64,000 bases of DNA from positions 434,001 through 498,000 of the forward strand of contig NZ_JACHHZ010000001.1 in the NCBI RefSeq assembly GCF_014202975.1. Direction: 5' to 3'. Source of the DNA: Povalibacter uvarum (GTDB lineage: Bacteria; Pseudomonadota; Gammaproteobacteria; Steroidobacterales; Steroidobacteraceae). The position numbers were made by a program, and so were the translations under genes. Under the pieces are notes generated by a model, which worked only from the letters and a program-made list of their open reading frames with translations, was not told where the DNA came from and searched no databases. Below are positions 1 through 64,000 of this stretch, piece after piece. How positions within the stretch are numbered: position 1 is the first letter of the stretch; each line of letters begins with the position of its first letter.

Positions 1-391
1 AACACAAGCTCGCGCATTTCACTCGCGCCGGAAACTCGCGGACACCGGAGAGCGCGGCAAGCTTGCCGAGTTTCGAAACGTCGACGGTGGAGTCGTGCTG
101 CGTCAGCAGCGAGTGCATGTCGTCGAAGAGGGCCTTCACTTCCGGACGCGATTTGCCTTTGACGGCTTCGGTCAGCAGGGACGCGGAGGCGACGGAGATC
201 GCGCAGCCGCTGCCGTCGAATTTCACTTCGCGGATGCGGTCGCCATCGAGATTCACGTACAGCGACAACCGGTCGCCGCAGAGCGGATTGTGACCGTCGG
301 CGTGCGCATCGGCCGGATCCAGCTTGCCGAAGTTCCGGGGATTGCGGTTGTGATCGACGATCACGTCGCGGTAGAGATCCTTGAGATCCAT
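1..391 (-). CDS. sufU: SufU-type Fe-S cluster assembly protein (3' end beyond window)
   Basis: Zinc-dependent sulfur-transfer partner of SufS in the SUF Fe-S assembly pathway. About 130 residues are visible, starting MDLKDLYRDVIVDHNRNPRN, a typical NifU/IscU-like N-terminus. All three conserved cysteines are present, in NPLCGDR, GSGCAIS and VKCASLC. The frame is still open at base 1, so the last few residues are missing. The ATG follows directly on the TAG stop of sufS with no spacer, which implies translational coupling. SufU rather than a scaffold IscU is inferred from its position after sufS; IscU-like folds are similar, so the exact subfamily is slightly uncertain. Confidence 0.92.
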   Translation of the reverse strand, partial: MDLKDLYRDVIVDHNRNPRNFGKLDPADAHADGHNPLCGDRLSLYVNLDGDRIREVKFDGSGCAISVASASLLTEAVKGKSRPEVKALFDDMHSLLTQHDSTVDVSKLGKLAALSGVREFPARVKCASLC

Positions 392-1639
392 CTAGCCCAG
401 TACCTTGCGCGTATGTTCGAGTGCCGCGGCCAGCGCATCGACCTCTTCGAACGTGTTGTAGAACGACATCGAAGCGCGCGCGGTCGCGGGAATCCTGAAG
501 AAGTCCATGACGGGCATGGCGCAATGATGGCCGGTGCGGATGGCGACGCCTTCCGTGTCGAGGATCGTGCCGATGTCGTGCGGATGGATGCCGTCCATCA
601 CGAACGATACGACCGCTGCCTTCTGCGGAGCGGTGCCGATGATCCTCACGCCGGGAATTTCCTGTACGCGCTGGGTCGCGTACACGAGCAGCTCGTGCTC
701 GTAGGCCGCGATCCTTTCGAGGCCGATCGACTCCAGATACCGGATGGCGGCACCGAGACCGATTGTGCCGGCGATGTTCGGCGTGCCGGCTTCGAACTTC
801 CACGGCAGCTGGTTGTATGTCGTCTTCTCGAACGAGACCGAGAGAATCATGTCGCCGCCGCCCTGCCACGGCGGCATGGCTTCGAGCAGCGCCTGGCGGC
901 CGTAGAGGATGCCCATGCCTGTCGGGCCGACCATCTTGTGGCTCGAAAAGCAATAGAAGTCGCAACCGAGCGCACGCACGTCGACCTTGCCGTGAGGGAC
1001 AGCCTGAGCACCGTCGAGCAGTACGGGAACGCCATGCTGGCGCGCGACCGCGATGAATTTCTCGACCGGCACGACAGTACCCAGCGCATTCGATACGTGG
1101 GCGAGGGCCAGCAGCTTGGTGCGCGGGCCGATCAGTTTCTCGAACGCAGCGAAATCGACTTCGCCGCTCTGCGTGATCGGAATGACCTTCAGCGACGCGC
1201 CGGTCTGCTCGCAAACGAGCTGCCACGGCACGATGTTGGCGTGATGCTCCAGGCCGGAAATCAGGATCTCGTCGCCGGGGCCGACCTTCGGCCGGACGAA
1301 GCTCTGCGCGACGAGATTGACCGCTTCCGTCGTGCCGCGGACGAAGATGATCTCCTTCGTGTCGCGGGCGTTGATGAACTGGCGAACGATCTCGCGGGTC
1401 CCTTCGTACGCATCCGTCGCTCGCTGGCTCAGCGTGTGAACACCGCGATGCACGTTCGCGTGGTCATGAGTGTAATAGTGCGTGATAGCGTCGAGCACCT
1501 GTTGCGGACGCTGGCTCGATGCGGCGTTGTCGAGATAGACGAGCGGCTTGCCGTTGATCTTCTGGTCGAGGATCGGAAAGTCGCGACGAATCGCCGCAAC
1601 GTCGAAGCTGCTGGGTCGGGGGGCTGGGCGGGCGCTCAT
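392..1639 (-). CDS. sufS: cysteine desulfurase SufS
   Basis: PLP-dependent class V aminotransferase-fold enzyme that takes sulfur from cysteine and hands it as persulfide to SufU/SufBCD. It is 415 residues, the normal length. The PLP lysine is K235 in FSSHKMVGPTG, the cofactor aspartate lies in VLLDGAQAVPH, and the catalytic cysteine is C373 in RTGHHCAMP. The short active-site loop is typical of group II desulfurases. The start overlaps the sufD stop by four bases (ATGA), so the two are probably translated together. Confidence 0.97.
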   Translation of the reverse strand: MSARPAPRPSSFDVAAIRRDFPILDQKINGKPLVYLDNAASSQRPQQVLDAITHYYTHDHANVHRGVHTLSQRATDAYEGTREIVRQFINARDTKEIIFVRGTTEAVNLVAQSFVRPKVGPGDEILISGLEHHANIVPWQLVCEQTGASLKVIPITQSGEVDFAAFEKLIGPRTKLLALAHVSNALGTVVPVEKFIAVARQHGVPVLLDGAQAVPHGKVDVRALGCDFYCFSSHKMVGPTGMGILYGRQALLEAMPPWQGGGDMILSVSFEKTTYNQLPWKFEAGTPNIAGTIGLGAAIRYLESIGLERIAAYEHELLVYATQRVQEIPGVRIIGTAPQKAAVVSFVMDGIHPHDIGTILDTEGVAIRTGHHCAMPVMDFFRIPATARASMSFYNTFEEVDALAAALEHTRKVLG

Positions 1640-2939
1640 GCTCGAGCCTCGCTGCTGGCGAACCGCTCGTTCAGCTGCTGCTCGAGATGCTGTCGCAGCG
1701 GTTCCAGTTCGATGGTGGAAAGGATGGATTCGGCGAATGCCCGGATGAGCAGGCCGCGTGCCTCGTCTTCAGACAATCCGCGCGATCGCAAGTAGAAAAG
1801 GGCAGTCGAGTCGAGCTGGCCGGTCGTGGCGCCGTGGCTGCATTTCACGTCGTTCGCGTAGATCTCGAGTTCCGGCCGCGTGTCGATCTCGGCGGTCGGC
1901 GAGAGAAGCAGGTTGCGGCTCGACTGGCGCGAATCGATCTTCTGGGCGTCCTTGCGGACGATGACCTTGCCGCGATAGACACCGCGGCCGCGACCATCCG
2001 CGACGCCCCGATATTCTTCGTTGCTGAGCGTGTGCGGAGCAGCGTGGTCGACCAGCGTGTAGGTATCCAGGTGCTGCGTGCCGCTCGGCGCGAACAGACC
2101 CTGTAGCGTCGCTTCGGCTCCAGGTCCCGCGAGCGTCGCTGTGATGTGTGTCCGTGCAAGCGTTGCGCCGAGCGCGATGTCGCGACAGGCGTAGCGGCTG
2201 TCCCGATCGAGGTGCGCGTGCACAGTGCCGATATGAAAGCTGCGGCTGGATTCCTGCTGCAGCCGGTAGTGCGCAACCTTCGCGCCCTGCGCGAGATCGA
2301 GCGAGACCACGCTGTTCGTCAGCGTCTCGCTGTCAGCAGCACCGATGTAATGCTCGACCAGCGTGCATGCGCTGTTGCGCCCGCAGCGGACGAAGATCCG
2401 CGGATGACTCATGCCGTTGCCCGGGCCCATCTGGTGAATCACATAGATGGGCTGATCGAAGCGGGCGCCGTCGGCGAGATCGATGACGACGCCATCCTCG
2501 AGGAAAGCTGCGTTCAGCAGTTCGAACGAGGATGCGTCGCGACGCTGCTTCTGGAGAAACTCAGCGACCTGTTCGGGGCTGTTCGCGATCCACTGGCCAA
2601 GCGTGAGCAGCGTGACGCCCGGAGGCTGGGGCGACACGGTGGACAGCGAGGCAAGCGCATGTCCATTCGCCAGCACGATCCGGGCGCCTGCATTCGCGAT
2701 CCAGCGGCTTTCGTCGGTCGCGACAGGGGCAGGGGTCGCCGGCGTGAACTGCCGCGACTCCAGTCGACGCAGGTTCGTGTACTTCCAGTCCTCTTCGCGC
2801 TGCGTCGGCAGTCCGATCGCTGCGAATCTCTCGAACGCAGCGCGACGCCACTGCGTCAGTGCGTTGTCGGGCAGCGGACGCGCGTCGAACAGCGATCGAT
2901 ACCGATCGACAGACGTGGTGGCTTTTGGGGCGGCAGCGC

Positions 2940-2943
<4 letters not shown>
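1636..2943 (-). CDS. sufD: SUF scaffold subunit SufD
   Basis: SufD pairs with SufB and the ATPase SufC in the SufBC2D scaffold complex that builds Fe-S clusters. The 435-residue protein shows the conserved C-terminal beta-helix signature: RQSSRNLLLSP, then NDVKCSHGATTGQLD, then FYLRSRGLSEDEARGLL. The N-terminal helical part contains TQREEDWKYTNLRRL, also typical of SufD. The ATG overlaps the sufC stop by four bases and the stop overlaps the sufS start, so it sits inside one tightly coupled operon. Confidence 0.97.
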
Positions 2944-3695
<752 letters not shown>

Positions 3696-3719
3696 TTCTT
3701 CGATCTCAAGACCCAAGAC

Positions 3720-3804
3720 GTTTCACACGGAGTTCACGGAGATCACGCAGATCGTAAGCGAACGAATTCTTCACTCCGTGCACTGCGTGATCTCGGTGTG
3801 AAAC
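3720..3804. repeat. imperfect inverted repeat between sufB and sufC
   Basis: The left arm (3720-3750) and right arm (3783-3804) are complementary: GTTTCACAC...GAGATCACGCAG pairs with CTGCGTGATCTCGGTGTGAAAC. The left arm carries an extra nine-base partial duplication (a second GGAGTTCAC-like segment). It occupies most of the only sizeable gap in the suf operon. It could act as an mRNA processing or stability hairpin, or be a dispersed repetitive element. Confidence 0.75.
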
Positions 3805-3819
3805 TCCCACTCCCAATTC

Positions 3820-5277
<1,458 letters not shown>

Positions 5278-5288
5278 AATCGTTGGCT

Positions 5289-5747
5289 TCACTCGTGTGT
5301 CGCGCGAGTGATGCGGGTCAATGGAATGGTGGTGGTGCCGGCGCGTTCAACCCCGGCCAGTTGTGCCAGCGTCACATCGTTCAGGGCCCGGCGGATCGCC
5401 GAATTCACCCGCTGCCAGACGTGCCCGACGCGGCAATTCGATTCGATACCGCAGCTGCTGTGCTGGCCGCTGCACTCGGTGATAGCAAAAGGCCCTTCGA
5501 GTGCGTCGAGGATCCTGGCCGCGGTGATTTCCGCGGCGGGCAGGGCAAGCTGATAGCCGCCATGGCTGCCGCGGGTCGATGTGACGAGGCCGCTGCGCTG
5601 CAGTGTTTTCAAGAGCTTACTGACGGTCGGCAGCGCAACGCGCGTGCGCTCGGCCACTTCGGCGGCGGCCAGGAGCCGATCCGGCTGCGAAGCCAGATAC
5701 GCGAGGATGACCGTTCCATAGTCAGTGAGTTTGCTGATGCGGAGCAT
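5289..5747 (-). CDS. sufR: Rrf2-family SUF regulator with Fe-S ligand cysteines
   Basis: Rrf2/IscR-type winged-helix repressor, 152 residues, first gene of the suf operon. The N-terminal [19 protein letters not shown] and [19 protein letters not shown] form the DNA-binding helices; SHGGYQLA is the wing. Three cysteines in [15 protein letters not shown], spaced C-x6-C-x5-C, match cluster-binding Rrf2 regulators. It most resembles the SUF-associated Rrf2 subgroup rather than IscR of the isc operon. An IscR-type palindrome lies just upstream, so it probably represses its own operon when cluster-loaded. The symbol is used by analogy with SUF-associated regulators. Confidence 0.9.
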
Positions 5748-5769
5748 GGGACCCGGCAGGGGCTGACGA

Positions 5770-5793
5770 ATATGGGACTATTTTAGTCCCAAT
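5770..5793 (-). promoter_or_regulatory. IscR type-1-like operator upstream of sufR
   Basis: A 7-base perfect inverted repeat, GGGACTA and TAGTCCC with a TTT spacer, is flanked by ATAT on one side and AAT on the other. This closely fits the established IscR type-1 site, whose core is GACTA-WWW-TAGTC within AT-rich flanks. It lies 23-46 bases upstream of the sufR ATG. On the minus strand the centre reads TAAAAT, which could be the -10 element it occludes. It is the obvious target for autoregulation of the suf operon. Confidence 0.85.
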
Positions 5794-6004
5794 GGACCGG
5801 ATCGAGCCACTGCAAAATGCGAAGGCAACTTTTCCCGTCGGCGATGTCTGATGCTGACAACAACGCCGTCGCTCAGCGTCGACAGGGGAGGGAGGGGATG
5901 ATTTTGCTATCCTACGCGCCCCCGAACGCAGGCCCGGCCCCGAGGCGCCCATCCGAGGCGCTGATCCGACGGCTGGCCCTGCAATTACAAGAGGTGCAGG
6001 ACGT

Positions 6005-7027
6005 ATGAATCGCAGTGAACTCGAGACCACCGCGAAAGCGATGGTCGCGAAAGGCAAGGGCATCCTCGCGGCCGACGAGTCGAGCGGCACGATCAAGAAG
6101 CGTTTCGACACGATCAAACTGGAGTCGACGGAAGAAGCCCGTCGCACGTATCGCGAGCTGCTGTTCACTACGCCGAAAGCGGCCGACTACATCAGCGGCG
6201 TGATCTGCTACGACGAAACGCTGCGGCAGAAGACGAAGGACGGCGTGCCGTTCCCGCAGTACCTGAGCAAGCTCGGCATCATCCCGGGCATCAAGGTCGA
6301 CATGGGCGCGAAGCCCTTCACGAATTTCCCCAATGAGACGATCACCGAAGGCCTCGACGGCCTGCGTGAGCGTCTCGCCGAGTACTACAAGCTCGGTGCG
6401 CGTTTCGCCAAGTGGCGCGCGGTGATCGACATCGCACAGGACATCCCCACGGCATTCGCGATCGAAGCGAATGCACATGCACTCGCCCGTTACGCGGCGC
6501 TGTGCCAGGAAGCGAACATCGTCCCGATCGTCGAGCCGGAAGTGCTGATGGACGGCGCTCACAGCATCGAACGTTGTGAAGAAGTGACGTCGAACACGCT
6601 TTCGGAGGTGTTCTCGCAGCTGCATTCACATCGCATTCACCTGGAAGGCATGATCCTGAAGCCCAATATGGTCATCTCGGGCAAGAAGGCAGCATCGCGT
6701 GCGAACGCGCAGCAGGTCGCCGAAGCAACGGTGCGCACTCTCAAGCGCTACGTGCCTGGCGCCGTGCCGGGCATCGCATTCCTGTCGGGTGGACAGAGCG
6801 CCGCGGAAGCGACCGAACACCTGAGCCTCATGAATCAGATGGGCCCGTTGCCGTGGGCACTGACGTTCTCGTACGGCCGCGCGCTGCAGGATGAGGCTCT
6901 GAAGGCCTGGGGCGGCAAGCCCGAGAACTTCTCGGCCGGCCAGGGCGCATTCGCTCGTCGTGCGCGTCTCACCGGTCTTGCGCAGACCGGCAGCTACTCG
7001 TCCAAGCAGGAGCAGGAAGCGGCTTGA
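6005..7027 (+). CDS. class I fructose-bisphosphate aldolase
   Basis: Schiff-base (class I) aldolase of glycolysis and gluconeogenesis, 340 residues, of the animal-like type. Signature segments are GKGILAADESSGTIKKRF, CYDETLRQKT, KWRAVI, PIVEPEVLMDG and LEGMILKPNMV, where K219 is the Schiff-base lysine; the phosphate-binding part is GIAFLSGGQSAAEAT. It is preceded by AGAGGTG nine bases from the ATG. It is divergent from the suf operon and shares a 257-base spacer with it; a TATCCT -10-like hexamer sits at 5908-5913, without a clear -35. Confidence 0.95.
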   Translation: MNRSELETTAKAMVAKGKGILAADESSGTIKKRFDTIKLESTEEARRTYRELLFTTPKAADYISGVICYDETLRQKTKDGVPFPQYLSKLGIIPGIKVDMGAKPFTNFPNETITEGLDGLRERLAEYYKLGARFAKWRAVIDIAQDIPTAFAIEANAHALARYAALCQEANIVPIVEPEVLMDGAHSIERCEEVTSNTLSEVFSQLHSHRIHLEGMILKPNMVISGKKAASRANAQQVAEATVRTLKRYVPGAVPGIAFLSGGQSAAEATEHLSLMNQMGPLPWALTFSYGRALQDEALKAWGGKPENFSAGQGAFARRARLTGLAQTGSYSSKQEQEAA

Positions 7028-7059
7028 GCCGCTTCCCTGCCCCTCACAAAGAAGGCTGA

Positions 7060-7908
7060 ATGTTGCAATCGGTGACGGCGCAACCCGAAGTCGCACGGTC
7101 CGCTGCCACCGACTACATCGTCGAGATCCGCGACGTTCACTACTCGGTCGGCAACCGGCCGATTTTCTCTGGTCTCACGATGTCGATCCCACGCGGCCGT
7201 ATCACGGCCGTGATGGGGCCGAGCGGCACGGGCAAAACGACGCTTCTGCGGCTCGTCACGGGCCAGATCAAGCCGGACCGCGGGCAGATCCTTTTCGACG
7301 GCGTCGACGTTTCCCGCCTCTCGCGCCAGGAGCTGTATGACCTGCGCATGCGCATGGGCATGCTGTTCCAGAACGGCGCGCTGCTGACGGACATCGACGT
7401 ATTCGAGAACGTGGCGTTTCCGCTGCGCGAGCACACCGATCTGCCCGATTCGCTGATCCGGAACATCGTGCTCACTAAGCTGCAGGCCGTTGGTCTGCGC
7501 GGGGCAGCGCAACTCATGCCGTCCGAGTTGTCGGGGGGCATGGCGCGTCGTGTCGCGCTGGCGCGCGCGATGGCGACCGATCCGGAAATGCTCATCTACG
7601 ACGAGCCGTTCACCGGCCTCGATCCGATCTCGATGGGCATGATTGTGAGGCTGGTGCGCCAGATGAACTACGCGCTCGGCATCACGAGCATCGTCGTATC
7701 GCACGACGTCGAGGAGCTTTCGATCCTGGCGGACACGAGCTACATCATCGCCGGCGGCAAGGTCGCCGCGGCGGGGACGTTCGTGGAGCTCAAGGATCAC
7801 GCGTCGGAAATCGTGAATCAGTTCATGAACGGTTTGGCCGACGGTCCGGTGCCGTTCCACTACCCGGCGCCCGATTACTACGAGCAGCTCCTCTCGGGTA
7901 AATCATGA
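7060..7908 (+). CDS. mlaF: Mla phospholipid transporter ATPase MlaF
   Basis: ATPase of the inner-membrane MlaFEDB complex, which moves phospholipids between the outer and inner membrane. It is 282 residues. Walker A is MGPSGTGKTTLL, the Q-loop region is GMLFQNGALLTD, the signature is LSGGMARRVALARA and Walker B is MLIYDEPFTGLDP. The C-terminal tail after VNQFMNG, rich in Pro and Tyr, is the MlaF-type extension. The TGA overlaps the mlaE ATG by four bases. It begins the operon mlaFEDCB, 32 bases after the aldolase gene. Confidence 0.95.
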   Translation: MLQSVTAQPEVARSAATDYIVEIRDVHYSVGNRPIFSGLTMSIPRGRITAVMGPSGTGKTTLLRLVTGQIKPDRGQILFDGVDVSRLSRQELYDLRMRMGMLFQNGALLTDIDVFENVAFPLREHTDLPDSLIRNIVLTKLQAVGLRGAAQLMPSELSGGMARRVALARAMATDPEMLIYDEPFTGLDPISMGMIVRLVRQMNYALGITSIVVSHDVEELSILADTSYIIAGGKVAAAGTFVELKDHASEIVNQFMNGLADGPVPFHYPAPDYYEQLLSGKS

Positions 7909-8672
7909 ACCTGCTGCGCGAGCTGCTGGAAAATCTGCGCCAGTTCATCGCCACCATCGGCGCGACCACCCTGTTTCTGGGGCGTGTGCTTGCGCAGGTG
8001 CCGCGAGCGTTCCTGCGTCCGGGACTGATCATCGAGCAGGTCCACAACGCCGGTGCGCTGTCGCTCGTCATCATCATGACGTGCGGACTCTTCGTCGGTG
8101 CCGTGCTGGGATTGCAGGGCTATGACTTGCTGCAGCGCTTCGGTTCGGAAGATGCGCTGGGAACCGCTGCGGCGCTGGCGCTCGTCAAGGAGCTGGGGCC
8201 CGTCGTTACCGCTCTGCTTTTCGCCGGGCGCGCCGGCACCGCGCTGGCGTCCGAGATCGGATTGATGCGTGCCACGGATCAGCTCACCGCGATGGAAATG
8301 ATGGCTGTCGATCCCATTCGCCGCGTCGTGGCGCCACGCTTTCTCGGCGGTGTCCTGGCGATGCCGCTGCTGACGGTGATCTTCATCGCGATCGGCATCT
8401 TCGGCGTGCAGGTCGTCGGCGTGCAGTTGTTCGGCGTCGACTCGGCATCGTTCTGGTCGCAGATGCGTTCCAGCGTCGGTGTCGACGATGTCTACGAAGG
8501 CATCATCAAGGGCTGTGTGTTCGGATTCGCCTGCAGCCTGATTGCGGTCTACGAAGGCTACACGGCGACGCCCACGGCCGAAGGCGTAGGTCGCGCAACG
8601 ACCCGTACCGTCGTGACGTCCGCCGTGCTGACGTTGATCCTGGATTACATGCTCACAGCCCTGATGCTGTGA
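7905..8672 (+). CDS. mlaE: Mla permease MlaE
   Basis: Integral membrane permease of the Mla lipid transporter, 255 residues, with several hydrophobic segments (for example around residues 45-70, 145-175 and 195-220). Family signatures are ALSLVIIMTCGLFVGAVLG, LGPVVTALLFAGRAGTALA and EIGLMRATDQLTAMEMMAV. Its start overlaps the mlaF stop. The partner subunits MlaF, MlaD and MlaB are encoded next to it. Confidence 0.95.
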   Translation: MNLLRELLENLRQFIATIGATTLFLGRVLAQVPRAFLRPGLIIEQVHNAGALSLVIIMTCGLFVGAVLGLQGYDLLQRFGSEDALGTAAALALVKELGPVVTALLFAGRAGTALASEIGLMRATDQLTAMEMMAVDPIRRVVAPRFLGGVLAMPLLTVIFIAIGIFGVQVVGVQLFGVDSASFWSQMRSSVGVDDVYEGIIKGCVFGFACSLIAVYEGYTATPTAEGVGRATTRTVVTSAVLTLILDYMLTALML

Positions 8673-8690
8673 TCTGACCCGAGGTTTGCC

Positions 8691-9203
8691 ATGCGTTCGA
8701 CACGCGCTGTAGAAATTTCCACCGGGCTGTTCGTGCTGCTCGGATTCGCGTCGCTGTTCTTCCTGGTGACGCAGATCACCAATCGGGAACTGGCGATCTC
8801 CGGCGGCAGTTACCAGGTGAACGCGCAGTTCGAGAACGTCGGCAGCCTGAAGCCGGGAGCCGCCGTTTCGATGGCGGGCGTCACAATCGGCCGCGTCGAC
8901 TCGATCGGCTACGACCAGCAGATCTACAAGGCGGTCGTGAAGCTGCGCATCAGCTCGGCCTACAACCGCATTCCCACGGACAGCGACGCCGCGATCATGA
9001 CGTCGGGTCTGCTGGGCGGTCAGTACATCGGCATTACGGCCGGCGGCGCGGAAGAATTCCTGAAGGAAGGCGACCGCATCGAACTGGTCCAGGATGCGTT
9101 CGTGCTGGAGAACCTGATCAATCAGCTGTTCGCGACTTTCGCGCGCGGCAGCGGTGACGCAAGCAAGGCGAACGAGCCTGCAGCAGAGGAGACGAAGCAA
9201 TGA
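8691..9203 (+). CDS. mlaD: Mla substrate-binding MCE protein MlaD
   Basis: Membrane-anchored MCE-domain protein whose hexameric ring passes lipids between MlaC and MlaE. It has 170 residues, one N-terminal transmembrane helix at about 10-28 (STGLFVLLGFASLFFLV), and an MCE domain at about 38-120 with GSLKPGAAVSMAGVTIGRV. The loop motif TSGLLGGQYIGITAGG follows. A GAGG ribosome-binding site lies upstream. The stop overlaps the mlaC start, and the acidic C-terminus is short. Confidence 0.94.
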   Translation: MRSTRAVEISTGLFVLLGFASLFFLVTQITNRELAISGGSYQVNAQFENVGSLKPGAAVSMAGVTIGRVDSIGYDQQIYKAVVKLRISSAYNRIPTDSDAAIMTSGLLGGQYIGITAGGAEEFLKEGDRIELVQDAFVLENLINQLFATFARGSGDASKANEPAAEETKQ

Positions 9204-9856
9204 TGAATCGCAGAGCATGGGTTGCAGCCGGATTCGCGACTGCATTCCTTCTGGCGACGGGTGGGCGGGCCATTGCCCAGGACGCGGCGCAGCTCGGGCC
9301 AGCAGAGCTCGTGACCAAGGTCGCGCAGGACACGCTGAAGGATCTCGACGCGCATCGCGCCGAGTACAAGCAGAATCCGGCGCGGGTGCGCGAGCTCGTC
9401 GACAAGAACATGCTGCCGTACTTCGACACCGCGTATGCCGCTCAGCTCGTGCTCGCCAAGAACTGGCGCACGGCGACGCCGGAACAGCGCAAGCGCTTCA
9501 TCGACGCGTTCTACCAGTCGATGCTGCAGAACTACGGCTCGGCGCTGCTCGAGTTCACGCCGGATCGTCTGAAGATCCTGCCGTTCCAGGGTAATCCCCA
9601 GGACTCGAACGTGACGGTCCGCAGCGAAGTGCGTCGCGACAACGGTTCGCGCATTCCTGTGAACTACTCGCTGCGCAAGACGCCGGCCGGCTGGAAGGCG
9701 TACGACGTGCAGATCGAAGGTGTGTCGTACGTGAAGTCGTTCCGTACGGACTTCGGCGCCGAGATCCAGCAGAAGGGCCTGGAGGCGGTGATCAAGCGAC
9801 TCGAGGACCAGATCGCGAGCGGCACCGTCCAGAAGCCCACGGCCAAAGCTTCCTGA
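9200..9856 (+). CDS. mlaC: periplasmic phospholipid carrier MlaC
   Basis: Soluble periplasmic shuttle that carries phospholipid between MlaA at the outer membrane and MlaD at the inner membrane. It is 218 residues with a signal peptide ending near GGRAIA-QDA. The mature protein begins with the typical LVTKVAQDTLKDL helix and includes AKNWRTATPEQRKRFIDAF and the conserved VQIEGVSYVKSFR. It starts with two adjacent ATG codons; the first overlaps the mlaD stop (ATGA). Confidence 0.94.
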   Translation: MMNRRAWVAAGFATAFLLATGGRAIAQDAAQLGPAELVTKVAQDTLKDLDAHRAEYKQNPARVRELVDKNMLPYFDTAYAAQLVLAKNWRTATPEQRKRFIDAFYQSMLQNYGSALLEFTPDRLKILPFQGNPQDSNVTVRSEVRRDNGSRIPVNYSLRKTPAGWKAYDVQIEGVSYVKSFRTDFGAEIQQKGLEAVIKRLEDQIASGTVQKPTAKAS

Positions 9857-9866
9857 AGTCTTCTTT

Positions 9867-10235
9867 GTGAGTCGCGCTCAGACACCCAAGGCGAAGCTCG
9901 AATCTCTCGGGGATGGCCGCTTTCGTGTAAGCGGAATCCTCGACGCGAGCACCGTGACGGGAATTCTCGAAGAGAGCAGCCGCAAGTTCGAGGGGCATGC
10001 CAGCATCACTGTCGATCTCTCCCTGGTCAAGGAGAGTGACAGTGCGGGTCTCGCGCTGGTGCTCGAGTGGTTGCGCCAGACGCGAAGCGTCGGCGGCAAG
10101 ATCTATTTCCAGGATGTCCCGCAGCAGATCATGGCGCTTGCACGGATCAGCGAAGTCGACGATCTGCTGCTCGAGAACGGCTCGGGTGTGGTGCCGGCTA
10201 CGCCGATGGTCGACGCCCCGGCCGAAAAGGCGTAG
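9867..10235 (+). CDS. mlaB: Mla STAS-domain protein MlaB
   Basis: Small cytoplasmic STAS-domain subunit that stabilises and activates MlaF. It is 122 residues and starts at a GTG (no better start nearby and a weak ribosome-binding site). The STAS core is SITVDLSLVKESDSAGLAL, with the Asp-Ser-Ala-Gly turn typical of MlaB. It lies 10 bases after mlaC, completing mlaFEDCB. The C-terminus (about 20 residues) is low complexity. Confidence 0.88.
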   Translation: MSRAQTPKAKLESLGDGRFRVSGILDASTVTGILEESSRKFEGHASITVDLSLVKESDSAGLALVLEWLRQTRSVGGKIYFQDVPQQIMALARISEVDDLLLENGSGVVPATPMVDAPAEKA

Positions 10236-10243
10236 CGCGATTC

Positions 10244-10311
10244 GTCATTCCCGCGTACGCGGGAATCCATGCCTTTCGACAAAGATGGATCCCCGCCTGC
10301 GCGGGGATGAC
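10244..10311. repeat. REP-like inverted pair between mlaB and mlaA
   Basis: Two hairpin units face each other: GTCATTCCCGCG-TACGCGGGAATCC at 10244-10270 and GGATCCCCGCCTGCGCGGGGATGAC at 10285-10311, the second inverted. Units with the same core recur at 33931-34097 and 44384-44440. The pair sits between the convergent ends of mlaB and mlaA and may also act as a bidirectional terminator, though no T-run follows. Confidence 0.85.
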
Positions 10312-10316
10312 TACGT

Positions 10317-11153
10317 TCAGGGCGTCGGTGGCTCCGCCGCCGGCTCTTCGGCAGTCGCAGGTTCTTCCGGCGCTGGTGCGTCCGCAGCGGACTCTCCCGT
10401 CGCCGGCTCTTCCTCATCCGAAAAATCTTCCAGCGTTTCCGGCGGCGGGTTGCCGTCGTAGATCGCGAACTCGCGTTGCTGCACCCACGCATCCCGGATG
10501 AAGGCGTACGGATCGAATGCGCTCTGCAATGTCGCATCGAGGGACAACAACTCCGATCGCGTGTGCACGATGTCGATCCCGCGCAAGCCCCATTCGGCTT
10601 CCCAGGGGATGTGCATGTATTCGAGCGGACCGAGGAAGTAGTCGAAGATCCTCGATGGCGCATCGCGCAAAGAGGAGGGGCCGAACAGCGGCATCGTGAT
10701 GTACGGGCCGGATCCCACGCCCCACACGGCGAGCGTCTGACCGAAATCTTCGTCGTTCGCGACGAGCCCGAGCGGCGTTGCAACATCGAGCAGGCCGGCG
10801 ACACCGATCGTTGAGTTCAACAGGAAGCGGCCGGCGTCACGAGCGCCTGTGCCCGGCTTGCCCTGCAGGAACTGATTCACGACCGTCGCGGGGTAAGAGA
10901 GGTTCGAGAAGAAATTGCCCACGCCGGTGCGAAACCAGCGTGGCGTGATCGCGCGATAGCCCTTGGCTACAGGCTTCAGGGCGGCGCGATCCAGCGTGTC
11001 GTTGAATTTGTAGATGCCGCGATTCGCGCCTTCCCAGGGATCGTCGCTGCGAGTGCGGCCGGGCGTCGTTGCGCAGCCGGCGGCAGTGAGGAGGATTGCG
11101 ATGATTGCGATCGCGCGCATCGGCGCGATTGCGCCGCGGATCAGGGACGACAT
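10317..11153 (-). CDS. mlaA: outer-membrane lipoprotein MlaA (VacJ)
   Basis: Outer-membrane component of the Mla system; it removes phospholipids from the outer leaflet. From the ATG at 11153 the protein is 278 residues, with a lipobox LTAAGC (Cys27). An ATG at 11120 also fits, since MRAIAIIAILLTAAGC is a complete lipoprotein signal. The MlaA core runs from DPWEGANRGIYKFND through FLQGKPGTGARDAGRFLLN and DFGQTLAVWGVGSGPYI. The last 45 or so residues are rich in Glu, Ala and Pro. It is convergent with mlaFEDCB. A TACAAT -10-like hexamer at 11218-11223 on this strand lies next to the bepA stop. Confidence 0.92.
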   Translation of the reverse strand: MSSLIRGAIAPMRAIAIIAILLTAAGCATTPGRTRSDDPWEGANRGIYKFNDTLDRAALKPVAKGYRAITPRWFRTGVGNFFSNLSYPATVVNQFLQGKPGTGARDAGRFLLNSTIGVAGLLDVATPLGLVANDEDFGQTLAVWGVGSGPYITMPLFGPSSLRDAPSRIFDYFLGPLEYMHIPWEAEWGLRGIDIVHTRSELLSLDATLQSAFDPYAFIRDAWVQQREFAIYDGNPPPETLEDFSDEEEPATGESAADAPAPEEPATAEEPAAEPPTP

Positions 11154-11223
11154 GCGGTGAAGAAATCCTTGGCTTCGATGAAAGAGGAACCGCTTTGGAA
11201 GAGCGGCGCCGCGGGGCATTGTA

Positions 11224-12708
11224 TCAATTCATGTCCTGCAGTCTTGACTGCCCGGTAGACGCGCGGCGTGCTCCGCGTTTGGGCATCGCTTGCTGCACTT
11301 CTTCGAGCCGCGCCTGGAAGCGGGCGCGCTGCACCGATGTGATCTTCGGGACGGCGAGCGCAAGTTGCAGCTGATTGATCGAAAGCGGCAGGTCGCCGCT
11401 CATGATGTGGTACTCGGACATGTAGAAATACGAGTCCGCGACGTCTCCGGCGGCGTTGGCGGCGAGTGCCGTCAATCGTGCCTGTTCCGGCGTCGGCGGC
11501 ACCACGTTGAACAGATCGAGCAGGATTTCGTGAGCCCGCTTGGAATCGCCGGTCTGCATCAGCGATTCGGCGTAGCGCACTGTAACTGCGACGTTGCGGG
11601 GGAAGAGTTCGCGTGCCTTTTCCAGCGTAGCCAGGGACTCCTTGCCTTTGCCGGCTTTCAGCTGCGCCTGACCGAGAGCCGTGTGGTACTGCATGACTGT
11701 CGGGTCCGCGTCGCGCAGACGCTGGAAGATGCCGATCGCCTTGTCGGCGCGACCCGACACCATCATCGCGAGCCCTTGCCCGTAGATCTCGGCTGAACTT
11801 GCGTCGGGCTCGCTGTGAATGACTGCCGTGTAGTACTCGAGCGGATCCTTGCCCGCCGGTGTCGAGAGTACGCGCAGACGTTCGCGGCTCAAGGCATAGC
11901 TGACGCTGTCCGGATTCGGGGTTATCTCGATCTGCTCGGCGCGCTGCTTCGTCTCGGCGATACGAGTGCTCGTCACAGGGTGCGTGCGCAGCATTTCCGG
12001 AATGTTGAGCTCGCTGCTGCCGGCGTGGCGGCTCATGGTTTCGAAGAAGGCGGGCATGCCTTCGGGATCGAAGCCCGAGCGGGCGAGAATGCCGAGGCCC
12101 ACGCGATCGGCTTCAGTTTCGTTCGCGCGGGTGAAGCTGATCTGCTGCTGGATGGCGAGGGACTGCGCTGCCGCGACACCTGCCATTGCGCCATCGCCGC
12201 CGCCTGCAGCGGCACCCAGGAGAATCGCAGCGAGCATCGCAGCGGTCGATACGAGACTCGTGCGGCTCTGTGCAGCAATGCTGCGCGCGATGTGGCGTTG
12301 CGTAACGTGCGCGATTTCGTGCGCCATGACGCCGGCCAGTTCGCTCTCATTCTTGGTTTCGAGGACGAGCCCGGCGTTCATGCCGATGAAGCCACCTGGC
12401 AGGGCAAACGCGTTGATCGCCCGATCCTTCACCGCGAAGAAGGTGAAGCGCTGGACGCCATCGTGGGCTTCGCTAGCCAGGCGTGAACCGAGGGACTGGA
12501 GATATTCGGCGACCTCCGGGTCGTCGAGGACCTGGTCCTGATCGCGCAACCCACGCACCACCATGCGGCCGATCTGGTACTCATCCTCGAGCGTCATCAT
12601 CGTCTGCGCCGGGCTGCCGATATCGGGCAGATCGTCGCCGACATTGGTCTGTGCGCCCGCGGCAAAGGCGAGCAGCGCAGTCCCGAGGAATGTGAGGATT
12701 TTTCGCAT
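11224..12708 (-). CDS. bepA: periplasmic M48 metalloprotease with TPR repeats (BepA-like)
   Basis: Periplasmic zinc protease/chaperone of the BepA (YfgC) family, which assists LptD and BAM assembly and degrades stalled proteins. It starts at the ATG giving MRKILTFLGTALLAFAAGAQ, a signal peptide; 494 residues. The zinc motif HEIAH is at 130-134 and the third ligand is in NETEADRVG. The C-terminal half (about 300-490) is TPR repeats, for example YHTALGQAQLKAGKGKESLATL. It lies downstream of tRNA-Ser but is separated from it by a terminator. Confidence 0.93.
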   Translation of the reverse strand: MRKILTFLGTALLAFAAGAQTNVGDDLPDIGSPAQTMMTLEDEYQIGRMVVRGLRDQDQVLDDPEVAEYLQSLGSRLASEAHDGVQRFTFFAVKDRAINAFALPGGFIGMNAGLVLETKNESELAGVMAHEIAHVTQRHIARSIAAQSRTSLVSTAAMLAAILLGAAAGGGDGAMAGVAAAQSLAIQQQISFTRANETEADRVGLGILARSGFDPEGMPAFFETMSRHAGSSELNIPEMLRTHPVTSTRIAETKQRAEQIEITPNPDSVSYALSRERLRVLSTPAGKDPLEYYTAVIHSEPDASSAEIYGQGLAMMVSGRADKAIGIFQRLRDADPTVMQYHTALGQAQLKAGKGKESLATLEKARELFPRNVAVTVRYAESLMQTGDSKRAHEILLDLFNVVPPTPEQARLTALAANAAGDVADSYFYMSEYHIMSGDLPLSINQLQLALAVPKITSVQRARFQARLEEVQQAMPKRGARRASTGQSRLQDMN

Positions 12709-12831
12709 CAGTGCGTTCGACCGGGTCGGAAGGGAAGTGTGGTGCCGCGCCGCCAGGAATGTAAAGCGCGCCGGATTGGACCGGCAGGGCCGCGATCGGT
12801 TCGGTGGGAGCCACAAAGACCCACAAACGAC

Positions 12832-12859
12832 AAAGGCCCTCCGTTTCCGGAGGGCCTTT
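12832..12859 (-). terminator. rho-independent terminator of tRNA-Ser
   Basis: A perfect 12-base-pair stem, AAAGGCCCTCCG with its complement, closes a four-base loop. The A-tract and T-tract at the two ends let it work in both directions. It lies eight bases beyond the 3' end of the tRNA gene on the minus strand and separates it from bepA. Confidence 0.88.
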
Positions 12860-12867
12860 CATGTAAG

Positions 12868-12960
12868 TGGCGGAAGGGGAGGGATTCGAACCCTCGTAGG
12901 GCGGTTATGCCCTCAACCGATTTCGAATCGGTGCCGTTGTGACCGCTTCGGTACCCTTCC
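12868..12960 (-). tRNA. tRNA-Ser(CGA)
   Basis: A 93-base class II tRNA with CCA encoded. The acceptor stem is GGAAGGG/CCCTTCC with discriminator G, as expected for serine. The anticodon arm is ACCGA-TTCGAAA-TCGGT, giving anticodon CGA, which reads UCG. A long variable arm (AGGGC...GCCCT) and a T arm GAGGG-TTCGAAT-CCCTC follow. The isolated gene has its own promoter-like TATAGAAT upstream and a terminator downstream. Confidence 0.97.
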
Positions 12961-12974
12961 GCGCGAGGGCGCGC

Positions 12975-12982
12975 ATTCTATA
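12975..12982 (-). promoter_or_regulatory. -10 element of the tRNA-Ser promoter
   Basis: TATAGAAT on the minus strand lies about 15 bases before the tRNA 5' end and is followed by a GC-rich discriminator (GCGCGCCC), as in stable-RNA promoters under stringent control. No clear -35 hexamer was found at standard spacing. Confidence 0.55.
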
Positions 12983-13065
12983 CCAGGCCGGGCGCAAGAC
13001 TGTAGGCTGTGCGCAATCTTTAGCGGCTGAGGTAGCCGGATCTTGTTCACATTCTGGACCCAGGT

Positions 13066-13080
13066 CCCCCGAAACGGGGG
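13066..13080 (+). promoter_or_regulatory. GC-rich hairpin at the mltF start
   Basis: CCCCCG-AAA-CGGGGG forms a six-base-pair stem whose 3' arm is the only G-rich sequence at ribosome-binding distance from the TTG start codon at 13087. If the stem forms in mRNA it would hide that sequence and lower translation. Confidence 0.45.
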
Positions 13081-13086
13081 GCGCCG

Positions 13087-14466
13087 TTGAAGATTGCCCT
13101 GGCAATCGTCGCGCTCCTGCTCCTCGGGACCTGTTCTCAGCCGCCTTCGGTGCTGGACGAGATCATGGAGGCGGGTGAGCTGCGCGTCGTTACCCGCAAC
13201 CTGCCCAGCACCTATTACCTCGGTGCCTCCGGGCCGCAGGGGCCCGAATACGAGCTCGCCAGCCAGATGGCGGCCGAGCTGGGCGTCCGGCTGTACATTT
13301 ATTCCGTTCCCAACGTCGGCGACGTCGTTCGCGAGCTCGCGCTGAAGCGCGCGCATATCGGAGCTGCGGGATTGACCCGTGGCATGAAGCTGCCGCCGGA
13401 GCTCGCATTCGGACCTCCCTATCAGCAAGTCAGGGAACACCTGATCTACCGGCAGGGCTCGACGCGGGCCCGGAATCTGCAGCAGACCGTCGACTCGCAT
13501 ATCGAAGTGGTCGCGGGCAGCGCGCATGCGGCATCGCTCGAAGCTTCGCGATTGCTCGTTCCCAAGCTTTCCTGGGTCGAGAACGCGGCGACTGAGACGG
13601 AAGAACTGCTCTATCGGCTGTCCCGGCGCGAGATCGACTACACGGTTGCGGATTCGAACGAGTTCGCGATCGGACGTGCTTTCCATCCCGACATCCGCAT
13701 CGCCTTCGATCTGACGGGCGGCAAGGCGCTCGCATGGGCGGTCGACGCGCGGGATCCCAGCCTCTTGCAGCGAGTCATCGCCTTCTATGCGTCGGCGAAA
13801 GCCGAAGGCCGGCTCGCTTCGATCCTCGACACTTATTACGGCGACGTCGATCGCTTCGACTACATCCAGGCCCGCGTCTTCATCGACGACATCGCCGAGC
13901 GCCTGCCGCAATACCGTCACTGGTTCAAGGAGGCGGCTGCCCAGGTCGGCATCGATTGGCGCTTGCTGGCCGCGATCGGCTACCAGGAATCGCATTGGGT
14001 GCCGACGGCGACTTCGCCCACAGGCGTTCGCGGCCTGATGATGCTCACTGAAGAAACGGCACGGGGTCTCGGTGTGCAGGACCGTCTCGATCCACGTGAA
14101 AGCATCTTCGGCGGCGCGCAGTATTTCCTGCTCGTCCGCAACCAGATCCCGAATCGCATCCTCGAGCCTGATCGCACGTGGATGACGCTTGCCGCTTACA
14201 ACGTCGGGCTCGGACATCTCGAGGACGCACGAATCCTCACGCAGATCCATGGCAAGAACCCGGACTCATGGAACGACGTGCGCGAGCACCTGCCACTGCT
14301 CACGCAGTCGAAGTGGTACACGCAAGTGAAGCGGGGCTACGCGCGCGGATGGGAACCCGTGCGGTTCGTGGACAACATCCGCAGCTACATCGACATTCTG
14401 GATTGGGTGGCGGCGGATTCAGGACCGCCGGCACAGAGAGGGACAGGCGATCCGGTGATCGAGTGA
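13087..14466 (+). CDS. mltF: membrane-bound lytic murein transglycosylase F
   Basis: Peptidoglycan-cleaving lytic transglycosylase with an N-terminal solute-binding-protein-like domain (residues about 30-265) and a C-terminal SLT domain (about 275-440). The catalytic glutamate is E301 in GYQESHWVP; the SLT signatures SPTGVRGLMMLT and AAYNVGLGHLEDAR follow. It is 459 residues from a TTG start. The N-terminus is hydrophobic and ends LLLGTCS, which resembles a lipobox but has Thr at -1, so lipidation is uncertain. The gene stands alone. Confidence 0.93.
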   Translation: MKIALAIVALLLLGTCSQPPSVLDEIMEAGELRVVTRNLPSTYYLGASGPQGPEYELASQMAAELGVRLYIYSVPNVGDVVRELALKRAHIGAAGLTRGMKLPPELAFGPPYQQVREHLIYRQGSTRARNLQQTVDSHIEVVAGSAHAASLEASRLLVPKLSWVENAATETEELLYRLSRREIDYTVADSNEFAIGRAFHPDIRIAFDLTGGKALAWAVDARDPSLLQRVIAFYASAKAEGRLASILDTYYGDVDRFDYIQARVFIDDIAERLPQYRHWFKEAAAQVGIDWRLLAAIGYQESHWVPTATSPTGVRGLMMLTEETARGLGVQDRLDPRESIFGGAQYFLLVRNQIPNRILEPDRTWMTLAAYNVGLGHLEDARILTQIHGKNPDSWNDVREHLPLLTQSKWYTQVKRGYARGWEPVRFVDNIRSYIDILDWVAADSGPPAQRGTGDPVIE

Positions 14467-14493
14467 TCACGTGAGCCTCAGGGGATCACGCCA

Positions 14494-15945
14494 TCACTTT
14501 TTCTTCTGCGCCCTCTCGGCGTAGGTGCGCGCCAGCTCTTCGGCGAACACGATCGGCAGACCCTGCTCATTGCGCTGATTCAGTGCCTGGTAGAACTCGC
14601 CGTAGAGATCCCAGTACTTCATCTTGTTGGCGGCGCCGAGCAGTGAGCCGCGCTTGAGGCCGCGATCGAAGCGTTCCTGGAGCTCGCCGGGCTCGATGCG
14701 ATTCATGAATTCATCCATGCCGGCCTGCATCGCCGTCATCAGCGAGTTGTGATGGGCGCGCAGGTCCGCGAAGGAATCGCGGATCGCGTCGACCGGCCCG
14801 AGATAGCGGCTGCCGTGCGGGGCGAGCAGCTTGAGCAGCGCTTCATCGACGCTCGGCGAGAACTTCAGCGGATTGTTCTCGGCCGGCTGAATCATCGTCT
14901 GCGACAGGCGCATCTTGTCCTTGACGTCGGACCGGACCTTGAGCGTCTCGGTCAGGCCCATCACTGTCTCGCGCAGCAACTGACCGGCGAGCGTCAGCAG
15001 TGCGACCTGGGCGTCGGAGGGCAGGGCTGAGGGATCGATGCCCGCGCCGCGGCAGAATGCATCGACGCCGCCATCCACGTGATCGCCGGCCCGTCGCGAC
15101 CGTTCAGGATCGCGGGGTGCAGGCGTCGGGGCTGGCGCAGCGGCCGGCTTCGGCGGTGCGGGGGGAAGTGTGGGGGCTGCGGCTGGTGCCGCCTTCGGTG
15201 CCAGCGATGCGGGAGTGAGAGCTGCCAGCGTGCGACGATCGTACGGACGCGTCTGCATCTGCCAGTCGTCAGACTTCTTGCCGTGTGCGACCGTCCGCTC
15301 GCCTTCGTCCTGGGTCAGGCTTTCGAGCAGGGAATTGAATCCACCCTGGGTCGCTGCTGGCGTCGGCTTTGCCGCGGCGCGAGGGTCCGCCGGCGCGGCC
15401 AGCTCCAGATCGTCGGTGAGCACGAACGGATCGGGTTTGAGTCCCGACTTCGTCACCGGCGCCGGCACGGGTGCCGGGTCGTTCATCAGGAACGAGTCGC
15501 TCAGGAGGTCAGTGATGTCGAGCTCTTCGCCCAGATCTTCGGGAGGTTCAGGCGCCTTGGTGCCGTTGCGCACCCGCTTGGGCGTCGGCAACTGGCCGGT
15601 GGCATCCGAAGGGAAATCGTTGCGCTCGTCGATGCTGACCAGCAGCTCATAGTCGCCCAGGCGCAGGCGGTCGCCGTCCTGCAGGGAATAGGGACCTTCG
15701 AGCGAAGCGGGGGTATCCGACCCGTTGATGAACGTGCCGTTGGTGCTGGTGTCTTCGAGAACCCACTTGCCGCCCCGGAAGCCGACTTTCACATGGTGGC
15801 TGGACACGTATCGATCCGGGTCCGGCAGCACCCAGTCGTTATCCTGCGCACGCCCGATCCGGCCGCCGGTGACACCGAACAGCTGCGAGCTGCGCTTGCC
15901 GAGCGCCTTGTAATGGTCGCTGATGACTCTCAGTTTCAGGGCCAT
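14494..15945 (-). CDS. FHA-domain protein, type VI secretion-associated TagH-like
   Basis: 483 residues in three parts. An N-terminal FHA phosphothreonine-binding domain (about 25-105) contains GRIGRAQDNDWVLPD, SSHHVKV and STNGTFING. A proline- and alanine-rich linker (about 110-290) follows. The C-terminal domain (about 295-480), with AFCRGAGIDP, NPLKFSPSVDEALLKLL and MKYWDLYGEFY, is the conserved domain of type VI secretion FHA proteins (TagH/VasC). No other type VI gene is near, so it is either an orphan or serves a cluster elsewhere. It is divergent from the DUF1820 gene. Confidence 0.87.
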   Translation of the reverse strand: MALKLRVISDHYKALGKRSSQLFGVTGGRIGRAQDNDWVLPDPDRYVSSHHVKVGFRGGKWVLEDTSTNGTFINGSDTPASLEGPYSLQDGDRLRLGDYELLVSIDERNDFPSDATGQLPTPKRVRNGTKAPEPPEDLGEELDITDLLSDSFLMNDPAPVPAPVTKSGLKPDPFVLTDDLELAAPADPRAAAKPTPAATQGGFNSLLESLTQDEGERTVAHGKKSDDWQMQTRPYDRRTLAALTPASLAPKAAPAAAPTLPPAPPKPAAAPAPTPAPRDPERSRRAGDHVDGGVDAFCRGAGIDPSALPSDAQVALLTLAGQLLRETVMGLTETLKVRSDVKDKMRLSQTMIQPAENNPLKFSPSVDEALLKLLAPHGSRYLGPVDAIRDSFADLRAHHNSLMTAMQAGMDEFMNRIEPGELQERFDRGLKRGSLLGAANKMKYWDLYGEFYQALNQRNEQGLPIVFAEELARTYAERAQKKK

Positions 15946-16066
15946 TGGATGAGGGATTCCTGCAGCCGCCGTCGCATGAACAACCCGATCCGGACCAGGC
16001 CTTTAAGGCCGGCGGACCGCGCTATGTAATATGCTCCCAGCGTACCAACCCCCGTAGCCCCCAGAT

Positions 16067-16396
16067 ATGGCAACTGTTCACATTTTTAAGGTCGTTTTCG
16101 TCAACCAGGGCAAGGTCTACGAGATCTATGCCCGCAAAGTCAGCCACGGCTCGATTTTCGGTTTCATCGAGGTCGAAGAGCTCGTGTTCGGAGAGCGTTC
16201 GACGGTGGTCCTGGATCCTTCGGAAGAAAGGATCAAGTCCGAGTTCGAAGGGGTGAAACGCACCTATCTGCCGATGCATTCGGTGCTCCGGATCGACGAA
16301 GTCCGCAAGCAGGGCGTCAGCAAGATCAGCGTGCTGGAAGGCGGCTCGAACGTCGCGCCGTTTCCGGTGCCGATGTATACGCCGGAGAAGAAGTAG
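16067..16396 (+). CDS. DUF1820 family protein
   Basis: A 109-residue protein of unknown function that matches the DUF1820 family in length and sequence (MATVHIFKVVFVNQGKVYE, SIFGFIEVEELVFG, SEFEGVKRTYLPMHSVLRID). Predicted to be a small soluble beta-rich cytoplasmic protein; no signal peptide or membrane segment. A TAATAT -10-like hexamer lies at 16027-16032. It precedes purL, but the 183-base spacer is filled with heptamer repeats, so it may be a separate transcript. Confidence 0.85.
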   Translation: MATVHIFKVVFVNQGKVYEIYARKVSHGSIFGFIEVEELVFGERSTVVLDPSEERIKSEFEGVKRTYLPMHSVLRIDEVRKQGVSKISVLEGGSNVAPFPVPMYTPEKK

Positions 16397-16402
16397 CGAG
16401 GA

Positions 16403-16510
16403 AGCGACGAGCGACGAGCTGCGAGCGCGAACAACGGCACCACGAGTAGCCGGGGTTCCGACTTCCGGTCCCCTGGCTCGCCGCTCACCGCTCGCAGCTC
16501 GCCGCTTCTC
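16403..16510. repeat. inverted heptamer repeats between DUF1820 gene and purL
   Basis: The left arm (16403-16423) has three units of the AGCGACG/AGCTGCG type. The right arm (16476-16510) has five units, GCTCGCC, GCTCACC, GCTCGCA, GCTCGCC and GCTTCTC, in the opposite sense. The unit length is exactly seven throughout. The left arm begins six bases after the DUF1820 stop codon. Confidence 0.9.
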
Positions 16511-16579
16511 CCTGTATCATCCCCTCCCGTATTTTCTCTCGCGGCTCGCGCTTTCCGCGGGCCGACTGGCTCCTCAAGA

Positions 16580-19500
16580 ATGCTGACACTGACTGGCGCG
16601 CCTGCGCTCTCTGACTTTCGCATCAGCAAACTCCTGGCCGCGGTCCGCGCGCGGCATCCACAGATCGAGTCCCTGGGTTCGCGCTTCGTGCACTTCGTGC
16701 AGACGCGACGCGATCTCACGTCCGAAGAGCGGCGCGTCGTCGAGGCGTTGCTGACGTACGGACCTCGCTCCGACGCTGAGGCTTCGGGCACGGCCGCGTC
16801 GCTCGTCATCATTCCCCGGCCTGGAACCATTTCGCCGTGGTCGAGCAAGGCAACGGACATCGCGCATGTCTGTGGGCTCGACGCGATTGAGCGTCTCGAG
16901 CGCGGAATCGCTTTCTGGGTGCGCGCTTCCATGCCGCTCGATGCGCAGACGCTGCGATCGATCGCGCCATTGCTGCACGATCGGATGACCGAAGCCGCCG
17001 TCCTTTCTTTCGACGAAGCGGCGCAGCTGTTCTCGCATGAGCAGCCTCGTCCGCTCGCGACCGTTGCGTTGCTCGCTCGCGGGCGCGCGGCTCTCGAAGA
17101 TGCGAATCGGCAGTTGGGTCTCGCGCTTTCCGCGGACGAAATCGACTACCTCGTCGAAAGCTTCAACAAGCTCGGCCGCGATCCGACGGATGTCGAACTG
17201 ATGATGTTCGCGCAGGCGAACTCCGAGCATTGTCGGCACAAGATCTTCAATGCGGACTGGCTCATCGACGGCGAGCGGCAGAAGAAGTCGCTGTTCTCGA
17301 TGATCCGCAACACGCACGAGCTCAACCCGCACGGGGTGCTCTCGGCGTATCGCGACAACGCGGCCGTCATCGAAGGCCCCGTCGGCAAGCGGTGGTTCCC
17401 GGATGTGGGGACGCATCGTTACGAGTCGAATGAGGAGACGATCGACATCCTGATGAAGGTGGAGACGCACAATCATCCGACCGCCATTTCTCCGTTCCCG
17501 GGCGCTTCCACGGGTTCAGGCGGCGAGATTCGCGATGAGGGCGCGACCGGACGCGGCGGCAAGCCGAAAGCCGGGCTCGCGGGGTTCTCCGTCTCGAACC
17601 TTCGCATCCCCGGCTTCGAACAGCCCTGGGAAAAGGATCACGGCCGGCCGGCGCGCATTGCCTCTGCGCTCGACATCATGATCGAGGGTCCGCTCGGCGC
17701 CGCTGCGTTCAACAACGAGTTCGGCCGGCCGAACATTCTCGGTTACTTCCGGACCTTCGAGCTGCAGGCGGACAGCGGGCAGCGCGCAGGTCTTCGCGGC
17801 TATCACAAGCCGATCATGATCGCGGGCGGCGTCGGCAACGTCCGGCGCATGCATGTCGAGAAATCCGATGTCGTGCCGGGCGCGAAGCTGATCGTGCTCG
17901 GCGGACCGGCGATGCTGATCGGGCTGGGCGGCAGCGCAGCTTCGTCCGTCGGCAGCGGCACCAGCGCCGAGGATCTCGACTTCGCATCCGTGCAGCGCGG
18001 CAATCCTGAAATCCAGCGCCGCGCGCAGGAAGTGATCGACCAGTGCTGGGCAATGGGCCAGCGCAATCCGATCCTTCTCATTCACGATGTAGGCGCTGGC
18101 GGCCTGTCGAACGCCATCCCGGAATCGATCGATCACAGCAAGCGCGGCGGTCGCATCGACCTGCGCAAAGTGCCGTCGGACGAGCCGGGCATGTCGCCGC
18201 TCGAGATCTGGTGCAACGAGGCGCAGGAGCGCTACGTGCTCGCCATCGCGCAAGACCAGCTCGATACGTTCGCAGCGATGTGCGAGCGCGAGCGTTGTCC
18301 GTACGCAGTGGTTGGCGACATCACCGACGATGGCTGGCTGAAGGTCGCCGATCCGAAACTGAAAGCGTCACCCGTCGATGTGCCGCTCAACGTCATTCTC
18401 GGCAAGCCGCCGCGCATGACGCGCGACGTGAAGTCGATCCCGGCTTTGAGCGATGGCTTCGATACGACGGGCATCGATATCCGCGACGCGGCTTATCGAT
18501 TGCTGCGCTATCCCGCGATTGCGGACAAGACCTTCCTCATCACCATCGGCGATCGTTCGGTCGGCGGCATGATCAGCCGCGATCCGTTCGTCGGTCCGTG
18601 GCAGGTGCCGGTGAGCGATGTGGCGGTCACTGTGAGCGACTACACGTCGAACTCGGGCGAAGCGATGGCGATGGGCGAGCGCACGCCGCTCGCGTTGCTG
18701 GACGCCGCGGCTTCGGGGCGAATGGCAGTCGCTGAGGCGGTCACCAACATTGCCGCAGCGGACATCGAGAAGATCTCCGACGTACGCCTGTCCGCCAACT
18801 GGATGGCTGCGTGCGGCGAACCCGGTGAGGATGCAGATCTCTACGCAACAGTGAAGGCTGTCGGCGAGGAATTCTGTCCGGCCCTCGGGATCACGATCCC
18901 GGTCGGCAAGGACTCGCTGTCGATGAAGACCACCTGGAACGATCGCGGAGCGCAGCGAAAGATGGTGGCGCCGCTGTCGCTGATCATTTCCGCGTTCGCT
19001 CCCGTGAAGGACGTGCGTCGCACGCTCACACCGCAATTGCGAACAGACCAGGGTGAGACGCGGCTGGTGCTCGTCGATCTTGGTGCGGGTCGCAATCGAC
19101 TCGGCGGGTCGTGTCTCGCGCAGGTCTATGGCCAGCTCGGCAGCAATGCACCTGATTGCGAAGATCCTCAGGTACTGAAGTCGTTCTTCGCGGCGATCAC
19201 TGAATTGCGGGCCGGTGGTCTGCTGCTGGCATATCACGACCGCTCGGATGGCGGCTTGTTCGCCACGCTCGCCGAGATGGCCTTCGCCGGGCGCTGTGGC
19301 ATTGACGCTGACATCGGTGGCGATGCGGGCAGCGCCGCTCAGCGACTCTTCAGCGAAGAACTCGGCGCCGTGCTCCAGGTTCGCGAGCGGGACGTCGCTG
19401 CCGTCAACGCGGTGCTGGCGAAGCATCGTCTCGCATCGATCTGCCATACGTTCGGCAAGGTCACGAATGAAGATCGCGTGCGATTGCGTGCTGGCACCGC

Positions 19501-20476
19501 GACAGTGCTCGACGAGTCACGCACGGACCTGCGTCGTGCCTGGTCGGAGACCAGCTATCGCATGGTTGAACTGCGCGACAACCCGAAGTGCGCGGTCGAG
19601 CAGTTCGAGACTGCGGTTGATCCGCAGGACCCGGGCCTGAACGCCCGGCTGACGTTCGACCTGCAAGCCGATATCGCCGCGCCATTCATCGCAAAGGGTG
19701 CCCGGCCTAAAGTGGCAATCCTGCGCGAGCAGGGCGTGAACAGCCACGTCGAGATGGCGGCAGCGTTTCATCGCGCCGGTTTCGAACCGTTCGACGTGCA
19801 CATGACGGATCTGTTCGCGCAGCGAACGCAGCTTCAGGATTACCTCGGCCTCGTGATCTGCGGCGGCTTCTCGTACGGCGACGTGCTCGGCGCAGGCGAG
19901 GGTTGGGCGAAGTCGATCCTGTTCCATTCGCGATTGCGCGATGAGTTCACCGCATTCTTCGCCCGCACGAACACCTTCTCGCTCGGTGTCTGCAACGGCT
20001 GCCAGATGATGTCCGCGCTGAGCACGCTGATTCCCGGAACGCAGCACTGGCCGCGTTTCGTGCGCAATCGTTCCGAACAGTTCGAAGGTCGCCTGAGCCT
20101 CGTCGAGGTCATGAAGTCGCCGTCGATTTTCCTCAAGGGCATGGAAGGATCGCGGATGCCGATCGCGGTCGCACACGGCGAAGGACTGGCTGAATTCCGC
20201 TCGCCTTCCGATCTGATGGCGTGCGCGGACACGGGACTGCTGTCGCTGCGCTTCGTCGACAATGCGGGTCGCCCGACCGAACGCTATCCCGCGAACCCGA
20301 ACGGCTCGCCTCAGGGCATCACGGGCATCACGACGCCGGATGGACGCGTGACGCTGGTCATGCCGCATCCGGAGCGCGTCTACAGAACCGTGCAGAATTC
20401 CTGGCATCCGGACGAATGGGGCGAGGACAGCCCGTGGATGCGGATCTTCAGGAATGCGAGAGTGTGGGTGGGGTGA
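16580..20476 (+). CDS. purL: phosphoribosylformylglycinamidine synthase
   Basis: Large single-chain FGAM synthase (fourth step of purine synthesis), 1298 residues, as in other gammaproteobacteria. The N-terminal PurS-like region is followed by two AIR-synthase-type ATP domains; active-site loops include [19 protein letters not shown] and [12 protein letters not shown]. The C-terminal glutaminase has the nucleophile C1138 in GVCNGCQMM and the His/Glu part in MPHPERVYR. The gene stands alone, followed by a GTGGGTCC-type inverted repeat. Confidence 0.98.
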
Positions 20477-20483
20477 ATCTGCC

Positions 20484-20567
20484 TGTGGGTCCGACACTAG
20501 TCGGACGTCAGGCCGAAGGCCCGCGGATCGCTGGCGCGATGACGTCCGGCTAAAGCCGGACCCACAA
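20484..20567. repeat. GTGGGTCCGAC/GTCCGGACCCAC inverted element, copy 1
   Basis: Starts TGTGGGTCCGAC-ACTA-GTCGGACGTC and ends GACGTCCGGC-TAAA-GCCGGACCCACA, so each end is a small hairpin and the two ends are inverted copies of each other. A closely similar element is at 25685-25762. Occupies the convergent purL / membrane-protein spacer. Confidence 0.88.
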
Positions 20568-20572
20568 CCAGG

Positions 20573-21238
20573 TCACTCGTCACCGACCATCTTCATCTTC
20601 GCCACCGCGTCCGCCGCCGGATTCAGTGGCCGCGCAATCAGTCCTGATTGCGTGATCGACACCTGGTAACGCGCGCCGTCGGCCATCGGCATGTACGTCG
20701 CGCTGCCGTAAACCGCGTCCACGAACGGCAGCCAGCGCGGGTGCTCCGTCGACACCTGCCACAGGTCGATACCCGGGTTCTCGCTCAGCGCGTACACCGT
20801 TCGCGTTGCATGCCGTTCCTGTTCGATGTCGCGATAGCGGCCGCCGACGCGCTCGAGTCGATACTGCGCATCGAGGCCCAGCAGGTTCGCCCAGCCTTTC
20901 CATTTGAGCACGCGGGCATCGAGCTGCCATTCGTCGCCCGCGAGCATGAAAATCTGCATCTCGCCGCCGGGCATTTCGGTGAGCGTCGCGCGGTAGCTCT
21001 GGGGCCCTCGGCCTTCGAACACGATCTCAGCGACCGGTCGTTCGTAGGTCAGCCGCGCATAGGTGTGCATGTTCAGCGAGACGACGAAGAACAACCCCGC
21101 GCATGCAAGCAGGAGGAATCCCATGAGAGCAGTGCCGCCCGCAGCGAAGAATCTCGCGCGCAGCAGACGCTGACAGGCAAGGATCAGCAGCAAGCCGCCG
21201 AAAATCGCGATGATTAGCGCAATGGCGTCGGAGTTCAT
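20573..21238 (-). CDS. two-helix membrane protein of unknown function
   Basis: 221 residues that I do not recognise as a characterised family. Two strongly hydrophobic segments are at about 5-23 (AIALIIAIFGGLLLILA) and 37-57 (ALMGFLLLACAGLFFVV). The rest (about 60-221) is predicted to be one soluble domain with conserved-looking GPQSYRATLTEMPGGEMQIF and WANLLGLDAQYRLERVGGRYRDI; such proteins are sometimes labelled as efflux-related in annotations, but nothing here shows transport. It lies downstream of the ammonia-lyase gene on the same strand, separated by a heptamer repeat. Confidence 0.7.
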   Translation of the reverse strand: MNSDAIALIIAIFGGLLLILACQRLLRARFFAAGGTALMGFLLLACAGLFFVVSLNMHTYARLTYERPVAEIVFEGRGPQSYRATLTEMPGGEMQIFMLAGDEWQLDARVLKWKGWANLLGLDAQYRLERVGGRYRDIEQERHATRTVYALSENPGIDLWQVSTEHPRWLPFVDAVYGSATYMPMADGARYQVSITQSGLIARPLNPAADAVAKMKMVGDE

Positions 21239-21246
21239 TGGGAGAG

Positions 21247-21281
21247 GCGGTTGGCGGTTAGCGGTTGGCGGTTAGCAAGAG
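21247..21281. repeat. heptamer repeat (GCGGTTG/GCGGTTA), forward arm only
   Basis: Four units alternate GCGGTTG and GCGGTTA, preceded by GGAGAG and closed by GCAAGAG. It starts nine bases upstream of the ATG of the minus-strand membrane-protein gene. The same unit, opener and closer recur at 37843-37877 and 46537-46571. Confidence 0.9.
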
Positions 21282-21308
21282 TAGGAGACGGATCCGATCA
21301 CTTCTCAC

Positions 21309-22823
21309 TCAATCCTTCAGGAAGTTGCTCAGGTCGCCGCGCTCGATCAGGTCCGCCAGCACGGCGATATCCTTGTCCAGCCGGTGATCGTATGGACGGT
21401 GCTCCACGTAACGACGCACGAAGGCATGCACTTGTTGCAGGCTATCCGTCGTCTTCAGGGGTGTCAGCTTATCGATGGCGTGAGCGGCGGCAAGCAACTC
21501 GATCGCAAGAACGTGGGCGGTGTTCGTACAGATGCGACGTAATTTGTAGCCGGCCCACGGTGCCATGCTCACGTGATCTTCCTGCCCCGCGGAAGTCGTG
21601 ACGTTGTCCACCGACGCGGGATGCGCAAGCGTGCGGTTCTCCGAGGTCAGGGCGGCTGCGGTGACGTGCGCGATCATGAAGCCCGATTCGAGTCCTGGCT
21701 CCGTCGTAAGGAACATGTTGAGCGCGGGGTTCACGCGGCGGTCGAGCAGGTCGGTGCGTCGCTCTGAAATGCTCGCGAGTTCCGACACCGCAATGGCCAG
21801 GTAGTCGCTGAGCATCGCAAGCGGTTCGGCGTGGAAGTTTCCGCCCGAGAGAATGTCGTTGCCGAAGATCAGTGGATTGTCCGAAACGCCGTTGATCGCG
21901 GCGCCCAGAACGTTGCGGCCATGGTCGAGAGCCGCCTCGACGGCGCCGAACACCTGCGGCATGCAGCGCACCGCATATGGATCCTGCACGCGATCGCAGT
22001 TCTCGTGATCGCTGTGAATCGCGCTGTCGGTGAGCAGAACGCCGAAGCGTCGCGCGATTTCGATCTGGTGGGGCAGGCGGCTCGCCTCGTGAATACGTCG
22101 ATCGAAAGGCGTGTAACTGCCCGCGAGGCCGTCGACGGTGAGTGCTCCGACGACGACAGACGCATCGATGAGCGACTCGGCACGGAAGAGCCCATCGAGC
22201 GCGAGGGTGAGACTGAGTTGCGTCCCGTTGATCAGCGCGAGTCCTTCCTTGGCCTCGAGCGTCAGCGGTGCGAATCCGGCGGCTTCGCAGACGGCGGGAC
22301 CTTCGAGCCGTCGCTCGCCCCGCATCGCTTCGCCTTCGCCGATGAGGCAAAGCGACATGTGCGCGAGCGGTGCGAGATCGCCCGATGCGCCGACCGAGCC
22401 GCGTTCGGGAATGATCGGCAGCACGTCGGCGTTCAGCAGGGCGATCAGACCTTCGAGGACTTCATGGCGGATGCCTGAGAAACCGGCCGCCAGGCTGTTG
22501 ATCTTCAGCAGCAGCATTCGCCGCACCAGAGGCGCACGCAGTGGCGCGCCGACGCCGGTGGTGTGGCTGCGCAGAAGGTTCAGTTGCAACTGGCGCAGCT
22601 GATCCGAAGAAATCCGCTTGTTGGCGAAAGCACCGAAGCCCGTCGTGATGCCGTAGCTCAGCCGGTCCGTGCGAACAGCCTCGCGAACGACATCGATGCT
22701 CGATTGCATTTGCGCTCGCGCTGAGGGCGCGAGCTCGACGCGCGGTCGCTCGTTCTCGAACGTGCGCAGGTGTGCCAGCGAAAGATTCTTCCCATCGAGA
22801 TACAGGGTGCGCGCGGAGCTCAT
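21309..22823 (-). CDS. hutH: histidine ammonia-lyase family protein
   Basis: MIO-cofactor aromatic amino-acid ammonia-lyase, most similar in its motifs to histidine ammonia-lyase, which converts histidine to urocanate. It has 504 residues from the ATG at 22823 (MSSARTLYLDGKNL). The self-cyclising Ala-Ser-Gly is in GSVGASGDLAPLAH (about residue 145); YGITTGFGAFA, GGNFHAEPLAML and TSAGQEDHVSMAPW are further active-site segments. No other hut gene is adjacent, so a role in histidine breakdown rests on the family only; a tyrosine- or phenylalanine-specific lyase is the main alternative. Confidence 0.85.
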   Translation of the reverse strand: MSSARTLYLDGKNLSLAHLRTFENERPRVELAPSARAQMQSSIDVVREAVRTDRLSYGITTGFGAFANKRISSDQLRQLQLNLLRSHTTGVGAPLRAPLVRRMLLLKINSLAAGFSGIRHEVLEGLIALLNADVLPIIPERGSVGASGDLAPLAHMSLCLIGEGEAMRGERRLEGPAVCEAAGFAPLTLEAKEGLALINGTQLSLTLALDGLFRAESLIDASVVVGALTVDGLAGSYTPFDRRIHEASRLPHQIEIARRFGVLLTDSAIHSDHENCDRVQDPYAVRCMPQVFGAVEAALDHGRNVLGAAINGVSDNPLIFGNDILSGGNFHAEPLAMLSDYLAIAVSELASISERRTDLLDRRVNPALNMFLTTEPGLESGFMIAHVTAAALTSENRTLAHPASVDNVTTSAGQEDHVSMAPWAGYKLRRICTNTAHVLAIELLAAAHAIDKLTPLKTTDSLQQVHAFVRRYVEHRPYDHRLDKDIAVLADLIERGDLSNFLKD

Positions 22824-22924
22824 GGGCGAGAGCTTACTGCCGATGACCCCGAGTGACGATAGCGACGAACGTCGAGAGTGCGTTGCATACACTCTGGCCG
22901 TTCGTCACCTCCTCGCTTCTGTGA

Positions 22925-24601
22925 TCACGCCTCCAGTTTCTTGTACCGGATGCGATGCGGCGAATCGGCATCGTCGCCCTTGCGACGGCGCAGGTCTTCT
23001 ACGTATTCCGCGTAGTTGCCTTCGAACCAGACGACTTCGCTGTTGCCTTCGAACGCGAGGATGTGTGTGGCGATCCGGTCCAGGAACCAGCGATCGTGCG
23101 AGATCACGATCGCGCAGCCGGGGAAACTGAGCAGCGCTTCTTCGAGCGCTCGCAGTGTTTCGATGTCGAGGTCGTTCGTCGGTTCGTCGAGCATGAGAAC
23201 GTTGCCGCCGGACTTGAGCACCTTGGCCAGGTGCACGCGGTTGCGTTCGCCGCCGGACAACTCACCGATGACCTGCTGCTGCTGCGTGCCGCGGAAATTG
23301 AACCGGCCGACATAGCCGCGCGACGAAGTTTCGTAGTTGCCGACCGTGATCATGTCCAGGCCGCCGGAGATTTCCTGCCAGACAGTCTTCGAATCGTCGA
23401 GCGACTGGCGCGACTGATCGACGTATGCGAGCTGCACCGAGGGGCCGAGCCGCAGTTCGCCGGAATCCGGCTTCTCCTGGCCCGTCATCATGCGGAAGAG
23501 CGTCGTCTTGCCGGCGCCGTTCGGGCCGATGACGCCGACGATGCCGCCGGCCGGCAGATTGAAATTCAGGTTGTCGAACAGCAGGCGATCGCCGAAGCCC
23601 TTCTTCAGTGCCTTGGCTTCGATCACGAGGTCGCCGAGGCGCGGGCCCGGCGGGATGTAGATTTCATTCGTTTCGTTGCGCTTCTGGAATTCCTGCGACG
23701 ACAGTTCTTCGAAGCGCTGCAGACGCGCCTTGCTCTTCGCCTGGCGTGCCTTGGGATTCGCACGCACCCACTCGAGCTCGCGCTCGAGGGCTTTGCGCAG
23801 CGCTTCCTGCTGCTTCTCTTCGGTCGCGAGGCGCTTTTCTTTCTGGTCGAGCCAGGAAGAGTAGTTGCCTTGCCACGGAATGCCGTGGCCGCGGTCGAGC
23901 TCGAGAATCCAGCCGGCGACGTTGTCGAGGAAGTAGCGATCGTGCGTAACGGCGATGACCGTACCGGGATAGGCTTCGAGATAGCGTTCCAGCCAGGCGA
24001 CAGATTCGGCGTCGAGATGGTTCGTCGGTTCGTCGAGCAGCAGCATGTCGGGCTGCGATAGAAGCAGGCGGCAGAGAGCAACGCGGCGGCGTTCGCCGCC
24101 GGAGATCTTCGTGACGTCGGCATCCCACGGCGGCAGGCGCAATGCGTCAGCGGCCACTTCGAGCTTGCGCTCCAGTTCCCAGCCGCCTTTCGCGTCGATG
24201 GCATCCTGCAGCTTGGCCTGCTCTTCGAGCAGCTTGTTCATTTCGTCTTCGCCGAGCTCGGGATCGGAGAACCGATCGCTGACGGCGTTGAAGCGATCGA
24301 TCAGCGACTGCACGTCGCCGACGCCTTCGATCACATTGCCGCGCACGTCCTTCGTCGCATCCAGTCCTGGCTCCTGCGAAAGCAGGCCGATCTTGATGCC
24401 GGGCTGCGGTCGCGCCTCGCCGTCATGTTCCTTGTCGACACCGGCCATGATCCGCAGCAGCGAGGACTTGCCCGAGCCGTTGAGACCGAGCACGCCGATC
24501 TTGGCGCCGGGGAAAAAGGACAGGGAAATGTCGCGCAGGATGACCCGCTTCGGCGGGACCACCTTGGAGACGCGATTCATCGTGTAAATGAACTGGGCCA
24601 T
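22925..24601 (-). CDS. ettA: energy-dependent translational throttle protein EttA
   Basis: Soluble ABC-F protein that binds the ribosomal E site and gates the first peptide bond according to ADP/ATP. It has 558 residues with two ATP-binding domains. The first has Walker [10 protein letters not shown] and signature [14 protein letters not shown]; the second has GPNGAGKTT and [15 protein letters not shown] with Walker [14 protein letters not shown] charged linker lies between them. [19 protein letters not shown] is the canonical EttA N-terminus and fixes the start at 24601. It is divergent from the deacetylase-family gene. Confidence 0.95.
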
Positions 24602-24646
24602 TCGCTCTGCTCGGCTGGACTGGGGAGGGGGCGGATGATACCGGGA

Positions 24647-24674
24647 GTTGACGGTTGACAGTTGACGGTTGACA
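24647..24674. repeat. heptamer repeat (GTTGACG/GTTGACA)
   Basis: Four units alternate GTTGACG and GTTGACA in the ettA / deacetylase spacer. No inverted arm was found. A possible TTG start codon for the downstream gene lies inside it, which is one reason to prefer the GTG at 24686. Confidence 0.9.
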
Positions 24675-24685
24675 GTCGCCGCTCT

Positions 24686-25642
24686 GTGACCCCATCTCCC
24701 AAACCCGTCCTCCTCGTCGCCGGCGAGCAGATCGCCCGGTACGGGTTCCCTGACGGCCATCCTTTCGGGCCTGACCGCCACGAGGCGTTCATGCGCGAAC
24801 TGCAGCAGCGGGGGCTCGACCAGAAGGTCGTGCGCGGCAAGCCACGCGAGGCGACGCGGGAGGAGCTCGAGTCGTTCCATACGCCCGAGTACATCGATCT
24901 CGTCCAGAGCCGCTCCATCAGCGGGCTCGGGTTTCTCGACGGTGGTGATACGCCTGCCTGGAAGGGGGTTTTCGAGGCGGCGAGCCATGTCGTCGGCGCG
25001 ACTCTCAATGCTGTCGACGCCGTCATGGAGGGCAGGGCGGGGCGCGCCTTCATCCCGATCGCGGGATTGCACCATGCGGCCCGTCGCAGCGCCGCTGGAT
25101 TCTGCGTGTTCAACGATTGCGGCGTGGCGATCGAGCAATTGCGTCGCAAGCATGGGCTGCGGCGGATCGCCTACGTCGATATCGACGCCCATCACGGCGA
25201 CGGCGTCTTCTACGCGTTCGAATCCGACCCCGACCTGCTGTTCGCCGACCTCCACGAGGACGGCCGCCATCTGTACCCCGGCACGGGTCGCGACGACGAG
25301 ACGGGGCGCGGTCCGGCGGAGGGGACGAAGCTCAACATCCCGTTACCGCCGGGCGCCTCGGATGAGGCATTCCAGGAGGCCTGGTCGCGGGTCGAGGAGT
25401 ACGTCGAAGCCGGGCGTCCGGAATTCATCCTCCTTCAGTGCGGCGCGGACAGCGTCGACGGTGATCCCCTGACGCACATGCAATTCACGCCCGCAGCCCA
25501 CAAGGTCGCCGCCGGGCGCCTGTGCGCGATCGCAGACCGTCTGGGACACGGCCGCGTCGTGGCCATGGGCGGCGGGGGCTACAACCGGCGCAACCTGGCC
25601 CGGGCGTGGAGCGGGGTGGTCGAGGCGCTGCTCGATTCCTGA
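24686..25642 (+). CDS. histone deacetylase family (AcuC-like) hydrolase
   Basis: Zinc-dependent amidohydrolase of the HDAC/AcuC/acetylpolyamine fold, about 318 residues. Catalytic features are [20 protein letters not shown], the zinc and charge-relay segment [12 protein letters not shown], and [14 protein letters not shown] with the second zinc aspartate; GGGGYN near the end supplies the glycine-rich and tyrosine loop. The substrate cannot be read from sequence; acetyl-lysine on proteins or acetylpolyamine are the usual candidates. I chose the GTG at 24686, because an upstream TTG lies inside heptamer repeats. Confidence 0.87.
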
Positions 25643-25684
25643 GCCCACCAGGGTGGCTGGTTCGGTGCCGGCTCGGGTTCTGGC

Positions 25685-25762
25685 TGTGGGTCCGGCTTTA
25701 GCCGGACGTTACGCGCTGGCGCGCTCCGGACGGATGACGTCCGACCAAAGTCGGACCCACAA
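25685..25762. repeat. GTGGGTCCGGC/GTCGGACCCAC inverted element, copy 2
   Basis: Begins TGTGGGTCCGGC-TTTA-GCCGGACGT and ends GACGTCCGAC-CAAA-GTCGGACCCACA, the same architecture as 20484-20567 with a different middle. It lies in the 198-base spacer before glyA. Confidence 0.88.
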
Positions 25763-25797
25763 CGGGAGCCGGCCAACCGCGCGCTGCTTCTTTCTCG

Positions 25798-25803
25798 TAC
25801 AAT
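25798..25803 (+). promoter_or_regulatory. -10-like hexamer upstream of glyA
   Basis: TACAAT, a near-consensus -10, lies 38 bases before the glyA ATG. No convincing -35 at 16-18 bases upstream. No PurR- or folate-type regulatory structure was recognised. Confidence 0.4.
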
Positions 25804-25840
25804 CTCGGCCCTTTCCCCACGCGGTACGAGTCGCCCCTCC

Positions 25841-27100
25841 ATGTTCCCAGCCGATCAGAAAATCGCCGGTTTCGACCCTGAGCTCAAGGCCGCCATCGAT
25901 GCGGAAGTCCGTCGCCAGGAAGATCACATCGAGCTGATCGCTTCCGAAAATTATGCGAGCCCGCGCGTGCTCGAGGCTCAGGGGTCGGTGCTGACGAACA
26001 AGTACGCCGAGGGGTATCCGGGCAAGCGCTACTACGGCGGCTGCGAATTCGTCGACATCGCCGAACAGCTCGCGATCGATCGCGCCAAGAAGCTCTTCGG
26101 TGCCGACTACGCCAACGTGCAGCCGCACTCGGGATCGCAGGCGAACGCTGCTGCCTATCTCGCGCTCATCAACGCCGGCGACACGATCCTTGGCATGAGC
26201 CTCGATCACGGCGGCCACCTCACGCACGGCGCCAAGGTCAACTTCTCCGGAAAGATCTTCAAGTCCGTGCAGTACGGCATCGATCCCGTCTCTGGCGAGA
26301 TCGACTACGTGCAGGTGGAGAAGCTCGCGCAGGAACATCGTCCGCGCATGATCATCGCCGGGTTCTCGGCGTACTCGCGCGTCGTCGATTGGGAACGCTT
26401 CCGCCGCATCGCTGACGGCGTTGGCGCCTATTTCGTAGTCGACATGGCGCACGTCGCAGGGCTGATCGCCGCGGGCATCTATCCGAACCCGGTTCCGTTC
26501 GCGGATGTCGTCACGACGACGACTCACAAGACGCTGCGCGGTCCGCGTGGCGGCCTGATCCTCGCGCGCGCCAACCCGGAGATCGAGAAGAAGCTGAATT
26601 CGCTCGTCTTCCCCGGCACTCAGGGCGGTCCGCTGATGCACGTCATCGCCGCGAAGGCGGTCGCGCTGCTCGAAGCGCTGCAGCCGGACTTCAAGGCCTA
26701 CCAGATGCAAGTGCTGGCGAACGCGCGTGCGATGGCAGGTGCGTTGATGAAGCGCGGCTACAAGATCGTTTCCGGCGGCACCGATAATCACCTGTTCCTC
26801 GTCGACCTCATCGGTCGCGACATCACGGGCAAGGAGGCTGATGCCGCTCTTGGCCGCGCGCACATCACCGTGAACAAGAACGCCGTGCCGAACGATCCCC
26901 GTCCTCCGTTCGTCACGAGCGGCTTGCGTATCGGTACACCTGCTGCGACGACCCGCGGCTTCAAGGAAGCTGAAGTCATCGAGCTCGCCGGCTGGATTGC
27001 CGACATCCTCGATGCGAATGGAGGCGAGGACGCGGTGAATGCCACGCGCACGAAGGTCGAGGCGCTTTGCCGGAAGTTTCCGGTGTACGGCACGCGGTGA
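25841..27100 (+). CDS. glyA: serine hydroxymethyltransferase
   Basis: PLP enzyme that converts serine and tetrahydrofolate to glycine and methylene-THF, feeding purine and thymidylate synthesis. 419 residues, normal length. Motifs: [29 protein letters not shown], and the PLP lysine K230 in [14 protein letters not shown]. It heads the order glyA-nrdR-rib operon. The stop codon is followed after two bases by the forward arm of a heptamer repeat. Confidence 0.98.
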
Positions 27101-27102
27101 AG

Positions 27103-27167
27103 GGCGGACGGCGAACGGCGGACGGTGAAGAGGCAGTCAAGATTTCCTTCACCGTCCGCCGTCCGCC
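27103..27167. repeat. inverted heptamer repeats between glyA and nrdR
   Basis: The left arm (27103-27130) is four heptamers, GGCGGAC, GGCGAAC, GGCGGAC, GGTGAAG. The right arm (27147-27167) is the reverse complement of three: CTTCACC, GTCCGCC, GTCCGCC. Sixteen bases separate the arms. Together they fill almost the whole 79-base spacer. Confidence 0.93.
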
Positions 27168-27179
27168 AATCACTTCCTC

Positions 27180-27698
27180 ATGCACTGCCCCTTCTGCAAC
27201 TTCGAAGAAACCAAAGTCATCGACTCGCGGCTCGCGAGCGAGGGGCAGCAGATCCGCAGGCGTCGCGAATGCCTGAAATGCGGCGAACGTTTCACGACGT
27301 TCGAAAGCGCCGAACTCGTCATGCCGCGCATCATCAAGAGCGACGAGAGCCGGCAGCCGTTCGATGAGCAGAAGCTGCGCGGCAGCATGCTGAAGGCGCT
27401 GGAAAAGCGTCCCGTCGCGAGCGAATCGATCGATGCGGCCGTCGTTCACATCTGCAACAAGCTGCGGGCGATGGGTGAGCGCGAAGTACCTTCGCGCACC
27501 GTGGGTGAGCTGGTGATGGAAGAGCTGCACGATCTCGATGAAGTCGCCTACGTGCGCTTCGCGTCCGTGTATCGCAGCTTCCAGGACGTCGACGCGTTCC
27601 GCGAGGAGATCGATCGCATGCGCCACCGGCGGACCAAGCAGGAAGAAGAGAACCAGCTGGCTCTGTGGTCCGGCGGCGAGAAGCGGAAGAAGCGTTGA
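27180..27698 (+). CDS. nrdR: transcriptional repressor NrdR
   Basis: ATP-cone repressor of ribonucleotide reductase genes, which binds NrdR boxes according to ATP/dATP level. 172 residues. The N-terminal zinc ribbon is CPFC...[12 protein letters not shown] and the ATP-cone runs from [21 protein letters not shown]-type sequence at about 50-140. The stop TGA shares its last base with the ribD start (TGATG). The bases just before the ATG are CU-rich rather than a Shine-Dalgarno. Confidence 0.96.
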
Positions 27699-28828
27699 TG
27701 GCCGCGGAGTTCTCGGATCTCGATCGACGGATGATGGAGCGCGCGCTCGAGCTCGCAGCGCTCGGCAGGTATTCGACGCAGCCGAATCCACGGGTCGGTT
27801 GCGTGGTGGTGCAGGGTGATCGCATCGTTGGCGAGGGAGCGCATCGGAAATCCGGCGAAGCGCATGCCGAGCCGCTAGCACTGCAGGCTGCGGGATCGGC
27901 CGCACGCGATGCGACTGTCTATGTGACGCTCGAGCCGCACTGCTATCACAGCCGGATGCCGCCCTGTACGGATGCTCTCATCAAGGCCGGCGTGAAGCGG
28001 GTTGTGTGCGCCTCGCTCGATCCCAATCCCAAAGTTCACGGCGCGGGCATGAAGCAGCTGCAGCAAGCCGGCGTGCAGACGCAGACGGGATTGCTCGAAG
28101 CGCAGGCGCACGAGCTCAATCTGGGTTTCGAGAAACGCATGATCAGCGGGTTGCCCCGCGTGATCGTGAAGATCGCGGCAAGCCTCGACGGTCGCGTCGC
28201 GCTGGCGAATGGCGAGAGCCGCTGGATCACGGGCGAGGCCGCGCGTGCCGATGTGCAGAAGCTGCGCGCCGAATCGAGCGCAGTGCTCACCGGCATCGAT
28301 ACAGTCATCGCAGACGATCCGCAGCTTACGGTGCGTGATGCATCGCTGGAAACACTCGGTCGCCAGCCTCTGCGTGTCGTGCTCGATTCGAAACTCCGCA
28401 TGCCGGCAACAGCGAAGATGCTCGAGGAGAAGGGCGAGACGATCGTCTTTACCGCACAGCAGACGGGCGGCGAGGCGATTGCGCACCACGGAGCGAAACT
28501 GATACGCGTATCGGCCGATGCGGACGGTCGCGTGGATCTCGATCACGTGCTGCGTGAGCTCGGCACGCTCCAGTGCAACGACGTGCTGGTCGAAGCAGGC
28601 CCGACGCTCGCTGGGCGCCTTCTGCAATCCGGGCTGGCTGACGAGCTGATTGTGTACATCGCGCCGGTGCTGCTCGGCCCCGATGCGCGTCCGATGGCGC
28701 AGTTTCCGCGGCTCGAAAAGCTTTCCGATCGCTTACAATTCGCGCTCCATCGCAGCGAGACGGTCGGTGCCGATCTCAAGCTCGTGCTGCGGCCGCAGAC
28801 GCGGACTCATTCCCAGAAGCTCCCATGA
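27698..28828 (+). CDS. ribD: bifunctional riboflavin deaminase/reductase RibD with altered zinc site
   Basis: Second and third steps of riboflavin synthesis. The N-terminal deaminase (about 1-145) is followed by a reductase (about 150-370) with [26 protein letters not shown] and [12 protein letters not shown]. 376 residues from the ATG at 27698. The deaminase zinc motif HAE (56-58) and Cys90 in MPPC are normal, but the usual TLEPC reads TLEPHC: His81 sits at the first cysteine position and Cys82 next to it. The site may use His or the shifted Cys. The stop overlaps the ribBX start (ATGA). Confidence 0.93.
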
Positions 28829-29928
28829 AACTCAATTCGATCGACGAGATCCTGGCCGACATCCAGGCCGGCAAGATGGTCATCATCATGGACGATGAGG
28901 ATCGCGAGAACGAAGGCGACCTCGTGATGGCCGGTGAATCGGTGCGCGCTGAAGACGTCAACTTCATGGCGCGGTATGCGCGCGGACTCATCTGCCTCAC
29001 GCTGACGCGTGCGCGCTGTCAGCAGCTGCGACTGCCGCTGATGGTGAGTCACACGAACATCGATCACACCACGAACTTCACCATCTCCATCGAAGCGGCC
29101 GAGGGCGTGACGACCGGTATCTCGGCGCACGATCGCGCGCAGACTATTCGCGCCGCAGTGAAACGTGATGCCAAGCCCGAGGATCTGCGGCAGCCCGGCC
29201 ACATCTTTCCGTTGATGGCGCAGGCGGGCGGCGTGCTCACGCGAGCGGGCCACACGGAAGCAGGTTGCGACCTGGCACGTCTCGCGGGAATGGAGCCGGC
29301 CGCGGCGATCGTCGAGATTCTCAATGAAGACGGCACGATGGCGCGGCGCCCCGACCTCGAAAAATTCGCCGAGCTTCATCAGCTGAAGATCGGCACGATC
29401 GCCGACCTCATTCGCTACCGGCTGGAGAAGGAGCGATCCGTCGAGCGCATCGCCGAGCAGGAAATCCAGACCGAGTTCGGCCCGTTCCAGATGATCTGCT
29501 TCGAAGATCACGTGAACCGCACGGTGCATCTCGCACTCGTTCGCGGCGACATGGCCGCGAGCAAAGTGCCGCTCGTTCGCGTGCACGTGAAGGACACGCT
29601 GCGCGACGCGGTCGGGATTCAGAACGAAATGCTCGGCTGGCCTTTGCGGTCAGCGATGCAGCGAGTCGCAAAGGATGGTCACGGGGTCGTTGTCATCCTC
29701 CGTCCGGAAGAAACAGCTCGCGACCTGATGGACGCCGTGCAATCGCTCGTGCACGTCGAACCGGCGGCGCCCCGGCCGGCGGGTCCGGGCGTACTGCGGA
29801 CCTATGGCATCGGTGCACAGATTCTGCGCGACCTCGGGATTTCCCGGATGCGGGTGCTGTCAGCGCCCAAGCAGATGCACGGGTTGTCGGGGTTTGGGCT
29901 GGAAGTGGTGGAGTACGTGGATGGGTGA
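28825..29928 (+). CDS. ribB: 3,4-dihydroxy-2-butanone-4-phosphate synthase with degenerate GTP cyclohydrolase II-like domain (RibBX type)
   Basis: The N-terminal RibB domain (about 1-200) is intact: [17 protein letters not shown] and [16 protein letters not shown] are the catalytic segments for making the four-carbon riboflavin precursor. The C-terminal domain (about 205-360) has the fold sequence of GTP cyclohydrolase II but lacks its zinc cysteines: where Cys-x10-Cys-x-Cys is expected, the protein reads [15 protein letters not shown]. It probably cannot act on GTP, so a separate RibA should exist elsewhere. 367 residues. Confidence 0.93.
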
Positions 29929-29936
29929 GGACAGCC

Positions 29937-30046
29937 GCGAGCGACGAGCCAGCCAAGGCTCGGTCCGGAAGGCCCCTTCGCTGAGCTATACTGCGCCCCA
30001 ATCCCATTCTGGCTCACAGCTCGTCGCTCATCGCTACCAGCCCTCC
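29937..30046. repeat. heptamer repeats between ribBX and ribH
   Basis: A clear right arm at 30012-30046 has five heptamers (GCTCACA, GCTCGTC, GCTCATC, GCTACCA, GCCCTCC) ending one base before the ribH ATG. The left arm (29937-29950) has about two degraded units containing GCGAGCG and ACGAGCC, so GAGCGACGAGC pairs with GCTCGTCGCTC. Confidence 0.82.
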
Positions 30047-30047
30047 C

Positions 30048-30524
30048 ATGGATTCCATCAAAACCCTCGAAGGCGATCTCCAGGTTCGTGAACTGCGCTT
30101 CGCGATCCTCGCGTCCCGTTTCAACGATTTCATCGTCGAACAGCTCGTTCGCGGCGCGGTCGACATGCTCAAGCGCCACGGCGCGAGCGACAAGCAGATC
30201 GAGATCGTGCGCGCGCCGGGGGCTTTCGATCTCCCGGTCGTGGCTCGCAAGCTCGCGCTGACCAAGCGCTACGACGCGGTCATCGCACTCGGTGCAGTGA
30301 TCAAGGGTGCGACGGCGCACTTCGACTACGTCGCAGGCGAATGCGCGGGTGGTCTGGCGCGTGTGGCCAACGATACGGGCATTCCGGTGACTTTCGGCGT
30401 GCTGACAACGGATACGATCGAGCAAGCCGTCGAGCGCGCCGGCACGAAGGCGGGCAACAAGGGCGCCGATGCCGCGGTGACGGCCATTGAAATGGCGAAC
30501 CTGCTGCGCAAGATCGAGCAGTAA
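30048..30524 (+). CDS. ribH: 6,7-dimethyl-8-ribityllumazine synthase
   Basis: Penultimate enzyme of riboflavin synthesis; it joins the RibB product to the RibD product and forms icosahedral or pentameric shells. 158 residues. Motifs: [47 protein letters not shown] and [14 protein letters not shown]. The riboflavin synthase gene ribE, often beside these genes, is not present. The bases just before the ATG (GCCCTCCC) are pyrimidine-rich. Confidence 0.97.
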
Positions 30525-30628
30525 CGGATCCGATGAGGCTCCGCGGACACCGCGGGCGGCAAACCAATGGTCGCTTCCCGGCGTTCCCGACGAACGCCGC
30601 GGATCTTTTTCGTTCGAACAGTTCAGCC

Positions 30629-31081
30629 ATGACAACAGACGCAGCCAAGAAACCCAACCGCGGCACGCGCGCACGATCGATCGCGCGCAAGCTGGCGATG
30701 CAGGCGCTGTATCAGTGGCAGCTCACGGGCCAGTCGGCAGCGGACATCAACCTGCAGTTCCTCGCGAGTGAGGAGATCGAGGGCTCGGATCGGGAGTATT
30801 TCACCGAGTTGCTGAAGGGTTGCGTCGATCAGGCCGAGAAGATCAACGCCGCCATCGCTCCGTTCATCGACCGCCCGATCGAGCAGCTCGATCCGGTCGA
30901 AAGGGCGATCCTCATGATCGGCCTGTTCGAGCTGACGAACCGGATCGACATCCCCTACCGCGTCGTGATCAACGAAGGCGTCGATCTCTGCAAACGCTTC
31001 GGCGCCACGGACGCGCACAAATACATCAACGCCGTTCTCGATCGCGCGGCCCGCGACATCAGAAGCGCGGAGCGCGGCTAG
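30629..31081 (+). CDS. nusB: transcription antitermination factor NusB
   Basis: Binds NusE/S10 and boxA RNA in rRNA antitermination. 150 residues from MTTDAAKKPNRG; the helical NusB core includes RKLAMQALYQWQLTGQ and IDIPYRVVINEGVDLCKRFG, with KYINAVLDR at the end. Between ribH and nusB a GGCGTTC/GAACGCC hairpin at 30580-30598 is followed by a short T-run (30605-30610), which could be a weak terminator or attenuator. Confidence 0.95.
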   Translation: MTTDAAKKPNRGTRARSIARKLAMQALYQWQLTGQSAADINLQFLASEEIEGSDREYFTELLKGCVDQAEKINAAIAPFIDRPIEQLDPVERAILMIGLFELTNRIDIPYRVVINEGVDLCKRFGATDAHKYINAVLDRAARDIRSAERG

Positions 31082-31170
31082 GCGCACCCACCCGGCAGCC
31101 AGGTGCTGCACGGGCGTTTTCATCACACCGACCTTCTTTTCGGCACTCGTTCGCGGCTACTCTTCGGGCC

Positions 31171-32127
31171 ATGAGCCTCGGAGAGTTCGATCTCATTGCC
31201 CGGTACTTCGCCCGTCATGCGGCCCGCGGCGACGTTCTGCTCGGCATTGGCGATGACGCTGCGGTCATCGCTACGCCGGCCGACCGGAGGCTGGTCATCG
31301 CCATGGACACGATCGTCGAAGGCGTCCATTTCCCCGTCGGCACCGCGGCCGCGGACATTGGCTATCGCGCGCTCGCGGTGAATCTGAGTGATCTGGCAGC
31401 GATGGGGGCCGAGCCCGCCTGGATGACGTTGTCGTTGTCGCTGCCGGAGTCGGAAGCGCAATGGGTGGCGGCGTTCGCTCAAGGACTCTTCGAACTTGCC
31501 GATCTTCATGGCGTAGCACTGATCGGCGGCGACACAGTTCGCGGACCGATGGTGATCACGGTGCAGGTCGCCGGCTATGTCGAGACCGATCGCTGGCTGA
31601 CGCGGTCAGGTGCGAAGGAGGGCGACCTGATTTTTGTTTCCGGTTCTGTTGGCGAGGCGGCGGCTGGATTGAGTGTGATTCAACAGTCGGGACCCGGGGC
31701 TGCGGCGTCGCGCAGTCTGCGTCAACGCTTCCTGCGTCCACAGCCGCGCGTCGAACTCGGACGACATCTGCGAATGTTCGCAACGGCTGCAATGGACATC
31801 TCGGACGGACTGCTGACGGATCTCGACAAGCTCTGTGCCGCGAGCAACTGCGGTGCCGAAGTCGATGTCGGTGCGTTGCCGATATCCGCAGCGATGCGCG
31901 AGATGTTCGATGAGGCAAGTTGCGTCGACTACGCACTGGCAGGCGGAGATGACTACGAGATCATGTTTACCGTCCGGCCGGCGCAGGTGGCGCTCGTTCC
32001 GGCGGGATGCACGCGTATCGGAGCGATCACGAAGGGCAAGGACGTTCGGTGCATTCGGGATGGCTTGCCCGTGACGGTGCGACGAAGAGGGTACGACCAC
32101 TTCGCGACGAAGGACTCAGCGCCATGA
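31171..32127 (+). CDS. thiL: thiamine-monophosphate kinase
   Basis: Phosphorylates thiamine monophosphate to thiamine diphosphate. About 318 residues, beginning MSLGEFDLIARYFARHA. The metal- and ATP-binding GIGDDAAV and the AMDTIVEGVHFP segment are typical, followed by NLSDLAAMGAEPAW and ALIGGDTVRG. The stop TGA overlaps the pgpA ATG (ATGA). The gene order nusB-thiL-pgpA is the common gammaproteobacterial one. Confidence 0.96.
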   Translation: MSLGEFDLIARYFARHAARGDVLLGIGDDAAVIATPADRRLVIAMDTIVEGVHFPVGTAAADIGYRALAVNLSDLAAMGAEPAWMTLSLSLPESEAQWVAAFAQGLFELADLHGVALIGGDTVRGPMVITVQVAGYVETDRWLTRSGAKEGDLIFVSGSVGEAAAGLSVIQQSGPGAAASRSLRQRFLRPQPRVELGRHLRMFATAAMDISDGLLTDLDKLCAASNCGAEVDVGALPISAAMREMFDEASCVDYALAGGDDYEIMFTVRPAQVALVPAGCTRIGAITKGKDVRCIRDGLPVTVRRRGYDHFATKDSAP

Positions 32128-32606
32128 AGTGGTCGGCCGATCCGCGCATCCTGCGTGAACCCGTGCACATTCTGGCCTTCGGCTTCGGCGCCGGGCTGAT
32201 GCCGCGGGCACCGGGCACGTTCGGAACGCTGATCGCCGTGCCGATCGTGCTCGGCGTCATGCATTTCGGCTGGCAGGTCCACGTCGCGTTTGCAATCGCA
32301 GCATGTGTGACCGGCGTCTGGATTTGCGGGGAAAGTGCGCGACGGCTCAAGGTTCACGATCACCCGGGGATCGTCTGGGACGAGATCGCCGGTTTTGCGA
32401 TCACGATGCTGGGCGCGCCTCACAACTGGTACGGGCTCATCGGCGGGTTCGCATTGTTCCGCCTGTTCGACATCTGGAAGCCCTGGCCGATCCGGGAGGC
32501 CGATCACAGACTCCGGGGAGGGCTGGGAATTATGCTCGATGACGTAATTGCGGGGCTGTTTGCCGCGGCGATTCTGCTTGTTCTGACCCACGTCGTTAAG
32601 ACATAA
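32124..32606 (+). CDS. pgpA: phosphatidylglycerophosphatase A
   Basis: Inner-membrane phosphatase that makes phosphatidylglycerol from PGP. 160 residues with about three or four hydrophobic segments; FGFGAGLMPRAPGTFGTLIAV and VHDHPGIVWDEIAGF are the family signatures, including the conserved acidic metal-binding part. Translationally coupled to thiL. The kinase gene begins 33 bases after its stop. Confidence 0.94.
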   Translation: MKWSADPRILREPVHILAFGFGAGLMPRAPGTFGTLIAVPIVLGVMHFGWQVHVAFAIAACVTGVWICGESARRLKVHDHPGIVWDEIAGFAITMLGAPHNWYGLIGGFALFRLFDIWKPWPIREADHRLRGGLGIMLDDVIAGLFAAAILLVLTHVVKT

Positions 32607-32639
32607 GAACTTCACAGCTTGAACCTTCCGAGCAACCTG

Positions 32640-33923
32640 ATGGCCCAGCGTCCTGCCACACGCGAGCAGCGTACTCCCGAGAAAGTCGGGAAGTACGTCA
32701 TCGTCAAGGAAGTCGGCCGCGGCAGCACCGGCGTCGTGTATCTCTCGCACGATCCTTACTATCGCCGCGACGTCGCGATCAAGGTCTACAACCTCGAGTC
32801 GCACGACGAAGACAAGGCGCGCGTCACGCGCAAGATGTTCCTCTCGGAAGCTCACATGGTCGGCATGCTGCAGCATCCGAACATCCTTCCGATCTACGAC
32901 GCAGGCGAAGAGGACGGTCACTACTACATCGTCACCGAGCACGTGCACGGTGCCCGCACGCTGTCGGCCTACTGCAAGCCCGACAACCTGCTGCCGATCG
33001 ATGACGTCGTCGAGATCATGTACAAGTGCGCGAAGGCGCTGCACTACGCACACAGCCGCGGCGTGATCCATCGTGACATCAAGCCGTCGAACGTCATGCT
33101 CACGCAGGCGAACGACGTGCGCATCATCGACTTCGGCATCGCGCTCGTTGCCGACTCGGATATTTCACGCATCGAGGGTATCGCCGGCAGCCCTTCGTAC
33201 ATGTCGCCCGAGCAGGTGCAGTCGCTCGAGATCACCAACCGCTCGGATCTCTATTCGCTCGGCGCCGTGATGTACGAATTGCTCACGGGCTTCCGTCCCT
33301 TCCGCGGCGGCAATCTCTCGAAGCTGCTGCACCAGATCGTTTACGCCACGCCGCAACCGATTCACGCGCTGCGCCCCGAGATGCCGGAGCTTCTCGAGGA
33401 CACCGCCGCGAAGTCGCTGCAGAAGGATCCGGCGAAGCGCTATCGCAACGGATTGGAGCTGGCGGCGGATCTCACGCGCGTTCACCAGACGCTGCGCGAG
33501 GGCTCCTCGAAGATCGATCGCCAGGAACAGTTCTCGATCCTGCGCACGCTCAAGTTCTTCCACGATTTCTCGCAAGCCGAGATTCTCGAAGTGCTCCGCG
33601 CGAGCACGTGGCAGGACTACTCGGGCGGCGAGGAGATCGTCAAGGAAGGCGAGATGGACGACCGCTTCTACGTGATCGTCTCCGGCACCGCATCCGTCAT
33701 GCGCAACGGCAACGGTGTCGGTGAATTGGAAGCGGGCGACTGCTTCGGCGAAACGAGCTACGTGCGCGGCGCCAAGCGGCTTGCAACCATCAAGGCGACC
33801 ACGGATGTGACGCTGATGAAGGTGAGCTCGACGCTGCTCGAGCAGTCGTCGGCGGCTTGCCAGCTGCGGTTCAACAAAGTATTTCTGCGCAGCCTGATCA
33901 GTCGACTGCAGAGTCCGAACTGA
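32640..33923 (+). CDS. Ser/Thr protein kinase fused to a cyclic-nucleotide-binding domain
   Basis: 427 residues. The kinase domain (about 18-285) is complete: glycine loop GRGSTGVVYL, the VAIKVYN lysine, the catalytic loop HRDIKPSN, IIDFGIA and the substrate-loop end SPSYMSPEQV. The C-terminal domain (about 300-420) is a cNMP-binding fold with FGETSYVRGAKRLATIKA, which keeps the Glu and Arg of the phosphate-binding cassette. It thus looks like a kinase controlled by cAMP, cGMP or another ligand. There is no membrane segment. An alternative TTG start is at 32619. The target is unknown; the FHA protein in this window is a possible reader, by inference only. Confidence 0.92.
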   Translation: MAQRPATREQRTPEKVGKYVIVKEVGRGSTGVVYLSHDPYYRRDVAIKVYNLESHDEDKARVTRKMFLSEAHMVGMLQHPNILPIYDAGEEDGHYYIVTEHVHGARTLSAYCKPDNLLPIDDVVEIMYKCAKALHYAHSRGVIHRDIKPSNVMLTQANDVRIIDFGIALVADSDISRIEGIAGSPSYMSPEQVQSLEITNRSDLYSLGAVMYELLTGFRPFRGGNLSKLLHQIVYATPQPIHALRPEMPELLEDTAAKSLQKDPAKRYRNGLELAADLTRVHQTLREGSSKIDRQEQFSILRTLKFFHDFSQAEILEVLRASTWQDYSGGEEIVKEGEMDDRFYVIVSGTASVMRNGNGVGELEAGDCFGETSYVRGAKRLATIKATTDVTLMKVSSTLLEQSSAACQLRFNKVFLRSLISRLQSPN

Positions 33924-33930
33924 CATCGCG

Positions 33931-34097
33931 TCCGCGATGTCATCCCCGCGCAGGCGGGGATCCATCTGAACTGTGGTCCGCGATGTCATCCCCGCGCAGG
34001 CGGGGATCCATCTGAACTGTTGTCCGCGATGTCATCCCCGCCCAGGCGGGTATCCATCTTCTCAAACGCATGGATTCCCGCTTTCGCGGGAATGACG
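33931..34097. repeat. three 46-bp tandem REP-like units plus one inverted unit
   Basis: Units begin at 33931, 33977 and 34023 (exact 46-base spacing), each holding TCCGCGATGTCATCCCCGC and its GCGGGGATCC hairpin partner, followed by ATCTGAACTGT. The third copy has slightly diverged. An inverted relative with TTCCCGCTTTCGCGGGAA ends at about 34097. It lies between the convergent kinase and dxs genes. Confidence 0.93.
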
Positions 34098-34099
34098 GA

Positions 34100-35983
34100 T
34101 TATCTCGCCGCCGCTTTCGCCGGCACCTGCCACCATCGCTTCACGGCGCCTTCGATCGACGCGACATCCAGTCCCGCAGCGGTCAGGCAATCGTTGCGCG
34201 AACCGTGTTCGATGAAACGATCAGGGATGCCAAGGTGCAGCGTCGGCAACGGCAGGCCGTGAGAAGCCAGGCATTCGGCGATGGCGCTGCCTGCGCCACC
34301 CGCAACGACGTTCTCTTCCACTGTCACGATCGCGCGATGTGAGCCGGCGAGCCGGACCAGCAGTTCTTCGTCCAGCGGCTTCACGAAACGCAGATTGATC
34401 AGCGTCGCATCGAGCTGCTCTGCGATGTGCTCACAGAACGGCACCATCGCACCGACGGCGATGATGGCGAGTCCGCCGCGTCCTTCCCGACGTGTCTGCG
34501 CCTTGCCGATTGGCAGCGCCTGCATCGCCGATTCGATTGCGACGCCAGGCCCCTGGCCACGCGGATAGCGGACAGCAGCCGGCTTCTCGCTGCGCACGGC
34601 GGTGAACAGCATCTGGCGGCATTCGTTTTCATCGGCCGGCGCCATGATGATGAGGTTGGGAATGCAGCGCAGGTAGGAGAGATCGTAGCTGCCCTGGTGA
34701 GTTGCGCCGTCGCCGCCGACGAGTCCGGCGCGATCGATTGCGAACGTGACGGGCAGATTCTGGAGCGCGACGTCGTGAATCAGCTGGTCGTAGGCGCGCT
34801 GCAGGAACGTCGAGTAGATCGCGACGACGGGCCGCAGTCCTTCGCAGGCCATTCCGGCGCCGAGCGTCACGGCGTGCTGTTCGGCAATCGCGACATCGAA
34901 ATAGCGATCGGGGAATTTCTTCGAGTACTCGACCAGCCCCGAACCTTCGCGCATGGCGGGAGTGATGCCGACGACGAGCGGATCCAGTGCCGCCATGTCG
35001 CACAGCCACTGGCCGAAGACCTGCGAGTAGTTCGGTCCCGTGGCCTTCTCTTTGAAGATCACGCCGCTCTTGTGATCGAACGGACCCGGGCCGTGCCACT
35101 TGATCGGGTCTGCTTCGGCCGGCGCGTAGCCCTTGCCCTTGCGCGTGATCACGTGCAGGAACTGCGGGCCGCGCATTTCGCGGAGATTCTTCAAAGTCGC
35201 CACGAGCGCGGTGAGGTCGTGGCCATCGATCGGGCCGATGTAGTTGAAGCCCATCTCTTCGAAGATGGTCCCGGGCAACACCATCCCCTTCATGTGTTCT
35301 TCGGAGCGGCGCGCGAGCTCCCACACGGTGGGCATGCGCTTGAGGACTTTCTTGCTGCCTTCACGCAGCGTCGCATAGAGCTTCCCGGACAGGACGCGTG
35401 CGAAGTAGTTGGAGAATGCGCCGACGTTCTCCGAGATGGACATGTCGTTGTCGTTGAGGATGACGAGCATGTCGGTGTCGAGGCTGCCGGCGTGATTCAG
35501 GGCTTCGAATGCCATGCCGGCGCTGAGCGCACCATCACCGATGATCGCAACGACGCGGCGCTTCTGTCCGGATCGCTGCGCGGCGATCGCCATGCCGAGC
35601 GCGGCACTGATCGATGTGCTCGAATGGCCGACACCGAAAGTGTCGTACTCGCTCTCGCCGCGAGTGGGGAACGGCGCAAGGCCGTCCTTCAGCTTGATGG
35701 TCTGCAGTCGATCGCGGCGACCGGTCAGTACCTTGTGCGGATACGCTTGATGGCCGACATCCCAGACCAGTCGGTCGTCGGGTGTGTCGAAGACGTAGTG
35801 AAGCGCCACCGTCAGCTCGACCGTGCCGAGGCCCGCTGCGAAGTGCCCGCCCATCTGGCTGACCGTTTCGATCAGGTACTGGCGCAACTCGTCCGCAACG
35901 TCGTTCAGCTGCGCCGCCGGAAGAGCACGCAGGTCGGACGGCGCATTCAGTTGAGACAGCAGTGGAAACGCGGGTTTCGTCAT
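34100..35983 (-). CDS. dxs: 1-deoxy-D-xylulose-5-phosphate synthase
   Basis: First enzyme of the MEP isoprenoid pathway, a ThDP-dependent enzyme of 627 residues. Motifs: [33 protein letters not shown], the ThDP site [18 protein letters not shown], and [14 protein letters not shown]; the transketolase-like C-terminal half has [14 protein letters not shown] and [15 protein letters not shown]. It is the last gene of xseB-ispA-dxs. Confidence 0.98.
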
Positions 35984-36009
35984 GGCGGGGGAGTTTACCG
36001 TACTCGCTT

Positions 36010-36918
36010 TCAGTGCCGTCTCAGTACAAGCCAGTCCGACAGGGAAGCCAGGGGAGCGGCCGCCGGCCCCAGGATTTCCAGGGCATCGAGCGCGCTCGCG
36101 TGGAGCTCTTGCATCTTTTTCCGGGAGGCGTCGACGCCGGCGACGGCGGGATAGGTGGGCTTGTTGTTCGCCTGATCAGCCCCCGTGGCTTTGCCCAGCA
36201 GTTTCGGATCGCCTTCGACGTCCAGGAGATCGTCCTGGATCTGGAATGCGAGACCGATGTCCCGGGAGTAACGGTCGAGCGCCTGCGCGACGTCGCGCTG
36301 CAGGTTCGCATCGCAGTACGCGCCCATGAGCACGCTTGCGCGGATGAGCGCGCCGGTTTTGCGGGCGTGCATTTCTTCGACCTCGGAGATGTTCAGGGCC
36401 GTTCCCTTGGCGGCGAGATCGATTGCCTGGCCGCCGGCCATGCCACCGGTGCCACTGCCTTCCGCCAGCAGTTCGACGAGCCGCAGACGGATGGCCGGGT
36501 CCTTCGGCAGGCCGTGCCCGGTGGCCAGGATCTGGAATGCGAGCACCTGCAGGGAATCGCCGACGAGAATCGCCGTGGCCTCATCGAAAGCCTTGTGACA
36601 CGTCGGCCGTCCGCGGCGCATGTCATCGTTGTCCATTGCCGGCAGGTCGTCATGGACCAGCGAATAGGCGTGAATGAATTCCACGGCGCACGCTGCTCCA
36701 TCGACAGCCGATTCGGCGAGCCCGAGCGAGCGGGCAGTCGCATACACCAGCGCGGGCCGGATGCGCTTGCCGCCGTTGAGCACGCTGTAACGCAGGGCTT
36801 CGTGAAGCCGGGTGGGGTGGACCTCGCTTCCCGGCAGGCGGGCTGCGAGCTCGGCTTCGACGCGAACCTGCCAGCCTTCGAGGCGGCTGGCGAAACCTGG
36901 ATCTCGGGGGATGCTCAC
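36010..36918 (-). CDS. ispA: farnesyl diphosphate synthase (IspA)
   Basis: Short-chain prenyl transferase that makes FPP, the C15 precursor of quinones and undecaprenol. I place the start at the GTG at 36918 (302 residues), because the reading frame upstream runs into xseB; ATG at 36969 is an alternative with a 47-base overlap. Both aspartate motifs are present, [11 protein letters not shown] (first) and [12 protein letters not shown] (second), with [11 protein letters not shown] before them. Confidence 0.93.
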
Positions 36919-36922
36919 GGGA

Positions 36923-37216
36923 TCAGGATTCGTCGGAGTCGGGATCGAACGGCGCCGCTTCGAGCTCATCACCCGCGCTGGCGCCCGTCTTACGCAACAG
37001 GATCTCGACCTTCTGCTCGGCCTGGGTGAGCGCTGCCTGGCAGACGCGTGTCAGTTGAACGCCGCGTTCGAACTGTTTGAGCGAATCGTCGAGCGACAGC
37101 TCTCCCTGCTCGAGCTTCTCTACGATGGCCTCGAGCTCGGCGAGCGAGGCTTCGAAGTCGGGGGCAGGCGCGCCATTGGTGGCGTCAATCGGGGTATCGG
37201 TTGTCTTCTTGCTCAC
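36923..37216 (-). CDS. xseB: exodeoxyribonuclease VII small subunit
   Basis: Small subunit of ExoVII, 97 residues from a GTG start. The conserved core [32 protein letters not shown] is split here: residues 20-35 form the first helix and the GELSLDDSL turn the second. It lies immediately upstream of ispA (5-base gap), as in most gammaproteobacteria. Start choice is uncertain because no clear ribosome-binding site is visible. Confidence 0.9.
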
Positions 37217-37344
37217 GGACAGCGTTGCGATGGTTCTGCGGCTGGCGGGGATGCGGGCGGCGGCAAGCTTGCACGCGCGTTCCAAGGTGGTCAATTGCAG
37301 TGCAAAGCGACTACACCCGATCGTCTTTCGCTCCGGCGGCGGCG

Positions 37345-37374
37345 TTGACTTGCCCGCGGCAAGGGGACTAGATT
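37345..37374 (+). promoter_or_regulatory. sigma70-type promoter of the rubrerythrin operon
   Basis: TTGACT (37345-37350) and TAGATT (37369-37374) are separated by 18 bases, a good sigma70 match. The palindrome at 37384-37398 sits just downstream, near the expected start of transcription. Confidence 0.65.
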
Positions 37375-37383
37375 CGACGACAG

Positions 37384-37398
37384 TTAGACTCTGTCTAA
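37384..37398 (+). promoter_or_regulatory. palindromic operator candidate TTAGAC-TCT-GTCTAA
   Basis: Perfect 6-base arms with a 3-base spacer, placed about 10 bases beyond the -10 hexamer. Its geometry resembles the 15-base core of Rrf2-family sites, but the sequence differs from the suf operator. The cognate regulator is unknown. Confidence 0.6.
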
Positions 37399-37418
37399 TA
37401 CACACGAGGGTCCGACGC

Positions 37419-37835
37419 ATGAGCAAACTCAAGGGCAGCAAGACCGAGCAGAACCTGAAGGACGCATTTGCCGGCGAGTCGCAGGCAAACCGCCGCTATC
37501 TCTATTTCGCAGCGAAGGCCGACGTCGAAGGCTTCAACGACGTTGCCGCGGTATTCCGTTCGACCGCCGAAGGTGAAACCGGCCATGCGCACGGCCATCT
37601 CGAATATCTCGAAGTCGTGGGCGATCCCGCGACAGGCCTGCCGATCGGCGGCACCTCGTTGAATCTCAAGGCCGCGATCGCGGGCGAGACTCACGAGTAC
37701 ACGGACATGTATCCCGGTATGGCGAAGCAGGCGCGCGATGAAGGCTTCGATGAAATCGCCGACTGGTTCGAGACCCTCGCGAAGGCGGAACGCTCGCACG
37801 CGAATCGGTTCCAGAAAGCGCTGGATACGCTGTAG
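37419..37835 (+). CDS. rubrerythrin family protein
   Basis: Ferritin-like di-iron protein, 138 residues, with no C-terminal rubredoxin domain. Iron ligands are visible in [36 protein letters not shown] and [10 protein letters not shown]. It is the first gene of a three-gene set (rubrerythrin, Fe-S oxidoreductase, DUF3501) and probably takes part in peroxide handling. GAGGG lies at ribosome-binding distance from the ATG. A GCGGTTA-type heptamer repeat follows its stop after seven bases. Confidence 0.95.
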
Positions 37836-37842
37836 GAGAGAA

Positions 37843-37877
37843 GCGGTTAGCGGTTGGCGGTTAGCGGTTAGCAAGAG
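37843..37877. repeat. heptamer repeat after rubrerythrin
   Basis: GCGGTTA, GCGGTTG, GCGGTTA, GCGGTTA, then the closer GCAAGAG, preceded by GAGAA. It starts seven bases after the rubrerythrin stop codon. Nearly identical to 21247-21281 in unit and closer. Confidence 0.93.
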
Positions 37878-37993
37878 CGCCGGGGCCAGCCGCGTTCACG
37901 TAGGCAGCCGTCGAGGAAATTCGGCGGCTGTTCCCGCCAGCCGGAAGGTTGTGAGCGCGAAGCTCATGGCCTCAGCCAAGCGAGAGCTATAGC

Positions 37994-39346
37994 GTGGCAG
38001 AAAAGAAGACCGCCGCAGGGTCGCGCGAAGGAAGTCTCGAAGCGCCCACCCGCCATCCGATCGCCTGGAAAGATCCTGAATTTCTGAACGAGGCTTCGCT
38101 CTTCAAGGAGCTGGAGCGGATCTTCGACATCTGCCACGGCTGTCGCCGTTGCTTCAGTCTCTGCAATTCCTTTCCGACGCTGTTCGACGCGATCGACGAG
38201 TCGAGCACCGGAGAGCTCGACGGCGTCGACCGCAAGGTCTACTGGAACGTCGTCGACCACTGCTACCTGTGCGACATGTGCTACATGTCCAAGTGTCCGT
38301 ACGTGCCGCCGCATCCCTGGAATGTCGATTTCCCGCATCTGATGCTGCGGGCGAAAGCTTACAAATTCAAAAATCAGCCACCGGTATTCCGCGACAAGGT
38401 GCTGAGCTCGACGGACCTCGTGGGCAGCATCGCCGGAATTCCCGTCGTCGCTGAAATCGTGAATGCGGTCGCGGCAACGAAGGCCGGACGCTCGATGCTC
38501 GACAAGACGCTCGGCGTTCATCCGCAGGCGCCGATCCCCGAATATCACAGTCGCACCTATCACAAGCGCCACAAGTCGCGGCAGCATCCGAGGATCGAGC
38601 CGCAGGCGGGCGGCGAGACGCGCGGCAAGGTCGTGTTGTTTGCCACCTGCTACGGCAACCGCAATGAGCCGGATCTGAACGACGATCTGGCCGCCGTTTT
38701 CGAGCACAACGGCATCGAGGTCACGATCCTGCGGCAGGAAAAGTGCTGCGGCATGCCGAAGCTGGAGCTCGGCGACCTCGACGCGATCGCGAAGCTCAAG
38801 GACGCGAACATCCCGGCGCTCGCTGCGAAAGTCGACGAGGGCTGGGACATCGTCACGCCGATTCCTTCGTGCACGCTGATGTTCAAGCAGGAATTGCCGC
38901 TGATGTTTCCGGACGAGCCGCGGGTCCGCAAAGTCCAGGAGGCGATGTTCGATCCCTTCGAGTATTTGTGGGCCCGCCACAAGGCGGGGCTCATGCGGAC
39001 CGATTTCCCGCGGAAGATCGGCAAGGTCAGCTACCACGTGCCCTGTCATCTGCGCGTCCAGAACCTGGGACTGCGCACCCGCGACGTCCTCATGCTCGTG
39101 CCGGAAACCCAGGTCGAGCCGATCGAGCGTTGTTCCGGTCACAACGGAACCTACGGCGTGAAGCGCGAGTATCGGGATATCTCGATGAAGATCGGCCGTC
39201 CGGTCATCCGCAAGGTCGCCGATTCGGGCGCGGATCACTACGCCAGTGATTGCCCGATGGCTGGACATCAGATCGAGTCGGGCCTGGAATCGCACAAGGA
39301 GCCGACGCATCCGATGAAACTGTTGCGGATGGCGTATGGAATCTGA
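37994..39346 (+). CDS. heterodisulfide reductase-related Fe-S oxidoreductase (GlpC-like)
   Basis: 450 residues. Two ferredoxin-type 4Fe-4S motifs, CHGCRRCFSLC and CYLCDMCYMSKCP, lie at about 47-95. Two cysteine-rich CCG domains follow, the first ending QEKCCGMPK and the second with PCHLRVQNLG and ERCSGHNG. This architecture occurs in GlpC and HdrD-like subunits, which pass electrons between membrane quinones and partners. It starts at a GTG with no clear ribosome-binding site. The DUF3501 gene starts three bases after its stop, so the two are likely a functional pair. Confidence 0.9.
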   Translation: MAEKKTAAGSREGSLEAPTRHPIAWKDPEFLNEASLFKELERIFDICHGCRRCFSLCNSFPTLFDAIDESSTGELDGVDRKVYWNVVDHCYLCDMCYMSKCPYVPPHPWNVDFPHLMLRAKAYKFKNQPPVFRDKVLSSTDLVGSIAGIPVVAEIVNAVAATKAGRSMLDKTLGVHPQAPIPEYHSRTYHKRHKSRQHPRIEPQAGGETRGKVVLFATCYGNRNEPDLNDDLAAVFEHNGIEVTILRQEKCCGMPKLELGDLDAIAKLKDANIPALAAKVDEGWDIVTPIPSCTLMFKQELPLMFPDEPRVRKVQEAMFDPFEYLWARHKAGLMRTDFPRKIGKVSYHVPCHLRVQNLGLRTRDVLMLVPETQVEPIERCSGHNGTYGVKREYRDISMKIGRPVIRKVADSGADHYASDCPMAGHQIESGLESHKEPTHPMKLLRMAYGI

Positions 39347-39348
39347 AA

Positions 39349-39939
39349 ATGAAACTCACCCGCACCGACCTCATGTCCCTCGAGCAGTACTCCGTCGACC
39401 GCAAGGAATTCCGGACGAAGGTGCTCGATCACAAGCGCGACCGCATCCTGACCGTCGGGCCGAACACCAGCTGGTCGTTCGAGGATCGCCTGACGATCCA
39501 GTATCAGGTGCAGGAGATGCTCAGGGTCGAGCGCATCTTCGAATCGCACGGCATCCAGGATGAGCTCGATGCCTACAACCCGCTGATCCCCGACGGCAGC
39601 AACTGGAAGGCGACTTTTCTCATCGAGTTTCCGGACGCCGAAGAGCGACGGGTGAAGCTCGCGCAGCTGAAGGGGATCGAAGACCGCTGCTGGGTGCAGG
39701 TCGATGGTTTCGAAAGGGTGTTTGCAATTGCCGACGAGGATCTCGACCGGGAAAACGACGAAAAAACCTCGGCGGTCCATTTCCTGCGCTTCGAGCTGAC
39801 ACCTCCCATGACCGCGGCGGTGAAAAGCGGCATGGATGTGAGCATCGGCGTGGATCACGACAGTTACGCGCACGAAGTGCGCCCGCTCCCGAAGTCAATC
39901 CGGGATTCGCTGGCGGGGGACTTGAGGCCGGCCAGCTAG
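39349..39939 (+). CDS. DUF3501 family protein
   Basis: 196-residue soluble protein of unknown function, beginning MKLTRTDLMSLEQYSVDR. It contains no cysteine motif or membrane segment. VGPNTSWSFEDRLTIQYQVQ and DRCWVQVDGF are the most conserved-looking parts. In many proteobacteria this family travels with the rubrerythrin and GlpC-like genes, as here, and a role as a partner of that oxidoreductase is inferred. Confidence 0.87.
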   Translation: MKLTRTDLMSLEQYSVDRKEFRTKVLDHKRDRILTVGPNTSWSFEDRLTIQYQVQEMLRVERIFESHGIQDELDAYNPLIPDGSNWKATFLIEFPDAEERRVKLAQLKGIEDRCWVQVDGFERVFAIADEDLDRENDEKTSAVHFLRFELTPPMTAAVKSGMDVSIGVDHDSYAHEVRPLPKSIRDSLAGDLRPAS

Positions 39940-40056
39940 CCCAGCTGGTTAGCAAGCCAGCCAGAGAAGATAAAGCCGCTGCTGGGCTCTGTTTCGGAAG
40001 CGCAGCGGTGCGCTAGACTTCGCGCCGCCTCCGGTCGGGCGAGCTCCGTTTCTCGC

Positions 40057-40084
40057 CAACCGCCAACCGCCAACCGCTAACCGC
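40057..40084. repeat. heptamer repeat (reverse arm) upstream of parE
   Basis: Three CAACCGC units and one TAACCGC, the reverse complement of the GCGGTTG/GCGGTTA family, then TTCTCC. The repeat ends nine bases before the parE ATG. The opposite side of the spacer (39930-39966) has only a degraded GGTTAGCAAGCC-like segment. Confidence 0.9.
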
Positions 40085-40092
40085 TTCTCCTA

Positions 40093-41979
40093 ATGGCCCA
40101 GTCCTATACCGCTTCAGACATCGAAGTACTCAGCGGACTCGATCCGGTACGACGCCGTCCCGGCATGTACACGGATACGAGCCGTCCCAACCATCTCGCT
40201 CACGAAGTCGTCGACAACTCGGTCGACGAAGCGCTGTCCGGACACGCGAAGCGCATCGACGTCACCGTCTTCAAGGACGGTTCGCTGCAGGTGGCCGACG
40301 ACGGCCGCGGCATGCCCGTCGACATCCACCCGAAAGAGAAGGTGAGCGGCGTCGAGCTGATCCTCACGCGCCTGCACGCGGGCGGAAAGTTCTCGAACAA
40401 GAACTACGAGTTCTCCGGCGGTCTGCACGGCGTCGGCGTCTCGGTCGTGAACGCCCTGTCGAAGAACCTCGAATGCTGGGTGAAGCGCGGCGGCAAGGAA
40501 TACAACATCAGCTTCAAAGACGGAAAGGTGAAGTCGAAGCTGGAGGTCGTCGATGAGGTCGGCAAGAACAACACCGGCACGACGGTGCGGTTCTGGCCCG
40601 ATCCGCAGTTCTTCGAAACAGTCTCGTTCTCGCTGCCGAAGCTCAAGCACGTGCTGCGCGCGAAGGCGGTGCTGTGTCCGGGCCTGAAGGTCACGCTGAC
40701 CATCGAGCAGACCGGCGAGAAGGAAGAGTGGTTCTACACGGGCGGTGTGAACGAATATCTCCGCGACGCACTCGGGCAGGGCGAATGGCTGCCACCCGAG
40801 TTGTTCTCGGGCAGCATCACGGGTGCCGCGGAAGGCGCCGAGTGGGCCGTTGCCTGGCGCGTGGACGAAGGACCGCGTGTCGAGGAAAGCTACGTCAACC
40901 TGATTCCGACGGAGCAGGGCGGCACGCACGTCAACGGCCTGCGACTGGGCCTGACCGATGCGATCCGCGAGTTCTGCGAATTCCGCAACCTGCTGCCGAA
41001 GGGCCTGAAGCTCGCGCCTGAAGACATCTGGGACGGCGTCAGCTACGTGCTGTCGACGAAGATGAAGGAGCCGCAGTTCGCCGGCCAGACGAAAGAGAAG
41101 TTGTCGTCGCGCGAATCCGCGGCGTTCGTTTCCGGCGTCGTGAAGGATCAGTTCGGCCTGTGGCTGAACCAGCACCCGGAGTCGGGTGAAAAGATCGCGC
41201 AACTCGCTATCGCCGGAGCGCAGGCGCGCCTCAAGGCATCGAAGGCAGTGACCCGCAAGCGCATCGCGAGCGGACCGGCACTGCCCGGCAAGCTCGCCGA
41301 TTGCTCATCGCAGGAACCCGAACGCTCGGAGTTGTTCCTCGTCGAAGGCGACTCGGCCGGGGGCTCCGCGAAACAGGCGCGCGATCGCGAGTTCCAGGCA
41401 GTGATGCCGCTGCGCGGCAAGATCCTCAACACCTGGGAAGTCGACGCATCCGAAGTGCTGCAGTCGCAGGAAGTACATCACATCGCCATCGCGATCGGTG
41501 TCGATCCCGGCTCCGACAACCTGAAAGGCCTGCGCTATCACAAGATCTGCATCCTCGCGGACGCAGACTCGGACGGCGCGCATATCGCAACGCTGCTTTG
41601 CGCACTGTTCCTGCGCCATTTCCGCCCGCTCGTACTGGCAGGGAACGTGTACGTCGCAATGCCACCGCTGTATCGCGTCGACGTAGGCAAGCAGGTGTAC
41701 TACGCGCTCGACGACGCCGAGCGAGCCGGTGTCCTCGATCGCATCGCCGCGGAGAACCCGCGCGCGAAGCCGGTCGTCACCCGCTTCAAAGGCCTCGGCG
41801 AAATGAACGCACTGCAGTTGCGCGAGACCACGATGGCGCCCGAAACGCGCCGCCTCGTGCAGCTTACGGTCGAAGCCAAGGACGACGCCGACCAGACACT
41901 CGACATGCTGCTCGCCAAGAAGCGCGCGAGCGATCGCCGCGAGTGGCTGGAGACGAAGGGAAATCTGGCGCAAATCTAA
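40093..41979 (+). CDS. parE: DNA topoisomerase IV subunit B
   Basis: ATPase subunit of topoisomerase IV, which decatenates daughter chromosomes. 628 residues. The GHKL ATPase has VVDNSVDEAL, ADDGRGMPVD and GGLHGVGVSVVNALS; the TOPRIM domain has LFLVEGDSAGGSAKQARDR and ADADSDGAHIATLL. The length (about 630, no insert) and QRGGTHV-like EQGGTHVNGLR fit ParE rather than GyrB. It is followed by parC in the same direction, across an inverted heptamer spacer. Confidence 0.97.
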   Translation: MAQSYTASDIEVLSGLDPVRRRPGMYTDTSRPNHLAHEVVDNSVDEALSGHAKRIDVTVFKDGSLQVADDGRGMPVDIHPKEKVSGVELILTRLHAGGKFSNKNYEFSGGLHGVGVSVVNALSKNLECWVKRGGKEYNISFKDGKVKSKLEVVDEVGKNNTGTTVRFWPDPQFFETVSFSLPKLKHVLRAKAVLCPGLKVTLTIEQTGEKEEWFYTGGVNEYLRDALGQGEWLPPELFSGSITGAAEGAEWAVAWRVDEGPRVEESYVNLIPTEQGGTHVNGLRLGLTDAIREFCEFRNLLPKGLKLAPEDIWDGVSYVLSTKMKEPQFAGQTKEKLSSRESAAFVSGVVKDQFGLWLNQHPESGEKIAQLAIAGAQARLKASKAVTRKRIASGPALPGKLADCSSQEPERSELFLVEGDSAGGSAKQARDREFQAVMPLRGKILNTWEVDASEVLQSQEVHHIAIAIGVDPGSDNLKGLRYHKICILADADSDGAHIATLLCALFLRHFRPLVLAGNVYVAMPPLYRVDVGKQVYYALDDAERAGVLDRIAAENPRAKPVVTRFKGLGEMNALQLRETTMAPETRRLVQLTVEAKDDADQTLDMLLAKKRASDRREWLETKGNLAQI

Positions 41980-41983
41980 AGAA

Positions 41984-42080
41984 GCGGATGGCGGATAGCG
42001 GATGGTGACTAGGGCAGAACGATCCTGGAAGACACCGGCTCCTATCCGCTCCTAGTCACCATCCGCTATCCGCTATCTAC
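41984..42080. repeat. inverted heptamer repeats between parE and parC
   Basis: The left arm (41984-42018) is GCGGATG, GCGGATA, GCGGATG, GTGACTA and a closer GGGCAGA. The right arm (42053-42080) is the reverse complement: TAGTCAC, CATCCGC, TATCCGC, TATCTAC. The arms differ by few bases. The left arm starts five bases after the parE stop and the right arm ends 14 bases before the parC ATG. Confidence 0.95.
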
Positions 42081-42094
42081 TTCCTCAGGACATC

Positions 42095-44359
42095 ATGCCT
42101 ACCCAGCCCCCACTCAACTTCGAAGGCATCGAGCGCCAGCCTCTGCGGGCGTTCACCGAGAAGGCGTACCTCGACTATTCGATGTACGTGATCCTCGATC
42201 GCGCGTTGCCGCACATCGGCGATGGTCTGAAACCCGTCCAGCGACGCATCGTGTATGCGATGAGCGAGCTGGGCTTGTCGGCCGCTTCGAAGCACAAGAA
42301 ATCGGCGCGCACGATCGGCGACGTCATCGGCAAGTTCCATCCGCACGGCGACTCGGCAGCGTACGAAGCCATGGTGCTCATGGCGCAGTCGTTCTCGTAC
42401 CGCTATCCGCTGGTGGACGGGCAGGGCAACTTCGGTTCGCCCGACGATCCGAAGTCGTTCGCAGCGATGCGATACACCGAATCGCGTCTCACCAAGTACG
42501 CGTCGTTGCTGCTGTCGGAGCTCGGCCAGGGCACGGTCGACTGGCAGCTGAACTTCGACGGCACGCTCGAGGAGCCTGTGCTGCTTCCGTCGCGGGTGCC
42601 GAACGTGTTGCTCAACGGTGCGACAGGTATCGCGGTCGGCATGGCGACCGACGTTCCGCCTCACAATCTGCGCGAAGTGGTCGCGGCGTGCGTGAAGCTG
42701 ATCGACGATCCGGATACGACGCTCGGCGATCTGTGCAAGAGCATCAAGGGGCCGGACTATCCGACCGGTGCTGAGATCATTTCGTCGAAGGAAGAAATTC
42801 GCCAGATCTACAAGACCGGCAACGGCTCCATCCGGGCGCGCGCCGTCTATGAGATGGAAGACGGCGACATCGTTCTCACCCAGCTCCCGTACCAGGTCTC
42901 GGGGAGTCGCATCCAGGAGCAGATCGCTGCGCAGATGCAGGCGAAGAAGCTGCCGATGGTCGAGGACGTGCGCGACGAATCGGACCACGAGCATCCCACC
43001 CGCATCGTCATCGTCCCGCGCTCGAACCGCGTCGACGTCGAGCAGCTCATGGCGCACCTGTTCGCGACGACGGATCTCGAGCGCACGTACCGCGTGAACC
43101 TCAACATCATCGGCCTCGACGGACGTCCGCGGGTGATGGACCTGAAGTCCGTCCTGCAGGAGTGGCTGACGTTCCGCTTCGATACCGTGACGCGGCGCCT
43201 GAAGTGGCGTCTCGACAAGGTCAATGCACGACTGCACATCCTCGATGGCTTGCTCGCGGCGTACCTGAATCTCGACGAAGTGATCCGCATCATTCGTCGC
43301 GAGGAAGAGCCGAAGCCGGTTCTGATGAAGCGATTCGATCTCTCGGAGATCCAGGCCGAAGCGATCCTTGAAACGAAGTTGCGGCATCTCGCCAAGCTCG
43401 AGGAAATGAAGATCCGCGGCGAACAGAAGGAACTGGCCGAGGAGCGCGACGATCTCGAGAAGATCCTCAAGAGCAAAGCGAAGCTGAACAAGCTCGTGCG
43501 CGACGAGCTCGTCGCGGATGCAGAGACGTTCGGTGATGACCGGAAGTCGCGCATCGTCGAGCGAGCAGCTGCACAGGCCATCGATGAGACTGAACTCGTC
43601 ACTGTGGAGCCAGTGACCGTGGTTCTCTCGGAGCGCGGCTGGGTTCGCTCAGCGAAGGGCCACGAGCTCGATCCCGCAACGCTTTCGTACAAGACGGGCG
43701 ACTCGTTCCAGGCGGCTGCTCGCGGCCGCAGTACGCAGCAGGCCGTGTTTCTAGACAGCACCGGCCGTGCGTACAGCCTGCTCGCACATACGTTGCCATC
43801 GGCACGCGGTCAGGGTGAGCCGCTGTCGGGTCGCATCGATCCGCCAGAGGGCGCAACGTTCGCGGGTGTGATGATCGGTGATCCCGAGGATCGCTGGGTG
43901 GTCGCTTCCGATGCCGGCTATGGCTTCGTCGTGAAACTCGAGGAGCTCTTCTCGCGCAACAAGGCGGGCAAGGCAGTGCTCAAGGTCCCTGACGGATCGG
44001 GCGTGCTGGCGCCGTCCGCTGTACCGAAAGTCGAAGGCGCGCTGCTTTGCGCGGTGAGCAGCGACGGCAAGCTGCTCGCCTTCCCGGTGGGCGATCTGCC
44101 CGAGCTGCCTCGCGGCAAGGGCAACAAGATCTTCGGCCTGAATGCCAAGAAGGTGGAAAGCCGCGAGGAATTCCTCGCCGGCATCGCCGTCGTCTCTCCG
44201 GGCCAGAACCTCCTCGTGCGCTCCGGCGAACGCAAGATGACGCTGAAGTACGCCGAGCTGAAGGACTATCGCGGTGAGCGCGCGCAGCGCGGAGCGGTGC
44301 TGCCGAGAGGATGGCGGAAGGTGGAGAGGCTGGAAGTGGAGAGTAAGGAAGGCGGCTAG
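42095..44359 (+). CDS. parC: DNA topoisomerase IV subunit A
   Basis: DNA-cleaving subunit of topoisomerase IV, 754 residues. The catalytic tyrosine lies in [11 protein letters not shown]. The quinolone region reads [14 protein letters not shown] and has the wild-type Ser and Glu. The C-terminal beta-pinwheel (about 500-754) has typical [14 protein letters not shown] and KIFGLNAKK. The stop codon TAG is embedded in a heptamer repeat (44352-44372). Confidence 0.97.
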
Positions 44360-44372
44360 CCGTTAGCCAGAG
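44352..44372. repeat. short heptamer repeat spanning the parC stop codon
   Basis: GCGGCTA, GCCGTTA and the closer GCCAGAG, three units, run across the last codons and stop (TAG at 44357-44359) of parC. The first unit is coding, the rest non-coding. Confidence 0.72.
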
Positions 44373-44383
44373 TTCCTTCACTG

Positions 44384-44440
44384 CCGCGAAAGCGGGAGTC
44401 CACTGCGTCGTCTCGAGATCCCCGCTTTCGCGGGGATGAC
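44384..44440. repeat. REP-like inverted pair between parC and the FimX-like gene
   Basis: CCGCGAAAGCGGGAGTCCA at 44384-44402 faces GATCCCCGCTTTCGCGGGGATGAC at 44417-44440. The family matches 10244-10311 and 33931-34097. The two flanking genes are convergent. Confidence 0.88.
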
Positions 44441-44463
44441 GATGGGCAGTCGGCGTTGCCGAC

Positions 44464-46515
44464 TTACCCCATCGTCACTTGCTCGGGCTCATTCACGAAA
44501 TAGCCTTGGATGAACTCGATGCCGAGCTGCCACAGCACGGCCATCGTGTTCGCGTCTTCCACGCGTTCGGCGATCGTCCGGACTTCGCGTGACTTTGCCT
44601 GGTCGACGAATTCGCGCACGCGCTGCTGCGAGCCCTGGTCGACAGCCAGGCCCTGCATCAGGGTGCCGTCGATCTTCACGTAGTTGATCGGCAGGTTGGC
44701 GAGCAGGCGCTGCGGGTCGCGGCCCGTGCCGAAATGTTCCAGGGCGAACAGGAAGCCCGCTTTGCGCAGGCCGCCGGCGAGCTCCGCGGTGTCCGCGAGG
44801 TACTCGGTCGCGATCTGTTCGCTGACCTGGAAGACGATGTGCGAAGGATCGACGCGCGAGGCCTTGAGCTGGTTCGAGAGCCACTGCAGCAGCGATTTGT
44901 CGCGCACGGAATCCTTCGACAGGCGCACGAACAACTGTTCGACCTTACGGCTGCCGCACACCGACATCGCGGCGCCGATGATCCAGCGGTCGATGTTCTT
45001 CATCAGGTCGTTGCGTTCGGCGGCGGACATGAACTCCGCCGGCAGCAGTTCCTGGCCCTGTTCGTCGATCATGCGCACGAGCACGTCGAACATGCTGCGC
45101 TCTTCGCCGAGCAGGCTGGCGATCGGCTGCTGCATGAGCCGGAAACGATTCTCCATCAGCGCGGCGCGGATGCGCTTCACCCAGATTTCGTCCGCGGCCT
45201 GCTGGCGCGTGTCTTCCTCGAGGTGATCGACCAGCTGGACGCGGTTGCCTCCGGCCTGCTGTGCGTTGAGGCGCGCGGAGATCGCATCGGTGATCGAAGC
45301 AGCGGGGTTCGGAGTACGCGGATCAACCATGCCGATGCCGATCGAGCACGTGCACGAGATCTGCTTGTCGCCGATCCGCAGCACCTGCGCTGCAACTTTG
45401 CGCACGAGATTGTTCGCCCAGGTTTCGATGTCGCGCGTCGTGCCGCGCTCCATCAGGAGCATGAACGTTCCATCGCCGAAGCGGCCGATCAGATCGTTGG
45501 GCTGGCGGACTTCGTTGATGAGGCCGGCGAACTGGCCGATGAAATCTTCGACGTGCAGCGGACCGACATCGTCGAAGACCGCGCTCAGATGATCCGGCTC
45601 GATTGATACGAGCTGCCGCACGCCGGCCTTGATCGGTTGCGTCAGCGATTCCTTCAGCCACTGCACGAAGAATTTCCGCTGCAGCGTTCCCGTTGCGGCA
45701 TCGCGTTCCAGCGCGTCAGTCAGCTGCTCGCCGATGTTTGCGTCATTGCTCTTCTGCGAAGCAACCCGCAGGCGTACCGCAGGTTCACCTTCGAATTCAG
45801 CGATGCTCAGCTCGATGTCGATCGGCACCGATGAGCCGTCGGCCAGCAGGGCGGGGGCGCGCAGCGAATGATCCGACCACTTGCCTTGCAGGCAGGCCAC
45901 CAGCGCGCCTTTCAGCGCGGCGTGCGCAGCGGGATCGAATGCATCCATCAACGGGGTACCGACGATAGCGTCCGGCGTCGGATGGCCGTAGATCTCGAGC
46001 CATGCGGGATTCACATCGACGATGATGCCTTCCTGCACATACGCGAGCGCGTCGGCGGAGCCGGCCATGAATGATTTGAGCTGCTCGCGGTACTCGCGAG
46101 CGGAATGCAGCGTGTTGTTGAGCGTCCGCGACTGGCGGTGAGCGGTGAGCTCCCGCGTGACCACTGCCTGAAGGCGGACTGCGTTGCGCAGGGTGACCAC
46201 ATCCCGTGCGCCTTGCTGCATGGCTGCCGCCATGATGTCTTCGTCGACCTGGTCGCGAGCGATGATGACGGGGATGCCATTGCCCGCCTGGTTCGCGACC
46301 GTCATCACCTTGGCAGTGTCGGACGCGTCCGGTCCCACGAAAGCGATCAGCGCATACGGATTGATCTGCGCGAGCGCGTCACCCAGGTCGTTGAGTTCGC
46401 GAATCCAGTTACAACGCACCGCGTGACCTGCGTTGCGCAGCGTGCTGTTGACGGCCTCGACGTTGTCCTGGTGGCGGGTCAGGACGATCAGCGGAACGGC
46501 AGCTTGCTCGGCCAA
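44464..46515 (-). CDS. FimX-like protein with degenerate GGDEF and EAL domains
   Basis: 683 residues in four parts: a receiver-like domain (about 1-130) lacking the phosphoacceptor Asp, a PAS domain (about 155-245), a GGDEF domain (about 265-420) and an EAL domain (about 440-680). The GGDEF motif is changed to GDGTF in GRFGDGTFMLL. The EAL motif reads FDVLVRM and the catalytic DDFGTG reads EHFGTG, so neither enzyme activity is likely. The layout and decay match FimX, a c-di-GMP sensor for type IV pili. FimV, another pilus-related factor, is encoded 9 kb away. Confidence 0.87.
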   Translation of the reverse strand: MAEQAAVPLIVLTRHQDNVEAVNSTLRNAGHAVRCNWIRELNDLGDALAQINPYALIAFVGPDASDTAKVMTVANQAGNGIPVIIARDQVDEDIMAAAMQQGARDVVTLRNAVRLQAVVTRELTAHRQSRTLNNTLHSAREYREQLKSFMAGSADALAYVQEGIIVDVNPAWLEIYGHPTPDAIVGTPLMDAFDPAAHAALKGALVACLQGKWSDHSLRAPALLADGSSVPIDIELSIAEFEGEPAVRLRVASQKSNDANIGEQLTDALERDAATGTLQRKFFVQWLKESLTQPIKAGVRQLVSIEPDHLSAVFDDVGPLHVEDFIGQFAGLINEVRQPNDLIGRFGDGTFMLLMERGTTRDIETWANNLVRKVAAQVLRIGDKQISCTCSIGIGMVDPRTPNPAASITDAISARLNAQQAGGNRVQLVDHLEEDTRQQAADEIWVKRIRAALMENRFRLMQQPIASLLGEERSMFDVLVRMIDEQGQELLPAEFMSAAERNDLMKNIDRWIIGAAMSVCGSRKVEQLFVRLSKDSVRDKSLLQWLSNQLKASRVDPSHIVFQVSEQIATEYLADTAELAGGLRKAGFLFALEHFGTGRDPQRLLANLPINYVKIDGTLMQGLAVDQGSQQRVREFVDQAKSREVRTIAERVEDANTMAVLWQLGIEFIQGYFVNEPEQVTMG

Positions 46516-46536
46516 GCGGGGACTCCTTAAGGAGAA

Positions 46537-46571
46537 GCGGTTAGCGGTTGGCGGTTAGCGGTTCGTCAGAG
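46537..46571. repeat. heptamer repeat upstream of the FimX-like gene
   Basis: GCGGTTA, GCGGTTG, GCGGTTA, GCGGTTC, then the closer GTCAGAG, preceded by GGAGAA. It lies between the divergent start of the FimX-like gene and the end of epmB. No inverted partner found nearby. Confidence 0.92.
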
Positions 46572-46589
46572 ACGGAACCGGCATGGGCG

Positions 46590-47657
46590 CTAATCGCTGG
46601 ACGCGGTGACATATTCTCTCAGCAAGTCCCTGTCCCCAAGCGTGACGGGCGTCTTGGATGCGGCGCCGGGGATTTCCCGGACCAGCCGGGGGACAAGATA
46701 GCCCGGAAGGCGTTGCAGGAGTGCTGCGTGAAGCCGCAACGCCGTCGCCTCGTCGACCTCGAAATGAGCCGCGCCCTGGACCCGGTCGAGCAGGTGGAGG
46801 TAGTAGGGCAGAACACCGACGGACATCAGCGCCTCGCTCAGGTCGGCCAAGGCGTCGACGCTGTCGTTGACGCCTGCGAGCAGCACGGATTGATTGAGCA
46901 GGGTCACGTTGCAGCCGGCAAGATCCCGACAGGCAGAGGCGACCTGGTCGTCGATCTCATTCGCGTGGTTTGCATGGATCACGACGACCTTCTGCAGCGA
47001 CAGGCCGGACAGCCAGCGAAGCAGTCCCGCATCGACCCGCTCCGGCAGGACTACTGGCTGACGTGTATGGATCCGGAGACGCCGAATATGCGGCACGGTG
47101 GTCAGTGCCTCCGTGAGCTGCGCCAGGCGCCGGTCCGACAGGCTGAGCGGATCGCCGCCGCTCAGGATGATCTCGTTGATGGAAGGATCGGCTTTCAGCA
47201 GGTCGATCGCCTCGCGCCAGCCGTTGGAGAGCGCGGCTTCCTGCGAATAGGGGAAGTGGCGGCGAAAACAGTAACGGCAGTGCACCGCGCAGGCGCCGGT
47301 GGCGATCAGGAGTGCCCGGCCTTCGTACTTGTGCAGGAGCCCGGCGCCCGCCCGGGCCGCCATGTCTCCGACGGGGTCGAGGGCAAATCCGGCAGTGGCG
47401 GAGGATTCCGCGTCGAGCGGCAGAACCTGCCTGAGCAGGGGGTCGTTGGGATCGCCATGACGCATGCGGGCGACGAACCCACGGGGGACGCGCAGGGGGA
47501 AACCCTGTATCGCGACCGGGTCGCGGATCAGGGCAGGAAGCTGGGCCGGGTCGAGCCCGAGAATGCCGCAGAGCTCGGCCGGGCTGGCGATGGCGTCGGC
47601 CATCGCCTGCTGCCAGCGCGGCCTTGGCTGGCCTGTAATGGAGGTTGCGGCTATCAT
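46590..47657 (-). CDS. epmB: EF-P beta-lysylation radical SAM enzyme EpmB
   Basis: Lysine 2,3-aminomutase-like enzyme that makes R-beta-lysine for EF-P modification. 355 residues. The radical SAM motif is CRYCFRRHF; the SAM and PLP regions follow in [12 protein letters not shown] and [14 protein letters not shown]. It is divergent from efp, its target, and epmA is nearby, so all three parts of the modification pathway are in one 3.4-kb block. Confidence 0.96.
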
Positions 47658-47799
47658 CTGCGCCCTTTTCCGGGGGGCTGCGCCGATGCGGCCCCAACAA
47701 AGCCGGGATTTTCGCAGATCGTTTTTTCGCCGTCACTGCAGCGACTGCGGAACTTTGAGCTGCTTGTCACGTAAGCAACCGACTCAGGCGACCTATTTC

Positions 47800-48369
47800 A
47801 TGGGCAGCATTTCCACCAACGAATTCAAGGCCGGCGTAAAGATCATCCTCGAAAACGATCCTTACTCGATCGTCGAGAACGAAATGGTCAAGCCCGGCAA
47901 GGGCCAGGCCTTCAACCGCGTGCGCGTCCGCAATCTGAAGACGGGCCGGACGATCGAGCGCACGTTCAAGTCGGGCGACACGGTCGAAGCGGCCGACGTC
48001 GTCGAGACGGACATGCAGTACCTCTACGCCGACGGTGAGTTCTGGCACTTCATGGTTCCGGACACGTTCGAGCAGTACACCGCCGGCAAAGAAGCCGTCG
48101 GCGACACGATGAAGTGGCTGAAGGACGGCATGGAATGCGTCGTGATGCTGTGGAACGGCGTGCCGCTGAACGTGACCCCGCCGGCCCACGTCGAACTGAA
48201 AATCACCAAGTCCGATCCGGGAATTCGTGGCGACACCGCGACGGGTGGCGGCAAGCCCGCTGAACTCGAGACCGGCGCCGTGGTGCGCGTCCCGCTGTTC
48301 ATCAATGAAGGCGAAGTGATTCGCGTGGATACGCGGACGGGCGAGTACATCCAGAGAGCGAAGGGATAA
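47800..48369 (+). CDS. efp: elongation factor P
   Basis: Rescues ribosomes stalled at polyproline. 189 residues from ATG 47800 ([15 protein letters not shown]). Lys34 in VKPGKGQAF is the expected beta-lysylation site, consistent with the adjacent epmA and epmB genes. The KOW-like N-terminus and two OB domains follow, ending [21 protein letters not shown] rho-independent terminator lies about 60 bases downstream. Confidence 0.97.
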
Positions 48370-48390
48370 GAGCCCGCTGGCGCTGGGCGG

Positions 48391-48425
48391 GCCACTGGCA
48401 GCTGGCTACTGGCTGCTGGCCAGAA
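48391..48425. repeat. heptamer repeat between efp and its terminator
   Basis: GCCACTG, GCAGCTG, GCTACTG, GCTGCTG and GCCAGAA form an exact period of seven. The start is 22 bases after the efp stop. A possible inverted partner (CAGTAGC, CCGCGGC) begins at 48489 and runs into the end of the fRMsr gene. Confidence 0.85.
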
Positions 48426-48429
48426 ACGG

Positions 48430-48465
48430 AGCTTCGGAATCCTGAGGGTTCCGAAGCTTTTTTTT
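48430..48465 (+). terminator. rho-independent terminator of efp
   Basis: A 10-base-pair stem, AGCTTCGGAA with TTCCGAAGCT, encloses a nine-base loop and is followed by eight T residues. Strong intrinsic terminator. Confidence 0.95.
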
Positions 48466-48501
48466 GGCTTGCTTCTCTGGCCGGCCGCCAGTAGCCCGCG
48501 G

Positions 48502-48984
48502 CTAGAAGCTCCTGGCCAGAATCTCCACCAGTCGTTCAATTCCCGCCCGATCCTCCTCATCGAACCGCCCCAGTTTCGGGCTATCGATGTCCAGGACCCC
48601 GATGACTGCATCGTTCACGATCATCGGTATCACGATCTCCGAGTTCGACGCCGCATCGCACGCGATGTGCCCCGGGAACTCATGCACGTTCGGCACGAGC
48701 ATCGTCGTGCGTCGCGCGACGGCTGTGCCACAGACTCCCTTGCCGACTGCGATCCGCACGCACGCGGGTTTGCCCTGGAACGGGCCGACGACGAGTTCGC
48801 CACCCTTCATCAGGTAGAAGCCGGCCCAGTTGAGATCGGGCAGCGAGTGATAGAGCAGGGCGGACGTGTTCGCCAGGTTGGCGATGAGATCGGGTTCGCC
48901 CGCGATCAGTGACTGAAGCTCGCCCGCGAGCTGCTTGTACAGCTCGGGCTTCGGCAGATCCTGGCTGATCTTCGATTCGTGCAT
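48502..48984 (-). CDS. msrC: free methionine-(R)-sulfoxide reductase
   Basis: GAF-domain enzyme that reduces free methionine-R-sulfoxide, 160 residues. The three conserved cysteines are C75 in GKPACVRI, C85 in GKGVCGTA and C109 in HIACDAAS. SEIVIPMIVNDAVIGVLDIDS is the conserved C-terminal part, here split around residues 115-135. The ATG is two bases after the epmA stop, so it may be the last gene of psd-epmA-fRMsr. Confidence 0.93.
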   Translation of the reverse strand: MHESKISQDLPKPELYKQLAGELQSLIAGEPDLIANLANTSALLYHSLPDLNWAGFYLMKGGELVVGPFQGKPACVRIAVGKGVCGTAVARRTTMLVPNVHEFPGHIACDAASNSEIVIPMIVNDAVIGVLDIDSPKLGRFDEEDRAGIERLVEILARSF

Positions 48985-48986
48985 GG

Positions 48987-49940
48987 TCAGGCTCGCTCGA
49001 ACGGGAAGGCAATCACTTCATCGATGTGCGTCGCGCCGACCGCACACATCACCAGGCGATCGAAACCGAGCGCGACACCGGAGCAGTCGGGCAATCCGTA
49101 TTCGAGCGCGCCGAGGAAACGTTCATCGATCGGCATCGGCGGCAGTTTCCGCTGTCGTCGGCCGACGAGATCCTGCTCGAAGCGCGAGCGCTGCTCGGGC
49201 GCATCGCCAAGCTCGTGGAAGCCGTTCGCGAGTTCGATGCCGTTCATGTAGGCCTCGAATCGAGAAGCCACCGGGCCGCGTGCTTGCGCGAGCGCCGCCT
49301 GCGAGGACGGGTAGTCGTAGATGAACGTCAGCCGATCATGTCCCAGGTGCGGCCCGACCAGCACGCTCATGATGAGATCGAGGCAGCCATCGCGATCGCC
49401 GCGAATCGAAGGAGGAACTTCGATGCCCGCGCTTTCCAGTCGCGCGACGAGAACCTGCACCGGATCCTCGAGCGCATCGACGCCGGCATGCAGTTGCACT
49501 GCCTCGCGATAGGTGAGGCGTTCGCTGCGATCGAAATGGCGCGTGGTCGGCATCATTGCGCTGATCAGTCGCTCGACGTCGGACATGAGCGCGTGATGAT
49601 CGATGGCGAGCCGATACCACTCGATCAGCGTGAACTCCGGGTTGTGCCAGCGGCCAGACTCGCCGTCGCGGTAGACGCGGCAGATCTGCCAGATATCGCC
49701 GCAACCCGCGGCCAGCAGGCGCTTCATCGCGTACTCGGGCGAAGTGTGCAGGTAGCGGCGCTGTCCTACGGCGGTGGCCTCGACGCTCGCGAGATGCACA
49801 TCAGTCACCGCGGCGGCGCTGAGCGTCGGCGTTTCCACTTCCAGTGCCCGTGTAGCCGCGAAATATTCTCGCGCCGCTCTGAGCATCCCCGCGCGGACTT
49901 CGAGCGTGGCGATGGGTGCAGTCGGTTTCCAGTCACTCAT
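48987..49940 (-). CDS. epmA: EF-P lysyltransferase EpmA
   Basis: Paralog of lysyl-tRNA synthetase that attaches beta-lysine to EF-P. About 317 residues, consisting of the class II catalytic core without the anticodon-binding domain. Motif 2 lies in DIWQICRVYRDGESGRWHNP and motif 3 in YGLPDCSGVALGFDRLVM. The ATG overlaps the psd stop by four bases. Confidence 0.95.
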   Translation of the reverse strand: MSDWKPTAPIATLEVRAGMLRAAREYFAATRALEVETPTLSAAAVTDVHLASVEATAVGQRRYLHTSPEYAMKRLLAAGCGDIWQICRVYRDGESGRWHNPEFTLIEWYRLAIDHHALMSDVERLISAMMPTTRHFDRSERLTYREAVQLHAGVDALEDPVQVLVARLESAGIEVPPSIRGDRDGCLDLIMSVLVGPHLGHDRLTFIYDYPSSQAALAQARGPVASRFEAYMNGIELANGFHELGDAPEQRSRFEQDLVGRRQRKLPPMPIDERFLGALEYGLPDCSGVALGFDRLVMCAVGATHIDEVIAFPFERA

Positions 49941-50842
49941 GAGGGAATCGAAGAAGTTCGCGCGATCGGGCGTCCGAGCTGGACTTTCATCTGGCTCGTG
50001 AATGCATCGTCCCAGCGCACGCGATTGCGCTGGAACAGCAGCACGACCGTCGAGCCCATGTTGAAACGTCCGAGTTCCTCGCCGCGCGCGAAGTCGCGTC
50101 CGTTGCCGCGATCGATACGCACGGCCGCCTTGCGCGGGCGGGGCGGTGGGTTGATCTCGCCGCAATGCACGGTTTCCATGCTGCCGACGAACAGGGCGCC
50201 GACGAGGATCATCGCCATCCGGCCGATCGTCGTGTCGAAGTCGCAGATCACGCGTTCGTTGCGCGAGAACAGTCTCGGCACAGTGCGCGCAGTCGCGGCG
50301 TTCACGCTGAACAGATCACCAGGAACGTAAACCGTGCTGAGTGCGCGACCTGCGAACGGCATGTGGATGCGGTGATAGTTGTACGGTGCGAGATAGATGC
50401 ACGCGAAGCTCCCGTCGCGATAGGCCTCGACTGCCTCGGTGTCATTCGCCAGCAACTCGGCAAGCGTGTAGTGCTGGCCTTTCGCCTGCAGGATCTTGCC
50501 GTCGTGAATGCCGCCGCGCTGACTGAGCGTGCCATCGACGGGGCTCACGATTGCAGCAGGTGCGGGATCGATCGGGCGGGCGCCTGGTTTGAGCGCGCGC
50601 GTGAAGAAATCGTTGAAGCTTCGATACGCGAAGGGGTCGGACTGCACGGCTTCCGCCATGTTGACGTCGTAGCCGCGCAGGAACGACGAGATGATCAGCT
50701 TGCGGACCGCGGGCGATTCGGCGCGCATCACGTGGTAGATGAGGCGCGACAGCAGATGCTTGGGCAGCACGTACTGAAGCGCGGCGAACAGCCGGTCGCC
50801 CAGCGCTGCAGGAGTGTCGGAATCCGGAACGCGGTCGGTCAT
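49937..50842 (-). CDS. psd: phosphatidylserine decarboxylase
   Basis: Makes phosphatidylethanolamine at the inner membrane. 301 residues as a proenzyme. The self-cleavage site is Gly-Ser in FNMGSTVVLLF, close to the C-terminus, which gives the pyruvoyl alpha chain. YNYHRIHMPFAGR and VNAATARTVPRLF are conserved. The stop overlaps the epmA start. It follows the SCO gene at a 19-base gap. Confidence 0.96.
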   Translation of the reverse strand: MTDRVPDSDTPAALGDRLFAALQYVLPKHLLSRLIYHVMRAESPAVRKLIISSFLRGYDVNMAEAVQSDPFAYRSFNDFFTRALKPGARPIDPAPAAIVSPVDGTLSQRGGIHDGKILQAKGQHYTLAELLANDTEAVEAYRDGSFACIYLAPYNYHRIHMPFAGRALSTVYVPGDLFSVNAATARTVPRLFSRNERVICDFDTTIGRMAMILVGALFVGSMETVHCGEINPPPRPRKAAVRIDRGNGRDFARGEELGRFNMGSTVVLLFQRNRVRWDDAFTSQMKVQLGRPIARTSSIPS

Positions 50843-50861
50843 CGGTGAAGGGATTCCAGCG

Positions 50862-51497
50862 TCAGTCCGCAGTCACGATGCGGCGGTAGTCGGCCGCGAT
50901 CACTTGCGATTCGTGCGGGGTGGAGAACAGGGCGCGCATCGCGCCGTTCGGATCGATCAGGAAGATGGCAGCGGAATGATCGACGTTGTAACCGCCGTTC
51001 GAGGTCGGGCTGATTCCCACGGGTACGCCGAGCGCGCGGGTGAAATCGTCAATGCTTTCCTGCGAACCGGTGACGCCGGTGAAGGAGGGCGAGAAGAACT
51101 TCACGTACGAAGCAAGCTGCTGCGGCGTATCGCGCTTCGGATCGACGGAGACGAGGACAACGTGCGGTCTCCGCGCTTCAGGCAGGTCCGCGAGCTGCTT
51201 TTCCGTCTGGGCGAGCATGCCGAGCGTCGTCGGGCAGACGTCAGGGCAGTGCGTGAAGCCGAAGAACAGCAGCGTCCACTGATTCTTCACGCGCTGCGGA
51301 CCGAATTGCGCACCGTCCTGGTCGACGAGCGTGAAATCCGGCAAGGGCCGCGCGGGCTCGAGAAGGGTTGCCCTCGCCAGGCCGAGCTGAGTGGAGCCGC
51401 CGCCCCCGAGGATCGAGCGCGCGAGCAGCATGCCGCTCGCAATGGCTACAATGGCGACAATCGCGGCAACGACGATCGATGGGGTGCGAGACATCAC
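50862..51497 (-). CDS. SCO1/SenC-family copper chaperone
   Basis: Thioredoxin-fold membrane-anchored protein for assembly of the CuA site of cytochrome oxidase or for redox sensing. 211 residues. An N-terminal anchor helix at about 8-25 is followed by the copper motif CPDVCP (C84, C88) and the third ligand H175 in VDHSAA. No oxidase gene is in the window. It is divergent from prmB. Confidence 0.93.
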   Translation of the reverse strand: MMSRTPSIVVAAIVAIVAIASGMLLARSILGGGGSTQLGLARATLLEPARPLPDFTLVDQDGAQFGPQRVKNQWTLLFFGFTHCPDVCPTTLGMLAQTEKQLADLPEARRPHVVLVSVDPKRDTPQQLASYVKFFSPSFTGVTGSQESIDDFTRALGVPVGISPTSNGGYNVDHSAAIFLIDPNGAMRALFSTPHESQVIAADYRRIVTAD

Positions 51498-51581
51498 TCT
51501 CGGTCGCGGAATCCGGCCTTCGGGGGCGCGGATTATTGCACGGTCGAGCCCCGATCACCGCCTCGGAATCGCCCAACGAAC

Positions 51582-52481
51582 ATGCCTGTCCCACAACTGC
51601 GTACCGTCGAAGATCTGATCCGTCATGGCGCGGCGCTTTTTGCGCAGGCGAACCTGTGGTTTGGTCACGGTACGGACAATGCCTTCGACGAGGCAGCGGA
51701 GCTCGTTTTCTTCAGTGCCGGCTTGCGACACGAAGATGCGCCGAAGGTCTATTCGCGCGAGCTGAGCGCGCGCCATCGCGAAGATGTGCTGCAGCTTTTC
51801 GAGCGCCGCATTCGCGAACGGGTGCCGGTCGCGTACCTGACCCATCGGATGTGGTTCGCGGGTCACGAGTTCTACGTCGACGAGCGCGTGCTCGTGCCGC
51901 GATCGCCGATCGCCGAACTGATCGAAGCCGGATTCGAACCCTGGATCGAAGCAGACCGGATCCGGTCGGTAGTGGATATCGGAACGGGTTCAGGGTGTAT
52001 TGCGATTGCCGCCGCGCTGGCGTTGCCGGATGCGAAGGTCGACGCGGCCGATATCTCCGATGACGCCCTCGCGGTCACCCGGATGAACATCGAGCGTCAC
52101 AACGTCGCCGATCGCGTTCGCGCCGTGCGGTCGGATGTCTTCAGTGCTCTGAAGGGCCGCCGCTACGACGTCATCGTGACCAACCCTCCCTACGTCGGCA
52201 GCGAAGAGCTCGCAGGCTTGCCCGAGGAGTATCACCGCGAACCGAGGCTCGGCTTATACGGCGGCGACGATGGACTCGACATCGTCCGGACCATCCTGGC
52301 CGAAGCCCACGACCATCTCGAACCCCACGGCATCCTGATCACCGAAGTCGGCAACTCCGAAGACGTTCTGGTCGACGCTTTCCCGCGCGTCCCATTCACG
52401 TGGCTCGAATTCTCCCGCGGCGGCGGCGGCGTATTTCTACTCACTTCAGAGCAATTGAAGCAGATGGCCGACTCCCGATAG
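51582..52481 (+). CDS. prmB: 50S ribosomal protein L3 glutamine methyltransferase
   Basis: Methylates glutamine in ribosomal protein L3. 299 residues from the ATG at 51582, with the SAM motif DIGTGSGCIAIAAAL and catalytic VTNPPYVG. The N-terminal region (AHRLVPRSP-like VLVPRSPIAELI) and adjacency to aroC are as in other gammaproteobacteria and favour PrmB over PrmC. Confidence 0.93.
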   Translation: MPVPQLRTVEDLIRHGAALFAQANLWFGHGTDNAFDEAAELVFFSAGLRHEDAPKVYSRELSARHREDVLQLFERRIRERVPVAYLTHRMWFAGHEFYVDERVLVPRSPIAELIEAGFEPWIEADRIRSVVDIGTGSGCIAIAAALALPDAKVDAADISDDALAVTRMNIERHNVADRVRAVRSDVFSALKGRRYDVIVTNPPYVGSEELAGLPEEYHREPRLGLYGGDDGLDIVRTILAEAHDHLEPHGILITEVGNSEDVLVDAFPRVPFTWLEFSRGGGGVFLLTSEQLKQMADSR

Positions 52482-52506
52482 CGGCTAGAATCCTCTCCCG
52501 CTTCAC

Positions 52507-52534
52507 CAACCGCCAACCGCTAACCGCCAACCGC
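52507..52534. repeat. heptamer repeat (reverse arm) upstream of aroC
   Basis: CAACCGC, CAACCGC, TAACCGC, CAACCGC, then TTCTCTCC. It is the reverse-complement orientation of the GCGGTTG/GCGGTTA family and ends 14 bases before the aroC ATG. The spacer between prmB and aroC is otherwise very short. Confidence 0.92.
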
Positions 52535-52547
52535 TTCTCTCCTACCT

Positions 52548-53648
52548 ATGTCTGGGAACACCCTCGGCAAACTGTTCACCGTCACGACCTTCGGCGAAAG
52601 CCACGGGCCTGCGCTCGGCTGCATCGTGGACGGATGTCCTCCAGGGCTCGAGCTGGCGGAATCCGACATCCAGCCCTGGCTGGAGCTGCGACGCACGGGA
52701 ACGTCGCGTCACACGAGCCAGCGCCAGGAGCCGGACCGCGTGCAGATCCTGTCGGGGGTCTTCGAAGGTCGCACGACCGGGACGCCGATCGGCCTGCTCA
52801 TCCAGAACGAGGATCAGCGTTCGCGGGATTACGAGAAGATCAAGGACCGTTTTCGGCCCGGGCACGCCGATTACACCTACCAGCAGAAGTACGGCTTCCG
52901 CGACTATCGCGGCGGCGGTCGTTCCTCGGCGCGGGAAACGGTAATGCGCGTGGCGGCGGGCGCGATCGCTCGCAAGTATCTCCAGGAGCGCCTGTCGCTC
53001 ACGATTCGCGGCTACCTGGCGCAGATCGGGCCGATCCGGCTGGAACCGAAGTCGATCGACACCGCGTACGACAATCCTTTCTTCAGTCCTGATCCTTCGC
53101 GGCTCGACGAGCTCGAGCAGTACATGATCAATCTGCGGCGCGACGGCGATTCCGTCGGCGCTCGCGTCAACGTCATCGCCAGCGGTGTGCCGGTCGGCCT
53201 CGGCGAGCCGGTGTTCGATCGCCTCGACGCGGACATCGCTTTCGCGATGATGAGCATCAACGCAGTAAAGGGAGTGGAGATCGGCGCGGGCTTCGCGGCG
53301 GTCGAGCAGCGCGGTTCGCAGCATCGCGACGAACTGACGCCGCAGGGCTTCCGGTCGAATAATGCGGGCGGCGTGCTCGGCGGCATCTCTTCCGGGCAGG
53401 ACATCCTCGTCAGCATCGCGCTCAAGCCCACCTCGAGCATCATCATTCCGGGCCAGACGATCGATGTGAGCGGCAACGTGACCGATGTGGTCACGACAGG
53501 TCGTCACGATCCGTGCGTCGGCTTGCGTGCGACGCCGATTGCCGAAGCGATGCTCGCGCTGGTGCTCATGGATCACTATCTGCGCCATCGCGCGCAGAAC
53601 GGGGACGTCAGGAGCACGACACCCATCATTCCCGCGCAGGCGCCGTGA
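52548..53648 (+). CDS. aroC: chorismate synthase
   Basis: Last step of the shikimate pathway; needs reduced FMN. 366 residues. Motifs: [51 protein letters not shown] and the FMN-binding [16 protein letters not shown]. No Shine-Dalgarno sequence precedes the ATG; CU-rich bases CTTCTCTCCTACCT lie there instead. Confidence 0.97.
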
Positions 53649-53667
53649 GCCTGATCCCACGCATTCA

Positions 53668-54834
53668 GTGAAGTCGAACGCCGTGCGGCTGGCGGGCGGG
53701 TACTTCATGTACTTCGCCGCGGTCGGCATCTTCGCGCCGTTCTGGAGTCCGTATCTCGCCGCCAGGGGATTCACTGCGCTCGAGATTGGCCTGCTGATGG
53801 CGCTGGTCGCCGCGGCACGCGCCGTCGTTCCAATCGGTCTCGGATGGCTTGCTGATGTGACGCATCGTCCGACGCGCGTGTTGCAGGGTGCAGCGTTGTG
53901 CGCGGCTTTGACGTTCGCAGTGTTCCCGCTGCAGTCCGGCCTCCTGCAGTTCGCGATCCTGAGCCTGCTCTTCGGCGCGTTCTGGAACGCGGTCATTCCG
54001 CTGTATGACACGCATACGCTGAATCATCTGGGCGAGCATTCGGCCCGGTACGGCCGGGTGCGGCTTTGGGGTTCGGTGGGCTTCATTGCCTCATCCTGGA
54101 TTGGCGGTGCGCTGCTGGCCCGCAACGGCTACTCGCTGGTGCCGTGGCTTGCTTTGCCGCCGATGATCTGTGCGTTTCTCGTGACGCTCACGATTTCGCC
54201 GATGCGTGTCGCCCCGGGGCTCGTGCCGGTGCGAGGTTTGCGGGACGTGCTGCGATCGCGCGCTGTGCTCGTCGCGCTCGTGGTCGCAACGCTCGTGGTA
54301 ATGAGCAGCGGCGCGTACTACGCCTTCTTCTCAATCTGGCTTGAGATGAACCACTACGGCAAAGGGACCATCGGCCTGCTGTGGGCTCTCGGCGTGATGG
54401 CGGAGGTTGCGATCTTCGCGTTCGGGTCGACGCTGCTGTCGAGGTTCTCGATCCGCGCGCTCTTCATGGCCGCGGCGATCGGCAGCGCGGTGCGCTGGCT
54501 GGTCGTCGCCTTCTTTGCTTCCAGTCGGGTCCTGTTGCCGGCCTCGCAACTTCTGCATTGCCTGAGTTTCGCGGTCCTGCATTTCGCCATCGTACTGACA
54601 GCCCATCGAGAATTTCCCCGCGGCCTCGAGAGCACGGGCCAATCATTGTTCAGCAGCGTCGCGTATGGAGGCGGAGGGCTGCTCGGCAGCCTGCTCGCGG
54701 GTGTGATCTGGACGACGTTTTCACCGCGTGATGCTTATGTGTGTGCGGCGTTTATTGTAATGTTGGCAACCATTTGCGCCGTGCTCGGGTTGCGTGGCAC
54801 CGCGCTAGACAAGGCTCCTTCGCAAAGTCCGTGA
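53668..54834 (+). CDS. MFS transporter of the LacY/HcaT-like group
   Basis: 388 residues with about 12 predicted transmembrane helices; GFTALEIGLLMALVAAARAV and YGRVRLWGSVGFIASSWIGG are typical of the MFS_1-like group that includes phenylpropionate permeases. The start is a GTG at 53668, twenty bases after aroC. The substrate is unknown. It precedes asd by twelve bases and may be co-transcribed. Confidence 0.88.
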   Translation: MKSNAVRLAGGYFMYFAAVGIFAPFWSPYLAARGFTALEIGLLMALVAAARAVVPIGLGWLADVTHRPTRVLQGAALCAALTFAVFPLQSGLLQFAILSLLFGAFWNAVIPLYDTHTLNHLGEHSARYGRVRLWGSVGFIASSWIGGALLARNGYSLVPWLALPPMICAFLVTLTISPMRVAPGLVPVRGLRDVLRSRAVLVALVVATLVVMSSGAYYAFFSIWLEMNHYGKGTIGLLWALGVMAEVAIFAFGSTLLSRFSIRALFMAAAIGSAVRWLVVAFFASSRVLLPASQLLHCLSFAVLHFAIVLTAHREFPRGLESTGQSLFSSVAYGGGGLLGSLLAGVIWTTFSPRDAYVCAAFIVMLATICAVLGLRGTALDKAPSQSP

Positions 54835-54846
54835 GATGAAGTCGTC

Positions 54847-55869
54847 ATGAGCAGAAGTTGGAACGTAGCGGTCCTCGGCGCGACCGGGCTGGTCGGCCAG
54901 ACCATGCTGTCGATCCTCGAGCAGCGCAATTTTCCCGTCGACAAGCTGTATCCGCTCGCGAGTGCGCGCTCCGTGGGCCGGTCGATCAAGTTCAAGGGCA
55001 TTGATGTCCCGGTGCTCGATGTCGAGACGTTCGATTTCTCCAAGGCGCAGGTCGGCTTGTTCTCCGCTGGAGCCAGCGCTTCGAAGATTCATGCGCCGCG
55101 GGCCGGTGCGGCCGGCTGCGTTGTCGTCGACAACACTTCCCAGTTCCGCTACCAGGACGACATCCCGCTGGTCGTGACGGAGGTGAATCCGCATGCGATC
55201 GCCGGCTATCGCAAGCACAACATCATCGCGAACCCGAACTGCTCGACCATGCAGATGCTGGTTGCGCTGAAGCCGTTGCACGATGCCGCCCAGATCGAGC
55301 GCATCAACGTCGCGACGTACCAGTCGGTATCGGGCGGCGGCCAGAAGGCGATGGACGAGCTGACGGCCCAGGCCCGCGCCATCGGGGCGGGCGAGCCGGT
55401 GACGGCGAAAGTCATCGCCAAGCAGATCGCCTTCAACTGCGTGCCGCAGATCGACGTCTTCCTGGACAACGGCTACACGAAGGAAGAGATGAAGATGTTC
55501 TGGGAGACCCAGAAGATCCTCGAGGACAAGACGATCCGCGTGAACGCCACGGCCGTGCGGGTCGGGGTGTACGTCGGCCATTCGGAGGCCGTCCACATCG
55601 AAACGAAGCGGAAGGTTTCGGCAGCCCAGGCCCGGGAGATCCTTTCCCGCGCTCCGGGGGTGGTGGTGCTGGACGACCGCCAGCCGGGGGGGTACCCGAC
55701 ACCGGTGACGGAAGGAGCAGGCGCTGACCCGGTGTACGTGGGTCGCATTCGTGAGGACATCAGCCACGACAGAGGTCTGAATCTGTGGATTGTGTCCGAT
55801 AACGTTCGCAAGGGAGCTGCTTTAAATAGCGTCCAGATCGCCGAGATTTTGGTAAAAGACTACCTGTAA
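54847..55869 (+). CDS. asd: aspartate-semialdehyde dehydrogenase
   Basis: NADPH-dependent branch-point enzyme for lysine, threonine and methionine synthesis. 340 residues. The NADP loop is LGATGLVGQTML, the catalytic cysteine is C132 in NPNCSTMQM, and the base lies in HSEAVHIET. It starts twelve bases after the MFS gene and ends 129 bases before fimV; asd-fimV adjacency is typical of Pseudomonas- and Xanthomonas-like genomes. Confidence 0.97.
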   Translation: MSRSWNVAVLGATGLVGQTMLSILEQRNFPVDKLYPLASARSVGRSIKFKGIDVPVLDVETFDFSKAQVGLFSAGASASKIHAPRAGAAGCVVVDNTSQFRYQDDIPLVVTEVNPHAIAGYRKHNIIANPNCSTMQMLVALKPLHDAAQIERINVATYQSVSGGGQKAMDELTAQARAIGAGEPVTAKVIAKQIAFNCVPQIDVFLDNGYTKEEMKMFWETQKILEDKTIRVNATAVRVGVYVGHSEAVHIETKRKVSAAQAREILSRAPGVVVLDDRQPGGYPTPVTEGAGADPVYVGRIREDISHDRGLNLWIVSDNVRKGAALNSVQIAEILVKDYL

Positions 55870-55998
55870 GCTATATTTGCGCGCGCAAGGTCATGAAGCA
55901 CATGAGCTTTTGATCAGAAAAATGTCGCGCCGATCCCATTACATAACTAGCCGGCAACGCACCTAGGGATGCCTCAGGACACGGTACCGGGAGAGCTG

Positions 55999-58965
55999 AT
56001 GAGAAGACATTTGCCGCGCCTGCTGCTGACGGGCGCACTGCTATCCCCTGCGATCTCGTACGCGCTGGGCCTGGGTGAGATTCGTCTCAATTCCGCGTTG
56101 AACCAGCCTTTCGACGCGGATATCGAAGTCATTGCGCCGACGCGCGAGGAACTTGCCGAACTCCGGGTCACGCTGGCCAGCAACGAGCTCTTCTCACGCT
56201 ACGGCATCGATCGCCCGGCCTATCTGTCCAGCTTCGAATTCGCCGTCAGCCGCACGCGCGACGGCAATGTGACCATCAAAGTCACATCCAACCGTTCAGT
56301 CACCGAACCGTTCGTCACGCTGCTCGTCGAGGCCAACTGGGGCCGCGGCAGGTTGCTGCGTGAGTACACGGTCCTGCTCGATCCGCCGGTCTTCACTCCG
56401 TCCCAGCCCGAAGCGAACAAGCCGGTTACGGCACCGCAGGCGGGAGCGCAGCCGGAAGGACGTATCGAAAGAACCCCGGCGCCTGAGCAGACCCGTCCGG
56501 TCCCGCCGCCCGAGGCCGTCAGTGAGGAGCCGACGCCGGCAGCGACACCGTCCGCCGCGCCTGAGTCGATTTCGGGGACTTATGAAGTCCAGCGCAACGA
56601 TACGTTGTCGCAGATCGCTCGCCGCGTGAATCCGGGCGCCTCGGGAGGTGCCCAGAACCAGACGATGATCGCGTTGTTCCGGGCCAACCCGGAGGCGTTC
56701 GCGGGCAACATCAACCGGCTCAAGGCCGGCAGTGTCCTGCGCGTTCCGGATCTCGCCGAGATCGACACGATTTCCCGCTCCGAGGCCTCGGCCGAAGTGG
56801 CTCAGCAGCAGCAGGCCTGGAGCAGCGCATTCCGTGCGGAAGGTGAGGACGAAAGCTCGCGCCTGCGTCTGGTGACGCCGGAAGAGACGCCTCCAGCGAC
56901 CGTGGCGCCGACGACTCCGTCCGCAGCCACCCAGCCGGCTGCGGCAGCTGCGCCGGGCGCTACGGGAACGACTCCCGCAACGGCACCGGACAAGCGCCTT
57001 GAAGTTACGAGCCCAGGCCTCGCGGGCGTACAGCAGGGCGCGACTGAAACGCCGCCTGCAGCCCAGCCAGAGACACCGGTCGAGCAGGCAACGCCTCCGG
57101 CTGCAACCGAGACGCCGCCCGCTGCAACGGAAACGCCCGCCGCCGAGCCCGAGAAGCAAGCCCGTCCGGTGCGTCCGCGTCCGCAGCCCGTCGAGGAGCC
57201 CGCACCGTCGCTGATGAGCCGCATCGGCGAGTTCTGGTGGGCCTTCGTGGTCGCCGGCGTTCTGCTGGTGCTGTCAGTCATCATGGTCTTCCTCAAGCGT
57301 CGTCGCGAAGCGGCCGGCAGCCCGGACCTGGAGGCGTTCTCGCCGTCCATGTTCGAGCCGCGTGAAGAGCGGGCGTCCGCGGCTTCGCTGTCCACGGCAT
57401 CACGCGAACGCGCTGACGTGTTCAGCGTCGACGATGACGACTTCGCAGAAGAGCCTGTAACGAACTTCCGTGATGCGGATGTCACGCCGCCTGTTACAGC
57501 AGTGCGCAACGACGCGCCGGTGACGCGTCCGTCGGCCGCGGTCACCGCACCGAAGCCGATCGATGACACGCTGAGCAGCGAGACCTCCGTCCGTCTCGAT
57601 CAGCAGGACGCGCTGGCGGAAGCCGATTTCCACATGGCCTACGGTCTGTACGACCAGGCCGCGGATCTCGTGAAGATCGCCATCGATCGCGAGCCTGAGC
57701 GCCGCGACCTGAAGCTCAAGCTGCTCGAAATCTATTTCGTGTGGGGCAACCGCGACCTGTTCCTCGATACGGCGCGCGATCTCTACAACACCCGCGATCA
57801 GGAAGCAGCGGGCGAGTGGGACAAGGTGCTGATCATGGGCCGCCAGATCGCGCCGGAAGACGCGATGTTCAAGGGCGACGCCGGTTCGGCCCGTCTCGAC
57901 CTGGTGGACGTCAACCTCGAAGGCGGCGAGAACCGCGTCGACGTGGATCTGTTCGCCGAGCCGTCCTCGGACGACGCCGGTGGCCTCGATCTCGAGTTCA
58001 CAAGCGGCGAGCGCAAAGCGCCGGTCGGATCCGGTGGCAGCTCCGATCTCGATTTCCTGCTCGATGAGCCGAAATTGGAATCGGACGACGAGCCGACGCG
58101 CGAAATGGATCCGCTCGCCCGGACCCAGGAAACACCGACGATCGAATCGCCGATGCTGGATCGCTCGTCGCAGACCGTGCGCGAGAAGATCGAGAGCCAG
58201 GGTTTCGGCAAGTCCGCGGAGCAGACGGCTGAGCTGTCGCTCGACGATCTCGGCCTGGATGTGGATTCACTCGAGACGACGGGAGCCCTCGAACACACGG
58301 CTTCGCTCGAGAAGGAACCGCCCGAGGAGACCGTGGCCGCATCGCGCGTGTTGCGCGACGACGAGATGACCCAGCTCGCGCCGTCGCTCGCCAGCCTTGA
58401 TCGCGCGACGCTGAGCAGTCTCGATCGCACGATGGAAGCACCGCGTCCGGAGAAGTTCGATATCGAAAGCACGGGTACGATCTACATCGATCAGGTCGAT
58501 CTGTCGGGCAACGACACGGTCGAACAGCCGCGGATCGATATCGATTCGACCGCTTCGATGAGCAAACCCCGTGAAGTCGATCTCGATGTCGATCTCGGCG
58601 GCTTCGATGAAACTCCGCAGCGCGGCGGCGATACGTTGCGCCAGCCGCGTGCCGATTCGGACCGGTTCTCGGATGACGTGTTCGCGGACCGCACGAGCGA
58701 GTTCCCGAAGATCGATCTCGACGTGGGTGAAGCGCTCGGTGCCGATGACCATGCGCCGACCAACAAGCAGGTCGTGACCGAGATGGAGCTGTCCGAGCTC
58801 GAACCCGTCACGATGAGCGAAGTGGGCACGAAGCTCGACCTCGCGCGCGCCTACATGGATATGGGCGATCCGGACGGTGCACGCAGCATCCTGGAAGAAG
58901 TGCTGCAAGAAGGCACCTCGAACCAGAAGCAGGAAGCGCAGCGGCTGCTCGATTCAATCCGATGA
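55999..58965 (+). CDS. fimV: FimV-family peptidoglycan-binding polar hub protein
   Basis: 988 residues, with roles in type IV pilus assembly and polar localisation. The signal peptide (MRRHLPRLLLTG...YALGLGEI) is followed by the FimV N-terminal domain (IRLNSALNQPFDADIEV), a LysM motif at about 194-255 (TYEVQRNDTLSQIARRV), a Pro/Ala/Thr-rich linker, one transmembrane helix at about 415-435, and a long acidic cytoplasmic region. The end (about 950-985) is the conserved FimV C-terminal repeat TKLDLARAYMDMGDPDGARS. I use the ATG at 55999 because GGGAG precedes it. Confidence 0.93.
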   Translation: MRRHLPRLLLTGALLSPAISYALGLGEIRLNSALNQPFDADIEVIAPTREELAELRVTLASNELFSRYGIDRPAYLSSFEFAVSRTRDGNVTIKVTSNRSVTEPFVTLLVEANWGRGRLLREYTVLLDPPVFTPSQPEANKPVTAPQAGAQPEGRIERTPAPEQTRPVPPPEAVSEEPTPAATPSAAPESISGTYEVQRNDTLSQIARRVNPGASGGAQNQTMIALFRANPEAFAGNINRLKAGSVLRVPDLAEIDTISRSEASAEVAQQQQAWSSAFRAEGEDESSRLRLVTPEETPPATVAPTTPSAATQPAAAAAPGATGTTPATAPDKRLEVTSPGLAGVQQGATETPPAAQPETPVEQATPPAATETPPAATETPAAEPEKQARPVRPRPQPVEEPAPSLMSRIGEFWWAFVVAGVLLVLSVIMVFLKRRREAAGSPDLEAFSPSMFEPREERASAASLSTASRERADVFSVDDDDFAEEPVTNFRDADVTPPVTAVRNDAPVTRPSAAVTAPKPIDDTLSSETSVRLDQQDALAEADFHMAYGLYDQAADLVKIAIDREPERRDLKLKLLEIYFVWGNRDLFLDTARDLYNTRDQEAAGEWDKVLIMGRQIAPEDAMFKGDAGSARLDLVDVNLEGGENRVDVDLFAEPSSDDAGGLDLEFTSGERKAPVGSGGSSDLDFLLDEPKLESDDEPTREMDPLARTQETPTIESPMLDRSSQTVREKIESQGFGKSAEQTAELSLDDLGLDVDSLETTGALEHTASLEKEPPEETVAASRVLRDDEMTQLAPSLASLDRATLSSLDRTMEAPRPEKFDIESTGTIYIDQVDLSGNDTVEQPRIDIDSTASMSKPREVDLDVDLGGFDETPQRGGDTLRQPRADSDRFSDDVFADRTSEFPKIDLDVGEALGADDHAPTNKQVVTEMELSELEPVTMSEVGTKLDLARAYMDMGDPDGARSILEEVLQEGTSNQKQEAQRLLDSIR

Positions 58966-58972
58966 TGCGGAA

Positions 58973-59117
58973 GTAGATAGCGGATAGCGGATGGCGGATA
59001 GTCAGAGGCGCAGTGGCTGCGAGTAAGCGGCTTCACTGCGCCGTCGCTGCTATTCCTCGGTCCGTTGGATCGGTCTTGCTCCGAAACCCCATCCGCCATC
59101 CGCTATCCGCCATCCCC
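58973..59117. repeat. inverted heptamer repeats between fimV and truA
   Basis: The left arm (58973-59007) is GTAGATA, GCGGATA, GCGGATG, GCGGATA and the closer GTCAGAG. The right arm (59090-59117) is CATCCGC, CATCCGC, TATCCGC, CATCCCC. Inside, GGCGCAGTG and CACTGCGCC (59006-59042) pair as a second hairpin. The arms flank the whole 160-base spacer. Confidence 0.94.
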
Positions 59118-59125
59118 TTCCTCTG

Positions 59126-59932
59126 ATGCGCATCGCTCTGGGTATCGAATACGACGGCAGTGCGTTCGCCGGCTGGCAGGCGCAGCACGATGCTCGTGGC
59201 GTCCAGGCGGCCGTCGAAGCCGCGGTTGCGTTTGTCGCCGATCATCCCGTCGAAGTGACTGCGGCCGGTCGAACAGATGCGGGCGTTCATGCCGCCATCC
59301 AGGTGATTCACTTCGATACCGAGGTGACGCGTACGCCTCGCAGCTGGGTGCTTGGGGCGAATGCGAATCTGCCGAAGCAGGTGACCGTCCTGTGGGCGAA
59401 GGAAGTGCCCGACAGCTTTCACGCACGTTACGGCGCGATGGCGCGCAGCTATCGCTATTTCATTCTCAACCGCGCAGTGCGTCCGGCGCTCGGCGCGAAC
59501 AACATCACCTGGGTTCGCGAGCCGCTCGATCACGAGCGCATGCACCTCGCTGCCCAGCAGCTGGTCGGTGAACACGACTTCTCCTCGTTTCGCGCCGCCG
59601 AGTGCCAGTCGCGCAGTCCAGTGCGGCGCCTCGCCCGCATCTCGGTGCGTCGCCGCGGCGAGCTGATCGCCATCGAAGTCACGGCCAATGCCTTCCTGCA
59701 TCACATGGTTCGCAACATCGCCGGTACGCTGATCGCGGTGGGTTGCGGGGATAGACCGGTGGAGTGGGTGGGCGAGGTGCTGGCGGCCCGCGACCGCAAG
59801 GTGGGGGGCATCACGGCGCCGCCGAACGGGCTTTACCTGGCGGGAATCCATTACGATCCGGCACTTGGCCTCCCCAGTGAGGCCGGCGAGATCTTCGGCC
59901 TGGCTTGCCCGGTTCGCCCGGACCAAGTATAG
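59126..59932 (+). CDS. truA: tRNA pseudouridine synthase A
   Basis: Makes pseudouridine at positions 38-40 of tRNAs. 268 residues; the catalytic aspartate is D51 in [10 protein letters not shown], and [10 protein letters not shown] and [17 protein letters not shown] are conserved. The canonical neighbour trpF is absent between truA and accD. Confidence 0.97.
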
Positions 59933-59972
59933 ATGCCGCCTCCTGCGAGACCGCTCACGGAACACGCTCTCA

Positions 59973-60845
59973 ATGACCTGGTTCGAAAAGATCATGCCTT
60001 CGCGGATCAAGACGGAACGCCGGACGCGTTCGGTCCCCGAAGGCCTGTGGATGAAATGCGCGGCCTGCGATGCCGTGCTGTACCGCGCCGAGCTCGAGCG
60101 CAATCTCCACGTGTGCCCGAAGTGCTCGCATCACATGCGCATCGGCGGGCGCGAACGGCTCGAGCGCTTCCTCGATCCTGAGTCGTTCACCGAGCTGGCC
60201 GAAAACGTCGAGCCGGAGGATCCGCTCAAGTTTCGCGACAGCAAGAAATATCGCGACCGTCTGCAGACGGCGCAGAAGACCACCGAAGAGAGCGACGCCC
60301 TGATCGTCATGGCCGGGACGCTGCACAGCCTGCCGGTTGTCGCGGCTGCATTCGAATTCCAGTTCATGGGCGGCTCGATGGGTTCGGTCGTCGGTGAGCG
60401 ATTCGTCCGCGCGGTCGAGCATGGCATCGAGCATCGCAAGCCGGTGATCTGCTTCTCGGCGAGCGGCGGCGCGCGAATGCAGGAAGCATTGTTGTCTCTG
60501 CTGCAGATGGCGAAGACGAGCTCCGCGCTGGCGCGACTCGCTCGTGAGCGCATTCCGTACGTTTCGGTGCTGACCGATCCCACGACCGGTGGCGTGTCGG
60601 CGAGTCTCGCGATGCTCGGCGATGTGAATATCGGCGAGCCCAAGGCGCTCATCGGCTTCGCGGGAGCGCGCGTCATTCAGCAGACCGTGCGTGAAACGCT
60701 GCCCGAAGGGTTCCAACGCAGCGAGTTCCTGCTCGAGCACGGCGCTCTCGACATGATCGTGGACCGGCGCGATATGCGTGATCGCATCGCCGGCTTGATC
60801 ACCATGTTCATGAATCAGCCGTCGCCGGCGCCGCCGCAGTCATAA
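59973..60845 (+). CDS. accD: acetyl-CoA carboxylase carboxyltransferase subunit beta
   Basis: Beta subunit of the carboxyltransferase of fatty-acid synthesis. 290 residues from [17 protein letters not shown]. The N-terminal zinc ribbon is CAAC (C29, C32) with CPKC; the crotonase-like core has [18 protein letters not shown] and [16 protein letters not shown]. Lies 40 bases after truA. Confidence 0.97.
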
Positions 60846-60877
60846 GCACGCACACTTCCGCCGCCGGGCGGGCCGCC

Positions 60878-62164
60878 ATGTCCTTCTCCACGTTGCCCGA
60901 ATGGCTCGCGTGGCAGCAAACGCTGCATCCGAGCACGATCGATCTGGGGCTCGATCGCATCCGCCGCACGCTCGTGCGGCTGGGCTGGCGGCAACCGTCC
61001 TGTCCCGTCATCACCGTTGCCGGAACGAACGGCAAAGGATCCAGCGTCGCACTGCTCAACAGCATCCTGCGCGAGGCCGGGTATCGCGTCGGGACGTTCA
61101 CTTCGCCGCACCTTCTTCGCTACAACGAGCGAATCGTGATCGCCGACCGTGAAGTGTCGGATGCGTCGCTGATGGCAGCCTTCGAGCGGATCGACGCCGC
61201 ACGGGGCGAGGACACGCTCACCTTCTTCGAATTCAACGCCATCGCCGCGTTCCTGATCTTCGAGACCGCCGGCCTCGATGCCATCGTCCTCGAGACCGGC
61301 ATGGGCGGACGCCTGGATGCCGTCAACGTCGTCGACAGCGACGTTGCGATCGTCACATCGATCGCACTCGATCATTGCGAATGGCTCGGCAGCGACGTCG
61401 AACAGATCGGCCGCGAGAAGGCGGGAATCTTCAGGGCAGGGCGGCCTGCGATCTTTGGTTCGTTGTCGATGCCTGCGTCCGTTCAAGGCACCGCCGATGC
61501 CATCGGCGCTCAACTGCGGCGGTTGGGGCAGCACTTCCGCTATCAGCGCGATGGCGATCGATGGACGTGGCAAGGCAGCCGGACCTCGTTCCAGGAGCTG
61601 CCGTCGCCTGCGCTGGTCGGCGATATTCAGTTCGACAACGCCGCTGGTGTGCTGGCGGCATTGGAAACGCTGTCGGATCGGCTGCCAGTGGAGCGCTCGG
61701 CGATCGAGCGGGGACTCCAGAAGGTGCGGATCGCGGGTCGCTTCCAGCGCATTCGCGGCCGCAACGAATGGATCCTGGATGTCGCGCACAACCCGGCTGC
61801 TGCCCAGACGCTGGCATCGCAACTCGCCGCGCGCTCCAGGACCGGTCGCACGATCGCGATCTGCGGCATTCTCGGCGACAAGGATGCGGAAGGCATCGCG
61901 CAGGCGTTGCGGTCGAGTTTCGATGAGTGGATCGCCGCCGGGCTGAGCGGCGATCGAACGATTTCTCCGGAGCGCCTGGCCGAGCGGCTGCGGGCAGGTG
62001 GCGCCAGCGTCTCGATGATGGCCCCGGATGTCGCCACCGCGTGCGTGAAGGCGGCTCATCTTGCCTCGCCGGTCGACACGGTCGTGATCTTCGGTTCCTT
62101 CCTCACCGTTGCAGCCGGAATGGAGTGGCTGCAGCAGCAAGGCTGGACGAGCGAGCGTTCATAA
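60878..62164 (+). CDS. folC: bifunctional folylpolyglutamate/dihydrofolate synthase
   Basis: Adds glutamates to folate and makes dihydrofolate from dihydropteroate. 428 residues. The P-loop is VAGTNGKGSSVALL; FTSPHLLRYNERI and ETGMGGRLDAVN are the family motifs and VAHNPAAAQTL lies in the C-terminal domain. A member of the accD-folC-SPOR-cvpA-purF order. Confidence 0.96.
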   Translation: MSFSTLPEWLAWQQTLHPSTIDLGLDRIRRTLVRLGWRQPSCPVITVAGTNGKGSSVALLNSILREAGYRVGTFTSPHLLRYNERIVIADREVSDASLMAAFERIDAARGEDTLTFFEFNAIAAFLIFETAGLDAIVLETGMGGRLDAVNVVDSDVAIVTSIALDHCEWLGSDVEQIGREKAGIFRAGRPAIFGSLSMPASVQGTADAIGAQLRRLGQHFRYQRDGDRWTWQGSRTSFQELPSPALVGDIQFDNAAGVLAALETLSDRLPVERSAIERGLQKVRIAGRFQRIRGRNEWILDVAHNPAAAQTLASQLAARSRTGRTIAICGILGDKDAEGIAQALRSSFDEWIAAGLSGDRTISPERLAERLRAGGASVSMMAPDVATACVKAAHLASPVDTVVIFGSFLTVAAGMEWLQQQGWTSERS

Positions 62165-62206
62165 CAGCGAGGCATCGCTTGCAGCGGATGTTTATACTTC
62201 GCGCCC

Positions 62207-62911
62207 GTGGAACGTCACGTAAAAGAACGGCTCGTAGGCGCGGCAGTGCTCGTCGCAGCTGCCGTCATCCTGATCCCCGAGATGCTTTCCGGCCCTGATC
62301 GCAGACCGGAAGAGCCCGCGTCCGCGGCGGGTGAGGCACCTCTCAAGACGTACACCATCGACCTGACCAAGTCGCCGACCGCGCAGTCGGCGATCGTCGA
62401 CGAACCGGTTCCCACGGAAGCACCACCGCCGGAATCATCGCCGGTGCCCGAACCGAGTGCCCCGGGCGAGACCGCGCCTCCCACCGTGGCTCAGGCAAAC
62501 CCTGAACCCGAGAGGGCTGAAGCACCACGTCCGGTGCCCGTGCAGACCGACGCGCCTCCTTCTCAGCCCCAGCGTGCACCAGATCAGCGTGCACCAGAGC
62601 CGCAGCGTGAAACGCGTACGGAGCCTCCGCCGCCGAGGGTGGCAACCACGCCCCCGCCGCAGACGGTGGTTCCAGCCGCGGCTGGCTGGGCCGTACAGCT
62701 CGGCAGCTTTTCGAGCCGCGCAACTGCTGACGGGATGGTCAGGAAACTCCAGGCGGACGGTCACGAGGCTTTTGTGATGCCCGTCAAATCAGGCGGGGCA
62801 ACTCTCTATAGAGTGCGTATCGGTCCGATGAAAGATCGCGAATCGGCGGCGAAAGTGTTGAGCCGGGTCAAAACGACCGTGCCGGCCGCGACCGTTGTCA
62901 AGCATCCCTGA
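62207..62911 (+). CDS. dedD: SPOR-domain cell-division protein (DedD-like)
   Basis: 234 residues from a GTG start. An N-terminal transmembrane helix at about 10-28 (VGAAVLVAAAVILIPEML) is followed by a Pro/Glu/Ala-rich periplasmic linker and a SPOR domain (about 155-232) with WAVQLGSFSSRATADGMVRKL and VRIGPMKDRESAAKVL. It binds denuded septal peptidoglycan. Its place between folC and cvpA matches dedD. Confidence 0.9.
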   Translation: MERHVKERLVGAAVLVAAAVILIPEMLSGPDRRPEEPASAAGEAPLKTYTIDLTKSPTAQSAIVDEPVPTEAPPPESSPVPEPSAPGETAPPTVAQANPEPERAEAPRPVPVQTDAPPSQPQRAPDQRAPEPQRETRTEPPPPRVATTPPPQTVVPAAAGWAVQLGSFSSRATADGMVRKLQADGHEAFVMPVKSGGATLYRVRIGPMKDRESAAKVLSRVKTTVPAATVVKHP

Positions 62912-62958
62912 GGATTCATTGCCGGAATGATCGTTTTCCGCGGTGCCCGCGGATGCAA

Positions 62959-62988
62959 TTGGTCGGTCATGAATGCGGCTGGTAGAAT
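62959..62988 (+). promoter_or_regulatory. candidate promoter of cvpA-purF
   Basis: TTGGTC (62959-62964) and TAGAAT (62983-62988) are spaced by 18 bases, a fair sigma70-type match, about 109 bases before the cvpA ATG. No PurR-type operator was recognised. Confidence 0.45.
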
Positions 62989-63096
62989 TCGCGCGCTGCA
63001 ATACGGCTTCCATTTTTTCCTCTTTCACTGCGACCGACACGAGCGCGAAACGCTTCAACCGCACGGACGTAGCAAGGACTAGAGGAATCCGACTTC

Positions 63097-63630
63097 ATGA
63101 ACGGCGCTGACTACATCATCCTGGGCGTGCTTTCTGTGTCCATGCTGCTCGGCATGTATCGCGGATTCGTGCGCGAGTCCGTCGCGTTGCTCGCGTGGCT
63201 GGGCGGACTGTGGCTGGCGTGGCGCTATGCACCGCTCGTCGAACCGCTGCTCGGCGGCGCACTCGGCGAACCGCCGGTTCGCACATGGGCAGCCCGTATC
63301 CTCATCGTCGCGGCCATCGTGCTGATCGGCTGGCTCATCGCCGGCATCCTCGCCTATCTGCTGCGCCACTCCGGCCTGAGCGTCATGGTCGATCGCCTGC
63401 TGGGCATGGTCTTCGGCCTGATCCGAGGGGCGGTGGTGATTGCCGCACTGGTTCTGCTCGCGCAATTCGCGCAGCTCAACGAAGTAAAATGGTGGAAGCG
63501 GTCGGTCCTGCTTCCCTATGCCAGCGAATGTGCGTCATGGATTGAGGCGTTTGCTGAAACCGGCATGCGTATGCTTGAAGAGCGGGCGCGGCTCCCCAAT
63601 TCTGTGACGGCGGCGTCTTCGAGGGTCTGA
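63097..63630 (+). CDS. cvpA: CvpA family membrane protein
   Basis: Inner-membrane protein, 177 residues with about four hydrophobic helices, named for colicin V production and linked to envelope homeostasis. [19 protein letters not shown] and [21 protein letters not shown] are conserved. A strong GAGGA ribosome-binding site lies upstream. It precedes purF by four bases. Confidence 0.94.
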
Positions 63631-63634
63631 GTTC

Positions 63635-64000
63635 ATGTGCGGAATCGTCGGTATCGTCGGTCACTCGCCTGTTAATCAGCAGATCTACGACGCGCTGACG
63701 GTCTTGCAGCACCGTGGGCAGGATGCCGCCGGCATCGTGACCTGCCACGAAGGCGAGCTGTTCCTTCGCAAGCAGAACGGACTGGTGCGCGATGTGTTTC
63801 AGCATCGGCACATGCTCGCGCTCAAGGGCAATATCGGCATCGGTCACGTCCGCTATCCCACCGCGGGCTGCGACAGCGCCTCGGAAGCACAGCCGTTCTT
63901 CGTCAACTCGCCGTATGGCATCTGCCTCGGCCACAACGGCAATCTCACCAATGCTTCGGAACTCGCCGAAGTCCTGATCCGTGAAGACCGCCGGCATCTG
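63635..64000 (+). CDS. purF: amidophosphoribosyltransferase (3' part beyond window)
   Basis: First enzyme of purine synthesis; only the first 122 residues are inside the window. The start MCGIVGIVG gives the catalytic N-terminal cysteine (Cys1 after Met removal). [11 protein letters not shown] and [12 protein letters not shown] are the glutaminase motifs. The frame is open at the right edge. cvpA lies four bases upstream, and purL, a later enzyme of the same pathway, is encoded 43 kb away. Confidence 0.96.

Follow-up and report, generated by a model that had tools for sequence, protein, structure and literature searches.

The cyanobacterial STRR are tandem intergenic heptamers. So are the TAACTGA repeats of Beggiatoaceae described in the accessible part of PMC4679880, where heptamers are also reported to be the commonest long repeats in many genomes. 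The GGGNATC repeats of Xanthomonas and the GGGGAYT repeats of Nostoc have been proposed to act as G-quadruplex regulatory elements (available part of PMC4692102). In REPIN-RAYT systems, as presented in the accessible part of PMC3116915, dispersed palindromic doublets accompany a single-copy, largely vertically inherited partner gene that lies beside the same class of repeat. The intervening sequence (IVS) of Coxiella burnetii 23S rRNA carries AGAAGA, tandem GACAGAT heptamers ahead of the start of the gene for the 23S rRNA-intervening sequence protein (S23p, PF05635), and a 28-bp inverted-repeat stem; it is excised by RNase III, and its authors consider that S23p may not be made (PMC4990558, in the part available). 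The same part of that paper makes no connection between IVS heptamers and intergenic repeats, and we found no paper joining intergenic heptamers with IVS or S23p in the open-licence literature searched.

Here we analyze the intergenic heptamers of a window, i.e., the whole 64,000-nucleotide stretch at positions 434001-498000 of contig C1 in the 6.32-Mb genome G000. They resemble the GGGNATC/GGGGAYT repeats in unit length, in the number of units (about four), and in forming convergent pairs with the same position and direction at the ends of open reading frames (ORFs), with which the pairs lie flush. They differ from those repeats in that many units coexist in one genome and differing units occupy orthologous sites; GCGGTTR, GCGGATR, and GTTGACR lack a GGG run, and a link to S23p is absent from the available part of PMC4692102. 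With the TAACTGA repeats they share a tandem intergenic heptamer, but neither inverted arms nor S23p is reported for those repeats in the accessible description. Inverted doublets with predicted hairpins are a REPIN-like feature, whereas the partner found here is S23p rather than a Y1 transposase and the arms are heptamer arrays. The likeness to the 23S rRNA IVS comprises an inverted-repeat stem with tandem heptamers, S23p in the loop, and the coexistence of rRNA and intergenic copies in one genome (G605); we also count as a likeness that the IVS inserts by replacing a small structure at its target (accessible part of PMC4990558). Unlike the IVS, the window copies are intergenic, numerous, and without an S23p gene. 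Intergenic heptamers and one heptamer-bearing IVS were already known; IVS-like elements that lie outside rRNA and have numerous gene-less copies are a new form of something already described.

Period-7 arrays in the window and its genome

Arrays were called by a period-7 scan at a score of at least 10. The 36 window spacers of at least 20 bp (4,074 bp) contain 13 period-7 arrays, versus a mean of 0.036 and a maximum of 1 in 500 rounds of Markov-shuffled spacers, and the intergenic period-7 arrays described by the original prediction are thus real. The rarity of other periods in the window was likewise borne out: the same spacers hold nine arrays of period 14, one each of periods 9 and 13, and none of the remaining periods within 4 to 15, so that apart from 7 and 14 no period exceeds one array. 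Eleven of the 13 sites that had been listed reach the threshold, the exceptions being the degenerate sites at 30012 and 44352, which score lower. The inverted partner arms at 16476, 42061, 59089, and 27152 were absent from that list; inverted pairing had not been described, and the link to S23p sits outside the window. A period of strictly seven holds inside the window but not in the genus, where relatives also have periods 8 and 9. The shared opener and closer were confirmed by counting in the GCGGTTN family, in which 39 of 40 arms have A at −1 (mostly AGAA) and 39 of 40 have G at +1, followed loosely by YCAGAA; the other families were judged by look alone.

Table 1. Heptamer arms in the window. 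Unit names were coined here: F1, GCGGTTR; F2, GCGGATR; F3, GTTGACR; F4, GGCGRAC; F5, GAGCGRY-like; F6, GGCTRCT.
Feature	Position	Strand	Remarks
Left arm, ~AGCGACG (F5)	16403..16426	+	6 bp past upstream gene
Inverted right arm, GGCGAGC-type, partner of 16403..16426	16476..16506	-	Next gene 73 bp on
Lone arm, GCGGTTR x4 (F1)	21246..21273	+	
Lone arm, GTTGACR x4 (F3)	24647..24673	+	Probably intergenic
Left arm, GGCGRAC (F4)	27103..27125	+	Spacer 27101-27179, predicted hairpin z −6.4
Inverted right arm, partner of 27103..27125	27152..27167	-	Paired in predicted fold
Degenerate arm, GAGCGAY-like	30012..30040	-	Subthreshold, by eye
Lone arm, GCGGTTR x4 (F1)	37842..37872	+	
Lone arm, GCGGTTR x4 (F1)	40054..40085	-	Putative parE starts 7 bp on
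Left arm, GCGGATR x3 + GTGACTA (F2)	41984..42012	+	Between genes 40093-41979 and 42095-44359; predicted hairpin z −10.1
Inverted right arm, partner of 41984..42012	42053..42083	-	Paired in predicted fold
Degenerate arm	44352..44368	+	Subthreshold, by eye
Lone arm, GCGGTTR x4 (F1)	46536..46563	+	
Lone arm, GGCTRCT-type (F6)	48395..48420	+	Convergent spacer
Lone arm, GCGGTTR x4 (F1)	52506..52534	-	
Left arm, GCGGATR (F2)	58976..58999	+	Predicted hairpin z −8.4
Inverted right arm, partner of 58976..58999	59089..59115	-	

The F3 site falls inside a predicted ORF (22925-25270), for which orthologous matches end at 24601-24603 and restart at 24704 or later; the site is therefore probably intergenic. 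At the two degenerate sites, the orthologous spacers of relatives have arms of other units, GTTGACR/GTTGGCR in G012 for that at 30012 and other-unit arms in G004 and G007 for that at 44352. The gene that follows the F1 arm at 40054 in the window is parE in our own reading, judging from its close match to ParE-type proteins. In the surroundings of ParE-like genes at 80 named loci (743 kb), 8 arrays of period 7 were found, versus 10 of period 9 and 12 of period 24; at a slightly lower threshold, L047, L049, and L109 among these loci show such arms by eye.

Throughout G000, the F1 pattern GCGGTTAGCGGTT (two tandem units) has 83 + 72 = 155 matches, overlapping matches included, and its reversed control has none. 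Period-7 arrays are unevenly spread over this genome. In an extra, biased sample of 20 stretches, the 12 that were placed on F1 sites held 43 of them in 240 kb versus 2 in the 160 kb of the 8 blind stretches, where four arrays of period 12 and three of period 15 were also found. Samples from relatives held none (G011, 100 kb) and two (G004, 77 kb).

Inverted arms and S23p genes

Array anatomy was examined in 464 kb (the window and the 20 stretches), with gene boundaries taken from simple gene calls of our own. Fifty-six of 65 arrays are intergenic. The 38 array-bearing spacers are co-directional in 35 cases, convergent in 3, and never divergent; the corresponding numbers for all spacers of at least 50 bp are 163, 31, and 34. 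Lone arms occupy 25 of the 38, and the 13 multi-arm spacers all show inverted order, with the first arm pointing rightward and the next leftward, never the opposite. A second set came from G000 and related genomes; here the genes on either side of all 23 pairs of arms with at least three exact F1 or F2 units are co-directional, and the median distance is 8 bp from the preceding gene to the left arm and 15 bp from the right arm to the next gene. Of 40 F1 (GCGGTTN) arms, 27 consist of four units, 9 of three, and 4 of two, and none is longer in this sample; longer arrays also occur in G000 and in other genomes. When the units are read from the outer to the inner end, G outnumbers C in 62 of 69. 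In seven of seven paired elements, the terminal inverted repeats form a predicted stem, and the predicted RNA folds have z scores of −6.4 to −12.0.

Two further ideas about these arms were rejected. Exact copying from arm to arm is not seen, arms of the same site being no more alike than arms from different sites within a family (99 versus 89 ± 18 in 10 F1 pairs; 158 versus 136 ± 22 in 16 F2 pairs). No conserved element core was found in 50 loops, a set that includes two nested duplicates; strong matches join the two gene-bearing loops mutually and the nested duplicates to themselves, with one 28-nt match besides. At the degenerate purine of transcript-sense stems, A·C mismatches (24) are not rarer than G·U pairs (17), and selection on RNA pairing is thus not apparent at this position.

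One element of G003 and G011 has a loop of 472 to 476 nt that encodes a four-helix-bundle protein. PF05635 is present in 11 of the 14 genomes of the genus, and the 19 loci in which the profile found the gene (one counted twice) have arms on both sides in 10 cases, on one side in 4, and on neither in 5. G000 has two PF05635 hits only: L246 (C1:525605-525916), 27.6 kb past the window, lies between arms of GCGGATR, which is also the F2 unit of the window, and the second (C4:581313-581621) is adjoined by GGCTAGY-type arrays. The element copies in the window contain no S23p gene.

In a draw of Pseudomonadota, 62 of 398 genomes contain PF05635. We examined 65 Pseudomonadota loci (29 as supplied by the search, 20 + 16 hand-chosen) together with 17 plasmid records (14 of them cyanobacterial) out of the 40 that tblastn returned. 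Among 99 distinct PF05635 loci, period-7 arms flank the gene on both sides in 50, on one side in 28, and on neither in 21. A period-7 array stands directly beside the S23p gene at 71 of 93 loci (on both sides at 41) and 410 to 650 bp away from it at 1 of 91. Both arms carry the same unit in inverted orientation, with at most one base different, in 39 of 50 cases, as against a mean of 3.3 and a maximum of 9 with shuffled partners. As for other periods in the first 85 loci, period 8 was seen at 6 of 80 and the rest at no more than 2, the multiple 14 aside. The units become more alike with increasing S23p identity (Mantel r −0.28 between unit distance and identity, with 0 of 1,000 permutations as low; one locus counted twice).

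S23p genes between heptamer arms occur in Pseudomonadota, cyanobacteria, and Riemerella, and also in Gemmatirosa, where the arms have period 8. Heptamer arrays also flank S23p genes on cyanobacterial plasmids, and the parallel drawn earlier with the STRR was apt; on three such plasmids, cas genes lie to either side of an S23p gene that is itself flanked by arrays, of period 7 on two of the plasmids and period 8 on the third. The common architecture of inward arms at gene boundaries, together with the many units that enclose S23p genes, upholds one kind of source behind the differing units; the interpretation first offered is partly supported overall.

The GGGAATC pattern occurs in 1 of 369 genomes of the class, G404, whose sole PF05635 gene lies between GGGAATC arms. 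All 5 genomes in which an S23p with the GTAGGCA unit had been identified beforehand contain GTAGGCA arrays, four of these five belonging to one genus, versus 4 of 15 others. In one of the four positive others, G444, an S23p gene adjoined by these arrays came to light. At a locus with conserved flanks and S23p in five species, GCGGTTR arms are present in G003 and G011, a single arm in G007, and no arms in G001 and G008; genome-wide matches to the GCGGTTR pattern number 9, 49, 34, 0, and 0, respectively.

Orthologous spacers, inheritance, and rRNA genes

Orthologous spacers in related genomes contain other heptamers or none. Spacer 58966-59125 carries GCGGATR in G000, GGGGATA/GCGGATA in G012, GTGAGTC in G004, and GTAGRCY in G007, and its orthologues measure 10 bp in G002, 0 bp in G006, and 102 bp without arms in G011. 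Spacer 41980-42094 has GCGGATR in G000, GGGGATA-type units in G012, GTGAGTS in G004, and GCGGTCR/GCGGTTA in G007; the orthologues are 10 to 49 bp long in six other genomes and 85 to 248 bp long without a period-7 array in four. Spacer 52482-52547 has GCGGTTR in both G000 and G012, GTTGACR in G007, and a GGCTRCT-type unit in G002. The orthologous spacers of G012 contain eight arrays of period 7, five of period 8, and two of period 9; one array mixes GTTGACG, GTTGGCG, and GTTAGCG, and such mixed arrays suggest that units drift through point changes. Occupancy of orthologous spacers gave Fisher p values of 0.023 (G012), 0.032 (G007), 0.004 (G004), and 0.097 (G002), and none of these associations holds once the comparison is restricted to comparable spacers, a result that would fit common descent of the sites as well as repeated insertion.

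G011 and G001 are 92 to 98% identical across long blocks, and four G011 elements align opposite armless G001 spacers. At one of these sites (L226:7323), spacer sequence common to G001, G003, and G008 is missing in G011, and the old spacer has therefore been replaced; at the other three, the spacers are too divergent from those of relatives to tell replacement. No target-site duplication was seen by eye when the four filled sites were compared with relatives without the GCGGTTR element, the spacers being replaced or poorly alignable. At one of the four, G003 carries an arm of a different unit. Small hairpins, a possible target, were sought in element-free orthologous spacers and reach z ≤ −2.2 in 5 of 10 but not in the other 5 (mononucleotide shuffles).

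In a full copy, S23p has about 125 codons. The G000 protein matches the solved structures 2gsc (XCC0516) and 2rld, with five chains each; XCC0516 consists of five four-helix bundles according to the title of a cited work. A bAvd match below the family cutoff was obtained for two of three S23p proteins tested, and homology of PF05635 with the Avd of diversity-generating retroelements is argued in the available part of PMC10053308. The published motif GxxRxxxSxxxNxxE, taken literally, occurs in 0 of 85 proteins, and the relaxed form RxxxSxxxNxxE in 74 of 85. Of 11 S23p pairs, 10 have dN/dS ratios of 0.04 to 0.14; dS is saturated in the remaining pair and near or above 1 in several others. On these ratios, S23p is under purifying selection.

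In 11 of 16 pairs of S23p loci compared, both flanks are shared, and a twelfth shares its one testable flank; judged by their flanks, many S23p loci have long been passed on vertically. The cyanobacterial genes L337, L339, and L340, which have the same unit, and L332 and L335, the units of which are one base apart, have no similar flanks by blastn, unlike the proteobacterial pairs compared. L335 lies on a Nostoc plasmid and has the unit GGGAACA. The same or nearly the same unit within dissimilar flanks suggests that the S23p gene and its arms move together.

In G605, two identical PF05635 genes (L343/L344) lie inside 23S rRNA genes, the Rfam LSU matches running through, and TCAGGAA-type heptamers are visible by eye on both sides, with one side above the threshold. 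A third S23p copy in this genome is intergenic with GAGTGAG arms, and a fourth has no arms. The only Rfam match in the window is one tRNA, its elements being intergenic and not in rRNA genes.

Proposed hairpin elements of the IVS/S23p kind and alternative explanations

In our view, the arrays probably form the stems of small IVS/S23p-type hairpin elements, of which the window holds gene-less copies. What we observe directly comprises the inverted arms, the predicted hairpins, the co-directional placement at gene boundaries, S23p between arms of the same unit, the link between unit and S23p, and purifying selection; recognition, action in trans, the copying route, and the way of moving are what we infer. 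A full copy would consist of an opener, heptamers, the S23p gene, and inverted heptamers, and the window copies would be arm-short loop-arm forms without the gene, plus lone arms. S23p, a pentamer in solved relatives, may recognize its own heptamer, which would hold one unit across both arms and the copies of a lineage and let lineages differ. It may also work in trans on gene-less copies, as proposed for RAYT and REPINs, and RNase III may cleave the transcribed stem, as it does in rRNA IVSs. Each newly arriving copy would take over the old spacer, so that its arms would come to sit flush with stop and start codons. The conservation of S23p, the co-occurrence of arms, and the locus comparisons lead us to favor, by analogy with REPIN-RAYT, a two-part system in which a single conserved S23p locus is accompanied by scattered hairpins that have its arms but not its gene. 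Against this stand several findings: G000 has no S23p with GCGGTTR, its commonest unit; G006 has GCGGTTR arrays and no PF05635 hit, in an assembly that is 84% complete; 21 of 99 S23p loci are without a period-7 arm; the loops of short elements contain no S23p remnants beyond the two gene-bearing copies (2 of 50); S23p loci are often old and vertical; selection on RNA pairing at the degenerate purine is not seen; and movement itself was not observed.

Free simple-sequence repeats arising by replication slippage, with a length of seven set by polymerase contact (Mrazek 2007, via the accessible part of PMC4679880), would fit the predominance of heptamers among long repeats that the same source reports and the long arrays of some relatives. 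Slippage predicts neither inverted pairs nor a fixed direction from gene boundaries, nor four units in 27 of 40 GCGGTTN arms with none longer there, nor the same unit in both arms, nor the enclosure of S23p; as the origin of the arrays it is highly improbable and already hard to keep, though it may still be a process that lengthens them. The four-unit preference, convergent pairs, and ORF-end placement reported in the available part of PMC4692102 for GGGNATC/GGGGAYT, and the G-rich outer-to-inner units found here, would suit G-quadruplex regulatory elements. We hold such a role to be very unlikely, as GTTGACR, GTGAGTS, and GCGGTTR have no GGG run yet share an identical architecture, which is kept at orthologous sites while the G pattern changes.

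A further account, in which a RAYT transposase moves the arms as REP/REPIN palindromes and S23p is a bystander, follows the same logic, REPINs too having palindromic ends in pairs and one conserved partner (PMC3116915, in the part available); with arms enclosing S23p from Pseudomonadota to cyanobacteria, Riemerella, and Gemmatirosa and a unit that tracks S23p relatedness, we give this account the least credence. Alternatively, the element is real and linked to S23p, but S23p is a mere passenger or regulator, the spread is due to recombination or host enzymes, and the link between unit and S23p reflects co-inheritance. Most of the proteobacterial loci compared are indeed vertically inherited, and the Coxiella authors think that S23p is possibly not made (accessible part of PMC4990558). 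Purifying selection on S23p speaks against a passenger, as do the five related species in which armed S23p coincides with dispersed arms and unarmed S23p with none, and the related cyanobacterial S23p genes (L337, L339, and L340) that keep their unit in unrelated neighborhoods; we regard this explanation as unlikely.

Extending the reading of the arrays as hairpin elements of the IVS/S23p kind, we tentatively raise the possibility that a single ancient class of mobile hairpins underlies intergenic heptamers throughout bacteria, the heptamers being its ends. A pentameric, Avd-like S23p would read a lineage-specific heptamer and propagate both itself and the copies that lack the gene; an RNA hairpin, once excised, might serve this by taking the place of spacers or small hairpins at target sites, and rRNA IVSs would be copies that landed in rRNA genes. 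The model predicts that S23p would bind its own heptamer, a claim that is directly testable. The '23S_rRNA_IVP' genes reported in cas loci (available part of PMC3936711) could alternatively be read as an inserted element, with S23p between arrays. Should S23p prove to move these elements, the class would be new. The hairpin reading itself would link two old puzzles, namely, why intergenic repeats of seven bases exist, and where rRNA IVSs come from and what S23p does.

Repeat periods and palindromes

Arms of the heptamer type also occur in 8-base forms, at four loci (L330, L338, L289 and L352) and in spacers of the same-genus relative G012, with Gemmatirosa and Picosynechococcus among the carriers, so that a period of seven is common but not obligatory. 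A repeat distinct from the heptamers consists of a 46-bp unit in 2.8 tandem copies carrying ATCCCCGC...GCGGGGAT palindromes; lone palindromes of this kind are found at other places, some of them adjoining heptamer arms. Both the tandem repeat and the single palindromes are REP-like.

Coordinates of the repeats and of the reconsidered ORF
Feature	Sequence	Position
Predicted ORF	window	22925-25270
End of orthologous matches to ORF	window	near 24601
Heptamer array	window	24647
Palindromic repeat	window	33930-34059
Palindromic repeat	window	44417-44440
Palindromic repeat	L023	about 7780-7810

Gene call and assembly composition

The called start of the ORF is probably too far upstream, because its orthologous matches stop shortly before the heptamer array. 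The first 15 contigs of the G004 assembly (L192-L206) have a GC content of 39.8%, well below the 58-64% of other same-genus samples, and are possibly of foreign origin.

S23p genes without arms and in cas loci

Armless S23p genes are present in the relatives G001 (L252) and G008 (L253), at a locus shared with the S23p gene of G011; the GCGGTTAGCGGTT pattern had zero matches in the G001 and G008 genomes. On cyanobacterial plasmids (L331, L333 and L338), an S23p gene with arrays on both sides is flanked by cas genes (cas6/cas4 in two, cas10/cmr3 in one). Insertion, rather than function, may be the reason why “23S_rRNA_IVP” has been reported in cas loci.
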